This document shows positions 1-61,942 of a DNA stretch of 61,942 nt, one piece after another (positions within the stretch are counted from its first letter, which is position 1; every line of letters starts with the position of its first letter). Source of the DNA: Burkholderiales bacterium (GTDB lineage: Bacteria; Pseudomonadota; Gammaproteobacteria; Burkholderiales; Burkholderiaceae_E); contig SYIM01000028.1 in the NCBI GenBank assembly GCA_005798775.1, positions 1 through 61,942 on the forward strand, read 5' to 3'. A model generated the notes under the pieces. That model had not been told where the DNA came from. It did not search any database and saw only the letters and a list, made by a program, of their open reading frames with translations. A program made the position numbers and the translations under genes.

Positions 1-1260
1 GATCAGCAGGGCATCAGATTCCAGCATATTGATGCCGTCCGATCCGCGCACCACTACCGAAAGTACGCCCACTGATGTTTCAATCGCATTCACCGCGAGG
101 CTCAGGCTGTTTCCAGACAGCAGACCAAAGCCCTTGCCAGCGTCCACGCGCAAGCCCTGCGCGACGATATCGACGGTCGTGTCGTCGACCCCGGCGGTGA
201 CGGTGTCGCTGTCAATCACCGAACCGGACGTGGTGATCGCGAGATTACCGGCACTTGCAGTGATTACGCCGATTGCAACCTGATCCCCTGCCCCGTCGCC
301 AGCAATGATTCTGATATCACCGTTTACAGTCTCAAGCGTGGCATCGGCCGCCATAAGCACACTGCCCGCCGAAGCGCGCAAATCAATGCTCCCCGTCTGT
401 GTGGTCGCTACGTTGACGCCCGCCTGCAGGCGGACGGACTCCGCCGCACTCAGCGTAATGTGACCACGCGTGCTCTGCACATCGGCGTTCGATTCAACAA
501 TGATCTCGGCGCCAGCACCCATCGCTTGGATCAGAATATTGCCCGCTCCGTGTGCCACCACAGCGGCATCCGGGTCGAGATCAGAGGCTGCCGTCCCTTC
601 ACGCAGCGTGATTGAACCGTTGGTGGTGCGGATCACGACGCTGCCGTTCGAACCGTTGATCGCGTCGGTGACCACGTCGCTTTGGGTGAATTCGCTCGCC
701 GACTCCGACAGTCCGGTGCTAAGGACCGCATACACCTGAATCGCCTGCTGGGTATCCACCAGGCTGACCACATTGCCAATGATGAGTTGGTCGGCTTCAA
801 GCAGATTCAAGCCATCGGAGCCGCGAACCCGAGCGGACAGGGTTTCAACCTGAGTCTCAATCGCGTTGACCGGGAGCGACAGGCTGTTACCAGTGAGCAG
901 ACCCGCACCCTTGCCGGCGGAGATCATCAGCCCGCGCGCCGTCAAATCAATCGTTGAATCGTCGACGGTGCTGGTCACTGTGTCGCTGTCGAGAACCAAA
1001 CCCGTGGACACCAGCCCCACGTTCGCGTTGCTTGCCATGACACGGCCAATGGTGAGTTGGTCGGACACATCGTTACCAGCGCGCAGCAGGATGTCGCCGT
1101 TGACTGACGAAACCAGCGCATCGGCCGCCATCGTGAGGTTACCGGTACGGGCCGCCAAATGCACCGATCCAGCGCCGGTTGTAGCGATCGTCGTACCGGC
1201 GCCAGCCGCCACAGTGCGGCTCGCAGTTAGAGTGATATGGCCAGTGGACCCAGTCACGCC
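1..1260 (-). repeat. Class II beta-helix units, one complete and one cut by the window edge
   Basis: Residues about 20,228-20,647. One complete unit (about 1,260-500) and the start of another (about 500-1) read GHITLTASRTV, MAADALVSSVNGDILLRAG, DQLTIGRVMASNAN, LDSDTVTS, GAGLLTGNSLSLPVNAIET, and GSDGLNLLEADQLIIGNVVS. The same class occurs once at 12.54-11.84 kb. The reading frame stays open at base 1 within a GSDGINMLESDAL rung, so the protein continues to the left. Confidence 0.8.
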
Positions 1261-4200
1261 AGCCCCGATAATCAGGTCGGCGTTACTGCCCTGGGCCTGC
1301 AGCAGAATATTTCCGCTGCCGTGGGCGCTGACCGCAGCGAGATCGGCGGGTGTACTGGCAGAGCCAGGGGCCGTTCCATTGGTGAGCGTGAGGCTGCCCG
1401 CTGCCGTGCTGACAACGATCGACCCATTGCCGCCCGTGGTCCTCAAGTCGCTTTGCACCGCGTCTGTGCTGTCAGCGGTGGATACGCTGGCGTCAGCCAG
1501 CACGCGATTCACCGCAAGCCCGACATCGCCGATGGTCAGCGCATTGGCCTCCAGCACCCAGATGCTGCCGTTGGCCGCCAGCGCCGTCAGGGTCGCCACC
1601 GTGGTGTCGAGATGATTGACCGAGCCGCCCACTGCGGCGCCTGCCGACAACCGCAGACCGGATGCCGTGATGTCCTGATCGGAATCATTTGCGCCGCTGC
1701 CACCGGTCGTCACGAGCGCGTCGGCATCGAGGACAGAACCCGATACAGCGGTAATGCTCACCTTACCATCCAGTAACTGAATGTCGCCGACTGTGACACT
1801 GGTTGCGGCACGCAGGCGCACGGCAGCCGTGGCGCCGGCGCTGGTGATCAGGCTCGAAGCATCTTGTGTGATGGCGCCCGCTTCGGCCCACACGTCGATG
1901 CTACCGCTTGCCGCGCCCACCGTGGCGTCGCTCACCGTGCGGATATCAGCGTTGGCGGCAAACGTTACCGAACCCTTGGCAATCAGACTGATGTTGCCGA
2001 TGGTGCTCGCCACGTCAGCGTTCGCGACGATATTGGTGCCAGCGCCAAGCGTCTGCAGCAGGACGTTACCGCTACCGTGAGCGACAACCGATGCCTCATC
2101 GGCCGGTGTGCTCGCTGCGCCGGGCGCGGTCCCGTTGTTCAAGGTGAGGCTGCCCGCCGAGGTACGCAACACAATCGAACCATTCGCGCCCGTGGTTCGG
2201 ATGTCGGACTGAGCATCGTCGGTCACGATGGAGTTGCTGACCGATCCATCCGCCAGCACTCGGCTCACGGTTGCCGTGACCGTATCGACCGCGAGTGCAT
2301 CGGCTTCGAGCACCCAGATCCCACCCGCAGCCGCCACCGCGCTGAGCGTCCCGGCTGTCGTTTCCAGATGATTGACCGACTGGGCGAGGGCCGTGCCGGC
2401 GTTGAGGCGCACAGCGGCTGCGGTGATGTCCTGATCGGCATCGTTCACGCTGCCGCTACCGCTAGCGACCAATGCGTCGGCATCGAGCACCGACCCCGCG
2501 ACCGCCGTGATGCTGACCTTGCCGTCAGCGAGTTCGATATCGCCAACCGTGACGCTCGTTGCTGCTCTCAGCCGCGCCGCGGCCGTTGCACCGGTGCTCG
2601 CCAACACGCTGGACGCATGCTGGGTGATACCGCCCGTCTCGGCCCACACATCAATACTGCCGCGACCAGCCGCCGTACTCGCGGTACGGATGTCGGCGTC
2701 GGCCGCGAACGCCACGGAGCCCTTCGCGATGACGCTCGCGTTGCCACTGGTGCTGAGAATATCGGCGTCGATCTGAATATTCGAGCCCGCGCCAATCGCC
2801 TGAATCAGTACGTTGCCGCTACCGTGCGCGCTGATCGCAGCGCCAGCGGTCCCGCCCGCTGAGCCATCCTTCAACGTGAGGTTTCCGGCGGTCGAGCGGA
2901 GCACGATCGAGCCATTGCCGCCTGTGGTCCTCAGATCGGACTGGATGGCATCGGTCACCGTGGAGCTCGTGACTGCGCCGTCGGTCAAGACCCGGTTGAC
3001 AGTGACCGTTACATTGTCAATCGAGAGTGCGTCGGCCTCGAGCACCCAGATGCCACCGTTGGCGGCGCGCCCAGTGAGGGTTCCTGCCGTGGTTTCCAGG
3101 TGATTGACGGCCGCACCGACTGCAGTGCCAGCGTTCAGACGTACGCCAGCCGCCGTGATGTCCTCGTCGGCATCGTTCACGCTGGTTGAGCCACTGGTCA
3201 CTAGCGCGTCGGCATCAAGTATCGACCCCGCCACCGCCGTGATGCTGACCTTCCCGCCGGCGAGGACGATATCGCCTACCGTCACGTTCTGCGCAGCGTG
3301 CAGCCGCGCTTGAGCGTCGGCGCCCGTGCTGAGCAGAACACTGCTGGCGCTTTGGATGATCGACCCGGTGGCGGACGCGATATCGATGCTGCCCGAGCCC
3401 GCAGCCGTGCTGCCGGTCCGGATATCTGCCGTTCCGGTAAAGCGCACATCCCTGGAGACGATCACGCTGACGTTACCGCTGGTGGTGCTGATGTCGGCGT
3501 TCGCGACAAGATCGTCACCCACCGCAAGGAGCGTGGCCTGCGAGGTTGTGGCAAGACGCACCGCGCCACCGGTGCTGCGCTGGACCGTGGCCGACAACGT
3601 GTAGGCCGCAGTGTTTGACGCGGTACCGTTGAAGCGGACCGCATCGGCCGAAGCCAGGAAGGCGCGCAGATCATTCGCCGAGCCGGTGAGGCTCAGGATG
3701 GCGGAGCCGGAACCGCTGATGGTGACGCCACCCGTCGTACCGTTACCCTCCGTGGCCGACAGCGCTGCGGAAGCACCGCTCGGGCCGCCATTGACGGCCA
3801 GCACAATGGTGTGAGTCTCGGTGCCAGCACTCAGTGCGTTGGCAAATCGGATTTCGCCATTGTTTGCGCTCACGACAAAGTCAGCCGGCAGCGACATCGT
3901 CAGCGCCGTCTGCGCGGTGGCAGCGCCAGTGTTGGTGACGGTTGCGGTGGCCGAACTGGTCACTGACGCAGTCGCGGTGCGGGTCGATTCGACCACTTCA
4001 CCGTTCAGGCGCTGGACCGTCACGTCAAGTTGATAAGCGGTGGTTGACTCCTGGCCAGTGAAACGGACCCGCCCGCTCGTGTTCAGGTAGTTGCTGAGCG
4101 CTGCCGCAGTCCCGGTGAGCTTTAGGGTTGCGCTACCCGAGCCGCTCGCAGTCACGCCATCGGCCAGGGTGTTACCGGCCGAACTCGACAGCGTGGCGTT

Positions 4201-7200
4201 GGCATTGGCCGGGCCACCACTGACCGTCAGCAGGACCGTCAGGCTCTCATCGCCACTACCCAACGCGTTACCGAACCGCAGTTCACCGTTGGTGGGCCGG
4301 GTGGTGAAGCTTGCAGGCAAGGCGAGATTGGGTGATGCAAGCGCTGTTGCGCCACCACTGGAACCGGTCGCAAGTCCGGGGAGGGACACCAGGACGTTAC
4401 CGCTGCCGTGGGCACTGATGGCAGTGTCATCGGCCGATGCAGTGCCGTCGTTGAGGGTCATGGATCCAGCAACGGTGCGAAGCACGATCGAGCCATCCGC
4501 ACCGGTGGTCTTCACATCCGATTGCAGGGTGTCGGTGAGCGTGGAGCCCGCAACGGTGCCTTCAGAGCGCACGCGGTTCACGGTGACCGTGACGTCATCG
4601 ATGACAAGGTCGCTCGCCTCGAGCAACCAGATGCTGCCACCCGCCGCACGCGCGCTCAGGCGTCCGACCGAGGTCTCGAGGTGATCAACCGCCTCACCGA
4701 CGCTGATGCCGGCCGACAGCCTGAGTTGTGCGCTGCTGATGTCGTGATCGGCATCATTGAGGCTCGCAGTCCCGCTGACAACCAGCGCGTCGGAATCGAA
4801 GATCGATCCCGTCGCAGCGGAGATGCTGACCTTGCCATCGGCAAGCTCAATATCGCCCACGGTGACATTGGTTTTCGCGAGTAACCGGGCGCTGGAAGCT
4901 GCACCAGTGCTCGACAGGACGCTCGCCGCACTCTGGAAAATCTCGCCTTCGCGGGCCTCGATATCGATGCTGCCGCCGGAGACCGTGCGTACGTCGGCCG
5001 CACCCGACAGCGTGACATTGCGGCTCGACACGATGCTGATGCTGCCGCCGGCACTCACGATGTCAGCCGAAGCGACAATGTCATTAGTGGTGGTGAAGGT
5101 GAGGACCACTGCCTTGGAGGTGACTGCCGAGCGAATCGTGCCACCGGCGTCAATGCTTTGCGCTGTGACCACCAGCCCGTACGGCGTCGCCGACGAGGCG
5201 CCGCTGAAGACCATCCGGTTGGCGACATTCAGGTAGTCAGAGATGTCCTTCGCCGCACCGGTGAGCGTGATTCGCTGCGTGCCCGACCCGGCCACCGCGA
5301 CGCCCTCGGCGGTACCGTTCCCAAGCGACGTGGTGAGCGTCCCACCGCTCACCGACAGGACGACGGTCAGCGCCTGCGTGCCGTCACCCACGGCACCCTG
5401 CATCCGGATTTCCCCGGAGTACACGCCAGCGTTTGCATTGGTCGCCGAGAAGCTCGCCGGTACGGTGAGCGTGGGCAGCGCCAGCGGCGCCGTGAGCGTG
5501 GTGAGGGTGGCGTGGGCAGTGGATGCGCCCTGCACCACATTGTCGGCCAGGGCCTGGACGGTGGCGGTGAGCCGATAGGGTGTCGCCGAAGCCGCGCCAT
5601 TGAACCGGACGCGATCAGCCGTGTTGAGATAAGTGCTGATCGCCGCTGCGGTACCGGTCAGCACAAGCTGCGATGAGCCAGATCCCGAGGCCGTCACGCC
5701 ATCGACAAGGGTGTTGCCTGCGGCACTCGTGAGCGTCGGCGCTGCACCGCTCGGACCCGCATCAACCGACATCACGACACGGACCGCAGTGGTGGCACTG
5801 CCGGTCAGGTCGGCGATCCGGATGCTGCCATTGACGGCCGAGGCGGCAAAGTTCGCGGGCAGATTGAGCGTTGGCGCCGCCAGCAGGTTGGCACTGCCGC
5901 CGATGTTCGAGAGAACGCTGGTAAGCGCCGCCTGTGCCGTTCGCGCTGAGCGGACAACGCCCGCTGTCACGCTCTGCACCGTGGCGGTCAGCGTGTAGCT
6001 GGTGTTGGAGGCTTCACCGCTGAACAACACGTTACCCGCTGAATTCAGGAAGCTGCTGATTGCGGTCGCGGTGCCGGTCAGTGTGAGGGCATTCGTGCCA
6101 GAACCCGCGACCGAAATGGCAGAGACGAGCGCTGGCGTTGAAAGTGTGGGTGCGGGCGACGGGCTCGCGGGGCCGCCGCTCAGCATGAGGAGAACCGTCA
6201 CAGAGGCTATGCCGGTTCCAGCCAGGTTGGCCAGGCGGAGCTCGCCACTCACGGACGGCACCGACAGGCTCGAAGCGAGATTGAGGGTGGGCGCGGCCGC
6301 CAGCTGAGCGCTGCCGGTCGTGGCCGGATTGCCGGAGGCTATCGTGGTGAGGGTTGCGGTTGACGATACCGCCGACCGGATCGTTGCGCCGTCGCGGCTC
6401 TGCGCCGTGACGTTCAGCGCGTATGCAGTGGTGGATGCCGGTCCGTTGAACAGAATGCGCTCGGCAACATTCACATAGTTACTGATCGAAACGGCTGTTC
6501 CAGTCAGCGTGAGCGTGCCGGAGTCATTGCCTGCAATCGTCACCCCCTCGCTCGTCCCGTTACCGAGGGCGCTCGAGAGCTTGGGTACAGCACCGCTCGG
6601 TCCACCGCTGACTGTCATGATCACCGTCAGCGTGTCAGTGGTGCTGGTCCCCACCAGACCACCGGTGAGCGTCGGCGTGGCGGGCAGCGTCACCCGGATC
6701 GAGCCGTTAGCCGCGAGCGTCGTGATACTCGCCGGGAGGTTGAGGGTGGGCGCTCCAAGCAGCGAGGATGTACCGCTCGCGCCCGTGATGAGCTGCACGC
6801 TGGTGAGCGTGGCCAGCGCAGTGCGGGCCGAACGGACCACGCCTGCGGTGAGGCTCTGCACCGTTGCGCTGAGCGTGTAGGCGGTGCTCGACGCCTGACC
6901 GTTGAAGTGCACCCGTCCCGCGGTGTTCAGATAGCTGCTGACCGACGTTGCCGAACCGGTCAGCGTCAGCGTGGCTGTGCCAGCCCCTGTAACCGTGACG
7001 CCCGAGACCGTACCCGAGGTGGACAGGGTGGGGGCCGGCGTCGCGCCACCGGGGCCGCCGCTTAACGACAGCAGAACGGTCACGCTGTCGTTGCCGGTGC
7101 CAACCGCATTGGCGATCCGGATCTCGCCGCTTCCCGACAAAGCGGTAAAGCTCGCCGGCATATTGAGCGTGAGCGGCGCAAACGGCTGGGCTGTGCCGCT

Positions 7201-10200
7201 GGTCGCCGCAGTACCGGTGGCCACGCTGGTGAGCGTCGCCACCGATGAAGCCGCCGAGCGAACCGTCATGCCGTCGCGGCTCTGCGCGGTCACCGTGAGC
7301 GCGTAGCTGGTGGTGGAAGCGGTGCCGTTGAAGCGGATGCGGTCTGCGACGTTTACGAAGGTGCTGACCGCCGAGGCGGTGCCTGTCAGTGTCAGCGTGT
7401 TGGTATCAGTTCCAATGACCGTGACGCCGTCTGCCGAGCCATTTCCAAGGGAACTTGAGAGCTTGGGCGTGGCGCCGCTGGGGCCGCCGCTCACAGCCAT
7501 CACAACGGTCACCGTGTCGGTGGCGCTGCTTCCGGCCAGATTCGCAATCTGAATGCGACCATTGGTGGACAAGGTCGTGATGTTGGACGGCAGGTTCAGC
7601 GTCGGTGCAGTCGCGGCTGTAGCCGTGCCGCTGGAACCGGTCGTGACGAGTTGAACGTTAGCGGTGGCGGCCGCGCGGACGGTGTCGCCGTTTAGCGACT
7701 GCGCGCTGACCGTTAGCGTGTAGGGCGTAGCGGTCGCTGCTCCGTTGAACAGAATACGGTTCGCCGTATTGAGGTAAGCGCTGAGACTTGTCGCGGTTCC
7801 GGTCAGCGTGAGGCGGTTGCTGTCGGAACCACTCACGGTGACGGTGCCCGAGGACACATTGCCCTCGGAACTCGACAGCTTCGGCGTGGCACCGGCGGGG
7901 CCGCCACTGACCGACAAAACCACGGTGAGCGCCTGATTGCCCGAGCCGAGGGCATTTACGATCCGGATTTCGCCGTTTGCGGGCAGCGCAGTGATCGTGC
8001 CGGGCAGGCTGAGAGCAGGTGCCGAGAGGAGGACTGCAGACGAACTGGTCACAAGCTGGACGCTCGTCAGCGACGCCGATGCGGTTGCCGCAGCGCGGAC
8101 CACGCCATCGCTGCCCAAACGTTGGGCCGTGACCTTGAGGTCGTACGCAGTGGCCGACGCCAGCCCGTTAAAGCGGACGCCGGTGCTACCGAGGTACGCG
8201 TTGAGATCTGCAGCCAGACCGGTAAGCGAGAGCACGCCGGTGCCGGAGCCAGCCACCGTGACACCCGCAACGGTGGCGGCGGGCGCGAGCCACGGGCTCA
8301 CACCCGACGGTCCACCGGCCACCGACAGCACCAGGGTCAGTGTTTCCGCGGTGGGCGTTGCACCCAACACATTCGCGATCTGGATATTACCGCCACTCGC
8401 GAGCGCGGTCAGGCTGGCAGGTACTGCGAGGGTGGGAGCGGTCGACGGGGTGGCGGCTCCAGCCGATGCCGTCGGTCCCAGTTGAGCGCTGGTGAGCGTT
8501 GCCTGCGCCGTCCGGGCAAGCTGGACGACTGGCCCGTTCAGGCTTTGAACCGTGGCACTGAGCGCATAGGGCGTAGAGGACGCCTGACCATCAAAGCGCA
8601 CAACGCCGGTTGAGCCGAGGTAGGCGGAAAGCGCAGCGGCGGTGCCGCTAAGCGTGAGGGTATTGGTGCCCGAGCCGCTCGCGACCGTGACGGCGGATGA
8701 ACCACTTGCCGACAGCACCGGCGCGGGATTCGGACTTGCCGGGCCACCGCTCACCGCCAGCACCACGGTCAGCGGCTCGGTGCCGCTGCCGAACCCGTCG
8801 GTGAATTTCACCTCGCCACTCGCGGACAGCGCGATCAGGCTCGCGGGCATGTTCAGCGTCGGCATCGCCGTTGCCGCGGCACTGCCCACCGCGCCGGTTT
8901 CCACGCTCGCAAGTGTCGATACAGCAGAACGCGCAGAGCGCACGACACCGGCGGTCGCGCTCTGCACCGTGGTGGTGAGCGCATACGGCGTTGAAGACGC
9001 CTGACCGTTGAAGCGCACGCCGCCATTCGAGTTGAGATAGGCAGAAAGCGCTGTCGCCGTTCCGCTCAGTGTCAGCGTTCCGGTTCCCGAACCGCTGGCC
9101 GTTACGCCACTGCCCCCCGCCGCAACCAGTGTCGGTGCGGTTGTGGGACTGGCGGGGCCACCGCTGACCGCCATGACAATCGACAGGGCCTCAGCGCTAT
9201 CACCCACTGCGTTGGCAAAGCGAACATCGCCGTTGACTGACAGCGCCGACAGGCCCGCCGGCACGTTCAGGGCGAGGGGCGAGAAGGCCTGCGCAACCCC
9301 GCTCGCTGCGGCACTGCCTGACAAGGTCGCCGTGAGCAGTGTTTGCGCGGTGGTCGCGGCTACGACGACAACGCCGCTCACGCGCTGCGCGGTGGCGGTG
9401 AGCGTGTAGGCCGTCGCAGACACCGTCCCATTGAACAGAACCCGGTTGGCTGCCGTGAGGTAGGCACTGACCGCAGAGGCCGTCCCGGTGAGGGTAAGCG
9501 TCGCGGTGCCGCTGCCGCTCGCGGTCACCTCGTTCGACAGGCCGTTTCCGGAGGCACTCGACAGTGTGGGCGTTGATCCGGAAGGTCCACCGCGAACCGC
9601 CAGCACGACGGTCACGATGTCGGTACCTGTTCCTACGGCGTTTGAGAACCGCAGCTCGCCGTTGATGGCCGGTGTTGTGAATGACGAGGGAACGTTGAGC
9701 GTTGGAGTGGCTGCCAGCGTGGCCGTACCCGATGGCCCGGTGGTCACGAGCGCGATCTGTGAAGTTGCGGCGGCAGTTACTCGGCTGCCGGTTACCGACT
9801 GCGCCGTCACCGCGAGCGTGTAGGGCGTTGCCGACCCGCTACTGGTGAACAGGATACGGTTCGCGTCATCGAGATAATCGCTGAGATCAGCCGCGCTACC
9901 CTTCAAGGTCAGTCGGCTCGTGCCCGACCCCTCGACCACGACCGCACTTCCAGTGGGCGCCACGCTGGTGAGGCTCACCGTGGAATCCGCCGCGCCACCC
10001 CCAACCGCCAGCACGACGGTAATCGGACCACTGCCCGACACTGAATTGGCGGCAAACCGGATCTCGCCATCGGCCGGCAGTGCCGTAATCGTGGCCGGCA
10101 CGGCCAGCGTGGGCGCTGTGCTGACAGTGGCTGTGCCCGCCGCGCCGAGCAGTACGCTGGTCACCGCCGCGTCCGCCGTCACAGACGCCTGGACCACCGC

Positions 10201-13200
10201 GGCGTTCACGGTCTGCGCCGAGAACTTCAAGGAGTAAGGTGTGCCCGAGGCGGCGCCATTGAACCGGATCCGGTCGGCAGCCTTCAGGTAAGTATTGACG
10301 TCAGCGACCGATCCGCTCAGCGTCAGAACCGAGGTGCCCGAACCACTCACCGTTACACCGTTTGATAGCCCATTACCGGCGGACGAGCTCAGTGACGGGT
10401 TGGCTACCGAGGGGTGGCTCACCGCCAGCGCAATCGTCGCGCTGCCAGCGCCGCTTATCGCATCGCCAGACAACCTGATTTCGCCATTGCTCGACAGCAC
10501 CGTAAAGGCCGCCGGCACCTGCAGGGTGGGAGCCGTGGACGCGGAGGCGAGCGTGGAGCCACTTGATACCCCAAGCTGCACGACAGACAGCGTGGCCTGC
10601 GCAGTCGTGGCCGATTGAACCCCACTGCCATTCATGCTCTGGGCGGTGAGCATGAGGCCGTATGGCGTGGACGAGGCCATGCCATTGAAGACGATCCGAT
10701 TGGCCGAATCGAGGAATGCGCTGAGATCGGCGGCCGTACCCGTCAGAGTCAGACTGGACGTACCCGATCCGCCAACCGTGACACCGCTTCCCGTGATCGA
10801 CGTGAGCGTCGGCGCGGGCGATGGCGAGGCGGGTCCGCCTGTTACCGAAAGCACCACGGTGAGCGTTTCGATACCGTTACCCACTGCATTCGCGAACCGG
10901 ATCTCGCCGCTCGAGGACAGGACGGTGAAACTGGCGGGCAGGGATACCGTGGGCGACACGATGGGCGCCGACGCCATGCCCGCCTGGATCAACACATTGC
11001 CCGTGCCGTGTGCGCTGACTGCCGTCCCGTCCGCCGCTGCGGTGCCGTCACCCAGCGTGATGGTGCCTGAGGTCGTTCTGAGAACGATTGAGCCGTTCGC
11101 ACCCGTCGTGCGGATATCGCTCTGGGGTGCATCGGTGCTGTTCGTGGTGAAAGTCGTTGCATCCGCCTTCACGCGATTCACCGACAGGCCGACGTCCCCG
11201 ATCACCAGGTCGTTCGCTTCAAGCAGCCAGATGCCGCCCGCTGCCGCGCGGGCGCTGAGCGTGCCGGTGGTGATCTCCAGGTGATTCACCAGATAAGCGA
11301 CCGCCGTGCCAGCCGACAGGCGGAGCAGACCCGTGACGATGTCCTGATCGGTATCGTTCGCGCTGGTCACCAGCGCATCGGCGTCGGTGATCGCGCCCGA
11401 CCCGGCGGTGATACCGACCGAGCCGTCTACCACGATATCGCCAACGGTTACTGTCGTACCAGCGACCAACCGGGCGGTCGCCGTCGACCCGGAACTGCGG
11501 AACTCGCTGGAGGCATGCTGCGTGACCGCACCCGCTTCCGCCCAGACATCAATGCTGCCGCCTGCCGCCAGCGCGCTCGTCGTCCGGATATCTGCGTCAA
11601 GGCCGAAGGTGACCGAGCCCTGTGCAAGCACACTCACGTTACCGCTTGTGCTCAGCACATCTGCGTTTGCCACCACATTCGCGCCTGTTCCGAGGGCCTG
11701 CAGTAGCACGTTACCCGAGCCATCAGCCTTCACGGCGACCCCAGCCGTGCCCGCGGTGCCGTCGTTCAGTGTGAGGCTCCCCCCGGCAACGATAACAATC
11801 GATCCGTTGCTACTGGCCGTGGTGACCACATCGCTTGCGACCGCAAGCGAACTGGCCGTTGCCGCGCCATCGGCCTGTACGGTCTGTACCACCACAGACT
11901 TCGTCGCATCGTACTGGCTGACCACGTTGCCAATGGCGAGGTCATTGGTCTCGCGCAGGTTAAGGCCATCCGAGCCTGAAACGGATGCCGACAGCGTCTG
12001 CACTGTCGTTTCAAGCGCATTAACCGATTGCGTCAGGCTGTTGCCCGCGAGGAGTCCCGCGCCCTTGCCTGCCGAGAGGCTGAGGCCAACCGCGGTGATA
12101 TCAACGGTCGTGTCATCGGCGCTGCTGGTGACCGTATCGGTATCGAGGATCGAGCCCGCTGCGATGATGGACACGTTGGCCGTGGCTGCGGTGATCTGAC
12201 CGATCGAGACTTGATCGGAGGCACCGTTACCCGCAGTGATCCGGATATCCCCATTGGCCGTGACGAGCTTCGCGTCCGCCGCCATGGCGAGGTTGCCGGT
12301 CTGAGCCAGAACGTCAAGCGACCCATTGGCTGCGGTTGTCACGTCTACACCGGTGCCTAATGCGAGCGTATCCGCAGCTAGGAGACTGATATGTCCGGAA
12401 CCGCTTGCAATGTCGGCATTGACGGTGAGACTGCCCGCAGCCGACGCCTCAAGCAGCAGGTTCCCGGCACCCCCTGCGGTCACGGTTTGGGTCACGGTGA
12501 CCGAGCCACCAGCCTGGATGACAAGATGCCCACCGACGCCCGTGGAATTGACCGATTGGGTTTGGTCAGTGGTCTGGGCGGGGAGCGCTGCACTGGCGGT
12601 AATCCGCTGGACCGCAACCGTGACTGCATCGAGCGTGAGCGCGTTGGTCTCGCGGACGAAGAGACCGCCGGTGCCCGCGATTGCACTCAAGCGATCAACC
12701 GTCACTTCGAGACCGTTCGAACCGCTGCCGATTCCGCCGGCCGCGCCAGCATTCAGCAGAAGCCCTGCCGCCACCACATCCACTTCGCTACTGGTGCTGT
12801 CAGCCGCATCACCATCGGTGATTGAGCCGCCCGCCTGCAGCAGTACATCGGCGGTACCCGCGTTCACCGTCTCCAGGACGATATTGCCCGCAGCGCGAAG
12901 GGCGATGTCACCATTGGTAGTGGTGACGGTGACCGACTGCGTGGTACCGCCCTGCTGCACATGCCGGCCAGCCACGATATCAATCGTTGCGCTGGCGGCC
13001 GCCGTGCTCACGTTGGCGTCGATCAGCAGGTCACGGCCGGCGTTGATGCTGAGGTGACCGGCGAGCGAACTCGCACCGCCCCCGGTGACTGCCAGAGCGG
13101 CATTCAGATCGATATCGCCATCGGCTGCAGCGGTGCGGATCAGCGCATTACCCGCAGCGCCGACCGGTGCATCGATCGTGAGTGTGCCGGCATCAAGCTC

Positions 13201-16200
13201 CACCACAAGCGCCGCACCTGCGGTCAGGTTGGTGGTCGTCGCCTGGGTTTCGGCCACGATGCTCGCATCGTTCTGCACGCGATTCACACTGAACGAGGGG
13301 GTCTGACCCACCGTCATTGAAGTGGATTCACGCAGATGGATGGCCCCGCCTGCGAGCGCACTGAGTGTGAGCACTTCAGTTTCAATTGCCTCGAGGGAGA
13401 TCCCGATTGTGCTGGTTGCAGCAGCACCCGCCGACAGACGGAGAGTTTTCGCGAACACATTGATCGCGGTGTTAGCCAATGTGTCGATGATCGACCCGCC
13501 GGTGGACACCACTGCTGCCGGCCCCCAGTTGGCTTGCCCGTTGAGGGTGGCTGGCGTGGCGCTGCGGTCGACGCTGAGTCGGGTATCGAGAATGCCGAGC
13601 GTGATGTTTCCACCTGCGGTGCCGGATTCGCCGGTCACCACACGAATTGCTCCACCATCAGTCCGGAACGTGGTCCCGGCATTCATGGTGACCTGAGCCG
13701 CGGCCGCATTAGCGGACACATCAATCGACCCTGCGACCCCCGAGACGGCCCCGGTGCTGATATCGCCGTCGGCGCCAAAGGTTTGCGAGCCCGCGGACAG
13801 CAGACTGATGTTGCCGTTACCCGAGGAGGCGATGCCAGCATTCACGGTCATTGCGCCCGCGACCGTGCGCAGAAGAACTTTGCCAGCCCCCGCCGCCGAC
13901 ACGGCACTTGTCGCCGTGGCCGAGCCGCCCTCAATCGTCAGGGCGCCTGCGTTGACCAGCAAGACCAGCGAGCCGCCACCGGCGACAGTCAGGTCTTCAA
14001 CCGACCCGGCCTGCGCCTGCGCCTGCGCCACCCCCGCGTTACTCACCCGCTGGAGGGTTGTGCGGTCGAATGCATTCACCGCAAGCGTGTCGGTTTCTTC
14101 AACGAACGCACCGCCCGACCCGGCGGACAGCGCGAGGGTGTGCACCGAAGTTTCGATACGGTCACTCGAACCGCCTACCGCACCCGATGCACCCGACTGG
14201 AAGTAGGCGCGCGCCCCGGTGATGTCGAGATCAGTGTCGCCATCGATCAGGCTGCCACTTGCGATCAATGACACTGCACTGCCGGTCGTGGCGTTGTTGT
14301 CGGTCACGAAGCTGCCCAGTTGCAGGTTGCCGCCTTTGGCTTCGTAGCGAATGTCTTTGCCCGCGGTGACCACGGTGCTGCTCGCGGTGGCACCGCTCAC
14401 CATGCTGATTGACGTTCCGGCCTCGACATCCACCGAACCCGCACCGCTGGTGGTGATGTCGCCCGACGCCGCCTGCGTGAGCGAGGTCTTGGCAATAACC
14501 GTGATGTAACCGGTATCCGAGCTTACTGCATTGTTGAGCGTGATCGCCCCGACCGTGCTTTCAAGCCGGACCACACCGGTACCGTCTGCATCGATGACCT
14601 GCGCCGTGGTGAGCTCGGTGGCTGTCGCCATGACGCCGCCGTTACTCGAGGCCGCCGTGACAAGCCCTGACAGCGTCGCCACAGAATCCGTGATGTCGCC
14701 GCTCCCAGCCGTGCCGGTCGTGGTCACGCGATTGACTGCTACAGCACCGACCGTATCGATCAAGAGCGCGCTGTTATCCGTCACATTGATGCCACCCGCG
14801 GAGGCAGCGACCGCAAGCTTCACGACCTCGGTCCCGAGTGCATTTGCACCGCCTGCGCCCTGTGCACCCACCGCCGCACCAGCGGACAAGCGCGCGTCGC
14901 TTGCGTAAATGTTGACGGCGGTACTGCTCGCGGTGTCGAGGATTGAGCCCCCGGTCGTCTGGATAGCGACGAGACCCCACTGGTTGGTCTGAACAGTGCT
15001 TCCCGCAGTGGTGCGTTCACCAGCGGGCCGAGCATCGACCACCCCGAGGGTGATCGTTCCACCCGCGGTTGGTGTTCCGCCCACCGTTCCGGCCGTCACC
15101 CGAATATTGCCGGCGTTGGTCTTGAGTTCAGTGCCGGCGTCCATGGTGATCTGGGCGTCGGCGCCGCTGGCTTGTACGTCAATGGTTTTTCCGCTGCCCG
15201 ACGTGGTCAGGTCACCCCCCGACGAGAAGGTCTGGGTCTTGAGCGACAGTACGCTCAGATTTCCGGTACCCGCATCGACTGCCGCATTCACGGTAACGGT
15301 ACCCACCAACGATTCAAGTCGGATGTTGCCCGAGCCCGGAGCGGTCACCGGCTGCATGACCGTCATACCAATGCCATTGGCTAGCGTGTTGCCTTGCACG
15401 ACGATCGATGCATCAGTTCCAGCAGTGATGCCATTCAAGGTGGCATCGCCCGTGATTGCCGTGCCTGCGACGGCGCCTGACGACGCGTTAGACGCCACAG
15501 CCCCGGTGGTGGCAACACGTTGGACAGTAAAGTTATAGAGGCCCGTCGAACCCAGCGCATCGAACGTATCGATTTCGAGGCCGTTGTGCTCGCTAAGGAA
15601 GATGTCGCCCGCGGTACCCGTACCCGTGGTTTTTGCGGTAAGCGTCGTGACGCTCAGCTCAATCGGATTGCCGGACGCACCAATTCGGCCGGCTGACTGC
15701 AGACGAACCTTGCCCGCCGTGACGTTTACAAGCTGCGTGGTGGTGTCAGCATCCACGATGTTTCCAGTGGCAGACTCGATCCGAACCGCACCGGCGCCGG
15801 CGGTCACCTGACCCAGGGTTATGTTGCCGTAGGCATAGATCAGCTGGTTCCCGCCATTACCACTGTTGGAGTTAAACCGGCCCGCCGGATTCATGGTGAT
15901 CGTGCCGTTAGTAGCAATCGCCTCCAACGTCTTGCCGCCCCCGCCGACCGTCACCGTCGTGTTGCTGAGCGTGATGTCATCTTCAGCCAGGATGGTCAGG
16001 TTGCCCTTACCCACCGTGATCGGTGCATTGATGATCACATCACCCGCCGTGCCCGGGCTGCCATCGACTGCCTTCAGGAGCAGGTTGCCGTTAGCCAGCG
16101 TGCCAGTGGAGGCGGTGATACTGCCGCTTACCGTCAGCGCGCCACCCAGCGTCTGCACCACCATTTGCCCATCACTACCGGCCATGGTGATACCGCCTGA

Positions 16201-19200
16201 ACTTCCAGCAAGAATCGTCAGTGCCGAGTTTTCAGTGATGAACAGTCCGCCGCTGGTGGTGTTGGACGCTACCAGGCCTGCGATCTGGGTCCAGATCGGG
16301 CTCGCCGCGGTACCGATGCCCGAGCCTGCGGAGAGCGTGACCGTCCCGGTGTCCGCGCTGCCGTTGCCTCCCAGGTTGAACTGAGACGGGGCGAGCGTTG
16401 TGTTATTGGTGATGGCCCCCAAACCATCGGCGGTGATACCGGTGATCGTGGCGTCCTGGGCGAAAGCGTCGTTTGCCGTGGCCGTGATTGCACTGGCCGC
16501 ATTCAGCATCGCGAGCCCGATGTTGCCCCCCGCTCGCATTACCACCGAACCCGTGGTGGCAGACCCAGCACTGGCGTTGATCAGGGTAGGCAGCGAGGTG
16601 ATGGCATCGGCCGCTGCCATCGTGATGTCCGTTGCAGCCCTGACCGTGACCGTGCCGCCGACAGTACTGACTGTCCGCTCCTGCAGCACATTGGCTTTTC
16701 GTGATTCAAGTGTGATGGCCCCAAGCCCCGTGGCCGTGATCGTTCCGTGGGTGCCCAGGTTACGCACCTGCCCACCGCCCGAAACCGAGATCGCGCCAGT
16801 TGAACCGGTAATCGCGCGTTCGACCGTCACCGACCCGGTATCGCCGCCGGCATTGACCGTGATGGTCCCTGTGCTGGCCGTGGTCACACCACTGGTCTGG
16901 ACGACATTCGTAGTGGTCGCCCCCGTGACACCGCTGGACGCTGCGAGATTCAGATCGATCGACGCCGGCAGCTTGATGTTTCGGGTGCTGGTGCTCACCG
17001 TGACATTGCCGCCCCCAGCATTCGTCTGCGCTGCTCGAATCACATTCACGTCGCCGGTCACTGATTGCGAGAACACGGTATCCCTGACCGGGAGAACGTT
17101 GATCAGCAAGTTACCGGCACCCACGTTCTCCGCAGTGAGCGTATTGATCTCGGTCCAGGGCATATCGATGCCGGTCGCCGCACGTACCGTGAGCGAAGGA
17201 GCACGAACAGCTTCCGTTGAACGGTTGTCGAGATTCGGCGAACCCAACGCCTGGCTCACGCTGCCGGTCGCTGAATAGATCGTGATCGGCTGAGTCGCCT
17301 CAACCTCATTCCGGAAGACGACGGTCGTGGCTGCGTCTATCTTGAGCGTGTTGTTGACGGCGAATACGAAATTCGGGCTCGAGTAATCCTCAAAGGTGAT
17401 CTGACCACCGTAAAGCTCGAGTGCAGTCATCACGGAGAACTGGTCAGGCGCGTTGGTCGCGCCCACCCTGAGGTGGCTGGTGGCGTTCGCGTGGCCACCC
17501 GACTCGTGGCCCACCACAATCTTCGAGAAGGTGGACGTTGCAACCTTGTCCATCAAAGTTGTTGACAGATCAAGCGCTGCATCGCCCGAGGTACCCGCGG
17601 GCGAGAACAGGAGGATCGGTCGCGCGGAATTGGTTGGCCTGACCGTGAACTCCGCTCCCATCCCTGTGGCACGAACCGAGTTATCAAGCGAAGGGAACTG
17701 TAGGGAGTTGGTCTCGAGATAAAGATCCCCCGAATCGCCAGCAGGGCTGGTGGTGGAACCCAACGTGATCGGATTCAGGACCAGCTCACCACCGTTGAAC
17801 GCCACCTGATTAGCGCTGAAGATCCTGAGGCTTCCGCCCTGATTGATGGTCACGCCCGCGTTGAAATTGACATTTCCGGTGGCGTAGATGCTCAGGTTTC
17901 CGTCAATCACCACCGATTTCTCGAACGTTACATCAGTGACTTTTGCGTTCGCGCCGCCGATCGTGAGGCTTTCAAGCGGATTCGATCCACCGACCGCCTC
18001 CTTAAAAGTCACTGACTGGGCGGCCAGCACCGTGAGGTGATCCGCCGTGGCGTCGGAATCACCATTCACCCCGCCCGCGCCGGTCGTCATGCTCTGAGAG
18101 AACAAGACGCTTCCGTTGGTGGACTTGACTTGCCTCGTGCCTTGAACAACAACGGCATCAAAGAACTTCACATCGGCAAGCGAGCCTGTCCCGGTAGCCG
18201 TGACGTCACTGTTCAGCATGGTGGTGTGTCCTGATCCTAAGACCAACAGCGACTCAACCTGAAGGTTGCTGTTGATGATGACTTCGCCGCCGTTTCCTTG
18301 TGTCTGGAACACGACGGGGTCGTTGATCGTGACGGTTCCGCCTAGCGTACCCGTATCAATCTTGATTTTGTGACTGCCCTCGGGACTGCCGAAGACGATG
18401 GTGCCAAACCCTTCTTGAAGATTCCCGAGCTCCGCCGGTGACAAAGACAGGGTGTCATCCGTTTTCCGCCCAATCACAATGTCACGATCAACCGTCCGCG
18501 GCCGGATCACCAGTTCAGCGCCCGCGCTGCGGACCGCCTGCGCGAGGTGAATGGTGTCACCGACCAGCGTAACGTCCTCGCCAGCCGCGTCAACCGGCGC
18601 TGAGATGGTCTTATCGCCCGCCAGATTCGACACATTCGTCGAGCCGCCCTTGGTGCCCGTTTTGAACACCTCGACGCTTCGCGTGTTGATCACCGAGATA
18701 TTGGCGCGATTCGCGCTTTCGACATTCAGCTTGACCGAGTCCGCCATGATCGCAAGCGGGCTGATCAGGAAGCCCTGGGTGAAGTCAGTCGGAACACGAA
18801 CATAGCGGGCCTCGAAGGTGCCATCGTTCACGACGCCGCCGTCGGTGCGTAGCTTCCGCCCGATTTCGTCCTGCGCCTTGACGATGACGTCACCCAGGCT
18901 GCTGCTGACCCGCGTTGTGTTACCCGTTCGAATGATCGTGCCATCCGCGATCGGGGAAAGCACATCCGTCGGCTGCAAGGCAACCCGCACCTCTTTGGTC
19001 GTTGCATCCAGCGCGTAGCGGCCGTGGCGCAGCACCCAGTCAATCCGTTGGTCAAACGGACCCAGTACGTCATCGGCAGTCGTGGTGGGGTCATTCTCAG
19101 CCACCACGTCGCGGAGCCAGCCAGTGCGGTCAGGGTCAAGCAGTACACCTCCCTTAGGCGCGAGCATGCTGATGGCGCCGGAGCCGTTCACGATCACGCT

Positions 19201-22200
19201 GCCGCCCAGCCAGATCGAACCATCCTCGGACGTGATCGTGACCGCACCGCCCTGCGTGGTGATGTTGGCATTCATCCGAACCACGGAAAGCGGGGCGCCC
19301 GAGTAAAGCGACAACGCGCCGGTGTTAAGGGTGATGTCACCCGACACCACCATCTCGCCGCCTTCGGTTTCAACCGACACATCACCATTTTGCTGGTTGA
19401 TACCCGCGATGATCACGCCGCCGGTGTTCTGAACAGTGATGCTGCCTGTTCCGGTATTGGTGAGCTGGAGGGTGGCGACGTTGGTGCGAAGCTCATTTCC
19501 GCCGGTGCCGATACCGTCTGCAGCCGACAGCACCAGACGGGCGCCCTGCTTGGCCGTCACACCAATCGTGGCGGTCCCGGCTCCGTTGCCAACGGTGATG
19601 ACCGCCCCGGCCGAGGTCGCGGCGAACGGCGCGCTGAGATCGATTTCAGTCGCGAGTCGATCGGCGATGTGCGCGAGGGAGTCGCCGGTTTTGGCGACGT
19701 AGGTGAAGGTTTCTGCGGCAAGCGTCGGACGGGTGATCGTCACCGTGTAGGTCGCACCCGCTACCACTTGCAGGTTATTGAGATTGATCGTACGAGCATC
19801 GGTTGGGGAGGAGCCCGTGTTCGATACTGTCGCCGTACCCGTCAAATTGCGCATCGTACGCGCGTCAATCCCAAGACCGCTCTCAACGCGATTGGTAATC
19901 GCCCCACCCGTTGCGGTGATCGAAAGGTCACCCGTACTGGCAGTAACAAGCCGGCCCAGCATCACGTCGTCACCCGAACTGATCGTGATCTGGCCACTAC
20001 CCGCATTGATTGCGGTGTCAGCGTCCATCTCAACGTCGCCGGTGCCGGCGGTGAGCGTCAGCGCGCCATGCGTCAACGTCAGGTCCGCCTTCGCGCCAAG
20101 GGTGATCGCGCCCGCGGCGGTAACACTGATGGCGCCGGCTGCGCCGGCCGTCCCGCCAACGGAAACGATATCGCTTAACGAAATATCACTTCCCGCACCA
20201 GTCGCTGTCAGCGATATTGAACGATCGTCGGTCGCAGCGATTGGTGCGTTCACGGTGATATCACCGCTGGCGGTGAGGCTCACCGATTGACCGCCAGTCG
20301 CGAGACGGTTTACGGTGACTGGGCCTACGTTCATCAACGAGACCGTTCCCGTTGTGCTCAGGTCAAGCTCTAAAGTTTTGACGGTGCCGGCGATGTTTCC
20401 GCCAGAGACCAGCGTGAGTTTTCCAATGGTAGCGGTCACACCCGCCCCAAAGGTGATCGTGCCGGTCGGGGCAGTCGTGCGGATCACCAGTTCGTCGACC
20501 GTACCCGTCAGGCTGTCAATCTGGACATTACCCGTCGCCTGCAACTCGACGTCACCGCCGGTCATCACCAACGACGTAACCTTGAGGGGCCCAGTCTGCT
20601 GAACGGTCAGGTTACCGGGGGCCGCGCCAGCCGCCGGCGCGGTCATTGTGATCGACAGCGCATCGGCGGCTGACCTCATCGACAGGTCCTCTTGCGCAAC
20701 GAGTGTCGCCGTCTTCGCGGTCAGCACCCCGCCAAGCGCGATACCGCCTTGCGGGGCCTTTAGGGTGACTAATCCGTTGGCGGTTCCAACGTTCAGCGCA
20801 TCCACCACTACAAGGTCACCGCCCTTAGCCTCGAGTTCGATCGCCTCGCCGTTATGCGTCGGCAACGCCACGACCGTCAAGCTACCGGTTGCAGCAAGAG
20901 CGTAGTTCCCGGTTCGACCCGGCTCCGTGATGAGCACCTTGTCGCCAACGACTTCTGGCGTCGAAACTGAAGCCTCCGCGCTGACTGCTGTCGCCTCGGT
21001 CGTGTAGCCAGATCCCACGGCCGACGTACGAACTTCGATACCCGTATCGCTGTCCGAGCCCTTGTCCGACGCCTTCTTGATCTCAGTGACGGTTGGGGCG
21101 ACAGCGCCCATCAAAGTAACCGTGAACGCCCACGCATCGGCTAACTCGTTGTCATACGCGGCAACAGTCTTGCCGTTGTAGGTGAGCACCGGAACACCAC
21201 TGGCAAACAGGTTCTTCCAATTAGGCTCAACCAGTTGTCCATTCTTCGAGCCGGAAAGCATCTTCAACCCGCCCACGAAGTCCCCAAGTAGCACTGGCGA
21301 CGTACCGTCATCGGCAGCAACCGATACCTTGCCACTGCCATTTACGTAACTGGCGGTGTAATACCCGCTGGCAACTGCGTTGATACTCGTAACGAGCGCC
21401 TGCCCAAGCGCATCAACCGTTGATACCGCAGGCAAGGTCTGTGCGCTCGAGTTTCCGGATTTATGTGTGTACTGGAACGTCGTACCACTGATCCCAGACG
21501 AAGGCAGCGTGATGACCGCATCGGCGAAGCGCGTTTCCTTCGGCAATTCGTAGAGGGTTCCCGCTGTATCCAGGGTAACAGTGCCCGCCACTTTCTGCGC
21601 ACCAGAAAGAACCGCGGCTTCCACCATGTCGACATACATGTCTTTGGTGGCACGCAGCGTGACGGTGTTGTTCGCATGGTCGACCAGGTTGTAAACACTG
21701 CGTGCCCAGAGCTTGCCGCCAGATGCGATCGTCACTGGGCCGTTGTTAGCCCAGGCCTCCTTCACGTATAAATCGTCCGCTTCATTGATCGAGACCGATG
21801 TCGCACCGCCCGATGTGGAATGCGCCGTCACCGAATTAACCAGCGTGTTCAGCTGAACACTGCCAACGGCCTCAACCAGGAGGTCGTCGGAGATGAAGAC
21901 GGAGGCGCCGTCGACGACGATGGATTCCGCGCGTACTTCCGTATTGACGTTCGCAGCAACGATACCGCCGACCACCGTCAGGGGGTCATTCACCTGAATG
22001 GTGATGTTTTCCGCGCGATCGAAGCCAGTCAGGCCACCAACAAATCCTGATAATTTCCACGCCTGCTGAAGATCAACGAATATGTTTCTTAGCGCGCGAA
22101 GCTCGAAATTGCTGGCTTTAAAACTCTCGGTCCTCACGTTGACAAAGCCCGAGTCACGCATCTCCACCAACCCTCCAACGGCCGCAACGCCAGCCTCGTT

Positions 22201-25200
22201 GGTGTCAATGATGGTTTTGACATCAAGCTCACCTTTCGCAGCCAGGCGCACCACGCCGATTTCCGTTGCAGGCGACATGGCAAGAATGTCACCGCGAACC
22301 AGAACATCGCGCTTCGAAATGAGTTCGACCCGATCCTTCGCGGTCAGCGTGCCGTTAATTGCTAGCGTGTCCGCCGTCTCGAGGATGATCGACTTTGAGG
22401 TGAGGTTGCTCGGAAGAACCCCCTGCTTGGTCTCTGTGGTCTCCCCAAACAGGAAGTTGATCCCGGTGCGGTATTCGATGAGATCCGGAGCATTGAAAAA
22501 CCGGTACAGATCGACGGTCTTCTCCGCCTTAAACGCCACCCCCTTCGTGTAGCGGAGGGAGTCGTTGGTGACGGAGGCCAGGTCTGAACTTGTTACGGTT
22601 CGCGCCCCTGAAGGCGTTTTGACCTGCAGGTCTGCGAGGTAACTCGTCAGCCGGATCGTATCGCCCGAGACCGCTGCTACACCCGTAACCGAAGGCTGCT
22701 CGACTATCAGCGTGTTTTGTGCGCCGACGCTGGATACGGTTGTTCCACCGGCAGCGCTGGTAAGCGCCTGTATCACCACCAGCCCGAGCGTTCGCTCCAT
22801 CACGCCGTCGTAGTCACGGATCTCGATATTGCCCGCAACGGTCACGGCGTCAAGCTCGTTGCCTGCAACAGCAAGACCTGTAATGCCCGTCGCCGCCCGG
22901 AGTCTCAGGAGATCGCCCACCAGTTGCACTGGCAAATCGGTGGAAGCGCCACGAATGGAACCCGTATCTGAGGTGAGATACACCGACCCTGCCGACGTGA
23001 CATTTGAGATTGTAAGGTTGGCCCCCGAGGTGCTCTGCACCGCACCAAGTTCGTTGGCATTACCCAAGTAGACACCGGCGACCACCTGCCGGGTAGTGAT
23101 GTTGCCCCGCGCATTCACAACGATGCCGCTGCCGATCCTGTTGGACTCGAGTTCGATGCTGTCGAGGTTGACCGAACTGCCTGCGGACGTGACAAATGAT
23201 CCTGAACTGAACGCGCCCGCATTCAAGTGGAGTGACCCGTCGAGAATGGTCGTATTGACGACATTCAGCGCGCGGTTACCCTGCCAAAGCAACGCATCAC
23301 CGGCGCGGTTCAGGTCAATCTTGACCGAATTGACCTGCGTATTGAGGAGGATCGCCTTACGGGTGATCGTGATTGACTGCGCTACTGCATTATTAACCGT
23401 TGCCGTCTCGATCCGCGCGTTGTAAAGCGCGTTTCCACCCGCGTCGGTGAGCGCTTCGATCGCCGATTTCAGCGCTGTGGAAAGTGCCGACCAGGTCGTA
23501 TGACCAGATCCAGATTGAACGACCTGGCCGCCGATCGTCAACGCGTAGTTGAGCGTATTGATGACCGGTATCGCGACCGTAAGCGTCACGCCCGAACCGA
23601 CCGCGCTGCTACTCAACTGGGTCATGCTTTCGGCCAGAACAATCGCCCGACTGTCAGCAGTGATGGCCAGCTCATCGGCCAACATGGCCGGCGAGGTTGG
23701 CGACACTCGACGAACCTGTCCCTGGATGTTCAGCGTGATGTCGCCGCGATTGACGATGCCCACACTGTCGGGCGTACCCATCTTGTCAATAGTGAGGTCA
23801 CCATTACCGGCATAGGCGCCGGTAGCTGTCCGCCACGTCGTAATCGCGATGTCGTTGCGGTCGCTCGAGCCCAGGCTCTGCACACGGGTGGCGGTCACCG
23901 GACCGTAGTTGTTGACCTTGATCCCGCCGTCGCCTGCACGAACGTTGGTCAGCCTCAAGTCGCCGGTATTGGAAATAGTGATGTCGCCTGCGCTCGAGAG
24001 TTCGAGATCAACATCGCCGAATTCGGTGTTAACCGACAGTCCGCGATCAGCGCGGCCAAACAGCGCACTGCCCTCGATCACCCCGGTCTGCGTGATCTGC
24101 CCCGCCGGCGCCCGCATGTCGATCGAACCAGCGGCAAAATTCGACTCGGTGATCGTCATGCTGCCATTCAGCGTGCCGGCTCTGAGCGTGAGCGTGCCGG
24201 CTGTAACGCCCGCACTCTTCACCTCCAGGCGGGTGCCTGCAACCGATGTGATTCGGCCATCCTGGGCGGTTGCCTGACCCGCGCGCATGTCGATGTCGGT
24301 CGTCGCATAGAACTGGCCGCTCATCGCGATATTACGGTCGGCGTCGATGTCGATCGTTCGGGTGGCAATCGTGGTCGCGAACTCGACGGTAGCGGCGCCG
24401 GTCACCGGTTTGACGTAGGCAAGTAACGCATGCACGTCAGGCTCGACTGCCGCGTCAGAGTCGATATTCACCGCCCCGACTGCAACATGGAAGTGCACAT
24501 CCATGGCGGCCTGGGCGGCCAACACCGCTGCAGCGAAGTCCGCAACGGTGCTTGCGTTGACAATCGCGTTGAATAGGGTCTGCGCGTTACCGGGTAGCGT
24601 GCCACCCGCTTTGGGCGCTGCGGTCAGGGTAATAGGCCCTGTGCCGCTCAGTGTCGCTGAGCCGAACTCGTCGTCTGCGACGTTTGCCGCCGTGCTGTTG
24701 TTGGACCAGGCCGACGTTGACACGGGTGACGGCGTCCCCGGAACCCTGAGGAACGCCTGCGTCAGCACGGCGGGGGTAAGCCCACCGGCCTGTGCAGCAG
24801 CGAGCGGTGCACCGATTTGACCGCCCAGGGTCATGTCCACACCCGAATCAAGCCGGATCTTCGGCGCAACGATTGCTTGCAGCGTACCCAACACCAGATC
24901 TTTACCGGCGATGAACTCGAGGTCGTCGCCTGCCTCGATCATGCTCTTGTATTCGACGACGCTTCCATTCTCGATAGCCTGAACGCCGGCGACGGTGATG
25001 TTGCCCGCAGCATTAACCGTCAGGTCACCACGAGCATCGACTAGCCCGCGCAACGTGACCGACCCGCCGGAACTGATCGAGATATTGACGCCTTCAATCG
25101 ACTTGACGCTGTTTTCAGCGGACCGCACCGTCAGCGAGATATAGCTGACATCGCTCACCTGCTGCACCTGCGACTGGGTGAGCTCACGCGTTTCCCAAAC

Positions 25201-28200
25201 GGTCTGCGACTCCATGATCGGAAACGCCCGCTGCTTACTCACCTCGCCATAAATCGGGCGGAATGCGAACAGATCGGTGCTCTGCGTCTTGACCTGATAG
25301 CTCAGGCGAATGCGCTGGTCGTAGATGTCATGCCACTGCGAGGTCCAGTCATAGCCGTAGTTGCGGAAGCTCTGGGAGACCGTAGCATTGTACACATACC
25401 GGGCTTCGAGGCTGACTACCAGCTTATCGAAGCCCCATGGTGCCAAATGATTTCCAGTTTCGTATATAATGGTCCCCGAGACCTCGTTGAATCCCTCGTT
25501 GGCCAACATTTGGATCGCTTCGTTCGCCGGTACATGGAACATCTTTTCCATATACCCACCCCGGCCTTTGAAGTCGCCAAGCTCGGCTCGGTGCACTCCT
25601 TCGCCCACTGAGCCGCCGGTAGCCGCCAAGTTTAGCCACAACCAATTTTGGGCTTGAGCGTTTTTGTAGGGCTGGCTATAGTCATCAACCGGCCACTCGC
25701 TATTGTAGAAGTTGAGATATGTAAACTGCGGGACTTCATTTTCGTCGTCGTATTCAATGTGAACTTCGCCTGTCGAACGATCTTTCTTCGAGACCGTTCC
25801 CGTATTGTCGTTATTGACATGACCCCAATGGACAATGCGGTCCCATGCCCCTCCATATTTGAACCTGAACCCTTCTTGCCCTGCCTGGGTGGTGGACCAG
25901 GACTGATTAAGCGCTGTCGTGTCGCCCTGGAGCGCGTCACGCCAGGTTGCCAACGCGGTGATGTCGTCAGTAAACCGTCCCTTCTGGAATGAAGCGGTGG
26001 TGGTGTCGCTCATCCTGTACGACTTCGTGTAGTTCGGCCCCTGGGTAAAGAACCAGTTCGGGTCACGGGGCATGGTGATGCCCTCGGCGGCTTGACGATC
26101 GACAACATCAAATTGTCGTTGCCCGTCCCGGTCGTAAGCAACATCCCAAAGTGCTTCGCCGTCTTCAAATGGCGCATGTGGGTCGTTGTAATCGGACGGC
26201 GCTACATAAACGCTCAAGGCAAAAAGTCCCGGATAGCCGTCACGAGGGAAGTAGTAGTCCGACTTGGTCTGTGTATAGGTAACGCCCGCCAAGTCTTTGT
26301 ACTGACCAACCAACTCACCTTTAAGGGTATCGCTAGCTGTTGACGCTACCCAGTTACCACTGTGACTTGGATTGAGGCCATCCCGCGCGGTATCGCCAAC
26401 AAGATACAGCGGATTACCCTGGGAGATAGCGCTATAGACGTCATTCTGAGCCCCCTCCGGCATCAGGATGTACTTGTCGCGCCAGCCGGCGATTTCTACG
26501 TAGTAAACCTTCTCTGGATTGGCGGTTAGTCCCGCGGTGTTATACCAAGAGGGCGCCCACTGCGTTTGGGGAGTAAAACTATTCCCCGGGCTGTACGGCG
26601 TGGTGGTCGTCGCCTGCCCGTTATACGTTTTGTTCAGGACCGCATTGCCCCACTTGAACTGGTACAGCGGCATGTAACCCGTAAAGTTCAGCACCGCCTG
26701 ACGCTGGTTGTCGTCAAGGTTCTCGAAGCTCCGGTACGCGTTCAGGTTCGCGTAGTCTCCCGAGACCGATGCCGCCGTGGCCGTCCCGCGTTCCACGTTG
26801 TTCGCGTTCGTCCAGACCACTTCACTATTCTTGTAATCAATCCCCTCAACCAGGTACTCAACAAACCGACGGTCGGCCTGCGCATTCGGGTTGTAATAAC
26901 CCACCTGCTCCAGCGTAACGTCCATGGTGGCGAATTCAGACCCCACCTTGACGCGCGCCTCGCCGATCTGCTCGATTGACGTGGTGGTGATGTAGGTGAT
27001 TCGCGGCACCAGGATCGTGCCGGCATCGACCTGTACCGAACCCACCACCACATTGACCGTCTCGTTACGCACCGCAATCTGCGGTACTAGGATGGTCTTC
27101 TCGCCCTTGACTGCTACATCCGCCTGCAGCATCACGTCGCCGCCCGAGCGCATCACGACATCGGTGTCGGACAGGATCAGGCCTTGCTCCAGAATTTGCA
27201 GGAAGCCGCCGCTCAGTGCGGTGGTCGGCGCACCACCGCCACCTGGCAGGCCCTGCGCCTCGAGCGTGGCGCGGCTCAAGGTCTGATCAACCCCCGACTG
27301 CATCACGATCTTGCCGCCGGCCGCCATGGCCTTTACCCGGCCGTTGACGCGCAGCTGCTCGCCGGCGTTCAACAGAACCCGACCGTTTGCGCCCGTGGCT
27401 TCGACGATACCGGTGATGGTGATGGTGGGTGCAGCGAGATGGGCGAGGAGGTCGCCCTTCACCATGGCCTCGAGTTGCTGCGGACCCTCACCGGCGACGA
27501 GGATGCTCTCGCGACCGCGCAGGTAGGTGTCCGAACCCGAATTGTTTGCGAACGCGTGGCTGCCCGGCAGCAAATTGACCTGCCGGCCGATGAGCGACAC
27601 CCCTGCCCGCGAATCGATCAGACCCGTGACGGTGATATCACCCGCCGACGCCTCGGCATCCACAATACCCGTGCGCGCAGCACTGCTCACCACCTGGCCT
27701 ACGAGACCGCGGAGCAGCATGCTGTCGACTGAACGCAGCGTGATGGTGCCGCCGGTTTGCGTATCAAGCACGCCGCCGCTCACCACGTCACCCGAGCCAT
27801 TCCGCACCACTGGGGTCTGCACAATCCCCTGACCGCTTGAATGCGTGCCGCCGCGTACGCTCAGCTGATCGGCCGCCGACACCAACGAATCAATCAACAC
27901 CAGCGAGCCGGAAACAATCGAAACATCGGCTCCGGCATCGCGCGCTTCAACCGCGCCCGAAAGCTGAACCTGTCCTTCGGCGAAGATGTCGATCAGGCTG
28001 TCCGGTGTACCGGTCCAGGCGGGTGTGGTCGCGGGTGAATTCGCCAAGTCAAAGCGGGCATCCGCAATGATCGATGAAGGCGATGCCAGGCTCACGCCAA
28101 TGCCCGCACTGTCGCTGCTGGCGCGGATGCGCACCATGGCGCTCGACCACAGGTTCGCGCCTGCAGCCACCAGGCTTCCACTGTCCAAACGCTTACCGCC

Positions 28201-31200
28201 ACCCAAACGTGCGCTGGTGTCGGCACGGACCTCGAGCACGGAATCCTTGCCGGTCCAGGTACGGGTCGCGGCGCCATTGGCGTAGCTGTAGTCCGCGCCC
28301 GCCATCGCAAGGCCGCCCCACAGGATTGCTTTGCCCTGTAACAGCAGTCGGCTTTCGTTTGCCCGGGTGTAGACCTCGGAATCGACCCCGGTCTGCAGCG
28401 TCTGGCCGGCGATCAGTTCGATCTGCTTATCGGCCTCCAGGATGACCGCCATCGGCGTGCCGATGTTGGCCATCGTGGGCGTGATGTTGCCCATGTAGAT
28501 CGATCCGAGTGACTCGAATCGCATCCGCTGGCTGGTGCCCGAAGACGTGATGGTGGCGTTGCGCAGCGTAAGGTCGCCAGCCGCCTTCATCTGAACCGAT
28601 CCCGCCGCCGTGATGGTGCCCCCGACGCCCAGCAGGCCTGTGGTCAGGACATCGATCTCATGGTCGGTCGTGGACGGCGTGTTGCGGGTGCTGGTGATCG
28701 GGCCGTCGATCTGGACATTGAGGCCACGCAGGCTGATCTGGCCCGCGCTCTGAATACGGCCGGCGTTGGCATCAACCGTGAGCGTTCCGCGCTCGGCGAT
28801 GATGTCGATCAGCGCCAGATTGGCGCTCACTGTACCGATCGGGCTGTCGATCCGCACATTGTTCAGGCCCGCGATCACGATGCGACCGTCGTTGCCCTCG
28901 GACTGGAAGCTGCTGCTGGAAAGCGTGTAGACGCTGGTCTCACCCGCAACCACGTTGGTACCCGCACGGAGAACGATATCGCGATTGGCGATCAGGCTGC
29001 CGTGCACCTCGATCGATTTGCTGGCATTGATGATGATGTCAGCGTTGTCGCCGCGGGCAATGAGCTTGCCCCGGAGGACGCTGGGGCCACCCGGGTTGAG
29101 CGCGATGTTGCCGGAGCGGGTCTCGATCACGCCCAAATAACCGAGCGTCACATCCTTGTCGCCGGTTGGATTGGTGCCGGCATAGAGATTCACGGCGTCA
29201 TGCCCGAGCACCGAGCCCTCGAGAATGATCTTGCCGCCAGTGGTGCCCGGCTTACCGAGATTGACCACCGATCCGGGCATGCTCGCATCAATCGAATACG
29301 GTGCATCGGCAGCAACCAGGTCGCCGCTCGCGGGCATCACAAAGCCAAGCCGCTCGGCGCCGGTGGTTTGCACCATCTGCGTCTGGCCTGCCTGAGTCTG
29401 CCGCAGGATCTTGAAGTTGTAGTAGCTCGTGAGCCTCAGTTGTCCATCTGACTGGCCGATCTCGAGTATGTTAGAGGTGATCGTCTGCGACGATCCCACA
29501 GCAGGATTACCCGAGAGCGAGCTGACCACCCGGAACGCGCCATTGGCGTAGAGCTTGCCACGAATGTCCGTGAGCAGATTCGAAGCCTGGACGTTGTCCA
29601 GCGTGAGCGAACGCGGCACATCAATCAGGCCCTCGACCTGGTGGGTGCCGAGATCCACCCAAATCGCGAGCTTGATATCACCGCCCGTGATGCCCTTTGC
29701 CGACTCAATGAAGCCGGTGGCCTGCAGCCGCTTGGTGTGCGTGGGCGCCAGGACCGTCAGGTTGCCCGACGCGCTGAGATTGATCGTACTGTCATTGAGC
29801 CCCGTGCGAAGCCCAGCCGAGCTGAGCACCACGATCCCCTGATCGCCGTAGCTGCGGGTGGGTACGACCGAACCGCTACCGCCACGCACATCAATGAGCG
29901 ATCCCGCGAACAGATCGCGGCCCAGCCTGACCTGACGCACCGCCTCGATCTGAATCTCGGATTCGCCGTGACCATACTTGACCTCGGTGCCGACCCAGTC
30001 GCCGTCGCGGTAGACGTCCTGAACCGTGCCGCCGGCGACAATGATGCCGCCCAGATCAGCGTCGCCATTCTGGTCGAGCGACCGGATGCTCACCCGGCTG
30101 TCGGCGTTGTTCGTGACAACCCGCGCGCCGCCCGGCATCTTCACGCCAAGGCCATCGCCGTTACGGTCGGTGCCGCCGGTGAGCTCGATCAGCTGGCTCG
30201 CGCGCAGCGACCCGCCCACTTCAACCGTGCCCCCGCCCTGCTGCGGCGCGGTACCGCCCAGGTTAAGCTGGCCATCGGCCACTACCCGCAGCGTGGAGAG
30301 CTCGCTCGACCAGTCCACGGTTTCAGAAACAATCTTGCCGCCATTCCACGTCTGATTAACCGTCCCGCCAGACAGCAGCGCGCCGACCAGCTCGACATGG
30401 CCATTGACATCAATATCGATCAGACCACCGCTATCGTCCGCGGTCTTGCCCGCCACGGTGATGCCGCCCGCCGACCCCAGTTTGAAGGCCATGCCTTCAT
30501 CGCCCGCCCCCGGCGCACCGGTGGTAACAACTTTCACCGATTTGGCCGCCGCCACTGCGGAGTCAATGGCCACACGCTGCCCGGCGGTAATCGTGACAGT
30601 GGAGTCGCCATCACCCAACCATCTGGTTGAGTTGAGCCCAACCTGACCGCCCGCGATCACACGGCCGTTGACGATGACATCCTGACCACCATGGAGAGCA
30701 ATGTCGGTGCCGGCGCCCAAAGTGTTGACTTGTGCGGTCGGATGCACAAAGACGCTCACGCCACGGGTGTTCGCACCAGGCTGCGGCGTGGCATTGCCGA
30801 CTGCGGGCGGGAACACGCCTGGGTGAGTCATGGCGGTGTTGGTCGGGTCGACGCGCAGACCACCTCGCACCGTGAGATCGCCGCTGACCTTGGCCGCACC
30901 TTCCAGGTAAACCCAACGATCGGACTGAAGCGACAGCCCTGAATTCTGCCCGTTGAGATTGATGTTGCCGGTAATGATGACGTCATCTTTACCCGACACA
31001 TTAAAGCCCACGTTGTCACCCAACGTGGTGAGCGTGCCGGCGAGCAGGAAGCCGTAGCCTCGTTGCCCAAGCAGCTCGTGCGGCTTCTGCGCCTCGATCG
31101 AGTCAAACGTGCCGTCGTTGTTCTCGTCCTTCGCGTACACCACGTATTTGTTGGTGCCGTCGGTGACGACGAAGCGCTTGTCTTTAGATGCGGTCGCGCT

Positions 31201-34200
31201 GAAGCTCACCTGTGACTGCTGGTAGTGCAGACCTTGCTCGAAGGTGGTCATGACCGGCTTCAGGCCGATCGAGGCCTGCGCCGAAGGCACCGTTGCCTTG
31301 AAATAGGCGGTGGCCGCATAGCTGTCAATGGCACGCTGCGTGAGTACCCTCGCCTGCTGCTCAGCCAGCAGGCCCTGCGGGCTCCCAGCCGTGGTCCAGG
31401 GGGTGGTGGCCGCGGGAACCGCAACCAGGGTCCATGGCGTGTTGGCGTTGGTGTAATCCGCGACGCCGCCCGCGGGTACGCTGCCCCCTTCGAAGAACGT
31501 GACACGGAAGTTGCTGGTCGCGCCCTCGCGCCAGACCAGACCGTCGTAGCGGCGATAGCCAAGCTTCTCGAGGATCACGTCCTGCTGCTCAGCGCGAAGG
31601 TCGGCGAACAGCACCGAGGCTTCGGGCTTCGCGAGCGAGCCCCAGTCCACCTGGTCGTAATCGACGTCGCAGGCCGAGCCGGTACCCACCGTGAAGCTGG
31701 TGCGAATTTCCTTGGCGGGCGCCACCACGCCGGGCTTGTAGAACACCTGGGCGTTGTAACGCTGGTAGCCCTTCTGGCTGGCGACGAAATCTCGCTGCTC
31801 GATACTCAGCTGCTCGAAACTTGCGCTGGCGCTGTCGGGCGCACCGACCCCGCCCCAGTCAATCAACGAGTAGTCGACCTTGTTGCCGTCGTGGAAGCCC
31901 TGGATCATACGGGTGGCGGCAGGCTCAGTCGCCTTGTAGAAGCTCGTTCCCTCGAAGACTTCGTAGCCCAGCGCACGGGCCACCACCTTTTTCTGGTGGG
32001 CAGTGAGTGAATCGAACGACGCATCGGCAGCAGGCGTACCCGCTGCCCCCCAGTAGATATTGCTGTTCCGGAAGTCCTTGATGGCGCCCTGGGTGAAGCT
32101 CGTCATCTGCTTCTTGCCCGGCGCGGCGTTGTAGTTGACAAACGCGTAGCCGGTGATTTCCGAGGAAAAGCCCAGCTTGTTGGCGACCAGATCGCGTTGC
32201 GCAGGCGTCATACGGTCAAACACGGTGTCCGTGTCTGCGGGCGAAAGGATGCCCCAGTCGATGTCACGTACGTCGTATTCAGGGAAGCAGCCGAGATACT
32301 TCGAAGCATCGATCTTCTGAACGATCGTGAGTTCGCTCAGCTTCTTCGCAGGACCGGGATCACCGTCCTTGCCCCAGACTGCGCCCGCGTCATGGTAGTA
32401 GGCGCCAAACGTGCTGCGCTCGTTATCCTTTTCACCGGGCTCCGGCACGATCCTGTTGTACTTGTAAAGCGGCTCGACCGTATAGCCGAGATTGCGCGCC
32501 ACCGTCTGCTTCTGGGCATCGGTGAGCGAATCGAAGCTCGCGTTCGGATCGCTGGGAGCAGGCACGCTCCCCCAGTTGATCAGCGCGTTGTTGTAGTCGG
32601 CCGAGATCCCCTGCTCGAATGAGGTCACCAGCTCGCGGCCCGCGGCCGCGCCGGCTTTGAAGAAATAGAGCCCGTTCAGGACCGTAAACCCAAGGCGTGT
32701 CGCGATATCCAGTTTGCGCTGGGCGGTGAGCGCTGCCGGCTCGAGCGTGGTGTAGAACGCCGCGTTGAGCGTGTCGTGGAAGCCGCCACCGGTTTTGGTG
32801 GTGTAGCCGAGATAGCCCGCGACGTCGGACTTGGCGCTATCGCTCAGGCTGTCGAACGGCACCAGGCCGCTTACCGAAATGACCGATACGGTGCTGCCAA
32901 GCGGTAGCCCGGCACCGGTGATGAGCGACTGAACCCCACCGGGTAGCGTCCCTGCACGGAGCGACGCAAGCATGCTGTCGAGGTTGGCCTGCGTGGTACC
33001 CGTTCGATCAACCTTCGCGATCAGCTGCCCGTTCAGCGAATCGAAATACTCGGCGAAGTCGTTGACGGTGCGACCATAGCTGAGCGTGACGCCATCACCT
33101 GAGGTCACCGACCCCGCGAGCCGCATCTCGCCAGTGGTGCTGAGCGTGAGTTGCGAACCGGTTGCGGTCTTGACCGCCACGGGGGTGGTGCCCACGTAAT
33201 CGAAGCGAGCACCAGCGAGTACGGCACTACCCGGATCAACGTGCAGGAAATCGGTCGACTGAAGCGAGACCGAGGAGTTGTTGCCCGTGACGCGAACCGC
33301 GCCCCCCTCCAGCACCTTGATTCCCGTGCCCGCCTGGATCGTGACGCTGGCGTTCGACGCGCCCGCCCCGTTCACGGTCGTGGGCGCGCCCGCCTGCACG
33401 TTACCTGCGCTGTACACCGACGCCGAAGCGTTGATGCTGAGCGTGCTTCCAGCGTTAAAGGTGAGAATCTCGGCACCCTTGTCCAGCCTGACGCTGTTCG
33501 CACCAGTGTCGTAGCGCGATAGCCCCCCTGCTGTCGTACTAGCGGTGACATTGATTGCAACCTGCGAGTCACCATAGATCCAGCCCGACACACTCAACTG
33601 CTCGGTAAGCGTGATGGTCGTACTCGTCGCACGCACACCCGACTGGAAAAGCCCGGTGCGTTCGTTACTGCGCTGGACCTCCATCAGGCGTCCGGTAAAC
33701 GACACGGGCTGCGTGGCGCGCATGTCGCCCATGACCTTGAACCAGTCGGCAAAGAACCGGGTGTTATCCGTGAGCTTGGCGTTGAAGTTGAAATCGCCCA
33801 CCCGGATATCGTCGACATCACCGATCGCCATCAGCGCGGTGGTGTCGCCCGTGGCGCGACCGATGGTGATCTCACTAAAGCCGTCCCTGAGCGCAGATAG
33901 ATCGCCCATGCCCAGCTCGAGATAGCTGGTGATGTTGTTCTCGGAGAAGTCGCGCCCGAAGGTGGACTGACCCGCGCTGCCAATGCGATAGCCCTGGCTG
34001 GAAGACTTCGCTTCAATGGTGAGCGTGCCTGTGCCGCGAACCGCGTTGTCACCCGAGCGGAAGTCGATGTCATCAGCGATCAGCCGGATGGGCTGACCCG
34101 CAGCGACGGCCTCAACGACACCGGACTGAAGCGACAGCAGCGCTTCGCTACCGGCCATTTCCACATCGATCCGGCCACCGACCGTGTACAGGCCGCCGTT

Positions 34201-37200
34201 GCTGCGGCCACCGTCGGTCACGCGCAGGCTATCGGCTTCGCGAACGATGATGTTCGAGTTGGCGCCGCTTGCGAGACGGTTCACCACCGTGAGGCTTTCG
34301 ACCTCGGTATTGAGCGTGCCGATGATGCCGGCGCCCGCCTCGAGGTTGAAGTGCCCGCCAGGCGCCCTCAGGAAGGCATTGCTCACATCGATACTGCCGG
34401 CGGCGGTGAGCTTCAGGCTGATGCCACCCCAGGTGAGCCCGGTGGGATTACGCAGAATGGTGGACGCAGCGTTGTCGGTGATCTCGATAGAATTGAGCGC
34501 ATCATCGAACGCGATTCGGCGGGCGCTGGTTCCCGTGCCATACCGCAACTCGCGGGTGTTGAGATCGAATGGCTTGTTGGTGGTGAGCGGATCAAGGACC
34601 ACCTTGTCATAGCCCGCGCCCCCCGCGATCGTGAGCGCGCCAGTCCAGTCGGTGTACACCGTGTTGGTGCCCGACTTCATCTTCACCGTGGCAGCGTTGA
34701 CGCCACGCAGCGTGATGGTGTCGTTCTCCGCGTCGGTGATCTCGACGAGTGCCGTGCCCTGCACGCTGACGGTCTGAACACCGCGACCCAGGGTGATAGC
34801 GAGCGACGTCGCACCATTGGCTTCAATGGTGTCGTTGCCGCCAGCAACCAGGATCGTGTCCTTGCCGGCTCCGAGGTTGATGTAGGCCGAACCGTCGCCG
34901 CCAAAGTATTTGTCGTTACCGTCATCGCCATAGAAGCTGACGTTACGGAAATCGTTGCCGCCATACAGATTGTCGTGACCGGCCCCGCCGCGAATCACAC
35001 TCCCCGACCCGGCGGACATCACACCAACGTTGTCGTTCCCCTCGCCGGTATCGATATCAAGTACCGAAGTGATTCCGGGGCTGAACAGGATGGTGTCATT
35101 ACCCTTGCCGCTGCGCGCGACGATGCGCTTGACGCCGGAATAAGATTTTTCCTCGCCCAGGGCATTGATGGTGATGGCCTCGGGAATGACCCTGCCCATA
35201 CCGTCACGGGTGGCGTCCACGCTCCAGGACTCATGGACGATGGCGTTGTAAAGCTCTCCGCGCCGATTGGCGTGGTCGCCCATGTGCAGGAGGACCGTAT
35301 CGCCTTCCATGCTGCTGATGACGGGCGGGGATCCCCAGCTCCAGGCCTTGCCTGCAGCCACGCTGAAGCCAAACACGGTGATGCTCGCGCGAAGCGTGGC
35401 GCTCGACGGCGTGAGTTCGATGTCGCCGCTGAAGCCCGCGAGTGTCATATTGATGCTGAAGAGCCCGAGATCAATGTTAATCAGCAGGCGGCCGTAGACG
35501 CTGGCCGCAAAATATTTGTCGCTGAAGGTAAATGACCATCCAAGTTGGAACTTGATGATCTTCAGGTCGATGTTGTAATCGGTAGAGCCCTTCAGCAGGA
35601 ACTCGCCGTTCGAGCGGATGTAACCGCTGAGCGAGGCCTTGAGGACGCCGAAGAAGTTGAGCTCGGCCTTGTCGACCCGCACCTCGAACACGTTGTCGAT
35701 GATGCTGATCTCGCCCTTGAACTCAATATCAAAGGCGATGATCTTGATCTTGCCATCGAGCGCCACCCTGAAAATGGTGTTGGCGCGGATCGGATCCGGA
35801 TCGGCGGTATCGCCCGGAAGACGGAGCGGCGTGTAGTCCTGCGAGCCGGTGTTGATTTCGAGCACCGCGCCGGCCTTGATGCCGATTACAGCTATGCCCA
35901 GTTCCACACTGGTGCGAGCCCGCAGGGCAAAGAAAGTTTCACCATCGCGGGTCTTGATCGCGGCAGCACCCTCGAACTTCATCTGTCCGAGCGGACCGAG
36001 TTCAAGCGACACCTTCATCGCGAACTCAAGACCGGTCTTGTCGATGCGAAGGTCGAGCGCGCCGGTCATCTTGACGACACCGCCCACGGTGATTTCGGTG
36101 TAACCGGCAATCCGCAAGCTCTGTGGCGCCAGCACCTCGTCGACAAACACCAGGAAACCACGGCTGTCCCGAACGATTTCGCTGTTCTCGTTGAGCTTCA
36201 TGCGGCGAACCTTCTGCTCAGCCGAGCTGGTATTGATCTGCAGAAGGAAGCTGCCGCCAACGGTCAGCACATCGCCCAGATCGAGAAGCACTGAACCCGG
36301 ACCCACGCCGCCCACGAACAGGCTGCCGTACAGACCGGTTTCGCCATTGGCAACAAAGCCCAGCGTGCCCTCCACGGCGAGCGGCTTGAACACCGGCAGA
36401 TCCAGCACGGCCGCGATGTTCAGTTCGAACACGAAGCCCTTGATCGGCGTGTTGGCGATAATGATGTTGAAGTCGCCATTCAGAATCAGCGCGCCCGACA
36501 TCAGGTCGATCACGCCGCGTCCGCCCAGCGATATGTAGGTGGCGCCCTTCCAGTCGGGATCGCCTTCCTTGCCGGGGGGTTCACCGGGAATCGTGATGGA
36601 GGTAAACCCGGTCCGGTCCTGAAGCTGCTTCGGTACCGCGTAAACAATGTCCTTGCCGAACGAGTTGAGGCGAAGCTCGATTTCGGCGTCCAGTTTGACG
36701 ACCGGACCCAGATCAAGCGCAACGCTCAGCATCATGCGAAGCGCAATGCCTTCGCTGTTCACAACCAGCAGACCCGTGGCATCGGCAGTGATGTTGAAGC
36801 CGTCGGGCCCGACGCTTACCGTGACATCTGCAAAGGCTGTGAGGCCGTCTTTCTCGCTATAACGGAAATCAAGTGTGCCGTCGAGCTTGGCCAACCCGAA
36901 GAGATTGACTTCGACTTCGCCGAAAACACGAAGGAAAGTGGAGTCGAATTCGAGGACGATGGGTTCAAACGGGTTGCCCGTCTCAATCGCATAGCCCTGG
37001 AGGTTCTCCTGCCGCGGGTCAAGAATGCCATTACCCTTGTCTTCACCCGCGTCGAGGCGCTTGTTTCCGTTGAGGTCTTCGCCCGGATCGAGCATAACGT
37101 TGCCACGGTCTTCGCCGTTATCCAGCTCGCCGTTCCCGTTTACGTCCTCCGCCGGTCGGTTCCATGTGCTCTTGCTGAAATCGATCGTGACAATCTCGAA

Positions 37201-40200
37201 CTTCGGCGCTGAAACCCCCACGTTGTACGAAACGATCGCTGTGGATTTTTCCCAGATGCCGACGCCCTTCAGTGGCAGCGCCTCCGGGTTGAAGTCGCCA
37301 GCGAGATCAAACGAAATACCGTCCGGACCGATGTACTTCCAGAAATTGCCGTCGGACGTGCGGACCAGGTCGTCCTTGCGCATCAATGTGGCGCTGCGCC
37401 CAGCGTCGTAGTCCCAGCTTCGGACGATCTGGCCGAAATCCATTGAGACCCGCGCGCCCACGTTGATCTCGAGCGCGATGTCGCGCACGGCCATCGTCAC
37501 GCCCGGAATCCCGTTGAGTTTGATCTCTTGAATGGTGGCGCGACCGGCGAGGTATACGCCAAGGCTGATTTTCTGGAGCGAAATATAGGTCTCGGCCGCG
37601 ATAACCAGACCAAGATCCAGATCCTCGATCACCAGACCGATGGCCGACTGGTTCGTGTCGTCGCCCTCGTCGATCCGCTCATCGCCATTACTGTCGTAGA
37701 AATATCCGTGGCCGCCCACCGGGATGCCAAGGAAGGCATTGGCATCGTTGATACCAATCGCCATGGTGGTCACGGTGGCCTTCTCGCCGTTCGACAGCGT
37801 GACCTGCTCGCCCGAGCGCTTGGTAAACGCCATCGAGGCCGACATCTGGAGCACGCCGCCCAGATTGATCTCGGCGTATCCAACCTTGGCCTGAATGATG
37901 TCCGACTCGAAGTCGATGAACACCATGTTGTTGCCGCCCGCGGGCAGCGCGAACCCAGCCGTATCGATCTTGCCGTTCTGGTTGCGGTCTTCGCTCAGAT
38001 CGAGCAGGCCGTCGCCATCAAGGTCTTCACCCGGGTCCAGACGAAGATTGGCGTTTCTGTCCTCGCCAAAATCGAGCTTCCCATTGCCGTTCCGGTCTTC
38101 AGTGAAGTTCTTGAAACTACTGCTCTTTTTGTAGTTGATGACCGGCGGCCCAAACACCTTCAGGGCCAGGTTGATCGTCGGGTCAGAAACCACGAATGTG
38201 TTGATATTGACTTCAACGTCAAACACTTCGGCCGACAGCACGGACTCATCGATGCCGACAAGCCCAGCGCGCTGAATCGACGCCTTGGCCGACATCCAGT
38301 AGGGCGACGCCGCCTCAAGGATGGGGTGGATCGGGAGCTGCATCGGCTTCAGGATCGCGAAGCCAAAATCAACGTTGTTGATCTCGAGCCCCACCGCGCT
38401 CTCGTTCACCGAGTCGAGGATTCCGTCGGGCTCATCTTCGCCCGGGTCAAGTCGGCCGTTCTTATTGAGATCTTCGCCCTCATCGAGACGGCCATTACCC
38501 AGGACATCATCGCCGTAGCGATACGGGCCGCCGATGCCGGCAAAGCCGACCAGGTTGGCGCCACCGAGGGTGAGCGCCTGGACGTTGAGATTCAGGTTGG
38601 TGAAGTCAATGCCGCCCAGCGAGTCACCTGCCAGCGCGGTAATGTCGGTCAGTAGCGGCTTCAGGCCGCCCGGATCGATGTTGACGTTGAAAATCTCGCC
38701 CTTACGGAAAGCGAGAGAACCGCGCAAATGAATGAAGTCGACGAGCGAAATTTCAGCAAGGCCGATATCGAGCCCCATGACCGGCGGGCCGTCGAAGTCA
38801 AGCGTGAGCGGATCGTCACCCACCCCCACGACATGGCCCTTGCGCTCAATAATTTGGCCCGTCGTAGGATTGATGGTGCGAGTCACGATGCCCGAGTAAA
38901 TGGGCATGGCACGAATAAACTGGATCGGGCCAGCCTTTGGTCCCCAGAAGCCGCCATCGTTGCTCTGGACCACGATGTCACGGCCGAGGATCTTCAGGGA
39001 ATCGCCGAAACCGTAGGCACCCAACTTGTCGGCCGAGGCCTTCAGGGTGACAACGTCCGTGACCTTGCCGTTGTAGAGCTTGCCGAAAATCCCGGGTAGC
39101 GTCGGTTTGTACATGCCGATCGCCAGGTCGAGATTCTGAAAGCCGAACCCGATGAGCGATTGATCGGCAAGTGGCCTGTTGAAGTCCGGCTTGCCGCCCG
39201 CGCCGACGAATACGTTGACATTGGTCGCCAAGAACGTCCCGCCCTGGTATTCGACGTCGTACAGGCGAGTGAAGTCGGGCGAAATGCCCAGCAGGCGCTG
39301 AACGATGTTGAGGTCTTCGAGACTCGGTAGCTCCGAGTCGAGCATGGTCTCGGCAAGCGCCTGAGTCGCCATGTCAAGTAGCGAATCGAGCTCACCACCC
39401 AGCATCGGATCGACGCCGGTGTAAGCATCGGCCTTGAACTTGTCGCCCAGCGTGAGCTTGAAATCACCTTCGAAGAAGATGAAGCCGCCCATGTCGATCG
39501 ACAAATCCGGAATGCAGATGGTTCCGGTCAGACCCGAGTAGCTGATCGAGATGTCGATGCATTCGATGAACTTGATCGCCCCCTTCAGCCAGTCGGGGGT
39601 ACTGGGAGAAACCGCCGGGACGATGTCTTTCAGGATCTCGCCAAGGTCGAGATTGATCTCAGGGATCAGGTCGCCGGTATCAGGCAGCTTGAACGTAAAG
39701 TCGAACCGGGGAAGGCTGAGATTGAAAAGATCGAAGAGACCGATAGTGCCCTGCAGCCCGATGCGCAGCATGTTCGCGTCGAGCTCGCTGAGATTGATGG
39801 TCTTGTCTCGCCCGATCGGGACGTCCATACCAGCCGCCGGGAACTCGTCCCTGACACTGGAAAAGTCGATGACTGTACCGGGTATTGGGTAAACATACCC
39901 TCCATCGGGGCGGGCGGGGGGCAGCGCAAGGTTCAGCTGGAATACGGCCTCTTTGGCGTTGAGCGTGAGATAAGGCTGGGTACCGACCAGCCCGATGTAG
40001 TCCGATGACAGCGTGATGCCGATCATCCGCACAGCGCTAAGCTCCTTGCCAGCGATCTGCGGCGAGCCCAATACCAGCGCAAAATCGAGATCCGTGATGG
40101 CAAACCCGATGGCATCCGACTTCGGTGTTTCGTCGCCGAGGCTTCCGTCCTCGTCTGAGTCCGTGAGATAGGGTCCGTTGATGCCCGCGAACGCTGTGAT

Positions 40201-43200
40201 GTTCCGCCCAGCCAGAATCAACGAATTGAAGCCGACGCCGGGCATCTTGACCCCGCGCACAAACACGTCAGCCGTGTCGACGCGGCGCTGCTGGAAAGTC
40301 AAACCGCCCTCGATCGACAGTACGTTCAGGACTGCGAGCTTGGCGAACCCGATCGAGGCCGAGACCACCCGGTTGCTCATCGAGAACATCATCGGGCGAT
40401 CGGGATCGACCGTGGCAATCGCAAGCCCCGCAACCTTCCCGCCCTGTGTGAAGTCCGCGGTGAAGGCATCGAACTTCGACTGGTTGATGTAGACGTCGAG
40501 GTCCTTCAGATTTGCCTTGATGCTGCTTGGCAGACCCGCAAAGTCAATCTCGTTCGCACTCGCCCGAAGCGCAGTAAAGCGCTGCCCCGCCACCAACGCG
40601 GTCGCAGGATTATTGAGATCAAACTCGGTCTCAAAAACGCCATAGGCAAACGAGAAGTCGTTGACGATCAGACCCACCGCATCGGGATCAACGGCGTCCT
40701 TGGTGTTGACGACGCCGTCACCATTGGTATCGGTACGGTAAGGGCCATCGACTCCAACAAATGCCTGGACATTGGTCGCCCCGATGGTCATCGACGAGGC
40801 CGGAACATTGTCGACGCGCAAGCCCAAGGGACCGGACACGCCGATGCGAACAATGTCACCCTTCTGGAACGCAAACGACCCAGACAGAAAGACGAATTCG
40901 GAAATGCGCAGCGTGGCGTTTCGGAGCGATGCCGCCATCCTCGGGGCGGTAAAGTCGATCGCGATGGGCTCCGCACCGGTCTGGAGCGAATAGCCACCAG
41001 GCCCGAAGCTCTTGATGAAGTCGATCGCGGGCGCGCCCTCGCTCTCACCCATATTGACTTCGAAGTCGATGCCGGTTGCCGACAATTGGAAGTCTTTGGG
41101 GTCGAAGCCATAGATCGCAACGCGGTCGGCGTGTCCCTTCGCAGCGAGATAGGTACCTGACGCGTTCTTGATCGACATGATGCCGAAGTCGATCCCTTCG
41201 GCGCCAAAGCCGTAAAGCTTGGCCGACTGCTGACTGAGCGGCTTGCTGGGGTCGACGGTGTCGTCGGTATAACCGATGAACACATCGAGGTTGGCGCCAC
41301 CGATTGCAAAACCACTGGTTCCGGTGATCGGCATTCCGCGACTGTCGCGGAGCATGCCGTAATCAGCCTTCTCGAAAGCGAGTGCGCCGCGAACGTGTAC
41401 AAAGCGCGAGATCGAGAGCAGCGCTTCACGAACATAGACCCCGATCTTGTCGCCCTTCATATCGAAGGTGATCGTTGAAGTCCCTGCCGCCACCGCGAGT
41501 CCGGCGCCGGAATTCGCCAGCGAAAAGTCGATCCTCTTACCGTCTTTGCTCGAGCTGTTGTACTCGAACCGAATGTCGGTGAACCGCAGGCGCATGATGT
41601 CGGGATCGAGCCCGAAGATCTGCACATTCGCCGCGGACGCCTTGACCGCCGTGTAAGAAACGCTTTGCTTGTCGGTTAGCGAGAGCACCGAGAATGCGAT
41701 GCCGTCGGCCCCAAAGCCATAGAGCCGATCAGACTGCTCTGCGAGCGTACGGTTGCGATCGATTCCGCCGTCGGCGTAACCCACGAACAGCGTCAGGTTG
41801 GCGCCGCCAATCGCAAAGCCTTTGGCTTCCTGAACAGCGGTCGTGATGCCCCGCTCGGTTGCCTTCAGAGAGTTGGCAAAGTCGACACGCTCGAAACTGA
41901 TGGAGCCGCTCACATAGAAAAAGCTGGAGATCGCAAGCGTTGCTTTCTCAACGTACACACCCAGCTGATACCCGCTTGAATCGATCTTGATCTTGCCAGT
42001 TGACCCAAGCAGCACGCCGCCGTTGAACGACGCTGCGTAATCGAGCGAGCTTTTGTCTACGGCCTTGTTGTTGTACTTGAAGCGGATCCCCTCCAGGGAG
42101 AACTGGAACACGCTCTGGTCGATGCCAAAGATGCTCATTTTCTCCATGGCCACGTCAACCGTGGTGTAGGACTGTCCACCCGCCTTCACCAGCACCACAC
42201 CGAAGTCGACGCCCTCCACGCCGAAGCCGTACAGCCGGTCAGACTGCTGGGACAGCGTGCGCGAGGCGTCGATGCCGCCGTCGGCATAGCCCACGAAGGC
42301 CTGGATGTTCTGGCCGGTGATGGCCATGACCGAAGTCGCGTCAACGCTCTTCAGCGTGCCCGATTCGCTACGTACCTTGAGCGGCGCAGGCGGCGTGTAT
42401 TTCTCGAAGCCGAGTCTGCCGCTGAAATAAGCGAAATTAAGCAGGTTGAGGGTGACATCGGCCTCGACCCTGATCAGTTCGCCAACCGCTCCGTTATGGT
42501 TGACGCTGATCGTGCTGGTCGGTCCGGTCGGTATGGTGACCGGACGTGTGGCGAAGTCGATGACCTGATCGCCTTCCTGGGTCGCCTGATTGATATCGAC
42601 TGAAAGGTTGCGTAGCGACGGAAGGAAGTCACCAATGCCCACGAACCCAAACCGGGTCGCTGACGCTTTGAGTGCGGTCCATTTCCGGGAGGTGTCCGCC
42701 TTGTCGGTATAAAAGCCGATACCGAAATCCACCCCTTCGAGAGCTAACCCGATTGCGTCGTCAGTGCCGCCATTGACGCCGGCAAAGGCATTGACACCGG
42801 ACCCGCCGATGGTGAGTGTGTCCACATCGATCACATCGGAACGGATCTGCCCCGACTTACGCGACAAGGCCACCTTGCTGGAGGCTGATTCAATCGAGAA
42901 GTTGCCGCTGACGCGGAAGAACCCGAACATGTCGATGACCAGGCCCGTATCGACCCTGACAACCTCACCCTTGGATCCGTCGAGCGCAATCGCAAGCGAC
43001 GAAGAAACGCCCGTCGGCACAGACAGGACCGTTGCGCCGGCAGAGAAGTCGACCACCTGGTCGCCTTCCTTATCCGCCTGATTGATCTTCACACTCAGAT
43101 TGTTGGCCGCGAGCGTCATGCCGCTAATGCCGACAAAACTAGCCCGCGTAGCGCTTGCTTCGAGGCTGGTCCACTTGCGCGTGCTGTCGGCTTTACCCGT

Positions 43201-46200
43201 CATCAGGGCCAGGCCGAAGGCGACGTTTTCAAGCTTGAGGCCAAGCTCATCCGAGGTGCCACCCCGAATGCCCGCGAAGGCGTTGAGGTTGGAGCCCCCG
43301 ATACTGAGGAAATCAACGTCCAGGGTTTCGGCCGTGCTCGCGCCCGTTTTCTTCGCGAGCGTGACCGACTGCGAACGCTTCTCGACCGCCAGATCGCCAT
43401 TGACCTGGAAGAATCCGAACATATCAAGGGTGAGCGTGCCGGCTGCGCGAACGACTTCGCCGAGCGCGGGATCGAGACTGAGCTTGAGCTCTTTCCGGGT
43501 GCCTACCGCCACCGAGAGATCGGTTGCCTTGAAGTCGACGACGTCGGTGGCCGCTCCGTCGGCCTGATTGATGAGGACCGCCACATTGGTGGACTGAATC
43601 TTGACCGAATCACCCAAGCCGACAAACGCGACCGAACCTGCAGACGCCTGCAGCGCGGTCCACTTACGGGTGTTGTCCGCCTTGCTGGTCATCAGCACCA
43701 GCCCGAACTCGACATTGGACAAGGCGAGACCAAACCGGTTGGCGGTGTTGCCGCCAATGCCGGCGAATGCGCTCACGCCACTGCCACCGACGGTCAGCAG
43801 ATCAACCGAAACCGTTTCAGCGGCTGCGTTGCCGACCTTCGCAAGCGTGACAGTCTTACTGCTCTTTTCAACCGCGAGTTCGCCGGATACCTGGAAGAAA
43901 CCAAGCAGGTCGAGATTCAGCTGGCCGCTCGCGCGGATCATTTCGCCGCGGCTGCCATCAAGCGAGAGCTTAAGACCTTTGGTCGTGCCCGTGGCAATCG
44001 TGAGGTCAGTGGCCTTGAAATCGACCACATCGGTGGCTGCGCCATCCGCCTGGTTGACGAGCACCCCCACATTGGTGGCGCCAATCTTGACACTGTCTCC
44101 CAAGCCCACGAAGGCGACCGAGCCTGCGGTGGCCTCGAGCGCAGTCCATTTACGGTCGGCCTTGGCCTTGCTGGTCAAGAGCGCAAGGCCGAACTCAACG
44201 TTGGTGAGCGCCAGGCCGAGACGGTTGGGGCTGTTGCCATTGACACCGGTAAACGCATTGATGCCGCTGCCGCCAATGGTGAGCATGTCGGCTTCGACCG
44301 TTTCGGCGGCTGCCGTGCCCACCTTGGCGAGCGTGAGCGTCTTGCTGCTCTTTTCGACTGCCAGGTCACCGGTGACCTGGAAAAATCCGTAGACATCGAG
44401 GGTGAGCGTGCCGCTTGCGCGGATCATCTCGCCTCGCGTGCCATCAAGCGTCATCTTGAGCGACCGGCTGGGGCCCGTGATCACCGAAATGTCGCTCTTG
44501 GCAAAGTCAATGACCGTGGTCGGATCGCCATTGGCCTGATTGACCAGCACACCGACATTCGTGGCGTTCACCTTCAGGTCACTGCCCAGCCCCACGAAGC
44601 CAACCGATGCCGCAGTCGCCTGTAGCCCTGTCCACTTGCGCGGTGCGGCCTGCCCCGGGGCGCGAGAGATCTGCTCGCTTACGAGCACCAGACCAAACTC
44701 CACGCCCGTCATCTTGAGGCCGAGTTCGTCAGCCGTACCGCCGTTGATACCCGCAAACGCGGACATGTCCGAGGCGCCAATCGTGATCAGATCCACGTTG
44801 ACGGTGCTCGCGGCTCGGGTGACGGTGCCGCTACTGTTCTTCACCTCATCGGCAAGCTTGACCGACCCGCTCTTCTTCTCAATCCCGAAATTACCCTTGG
44901 TCTGGAAGAACCCGAACAGGTTGATGTCGAGAACGCCGGTGACGCGCATGAAGTCACCCAGCGCGCCGTCGATATCGAGCGTGCTGTCGGTGGTGGGGCC
45001 GGTGGGTACGGTGAGATCGGTTGCCTTGGTGGTGTCCGATGCGCCGGTGGTGTAGTCCACCACGACGGTACGCGCGGGCTTGGCGGGCGTGACGATGGTT
45101 TTGCCCGCCTGGCTCACATCCAGCTTCGCGGCGCTGGTGATGGCGATGGGTGTGACCGTGACGTTCGCCACATCCACACCGTTGAGCGATCCGCCAAAGC
45201 CCAGTTGGAGCGTCTTGCTGGCCCAGAGGACCAGATCGATGGAGGCGGCGAATCCACCGCCGACCGCTGTATTGAGTACACCCGCCGCCTTGGCCAGGAC
45301 CGCCTCGACCTCAGCGCGCGCCATATCGGAACGGATGATGTCGGTCTGAACGCTCTTGCCGGCATGGGCGACCGTGAGGGTGAAACCCACCTCGTCGGCT
45401 TCTGACTGCAGGGAAATCTGTTGCACCTCGCCCGCAGGGGCCACGCCCTGAGTGAGGTTGTAAGGCTTGACCACGCCCAGCTGCAAGTTGCTGGAATAGC
45501 TGGTGATGTTCGGCACATCAAGCCGGGCGAGCGCACCTTGGAACGCGACGTTGAACGCGAGGTTGCGGCCTGTGCTTTCCGCGGCATCAAGCACAACCGT
45601 GAAGTTGCCCGTACCGAAAATCCTGGCGAGGCCTGTCCGAATGTTGGCCGCGAGTTGGGTGCGGTCGCTGGTGTAGGTGATGGGATCGGTGAATTGATCC
45701 GCGCCATCCGAATCGGGGACCGACACCCGGAAGGTGCCGGCTGGCAGTTCCGGATCCACCGACACCGCGGTGACCTGAAGCGTGGCAACGTCTGCGCCCG
45801 CGAGCGCGCCGCCGAACTGCACCCGATAGGCATCCTCGCCGTCTGCGGTCACCGTGATCGTGCCGAGAGCACCCAGCGTCTGCGAAGCTGCCGTTGGCGT
45901 GGCGGCGCGAAGCGCATCCTGAAGCGCCTGCGCGCTGGCCCCGAAGGCGATCGGAGCCGTGACATAGTTGAGACCGGCACGGGACAGGCTGAGCCTGAAG
46001 GTTCCGGTGGTGGACTGGGCGGGATCGGCGGCGTCAACCTTACGATCGACCCGGATCCGCTGCACCTCGGCCACCGCCGCGGCGCCGTCCTGCACCAGCT
46101 CGTAGTCGAGTGGCGTATTAAAGGCGATCATCCCGTCGCGGATGTTGGTCTGATCCAGCGCGCCGACAAAATTGATGACATAGCGTTCGCCGCGTACCGC

Positions 46201-49200
46201 TGCAGCATCACGCTCCACACGAATATTGGAGACCGAGGTCGACAACAAGGCAGCAAAGGCCGACTGCAGATTCGCGATGGTCTGCGACGCGTTACCCGCT
46301 ACGAAGCTCCCGCTACCTTTGGCTGGCGGCGCGCTCGCGCCTTCAACCTTGAGCAACAGCGGGTTGAATGACATGCCTTTCAGCGCCCCGCCGAAATCGA
46401 TCGTGAAGGTATTGCTGCTGACCAGATCCACCGTTGGAACCAGCCCCGCGATACCTGCAAAACCGGCATCGACCGCAGCCTGGATTTGCTGCTCGGTCGC
46501 TCCTCCAGTAATCACCTCACTCTGGTAAACCTTGCCCTGCCAGGTGAGGGAGAGGCGGAAGCCTTTCTGAATCGCTTCCGCTCCCGCGCCGACCCATTGG
46601 CGTTGAGCAACGCCGCTTAAACCCGAAGTGACCGTACGGATCGCGGCAGCAGCGTTGCTGAGCCCGCCGCCATTCACCGTGATGCCCGCCACATCCTTCT
46701 GAGCGAGCGACCCCGTGAACTGAAGATCGACACCGATCTGACCACCCGATGACTGCTGCGCGTTATAGCTCGCCTGCAGGTTACCCGCACCGATCGTTGA
46801 CAATGCCTGAAGCGCTGTCTGCACGCGGCGAGCGAGCACCGCGCCATCGCGATCAAAGGTGATCGGGCCGGTGGTCTGACCGCCGAAACTCAGCGTGAAG
46901 GTGCCGGACGGCACCGGCTGAGTGCTGTTGATGCTGACGCTCAGCAGGTTGACATTGGCGGTGGCCAGCGCCCCGCCAAAGGTAACAAGGTAGACGCCAG
47001 CACCGCCGGCGCTCACCTCGACACTACCGGCGTTACCCAGCGCAACATTGAGCGCATAGCGTACCGTGGCTGCGTTAGCGCCGAACTGAATCCCGGTGGT
47101 GGTGTAGCTGCGGCTGCCAACGGTCAGAGAAAGCGAGAAGCTGCCTTGCGCGCCCTTCGCGTCAATCACGACCTTCTGCTGCTCGCTCTGCCCGGAACTG
47201 CCCTGCTGCAGCCGGACATTGGAGAACGTTTTTGATTCGCTGCGCATTCCGATCGCCGGAATGTCTTTGCCCGCGAGCGGGCCCGCGAATTCGATCAGAT
47301 AACGGTGCCCAGTACCGGTGTAGCTGGCATCCTCGATAACCTGAACAGCCTCTGGGCGCGGCGTGTTATCGGTGTAGCCCTTGAGAAGCGCCGCATAGGC
47401 GTTTTTCAACTGACCGATGGTGTCGGCGACGTTTTCAGCGTTGTTGCGATAGGTCCAGGTCGTGGGCAGCACCGGGTTATCGACAAAGTAGAGCTTGAAC
47501 CCCTGATAGCCAAACTTGTTGCTGAAGGTGACGCCGTAGCGCTCATTGCGAGCCGCGCCGCCACCGGCTTGCACCTCGCTCACGGTCCCGGATGCACCCG
47601 AGGCCTGCGCAGTCAGATCGCCGGTCAGTACAAGGCGCTGCAGTTCGCTTGCACCGGCCACCGCTGCGCGGTCGGTGCGCACCACACCCCCATCAACGAA
47701 GAACACGTCGTAGGTGCCCGATTGATTGGGGCGGGTAAACGTGATCGACGAGATTTCAGTGACACCCGCGGAAGCAATGACGGGTGTGGCCACGCCGACC
47801 GTCACCGGGTCAGGTTCGGCGCGCAACGACTGCACGACCAGCTGCTTGACCTCGTCGGTTCCTGCGACCGCGGCGGTCTTAGCGGTAACGGTTGATGTGG
47901 TGGCAGCAGCCTGCGAGGCCACGGTGAGCCCGGTCACGTTGACGCCGGCGAGTGTGCCGATGAACTCGAATACGAATCCCTCGATCCGGTTCCCGGTCAC
48001 CTTGACGTTGCCCTGCCCCACCACCGTTTCGAGCGCGGCAGTGAGTTTGAGGACCCGTTGCGCGTCGGTGTCACGCGCACCCACTTTAGCGACCGCGGAC
48101 TTACCGTCGCGCGCGAAGGTCAGGTTGCCAACAAAGTCAGCCGGGATCGACAACTCGACCTTGGTATTGATCAGTTCGCGCTTCTCAGCTTCGAAAGGAA
48201 GCTTGATCCCGCGATTGATCTGAACTTCAAGCTCGGTCGCCTTGACCGTCATATCGGCCACGCCGACAAACGCTGCGAGGTCGGCGGTCGCCTTGAGCGT
48301 GGTAAAGCTGCGGGCAGCGTCCTTCGGATCGGAAATCAGCGCAAGCGCGAAATCCGCCTTCTGTAACGACAGACCGATCCGGTCATCCCGCGTGGAGTTG
48401 ATACCAGCAAACGCGTCGATGTCGTTGCCACCGATCGTGAGGACCTTCGCGCCCTCGATCGTGCTGCCATCTGACAGCTTGATGGTCTCAAACCGGCGCG
48501 ACACCGCGAAGTCGCCATCCACCCGCACAAATCCGAACAGATCCACCAGCAGATGGCCGCGCGCCTCGATCAGCTCGCCCACCTTGCCATCCTGCGCAAG
48601 CGTTCGCACGGAGGTGGCGCCGGTAGACACTTTGAGGGCGTTGGCGCCGGCTGCGCTGACCTTGTGATCCACCACCACATCGCCTGCCTTGTCGGCAAGG
48701 TTGATGCTGACCGACAGGTCGGTTGCGCTCAGCGTCAGGTCATCAATGCCATCAAACGACACCGAGCCAGCAGTGGCCTCGAGCGTGGTCCATTTACGCG
48801 TTGCGTCAGCCTTGCTGGTCATGAGCGCCAGCGCGAAGTCGACCTCTGTCAGCACCAGACCGATTTGGTCGGCGGTGCCGCCATTGATACCAACGAACGC
48901 ACCAATATCCGCGCCGCCCACTGTGAGGAGGTCGATCGGGACAGTTTCGACCGTACCGTCTTTGGGCGCGAGCGCGACCGATCCCGACGACTTCTGGAAC
49001 GCCAGGTTCCCCTCAAACTGGGCAAAGCCGAACACATCGAGCTTCAAATGCCCGGCCGCGCGGGTGAGTTCGCCCAGCGATCCGTCAGCATCAAGCGTGA
49101 CCGTGTCCGCAGGGCCCGCCAGCACCTCGAGCTGTTGAATGCCGTAATCGATCACCACACCGGGCGTGGTACCCGTGCCCTTCACCCCGCGGTTGATCTC

Positions 49201-52200
49201 AACCATCAGGTCGGTCGCGCTCACCTCAAATGCATCAAGGCCCACAAACGCAACCGATCCGGCGCGAGCCTTCACGGTGGTGAACTCACGCGGTGCTGCG
49301 CCCGCGGTCTTGGGAAGTTCGGAGACCAGCGCCACGCCAAAATCAACGTCGGTGAGCCGCAACCCCATTGCGCCGTCGGTGCCGCCGCCGACACCTGCGA
49401 AGGCATCGATGCCGGCACCGCCGATGGTCAGAAGCCGCCCGCGGATCTCGGCGGGCGCCTTCGCCTTGGCGGGATCTTCGGACACCACACCATCGTTGAG
49501 ATAGAAGGACTCGTCGCGCGCTTCGATCGCGAAGCCGCCCGCCGCCTGAAAGAAACCGAACGCATCAAGCGTGAGATTCGCAGAGGCCCTCAGGAGTCGA
49601 CCCTGCGCACCGTCCATGGTGAGCAGCGTCTGACTGCTGAGGCCGGTCTTGACCGACATCGCGGTGCGACGGCCCGCAGCGGGGTTAGCCGCGTCCTTGA
49701 GGCCATAGTCAACCACCGAGTCGTTGATCTTGCCCGCGCGATTGACCTCAACGGACAGCGTATCGCCAGCAAGCGTCAGCCCCTCGACACCACCGAAGGC
49801 CGCGCTTGCCGCCTTCGCCTGGAGGCTGGTCCAGCTTCGGGTCTCGTCGGTGGCATGCGAGTACATCACGAGTCCGAACTCGGCGCCAGCCAGTTCGAAG
49901 CCGATCGCGTCATCGGTGCCGCCATTGACCCCCACGAACGCGCGGAGGTCTGAGGCACCGAGCTTGAGCGCCTGTGCGCTGACTGTGCTGCCATCGGCCA
50001 GCGTGATCGAGACCGGCGTGCGGGCACGCTCAAAGGCAAATTCGCCCGACACCTGAACGAAGCCGAAGATGTCGAGCGTCAGCCGACCGCTTGCCTCGAG
50101 CAGATCGCCGCGTTTGCCGTCGAGCGTGAGCGTCAGATCCGACGTGGGCCCGGTCAGCACCGTGACCGCGGTCCGACGGCTACCGTCGGTTTTGCCGCTA
50201 TCGAGACTGTAATCGACCACGGTTCCGTCAGCGGTTGCCGCGCGGTTCACCGCCACCGCGAGGGTATCGACCTGAACCGTCAGGCCGTCGATGCCTCCGA
50301 ATCCAGCACTTTCCACCGTAGCCTGCAGCGTGCTCCACTTGCGCGGAACCGCCTGACTGTTTGCGGCGAGTCGCTCGGTGTAAAGCGCAAGGCCCAGGTC
50401 AACGCCGGAGAGCGCCACGCCCACTGCATTGGCTTTGCCGCCATTGACCCCGGCAAAAGCCGCCAGGCCGCTGCCGCCTATGAGCAGCATGTCAACGTTT
50501 ACCGGCGCGGCCGATTCATCTTTATCGGTCGTTAACGGGTTATCAGCCAGATTGACCTGGCCCGATTTTTTCTCAATACCGAATCCGCCAGAGGCCTGAA
50601 CAAACCCGAACACATCAAGCGTCAGATTGCCTCGAGCACGCAACAACTGCCCTTCGGAAGCATCCATCGACAGCGTGAGGCTGGACGGCTCCACCCGGGT
50701 GCCAGTCTGAACCTCGAGACCGCGCGCTTTGAAGTCGACCAAAGTTCCGTCGGCCGCCTGTCGATTCACTTCCACGGTGAGCGTATCGACAGCAAGCGTG
50801 AGCCCCGCTACACCCGTAAAGCTGGCCGAGGTGGCCGCCGCCTGGAAACCGGTCCAGGACCGAGCCTGCGTACCCCCCGGCTCGAGTCCGGTGAGCCTTT
50901 CACTCAGGATTGCAAGCCCGAACTCTGCCCCGGTGAGGGACAGACCAATCGCGCCTGCTTTAAGCGCACCGCTGTTGTCATAGCCCCCACCCACGCCCAC
51001 GAAGGCGTTGACACTGCTCGCGCCAATTCGGAGGGCATCGACCCGAACTGCACTTGCGGGCTTGACGAGTTTGCCGTCGGCATCGTACTGCGCGTCACCC
51101 AGCAGAACCTCGTCCTCGCCCTTGTCGAGCGCGAAGTTGCCGTTGAGCGCAACGAACCCATAGATGTCGATCGTGAGCTTGGCGCTCGCCTGCAAGAGCT
51201 CGCCACGCGCGCCATCGAGTGTGAGGGTGAAGGTATCGGTGGTCTTCGCGCCGTTGCGTACATCAAGCTCGGTGCGCCGTTTGGTGGTGGCAGAATCGAC
51301 ACTGTAGTCAACGACCAGCGTGCGGATCGGCTTGGCCGGCGTGACTTTCGTGTAGCCCGTCTCGATGATCGAAACTGTTGGCGAGTAGGTTCTGGGGACT
51401 TCGGCAACGGTCACCGCCGCCACATCGGCGCCAAGCAGCGAGCCACCAAATTCGAGATCAAGCGCCTTGCCGTTCCAGAACTTGAGCGTAGCAGTCGCAC
51501 TGAACGAAGCGCCTGACGCGGTCGTGACCTTTGCGCTCAACGCGGTCATGGCGGCATTGATAACGGACTGTGCCTCAGCCTGCGTCATGGACGACTCAAG
51601 GGCCGCGCTGGTGGCCGATTGCCCACTGTGCGTGAGACTGAGCGTATAGCCGATATCGGAGGCGGGGCTGGTAAGCCGCACCGCTTGAATTTCTCCAACC
51701 CGCACTGCGCCTTGCGTCACGCTATAGGGTGCGACCCGTCCCAGGGACAGCGTGTCGAAGTGGCTGGTGATATCAGCCACATCCACTTTAGCGAGCGTGC
51801 CCCGGAACTTGACCAGGAACGCCTGGTTGCGGCCGACCGTGTCAGCTGTGTCGATGTCAACCTGAACATTGCCCGCACCGAAGAGGCCATCAAGCGCGCT
51901 TTGCAGGTTGGTGCGAAGCGTGGCCGGCGTGCTGCTGTAGGCAACCGCCGTGCTGAAGCGCTCGCCAGCGGGATCTTCAACCGAGATCTTGAAGCTGCCC
52001 GAGGGTAGCTGCGGATCGACTGACACTGCGGCCGCACTGAGCGGTTGGATGTTGACGCCGGTGAGTGCTCCGCTAAAGGTGACGCGATAGGTATCGGCGT
52101 TAGCAGCCGTGACGGTTAACGTCCCGATCGAACCCAGTGTGGTCGTGCCGCTGATCGCAGCGCGGACAGCATCCTGGAGGACCTGCGCTGTTGCACCGAA

Positions 52201-55200
52201 AGCGACCGCCGCGGTGGTGTAGGTCTTGCCAGCATGGGTGAGCGCAAGCCGGAAGCTGCCGGCGGTGCTCGCCGCACGATCGACCTTGATTTCCTGAACT
52301 TCGGCAACCGCCGCTTCGCCGTCCTGGACCAGGTCGTAGTCGAGCGACGTGTTAAACGCGATCATTCCGTCGCGAATATTGGTCTTGTCGAGAGCACCGA
52401 TGAAGCTGATCCGGTAGCGCTCACCGCCTGAAACGCTGAAGTCGCGATCCACCTGAATATTGGCGATTGGCGTGTTGAGCAGCGTCGCGTAGGCCTGGCG
52501 TATGCTCGCGACATTGGCCGCGGTATTGTTCACCTGGTAGGCGCCGCTTCCTTTCGCCGGCGGCGCCGAGGCGCCCACCACGGTAAGCGTCAGCGGATTG
52601 AAATTCGAACCCGCAAGCGCGCCTTCGAAGGTGATGTTGAAGGTATCGGATCCCAGCAGCTTGACAGTCGGCGTGAGCCCGGTAATGCCGCCGAACCCCT
52701 GACTCACCGCTGTCTGAATCGCGCTCTCGGTGGCACCGCCCGCAATCACGCCGGTGGTGTAGACCTTGCCCTGGTAAGCGAGCGACAGCTTGAAGCCCTT
52801 GGCGATCGCTTCAGATCCGGCTCCCACCCACTGGACCTGCGAAACGCCCACGACGCCCTGGGTAACTGTGGAGATCGAGGCGCCCGCGTTACGGAGCCCC
52901 GCCTGCGGCACTGTGATCGCATCGGCATTACGCTGCGCAAGGCTGCCAACAAACAGCACATCGAGACCGATCTGCGTGTCGTTGCTGGTGGCCGGGTTAT
53001 AGGTAACCGACACGGCGCTCGCCCCCACGCCAGCGAGCGCACGGAGTGCCGTCTGAACACGAGAGGCCAACACCGCACCATCGGCGTCGTAAGCGATGGC
53101 GCTGGTAGTCTGACCACCATAGCCAAGCGTGAAGCTCCCGGATGGCAGACTCGACTGGCTCGCGACCACAGCCTGCAGAGGCGGCAGGTCGACGCCCGTC
53201 AGCTTGCCGCCAAATTTTACGGTGTAGACACCCGCCGCGCCCGACTCGACCTCGACCGCTCCGGCGCTTCCGAGTGCCGTGTTGAGCGCATAGCGCACGG
53301 TGGCGGCATTGGCGCCGAACTGAATGCCAGTCGTGGTGTAAGTCTTACCGCCTGTTGTGAGACTCAGCGTGAAGCTGCCGCTGCTGCCGTTGGGCTGGAC
53401 CTCAATCTTCTGGACTTCACTCTGACCCGGCGCGCCTTCCTGCAGACGCACATTGCTGAAGGTACCCTTCTGCGAGCTGACACCAATGGCAGGAATCGAG
53501 ATCCCTGCAAGCGAGCCGCCTAATTCGACCAGGTAGCGGTTACCGCTGCCGGTGTAGGCCGTGTCACGGACGACGCTGATGTCGGCCTGGGTCACGACCT
53601 TGCCCTGATAACCGTTCAGCAACTCCGTGTAAGCGGCCTTGATCTGGCTGATGGTCTCAAACGGATCTTCCGCGTTATTGAACTTGAAGGTGACGGGCAG
53701 CTTGCCGTCGTCGACAAAGTAGACCTTGAAGCCCTGCGAACCAAATTTCTGGGTAAAGGTGAGCGCATAACGCTCATTCATCATGGTTTCGCCGCCGGAG
53801 CGCGCGCCAGCCTGAAGCACCGACACCTCAGCCGATGCCGGTTGCGCCTGCGCTGCCACCTTGAGCGGGGCAATGTTGGTCCCGCCCAACGTCCCAGCAA
53901 AACCGACGTCATAGCCACCACTTCTCGCAGTGACCGTCAGCTGTGCGCCCGCCAACCCACCTGCGGACAGCGCCTGTTCAAGCGCGCTCCTGACAGCATC
54001 CGCACCCGCGCCAATTGCGAGGCTAGAAGTGGCGTAGGTCTTGCCCGCATGAACCAGGCTCAGTGTGAAGTTGCCCGGGGCCTGCGAACCCAGGCTGATG
54101 CGCTGCAGCTCGCTGACTGCTGGCGTCGTGACGGTTTCGCTGGTCGTGCGGGTCATGCCGCGCTCGACCACCGACAGCTGCGCGCTGCTGCCGAGCGGGC
54201 TCATCGTGACTTTGACGGGCGCAATCAACTGACCGGAGAGACCACCGCCGAAGGTGAGGGTCCAGTTGCCGGACGATCCCGCCACCGTGATGGCAGCCGC
54301 ATTGCTGAGCCCGGTGACATTCAGTGCGGCCAATGCCGCCTGAACATCGGTGGCGCTCGAAGACAGCGAGAGCGCAGCCGTGGTGTAGGTCTTGCCGCCG
54401 TGCTCGAAGGCGATCCGAAAGGTCCCGCCCGCATCAGCCCCGGTCAGTGCGATTCGCTGCACGGTCGGAGTTGCTCGCATGACCGGCGTCTGCGTGACGG
54501 CCTGACCCTGACGCGAGGTACTGATCTCAACATGGACCTTAGTCTCGGAGCTGACCTTTAGCTGGTCCACATTCTGGCCAGCCAAGCCTCCGATGAAATC
54601 GATGAAATAGATCGGGTTGGCGGCTGTGCTGGTCTGGTCGAAAGTGACCTTGGTGTTGCCGGCACCGTAGATACCGTCAAGCGCGGCCTGCAGGGTGCTG
54701 CGATTCTGCGTCGGGCTGCTGGATGAAAAATCGATTCGGCCAGTGTCCTTAGCTCCCGCGCTCAGTGTGTAGCGAACCCCGGTAAGCGCCGTGGCATTGG
54801 TGAACTTGATGACCTGTCGCTCATTGACCTGTGTGCCGCTCGAGACCGAACTGATCTGCTGCTGCCCGCCCTGCTCCAACGTAGAGACGGTGCTGGTCGC
54901 GGCAAGCGGTTTGAAGGTCAGCGCGAGCCCGCTCAGATCTTTGCCCGCTTGCGCGCCTTTGAATTCAATCGAATAGCCTGCACTGCGTGTCCCGGTGATC
55001 GCGACATTACCGGTACCCACCGCCGCGAACCCCTCCAGCGACGATTTCACCGCAGCCATGACCGCGGCGTCGCTCGCCCCTGGGGCGATGTTTGCCGTGC
55101 GGCTGGCACCGCTCAGATCGAAGCTGAGCGTCCCCGCAGACTGAGCGTCCAGCTGAAGCAACAGGCGGGTATTGACCGTTTGCGGCTGGACAACCATGCG

Positions 55201-58200
55201 GTCGACTGCAGCAGCGCCGGCGGTAACTTCCACCACGCTGGCTGTGACTTGCGGAACGCGCGCCTGCGCCGACAGACCAGAGAAATCCAGACCCGCGAGT
55301 GTGCCGCCAAATACGACAGTAAAGCCCGCGTCTTCGTCGCCCGAGACAGTGATGTCGCCTGCGGTGACCGACCGGCCCGTAGCCCGCACGACAGCTTCGA
55401 GCTGCGTACGAACCGCGGTGCGCGTCGCCTCAGCGGTGCGGCCCGCCGCCAGTTCCACGCTCGCCTGCTGCCCCGAGAGCGATAGCACCAGCGTACCCTG
55501 CGCAATATCGGTATCAAGCTTAAGACGCGTCGGGCTCAACACCAGCGGCTGCCCCTGAAGCCCGTCCTGAACCACGGTCACTGTTGCGCTGGCCGCTGGA
55601 GGCTGCGCCGACCGATCACCGGTCACGGTGATTCGCTGCAGTTCATTGACGCCAGCGATCGGCGCCCGGTCCTGGCGCACCACACCGCCGTCCATGAAGA
55701 AGACGTCGTAGGTTCCTTCGCGAAGCGGCGTGGTGAAAGTGATTTGCGAAATTTCCGTGAGGCCCGCTCCAGCCTCCACCGGCGTGGTGACCGTCACGCT
55801 CACTGGGGGCGGATCGGCCCTGAGCGACTGCACCACCACCTGTTTCACCTCATCGGTGCCGGCAAACGGAAGGGTGCTGGTGGTAACCGTCGAGGTGGCC
55901 GCAGTCGGCGTCGCAGTGGCAGTGATGTCAGTGACCGGTTTACCGGCCAGCGCATTGATGAATTCGACGGTATAGCCGTCGTAGAGGTTTCCCTCAATCG
56001 CGACATTGCCCGTGCCCACCCCAGCAAGCGATTCGAATGCCGCGGTGAGTCGCTTGATGAACTCGGTGTTGGTCAGCCCCTCAAGGATGGTCGCGCTGGA
56101 AGTGCTGGCCGCATGCGTCTGACCATTGGAGCCCGCCGCACGACTAAGGGTGAGCGTGCCCGACAGATCAACCGGGATCTTCAGCGACAGCTTGGTGTTG
56201 AACTTTGTCACCACCTCCGGCTCGGCCGGCAGCGTGATCCCGCGGTTGATATTGAGTAGAACCTGCTCAGCTTTCGCCGTCAGGCCGTCGATGCCTTTTA
56301 ACTCTGCGCTGGCAGCGGTTGCCTGCAGCGTTGTAAAGCTTCGCTTGGGGTCGTCAGGGTCACTGATGAGCGCCAGGCCGAAGTTGACCTGGCCGAGCGA
56401 AAGCCCCTGGGCGCCAGCCTTGAGCACGCCGGTGGTGTCGTCATAGCCACCGTTCACACCGGCAAAAGCATCGACCTGACTCCCACCAATGGTGATGAGT
56501 TGAGCCTTATCAATCGACGAGCCATCAGACAGCGTCACCGCCTGCGAGCGGGACTCCACGGCGAAGCCACCCTTTACGCTCACAAAGCCGAACAGGTCGA
56601 TGTCGAGATGACCGGCCGCTTTCAGCACACGACCTTCTGCACCATCCACGGACAGCCGGGTAGAACTGGCGGCACCGGTCTTGATCGAAAGTTCGGTACG
56701 CCGCGGCCCAGTAGGCTGGGCCGTGTTCACCAGCGAGTAATCAACCACCGGATCGGTAGCCTTGCTCGCCCGATTGATCGTCACCGAAAGCGTGTCCGCC
56801 TTGGCGGTTAGACCTTCGATACCCACAAATGACACTGCAGAGGCGCTTGCCTCAAGCGTTGTCCACTTGCGGCCGGCGTCCGCTCGATCGGTGATGAGCG
56901 CCAAGCCAAAGTCAGCACCGCCCAGCGCGAGGCCAATGCGGTCTTCGGTCGAACCGTTCACGCCCACAAATGCAGAGACGCCGCCGCCACCAACCTTCAA
57001 GACCGTGGCCTGAACCTGCGTGGCGGGCGACACTTCGACGCCGCTCGCGTTCACCACCCGGTCAGCGAGCGCGACAGTCTGAGTGGATTGATCGAAACTC
57101 AGGAACCCTTCGAGCTGAGCAAATCCGAAAACATCCAGCTTGAAATCTGCAGATGCACGTGTGAGTTCGCCCAACGCACCGTCGCTGTCGATCGTCACCG
57201 TTTGCGTTGGCCCGGCAAGCACTTCGAGTTGCTGCGCAGAGTAATCAATGACCGTGTCGGGATTGCCTCCGGTGCCTTTGATGCCTCGGTTGACCTCCAC
57301 TGTGAGGCCCCTTGCACGCGCTTCAAGGCCATCAATCCCGACAAACTCGACGCTTCCCGCCTGCGCTTTGAGTGTGGTGAATTGACGGGCGGGAGCCCCG
57401 ACGGCTGCCGGTTTCTCGCTCACCATTACGAGACCGAAATCGACCCCTTCGAGCTTGAGGCCCATGGCATTCGAGCTGCCGCCGTTGACCCCCGCGAAGG
57501 CATCAATGCCAGCTCCACCAATGGTGAGCAGTCGTGCGTTGACTTTGGTGGGTGCTTTGGCCTTGGTGGGATCTTCCGAGACCACGCCATCATTGAGCCA
57601 AACCGTCTCGTCACGGCGCTCGATCGCAAACGCGCCGCTCGCCTGGAAGAACCCAAACACGTCAAGCTGCAGGTTGCCGCTTGCCCGGAGCAGATCACCT
57701 TGCGCCCCCGACATACTGAGGTCGAGCGTGCTCGTGAGTCCGGTGGTGACGGTGAGCGCCGTGCGCCGTGGGCTGGTCTGATCGGCAGGGTCAGCACGAC
57801 TGAAGTCGATCACCGCATCGCCCGCCTTACCGGCACGATTGACTTCGATGCTGAGCGTATCGCCGGCAGCCACCAGGCCACTTATCCCCACCAACGCTGC
57901 GGATTGCGCCTTCGCCTGCAGGCTGGTCCAGCTGCGCGTCGCGTCATTGACGTCGGATAGCAGTGCGAGGCCGAACTCAACCCCGGAGAGCTGGAGGCCC
58001 ATCGCGTTGGCGGTTCCACCGTTAACCCCCGCAAACGCGCGGAGGTTCGATGCGCCCACTTTTAAGGCGCTGGCCCGGCGCTCCGTACCATCCGCCAGGG
58101 TGACGGTGATCGGCGCGCTCGCGCGCTCGAAAGCAAATTCGCCTGACAGCTGCACAAAACCGAAGACGTCCAGATCGACCTTGCCGCGAGCCTCAAGCAG

Positions 58201-61200
58201 GTCGCCGCGCTTACCATCCAGCGTGAGTTCCAGATCGCTGGTCGGACCGGTCAGGACCTTGACCGCAGTAAGCCGTGTGCCATCGGTCTTGGTGGCATCC
58301 AGACTGTAGTCGACGACCGTGCCATCGGTGGCCTGTCGGTTGACACTAACGGTAAGGTTGGCGACCGATGCCGTGAGGCCCTCAATGCCGCCGAGCTGCG
58401 CCGATTCGACTGAAGCCTGGAGCGAGGTCCACTTGCGCGGCGTGCCGCCCGTTCCAGTCAGCCGCTCGGTGAACAGGGCAAGGCCCATATCGACGCCCGA
58501 CATGGAGAGTCCGAGCGCATTGGCCTGACCGCCGTTAACGCCTGCAAAGGCCGACAGTCCGCTTGCGCCCACCAGCAGCATGTCAACGTTGACGGCTGTG
58601 GCCGACTCATCGATGGACTGGGTGGAAGACTTATCAGCAACGCGGATGCTGCCCGTCTTTTTCTCGATGCCAAACGCGCCGCTCGCCTGGACAAAGCCAA
58701 AGACATCCAACTTGAGGTTGCCACGCGCGCGGAGCAATGCACCCTCTGAGCCATCAAGGGACAACGTGAGGCTGGAAGGCGCATCGAAGGTGCCGGTGTC
58801 AATGGTGTAGGCGCGCGCCTTGTAATCGACCAGGGTCGCGTCTGCAGCCGGGCGATTGACCTCGACGGTGAGCGTGTCGGCGCTGAGCGTGAGTCCGTCT
58901 ATGCCAGTGAGCCCTGCCGAGCCTGCCTGCGCCTGTAGCGAAGTCCAGCGACGTGCCTGGGTGCCGGCGGACTCTTGTCCGCTTAACTTTTCGCCGAGCA
59001 CCGCCAGGCCGAAATCAACCTCTGAAAGCTGCAGCCCGATTGCGCCGGGCTTGAGATCGCCCTGCGCATCAAACCCGCCGCCAACCCCCGCGAAAGCGTA
59101 GACATCGCTCGCGCCAATATTGAGTGCCGCCACCTTCACGACACTCGCCGGACGCGTCGTGACGCCCTGCGCATCAACCACCGCGTCATTCAGGACAATT
59201 TCGCGATCGCTCTTGTCGATCGCAAAATTACCGCGTACCGCGAAGAAACCGAAGACATCGATATTCAAGAACGCACTGGCCCGCAGCAAGTCGCCACGCG
59301 AGCCATCGAGTGTGAGTGCATGGTTGGTCGAGGGACCCGTTGGCACTGCGATAACGGTTTTACGCGGTTTGGTCAGATCCTCTGGGTCGCTGTATCCGTA
59401 ATCAACGACTGTCTTGTCGCTTGCAGCCCGGTTGACCTCAACCGAGAGGGACTGGGCGCTCAGCACGAGCCCATCGATCCCGCCGAACGCGGCACTCGTC
59501 GCCGTTGCCTGAGCGGTGGTCCATCGCCGCGCAGTAGCGGTGCTGTTGTTCGCAAGCTTTTCGGTGTACAGCGCAACACCGAGTTCGACGCCAGTCAGGC
59601 GTAACCCAGTCTCGTCTGCACGACCGCCATTGATACCTGCGAAGCCTCTGAGGCCTGTGCCACCGATGAGCAGCATGTCAACATCGACCAGATTGGCCGA
59701 CTCATCGATCGTCGCCGTGACCGGGTTGTCAGTGACGCGGACGCGGCCCGCTTTCTTCACGATGCCGAAGCCGCCATCGGCCTGAACGAAGCCAAATAGG
59801 TCAAGCTTCAGGTTGCCGGTTGCACGCGTCAGCTCGCCCTCGGCAGCATTGAGCTTGAGATCGAGCGTGGTCGTCGGACCGGTCTTGACCGATCGCACAG
59901 TTTTGTTCGCGCCATAGTCAACAACGGTCTTGTCGCTGGCAGCGCGGTTGACCTCGACGGAAAGCGAGGTGACGCTGACCGTGAGATCGTCTACACCGGT
60001 AAAGCTGGCGCTGGCGACGTTGGCTTGAGCGCTCGTCCACTTCTTGGGGGTGGTCGAGCCGGTGACGCGCTCGGTGTAAAGCGCAAGACCCAGTGTGACG
60101 CCCGACAGGCTGACGCCAGTGGCGTTCGCTGTGCCGCCGTTGACCCCGATGAAGCCGGTTAGGCTTGAGCCGCCGATTAGTAGTTCGTCGACTGATACGG
60201 TCGTACCGGTCGCCGCCGTCCCCGTATTGACGATGATCGTCTGGTTGGTCCGCTTCTCAATCCCGAAGCCGCCCTCGGCTTGCAGGAAGCCGAATACATC
60301 AAGCTTGATGGTGCCGGTGGCCCGCGTCAGGATGCCGTCAGAAGCCTTCAGCGTCAGTTCAGTGGTGGTGCTCGGGCCGGTCTTCACCGAACGCACGGTC
60401 TTGCCCGTGCCGTAGTCCACCAGAGTCTGATCGCTTGCCGCGCGATTCACTTCCACAGTGAGTGAGGTCACCGTGACTGACAGGTCGCTGATTCCGGTGA
60501 AGTTTGCGCTCGCAACACTCGCTTGCGCGCTCGTCCACTTCTTCGCCGTGGCCGAGCCCGTGACACGCTCGGTGTAGAGCGCTAGACCCAGATTCACTCC
60601 GGTGAGGCTCAGCCCGGTGGCGTTCGCTGTGCCGCCGCCCATACCGATGAAGCCGGTGAGACCTGCGCCACCGATTAGCAGTTCGTCGACTGATACGGTG
60701 GTGCCGGTCGCTGCCGTCCCTGTAGTGACGGTGATCGTCTGGTTAGTCCGCTTCTCAATACCGAAGCTGCCCTCGGCTTGCAGGAAGCCGAAGACGTCGA
60801 GTTTCAGGTTGCCGGTGGCACGCGTCAGGATGCCGTCGGAGGCCTTGAGCGTCAGTTCAGTGGTGGTGCTCGGGCCCGTCTTCACCGAACGCACGGTCTT
60901 GCCCGTGCCGTAGTCCACCAGGGTCTGATCGCTTGCCGCGCGATTCACTTCCACGGTGAGTGAGGTCACCGTGACTGACAGGTCACTGATCCCGGTGAAG
61001 CTCGCGCTCGCAACGCTTGCCTGCGCGCTCGTCCATTTCTTCGCGGTCGCGCTACCCGTCACCTGCTCGGTGTAGAGCGCTAGACCCAGGTTCACTCCGG
61101 TGAGGCTCAGGCCGGTCGCGTTCGCCGTGCCGCCGCCCATCCCGATAAAGCCAGTGAGGCTCGAGCCACCGATCAACAGTTCGTCGACCCCAACAGTAGT

Positions 61201-61942
61201 GCCGGTGGCAGCCGTCCCCGTGTTGACGGTAATCGTCTGGTTCGTGCGCTTCTCAATCCCGAAACTGCCTTCAGCTTGCAGGAAGCCGAAGACGTCGACT
61301 TTGATGGTGCCGGTGGCACGCGTCAGGATGCCGTCGGAGGCCTTGAGCGTCAGTTCGGTGGTGCTGCTCGGGCCCGTCTTCACCGATCGGACGGTCTTAG
61401 CCGTGCCGTAGTCCACCAGGGTCTGATCGCTTGCCGCGCGATTCACTTCCACGGTGAGTGAGGTCACCGTGACTGACAGGTCGCTGATTCCGGTGAAGCT
61501 CGCACTCGCAACGCTTGCCTGCGCGCTCGTCCATTTCTTCGCGGTCGCGCTACCCGTCACCCGCTCGGTGTAGAGCGCTAGACCCAGGTTCACTCCGGTC
61601 AGGCTCAGCCCGGTCGCGTTCGCCGTGCCACCGCCCATCCCGATGAAGCCGGTGAGACCTGCGCCACCGATTAGCAGTTCGTCGACTGATACGGTCGTAC
61701 CGGTCGCAGCCGTCCCCGTGTTGACCGTGATCGTCTGGTTCGTGCGCTTCTCAATCCCGAAGCTACCCTCGGCTCGCGTGAATCCGAAAAGATCAAGAGT
61801 CAGCGTGCCGCTAGCTTCAAGCAACGCCCCTTTGCTGCCTGCCAGATCGAGCGTGATCTCAGTGCCCGGGCCCGTGGAGAGACCCTTGCTGTTGGCTCCC
61901 GCAAAGTCCAGCACCGATCCGTCGGCCGCCGCGCGATTAATA
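1..61942 (-). CDS. Giant repeat-rich surface/adhesin-like protein, partial at both ends
   Basis: One reading frame, codons starting at 61,941 and descending in threes, runs to base 1 without a stop: 20,647 complete codons. Translation by eye is continuous and protein-like throughout, in one phase, with domain motifs from edge to edge. In protein order it holds A/B module arrays, calcium-loop A modules, an amphipathic beta region, RTX nonapeptides, an FHA-like beta-helix with inserted islands, and Ig-like cassettes. No signal peptide, transmembrane segment or secretion signal is visible, because both termini lie outside. Few cysteines and a Gly/Ala/Ser/Thr/Asp-rich composition fit an exported structural adhesin. 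Giant proteins of this architecture are known in Gram-negative bacteria, several of them with an N-terminal LEPR-XLL motif, which cannot be checked here. The frame is certain; the adhesin role is inferred from domain types; partners and ligand are unknown. Confidence 0.95.
1261..3534 (-). repeat. Three tandem class I beta-helix units without Ig insertion
   Basis: Residues about 19,470-20,227. Units at about 3,534-2,810, 2,810-2,050 and 2,050-1,270 are highly alike: TSGNxSVIAKGSVxFAADADIRT, HASSVLxSTGA, VTVGDIxLxDGKVSITAV, GSVLDADALV, VNHLETTAGTLSA, IWVLEADAL, VNRVLADG and QSDIRTTGxNGSIVLRT. At the ISAHGSGNVLIQA rung, where other units carry Ig-like cassettes, these pass straight on to the next unit. 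Confidence 0.82.
3535..4390 (-). repeat. Cassette of two Ig-like modules
   Basis: Residues about 19,185-19,469. Two modules have FTTRPTNGELRF / VSANNGEIRFAN starts and GRVRFTGQE (near 4,060) and DAVRFNGTA (near 3,630) turns, clearly homologous to the 14-module cassette. It follows ISAHGSGNVL, the same helix rung after which the large cassette begins, and is followed by DLVANADISTTSGNVSV, where the helix resumes. Confidence 0.85.
4391..5109 (-). repeat. Class I beta-helix unit between the two Ig-like cassettes
   Basis: Residues about 18,945-19,184. A single ~240-aa unit, DIVASADIVSAGGSISIV through WLLEASDLVI to DGTASADDTAISAHGSGNVL. It has the full set of rungs seen in the neighbouring units and is flanked on both sides by Ig-like modules, so the helix appears to continue through both cassettes. 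Confidence 0.8.
5110..10985 (-). repeat. Cassette of 14 tandem Ig-like modules
   Basis: Residues about 16,986-18,944. Each module is about 130-155 aa: LxLPASxTxLxxxGEIRxAN, a TVVLxVSGGP strand, GVTVSGSGTxxLTLTGTA, a YLNxAxRIxFNG turn, YxLTVTAQS and a TAxATL end strand. The RI/RVxFNG turn occurs near 10,690, 10,265, 9,850, 9,430, 9,010, 8,590, 8,170, 7,745, 7,325, 6,905, 6,445, 6,020, 5,600 and 5,210. The LTLTGTxxxLxxxL signature is typical of Ig-like stalk domains in large RTX/VCBS-type adhesins. The cassette interrupts a beta-helix unit rather than following it. Confidence 0.88.
10990..15599 (-). repeat. About six ~240-aa beta-helix units (E-motif units)
   Basis: Residues about 15,448-16,984. 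Each unit of about 700-850 bases has the same skeleton: GNxSVLAxGSxTF, GSIDVxAxAG, an IRxxAG rung, an NITLG or VTVGDI rung, GSILDxD, LRLSAGxAxG, LETxVxTLSAxA, GGIxLxExxxL and a VNRV strand, then GSIVIxxxxGxLTLNDGTA. Units run about 15.5-14.7, 14.7-14.0, 14.0-13.25, 13.25-12.54, 12.54-11.84 and 11.84-10.99 kb. The fifth belongs to a second class (DQVSIG, AGLLAGNSL, GSDGLNLRE) seen again at the left edge. Structural adhesin rod. Confidence 0.75.
15600..17299 (-). other. FHA-like beta-helix, irregular transition segment
   Basis: Residues about 14,881-15,447. Rungs such as GTITVNAGGDTGSVTVERAI and GSVVMRAGGNIGLAMLNAAS continue the helix. Toward 15.6 kb they begin to adopt the ~240-aa super-periodicity that dominates the left end (LFITENSALTI, later WVLEADAL). 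No inserted domain was noticed. Confidence 0.65.
19590..19880 (-). other. Inserted small domain with GDSLAHIADRLATEI helix
   Basis: Residues about 14,021-14,118. Within beta-helix text there is a segment TYTVTITRPT, then TFTYVAKTGDS, then a predicted helix LAHIADRLATEI, then VITVGNG. The strand-strand-helix-strand order resembles the B modules and is repeated more loosely at 23,340-23,620 and 21,300-21,600. It appears to be a small alpha/beta domain looped out of the helix. Function not recognised. Confidence 0.6.
20960..21600 (-). other. Non-helical island in the beta-helix
   Basis: Residues about 13,448-13,661. The text changes from repetitive rungs to ITLPSSGISGTTFQYTHKSG, a VDALGQALVTSINAV helix, YYTASYVNGSGKVSVAADD, and then a NWKNLFASGVPVLTYNGK segment with an acidic/Lys tail (KKASDKGSDSDTG). 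This looks like an inserted alpha/beta domain of the same general kind as at 19,590-19,880, followed by a unique linker. No function is assigned. Confidence 0.55.
25090..27165 (-). other. Aromatic-rich, non-repetitive island interrupting the beta-helix
   Basis: Residues about 11,592-12,284. After one degenerate LGY-like unit (near 26,650-26,900: SFENLDDNQRQ then a GY), the sequence becomes rich in Trp, Tyr, Phe, His, Lys and Arg. Examples are WDRIVHWGHVNND, YLNFYNSEWPVDDY, NWLWLNLAA and YDWTSQWHDIYDQRIRLSY. Local codon and base use is visibly less GC-biased than that of the flanks. This looks like one or two globular domains set on the shaft, a candidate binding or enzymatic head. I recognise no family. 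A DRDGQRQFD loop near 26,115 could bind calcium. Confidence 0.65.
27170..31090 (-). other. FHA-like beta-helix, main shaft segment 1
   Basis: Residues about 10,284-11,590. Rungs such as GGTVEVGGSLRASQLIELTGG, VTITAGQRVAIDS, GKIILEGSVLGHDAVNLYAG and IVLRAGTNVVAGETSVYTLS are characteristic of haemagglutinin or two-partner-secretion passenger beta-helices. Internal periodicity is irregular (about 20-25 aa per rung), with many GSL, GxI and GTV turns. Two WTG-containing spurs occur (near 28,250 and 28,010). I saw no catalytic residues or autotransporter domain. Role inferred: extended surface filament. Confidence 0.75.
31094..31135 (-). other. EF-hand-like loop DENNDGTFDSIE
   Basis: Residues about 10,270-10,282. 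Asp1, Asn3, Asp5, Gly6, Phe8 and Glu12 match an EF-hand calcium loop. It lies just C-terminal to the LGY array and just before the beta-helix resumes, following a TDGTNKYVVYAK strand. It is isolated, with no recognised paired EF hand, so calcium binding is inferred. Confidence 0.65.
31330..32890 (-). repeat. Array of about eight ~60-aa 'LGY' repeats, unfamiliar family
   Basis: Residues about 9,684-10,204. A unit reads SFDSLTxxQKxxVARxLGY, then a Tyr/Phe-rich strand ending FYK, then TSFxxGxxxDYxxxxIxWG and a Pro linker. Clear units are centred near 32,830, 32,710, 32,500, 32,320, 32,180, 31,970, 31,790 and 31,570, with a worn ninth near 31,350. Examples are ASFDSLTAHQKKVVARALGY (about 31,960-32,020) and ASFDSLTDAQKQTVARNLGY. 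The QKxxVARxLGY half looks helical, unlike everything around it. Two of the few cysteines in the window occur here (LGC near 32,300 and SAC near 31,670). Function unknown; possibly a binding domain set on the shaft. Confidence 0.8.
32895..34589 (-). other. FHA-like beta-helix, first segment after the RTX block
   Basis: Residues about 9,118-9,682. Short repeating rungs with Gly, Ala, Ser and Asp, such as SIDVSNAFLRAPGGHFNLEA and GSVTSGDGVTLSYG, give the filamentous-haemagglutinin look of right-handed beta-helices. Phrases like IRLIADDIDFRSGDNAV and TLTIEAKSSS recur. The segment ends at the first LGY repeat. No receptor motif such as RGD was noticed. Probably an adhesin shaft. Confidence 0.7.
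34590..35120 (-). other. RTX (hemolysin-type) calcium-binding repeat block
   Basis: Residues about 8,941-9,118. Visible nonapeptide-like units include GKGNDTILF, GEGNDNVGV, RGGAGHDNLYGGND, YGDDGNDKYFGGDG, GAGKDTILV, AGGNDTIEA and, after a short gap, AGGAGYDKVVLDP. GGxGxDxxx repeats fold as a calcium-dependent parallel beta-roll. In RTX proteins they usually lie near the C-terminus, before a type I secretion signal. Here they sit in mid-protein, exactly between the modular half and the beta-helix half. The first units are good matches and the last is isolated. Export by type I secretion is possible but unproven. Confidence 0.85.
35130..37015 (-). other. Amphipathic long-beta-strand region without clear repeats
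   Basis: Residues about 8,310-8,938. The sequence is dominated by alternating hydrophobic and charged residues in long runs, with Gly turns: for example IEFKGEISIIDNVFEVRV and LKASLSGYIRSNGEFLLKG (about 35,580-35,720). The pattern resembles a beta-helix or the beta-groove repeats of AsmA/TamB-like proteins, but this is a visual analogy only. It shares DLGxVxxLxG-type phrases with neighbouring A modules and may be a degenerate continuation of them. Just upstream of the RTX block a Trp-containing segment (AWSWGSPP, about 35,330-35,360) closes the region. Confidence 0.6.
37018..37147 (-). other. Cluster of three or four GNGxLDxGED calcium-binding repeats
   Basis: Residues about 8,266-8,308. The translation reads NGNGELDNGEDRGN, then MLDPGEDLNGNKRLDAGED, then KGNGILDP: short tandem Asp/Asn/Gly loops of dockerin or thrombospondin-3 style. 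The same loop type appears at 38,404-38,511 and 37,960-38,100. The cluster marks the end of recognisable A modules and the start of the amphipathic region, so it probably forms a calcium-rigidified joint. Confidence 0.75.
37150..42580 (-). repeat. Divergent A modules carrying calcium-type loops
   Basis: Residues about 6,455-8,264. About ten or more degenerate A modules of around 490-550 bases. Three in a row (near 42,250, 41,760 and 41,270) carry FVGY(A/T)D in place of FAGVNGG, then a (Q)QSxxLYGFG segment. Further on, the same loop holds acidic calcium-binding sequences: DTNGDGVVNTKD (40,696-40,731), DSDEDGSLGDE (about 40,130-40,161), LDEGED/LDPGED (38,404-38,511), LDPGED/LDLSED (37,960-38,100) and SNGDERIDEGDD (37,651-37,695). 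Two of the only four cysteines I found in the window lie near 39,500 and 39,580. Likely a Ca2+-stabilised extracellular beta-rich rod. Confidence 0.75.
40696..40731 (-). other. EF-hand-type calcium loop DTNGDGVVNTKD
   Basis: Residues about 7,071-7,082. The 12-residue loop has Asp at 1, Asn at 3, Asp at 5, Gly at 6, Val at 8 and Asp at 12, which matches the canonical EF-hand or dockerin loop. It sits between the FVGVDGPY and VGLIV strands of an A module. Calcium binding is established for this loop pattern; binding here is inferred. Confidence 0.8.
42580..45080 (-). repeat. Array A3: five A modules with NQA instead of NRA
   Basis: Residues about 5,621-6,454. Modules of about 480-535 bases carry VLVNQADG/VxINQA marks near 44,545, 44,050, 43,570, 43,075 and 42,590. 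The core motifs LDMFGFFQV, AFAGIxGxT, LGLxLxxVEFGL and RKWTxLxAxAxSVxFVG are kept. Modules two to four closely resemble each other, suggesting more recent amplification. The block starts directly after the VTPAKP linker, so it may be the start of a third super-repeat that was not followed by a B array. Confidence 0.85.
45080..48189 (-). repeat. Array B2: about 10 B modules
   Basis: Residues about 4,585-5,620. Same module plan as B1; a clear example begins PSGTFTLSFGGQTTGPI at about 46,920. Modules align in order with B1, including FFVDGGVVRxDRA, NERYxxTF...GFKxYFVD, APPAKGSGxY/F and NIRDGMIAFNT signatures. The array closes with a VTPAKPARTVVVDY linker near 45,052-45,093, the same linker as at the end of B1. 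No enzyme motif is seen; probably a stalk or ligand-presenting segment. Confidence 0.85.
48190..51340 (-). repeat. Array A2: six A modules, second copy of the distal part of A1
   Basis: Residues about 3,535-4,584. Six modules carry NR/NL marks near 50,765, 50,240, 49,735, 49,190, 48,700 and 48,210. Their lengths (about 555, 525, 505, 545, 490, 500 bases) track those of the last six modules of A1 (about 550, 515, 503, 547, 515, 530). Sequence idiosyncrasies also match in order: LNDGVVSEDP near 49,490 and 57,590, RGLEVQTGT-like text at the second module, and a final INRGIxLP just before the B array. The array is therefore part of a duplicated A+B super-repeat. Structural role inferred. Confidence 0.88.
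51340..56219 (-). repeat. Array B1: about 16 B modules of the GTFxLxxxG...FxGxLAG type
   Basis: Residues about 1,911-3,534. Modules of roughly 85-100 aa follow a recurrent plan: GSFTLSLxxxGKTYTT, a strand, AxVRxAL helix, IGAGNVxVxG, YxVxFxGxLAG, then a strand and a linker. This repeat type is familiar from giant bacterial surface proteins and is expected to be a small alpha/beta or beta-sandwich domain. The order of modules matches array B2 at 45,080-48,189, except that B1 has about 1.8 kb of extra modules (roughly 53,820-55,590). The array ends with the linker VTPAKPIRTLVVDY (51,308-51,340), which leads into the next A array. No catalytic motif is seen. Confidence 0.85.
56220..61942 (-). repeat. 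Array A1: about 11 tandem A modules (~165-190 aa each)
   Basis: Residues about 1-1,910 of the visible product. Each module follows the order VxDY, TGPxS, LxLDGxxGxLLxAxG, LDVFGFxQAxGxFxIEK, a variable VxVDxLxIGG strand, FAGVNGG, GLxLxGVxFGLAL, KWTxLQA, GLTVxxxxLxVEVNRAA. The NRA/NRG mark recurs near 61,930, 61,434, 60,936, 60,437, 59,945, 59,425, 58,850, 58,335, 57,832, 57,285, 56,770 and 56,240. Spacing is thus 490-575 bases. Alternating hydrophobic and polar residues indicate beta strands. The four right-most copies are close to identical in DNA. I do not recognise a named family; function is probably structural spacing. Confidence 0.9.

Follow-up and report, generated by a model that had tools for sequence, protein, structure and literature searches.

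A stop-free 62-kb contig as the middle of one giant bacterial gene and its probable link to LEPR-XLL proteins and an export-type gene set

Background

The closest described relatives of the protein considered here are the LEPR-XLL proteins (NCBIfam NF012209, 'LEPR-8K'), which share with it great repetitive length and, as judged from its orthologues, the N-terminal LEPR-XLL motif. Published work on this family describes a Vibrio LEPR-XLL giant of about 8,000 aa with C-terminal RTX domains, and a Limnohabitans LEPR-XLL protein that is the closest relative of transcripts from Lake Baikal, suggesting lake expression of genes of this kind. The present protein, with at least 20,647 aa and three repeat families, has the length and repetitiveness of a LEPR-XLL giant, but it is more than twice as long as the Vibrio example so described and no RTX array was found in it. 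Giant size and repeats are also features of Cag_0614 (36,805 aa) and Cag_0616 (20,646 aa) of Chlorobium chlorochromatii, which have been described as haemagglutinin/adhesin-like proteins of the RTX family; by that description they differ from the present protein in phylum and in their RTX membership. The near-equal length of Cag_0616 is a coincidence, because the gene studied here is cut at both ends. Omnitrophota and other PVC bacteria are reported to have predicted giants that reach 85,800 aa and contain transmembrane helices as well as carbohydrate-degradation domains; the likeness lies in the single giant ORFs of uncultured bacteria, whereas Pfam detects no carbohydrate-degradation domain in the window protein.

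Among secretion systems, the loci described below resemble type I secretion in that genes for HlyD adaptors and a TolC-like OEP accompany the cargo gene, but differ from it in having a SecA-like protein and an M50-HlyD fusion instead of an ABC ATPase, none of which was found among the scanned cassette genes of G000:C46 and G001:C4. They resemble accessory SecA2 systems in that an additional SecA of reduced length adjoins a possible cargo, and differ in their HlyD and OEP neighbours, in sub-cut-off scores against SecA2 models and in an alignment to SecA that extends to about residue 650.

Results and discussion

A single frame without stops

The window, that is, the whole stretch of 61,942 nucleotides analysed, is the entire contig C278 of a draft genome (G000; 3.54 Mb in 350 contigs, 78.5% complete); G001, G002, G003 and G004 denote the relatives with which it was compared, G004 being a separately assembled second genome of the same genus. 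The original prediction of a single stop-free 62-kb frame is borne out by a six-frame stop count: translation of the full window gives 0 stops in the 20,647 codons of the minus-strand frame that runs from base 61,941 to base 1, and 197, 442, 1259, 687 and 681 stops in the other five frames. At the base composition of the window about 614 stops are expected, and the natural logarithm of the probability of finding none is approximately -623. The frame had also been described as open at both ends, which agrees with both window ends being assembly breaks, because the window is an entire contig of a draft genome; both contig ends fall inside repeats. The translated fragment has a mass of 2.09 MDa and a pI of 4.7, so that the predicted size of at least about 2 MDa holds as a conservative lower bound, but its placement near the top of known bacterial protein sizes does not, as larger bacterial proteins are on record. 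The predicted risk of spurious antisense genes is justified, since stop-free runs of up to 578 codons occur on the plus strand (window 1-61,942) and could be called as genes by gene finders; one antisense frame holds just 197 stops in 20,647 codons.

Relatives and selection

Comparison with relatives confirms that the window is the central part of a single, genuine bacterial gene encoding a huge and repetitive protein. Four contigs of G004 match its coding strand, with nucleotide identities of 93.4% (C505), 91.8% (C444), 85.4-88.4% (C160) and 93.0% (C303). They are collinear with window bases 1,440-59,135, except that matching pieces of C160 are separated by two gaps of about 640 and 860 bases, and each of the four is open end to end. 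Exact overlaps of 141 bases join C505 to C444 and C444 to C160, as would be expected of assembly neighbours, and the overlap between C160 and C303 is of 15 bases only. At the protein level, the open contig G004:C444 is 94.5% identical to window residues 5,973-11,240 and the open contig G001:C156 is 85% identical to residues 8,016-11,071. G002:C96 is likewise an open contig, of 10,922 codons. G004:C449, open throughout its 47,035 bases (15,678 codons) and about 40% identical to window residues 5,688-11,640, is on its sequence a paralogue of the window gene.

The dN/dS ratio, obtained for 17,993 of the 20,647 codons, lies between 0.06 and 0.14 in 18 of 20 bins and is 0.20 for all 20 bins together. 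Values of 0.56 and 0.30 in the two bins spanning residues 12,001-14,000 are probably due to misalignment, with the single BLAST alignment out of register, because the DNA there matches at about 85%. The purifying ratios together with the open relatives indicate that selection maintains the frame in more than one species, as anticipated by the claim of strong selection on one giant protein.

Composition and repeat anatomy

The features of the window, with residues numbered along the translated fragment, are as follows.

1..61941, minus strand: interior of one giant gene, open at both ends (0 stops; orthologous open contigs in G004 and G001; dN/dS 0.06-0.14 in 18 of 20 bins)
56098..61941, minus strand (residues 1-1948): first array of repeat family A, with units about 166 aa long (profile matches)
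48097..51327, minus strand (residues 3539-4615): repeat family A, second array (profile matches)
37384..45168, minus strand (residues 5592-8186): repeat family A, third, more diverged array (profile matches, sequence)
34912..34989, minus strand (residues 8985-9010): short RTX-like Gly/Asp stretch with two nonapeptide-type motifs only (motif scan)
31492..32874, minus strand (residues about 9690-10150): repeated unit 'L..Q...VA..LGY' (sequence; strict matches at 9806, 9979 and 10045)
10900..20352, minus strand (residues 13,864-17,014): first array of repeat family B, with units about 240 aa long, putatively beta-helix-like (profile matches)
4843..10752, minus strand (residues 17,064-19,033): repeat family C, units of about 140 aa, Ser/Thr-rich (profile matches, composition)
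1..4830, minus strand (residues 19,038-20,647): second array of repeat family B, which includes C units and is truncated at the contig end (profile matches)

The protein contains only four cysteines in 20,647 residues and is rich in Ala, Gly, Thr, Val and Ser. Profile matches define three repeat families across it, of which family A accounts for 33 matches within residues 1-8,186. A tandem array of 498-base units is evident in the DNA at 59,765-61,810, within the first family A array, and a long internal duplication renders much of residues 3600-5680 40-70% identical to parts of 900-3520. The third A array includes EF-hand-like, Asp-rich loops of calcium type near residue 7261 (a strict motif match) and at 7945-7995. 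The two nonapeptide-type motifs are the only ones in 20,647 aa, and no Pfam RTX family is matched. The 'L..Q...VA..LGY' region (window 31,492-32,874, minus strand) also has Trp-Gly motifs, differs from the surrounding beta repeats and has no Pfam match.

The original prediction that domain motifs stay in one phase stands as far as the single phase is concerned, but no Pfam or NCBIfam domain scores above its cut-off. Scans with both libraries in 5,000-residue blocks over residues 1-20,000 of the 20,647 gave sub-threshold matches only (Usp, HtaA), and ten 1,000-residue pieces covering residues 7,001-17,000 matched no Pfam family at E <= 0.01. No Pfam family was matched by more than three of 49 repeat A members; matches confined to single members were as strong as 1e-5 (CBM_AftD) and 1.6e-5 (Dockerin_1).

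Two family A units were modelled at a pLDDT of 96 as nearly all strand, with strands of up to 21 residues, which we read as a predicted antiparallel meander. Foldseek searches of repeat A against the PDB found no convincing match (best E 0.0075, TM 0.22), a second structural comparison returned porin- and receptor-like sheets with Z up to 10.7 at an rmsd of 10.9, and a profile search gave zero matches; the lack of a convincing solved relative does not show that the modelled fold is a new one. One family B unit, from the second array, was modelled at a pLDDT of 94 with strands only. Foldseek found no match for it in the PDB at E <= 0.001, and many of its weak matches are by name beta-helix or beta-solenoid proteins, so that in the models the second half of the protein looks like a beta-helix. 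A profile match of repeat B to a T6SS spike chain (E 0.002) was set aside and read instead as a common beta pattern.

Both ends of the gene

An ORF of 2,386 codons on G004:C516 ends in a sequence 96% identical to window residues 1-183. The neighbouring 166-aa repeats fit this contig almost equally well at the DNA level (87.8, 87.6 and 86.1%), and the gene start is therefore placed as a range, about 1,900-2,200 residues before the window. The ORF starts with the LEPR-XLL motif (NF012209; 34.2 bits against a cut-off of 17), which also scores above the cut-off in G002:C185 (28.3 bits) and G002:C37 (20.8 bits). LEPR-XLL is not matched in the G000 assembly, presumably because the N-terminal part is missing from it. 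No in-frame ATG lies between the preceding stop of the C516 ORF and the LEPR motif, and an in-frame TTG is present. On the 5' side of this ORF are a sensor kinase gene, a NUDIX gene and three nuo-type antiporter genes, a context that is matched in G001 and G002 and, for the kinase only, in G003.

At the other end, contig C46 of G000 opens in repeats of family B, the family of the window's 1..4830 array, and its ORF stops after 3,601 codons with YEYWSDDDELSI. Ends homologous to this C-terminus are present in G004, in G003 and twice in G001. Judging by these sequences, C46 carries the C-terminal part either of the window gene or of a sister gene; its identity with the end of the window gene is not proven, because there are two such C-termini in G001 and paralogues exist. 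For the window protein 20,647 residues is thus a minimum and 22,000-26,000 the likelier length; the total would be about 26,000 if C46 ends the window gene.

An export-type gene set beside the giants

On G000:C46 the giant C-terminus is followed by genes for Lcl_C, a SapC-like protein, HlyD, M50-HlyD, a SecA-like ATPase, SapC, OEP and HlyD. Past this set (L083 3,807-6,527) lies a long ORF with Big_12 and SWM repeats, of 907 codons to the contig end, which is perhaps a further cargo. A second giant, on G001:C4, spans 12,265 codons and is truncated on its N-terminal side; after it come OEP, HlyD, HlyD-GAF, M50-HlyD, SecA-like and SapC genes. G073, a one-contig genome from another family of the class, has a LEPR-XLL ORF of 13,848 codons, after which come SapC, OEP, HlyD, a LEPR-XLL ORF of 3,186 codons, HlyD, M50-HlyD and SecA-like genes, in that order.

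Forty M50-HlyD loci, hand-picked mostly from the stronger matches, were surveyed with all ORFs counted. M50-HlyD itself is present in 40/40, a second HlyD-type ORF in 39/40 and a SecA-like ORF in 26/40, whereas SapC and OEP each attain E 1e-10 in no more than five of the loci. The SecA-like motor is not universal, because 14 of the 40 loci are without such an ORF, one of them (L136) being cut by a contig end. These 14 loci, along with the many M50-HlyD genomes that have no LEPR-XLL match, suggest that two kinds of M50-HlyD system may exist. The loci without a SecA-like ORF (L151-L155, L157-L160 and others) mostly have lower M50 scores.

An acidic tail with 'DDDEL', 'DEDEL' or 'DEDDEL' near the C-terminus, a motif chosen post hoc, occurs in 5 of 39 distinct large ORFs versus 0 of 579 others; the five are the giants of G000:C46 (L056, 10,769-10,804), G001:C147 and G001:C106 and both LEPR-XLL giants of G073:C1.

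Co-occurrence of LEPR-XLL and M50-HlyD

The association was counted in a class sample of 274 genomes, with up to four M50 candidates scored per genome, and in a phylum sample of 398 genomes, which overlaps the class sample and has up to two candidates scored per genome. With LEPR-XLL called at E <= 0.001, M50-HlyD is found in 16/18 LEPR-XLL-positive versus 20/256 negative genomes of the class sample (Fisher p 3e-14), and at the looser E <= 0.05 in 21/34 versus 15/240. The corresponding counts in the phylum sample are 39/40 and 51/358 (p 9e-28). On removal of the class-sample genomes, M50-HlyD remains in 37 of the 38 new positive genomes, which span 21 genera. These p-values are too small, and the association is less independent than they imply, because the genomes are related. 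M50-HlyD in the absence of a LEPR-XLL match (E <= 0.001) thus accounts for 20 class-sample and 51 phylum-sample genomes.

In terms of neighbourhood, M50-HlyD lies no more than 20 kb away on the same contig for 32 of 76 LEPR-XLL ORFs (in 27 of 56 genomes), against about 2/76 expected by chance in a rough estimate from round numbers; it is downstream on the same strand in 21 cases, upstream on the same strand in six and upstream on the opposite strand in five. For the other 44 of the 76 ORFs M50-HlyD is absent within 20 kb on the contig. Taken together, the counts link LEPR-XLL giants strongly to one export-type gene set. Giant LEPR-XLL ORFs are present in the one-contig genomes G073 (13,848 codons) and G318 (14,920 codons), and a LEPR-XLL frame of 19,427 codons was noted in another class of the same phylum (G365:C115:112865, minus strand).

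M50 and SecA-like components

The HExxH motif and a distal Asp, as in M50/site-2 proteases, are present in 45/45 distinct M50 proteins. The Pfam M50 model gives 25.4 bits for the G001:C4 protein, under its cut-off of 27.2, and is not matched by the M50-HlyD protein of G000. The best NCBIfam models for the M50 part are those of daptide (195.8 bits versus a cut-off of 300) and epipeptide (35.9 versus 225) proteases, both below cut-off.

The 27 distinct SecA-like proteins are 573-837 codons long. GxGK[ST], DEAD and GRGTD are found in 27/27 of them and DEVD in 13/13 housekeeping SecAs in one alignment, and two of the SecA-like proteins have Pfam SecA_DEAD, PP_bind and P-loop matches, in agreement with a SecA motor domain. 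When one such protein was aligned with solved SecA the alignment stopped near residue 650, because of which the C-terminal parts of SecA are taken to be missing. SecA2 models give 408, 396, 360 and 321 bits, where their cut-offs are 1085, 725, 930 and 1100, and SecA models likewise score under their cut-offs. In a SecA tree the 13 housekeeping SecAs lie on one side of a branch of length 1.98 with 100/100 support. Two rows tagged as SecA-like by length alone group with housekeeping SecA and look like fragments thereof. The SecA-like protein of G073 groups with that of G000 in a part of the tree where long branches meet; the SecA-like proteins may or may not form one clade.

Proposed export route and its rivals

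We consider it likely that the window lies wholly inside one gene for a LEPR-XLL giant whose product is exported by this gene set as a surface protein. Export by the HlyD/M50-HlyD/SecA-like set is inferred here from gene content and sequence. The basic, LEPR-bearing N-terminus would be recognised in the cytoplasm, and the SecA-like motor would feed the chain into a gate in the inner membrane, formed at or by M50-HlyD, which may also cleave a leader. The HlyD adaptors and the outer-membrane protein would form a duct. Folding of the beta repeats would take place on the outside of the cell, perhaps aided by calcium loops, and the product could be a long surface fibre or coat for contact or adhesion. 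The broader proposal is of a dedicated exporter, present in many lineages of the phylum and built of a truncated SecA-type motor, M50-HlyD, HlyD adaptors and a TolC-like duct, which recognises LEPR-XLL and carries single chains of between 3,000 and over 20,000 residues through the inner and outer membranes; this seems to us evenly poised between right and wrong.

Other routes would account for part of the same observations. The giant might be exported as an RTX/LapA-like adhesin by a conventional type I system composed of ABC ATPase, HlyD and TolC, the SecA/M50 set being unrelated; HlyD and OEP, which are common type I parts, are present, and the Vibrio LEPR-XLL giant is reported to carry C-terminal RTX domains. 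Type I secretion signals are C-terminal, however, whereas the feature common to the proteins discussed here is N-terminal, and with only two RTX-type motifs in the window and no ABC ATPase in the two scanned cassettes we regard this route as rather unlikely. That the M50-HlyD/SecA-like set is a peptide (RiPP-like) maturation system found near the giants by chance is suggested by the daptide and epipeptide protease scores and by the many M50-HlyD genomes that have no LEPR-XLL match, but the presence of M50-HlyD in 39/40 LEPR-XLL genomes of the phylum sample and its downstream, same-strand position for 21/76 LEPR-XLL ORFs make this explanation an unlikely one. We give slightly less credence to two-partner secretion, or a general Sec/autotransporter route, as used by FHA-type beta-helix proteins. 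The modelled beta-helix-like second half, with its weak Foldseek matches (none at E <= 0.001), would suit it, but Pfam finds no TPS/haemagglutination-activity domain, and indeed 0 families at E <= 0.001, in the orthologue's N-terminal 720 residues, NCBIfam matches no family in the final 935 residues of G000:C46, and the scanned neighbours of the giants include HlyD, OEP and SecA-like genes and no match to TpsB.

A different kind of objection is that the long frame arose when the assembly collapsed or mis-joined repeats, or that the gene is in decay; the incomplete draft assembly and the position of the contig ends in repeats leave some room for this. Mis-joined repeats are disfavoured because the collinear G004 contigs are open and the dN/dS is low in 18/20 bins, although the repeat copy number is best read as assembly-based; open contigs also occur in G001 and G002, and the LEPR-XLL ORFs of G073 and G318 stand in one-contig genomes. 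Taken with these observations, an artefact or a decaying gene is very improbable, and we retain the interior of one exported LEPR-XLL giant as the preferred reading.

Novelty and implications

Size alone is not new, since larger bacterial giants have been recorded (36,805 aa, and up to 85,800 aa as predicted). What is new is the occurrence of LEPR-XLL giants together with HlyD adaptors, an M50-HlyD fusion and often a short SecA-like ATPase. Among the literature matches listed, from a search whose scope left out preprints and most subscription papers, no title or abstract opening describes this set.

How bacteria export proteins of at least 10,000 residues is an open question. The gain of the present analysis is the strong link between LEPR-XLL giants and a gene set whose members resemble components of SecA, of site-2 protease and of type I systems. 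The proposed exporter, if true, would explain why the giant has no visible type I or two-partner signal, and the link makes giant export testable by ordinary gene deletions in culturable carriers.
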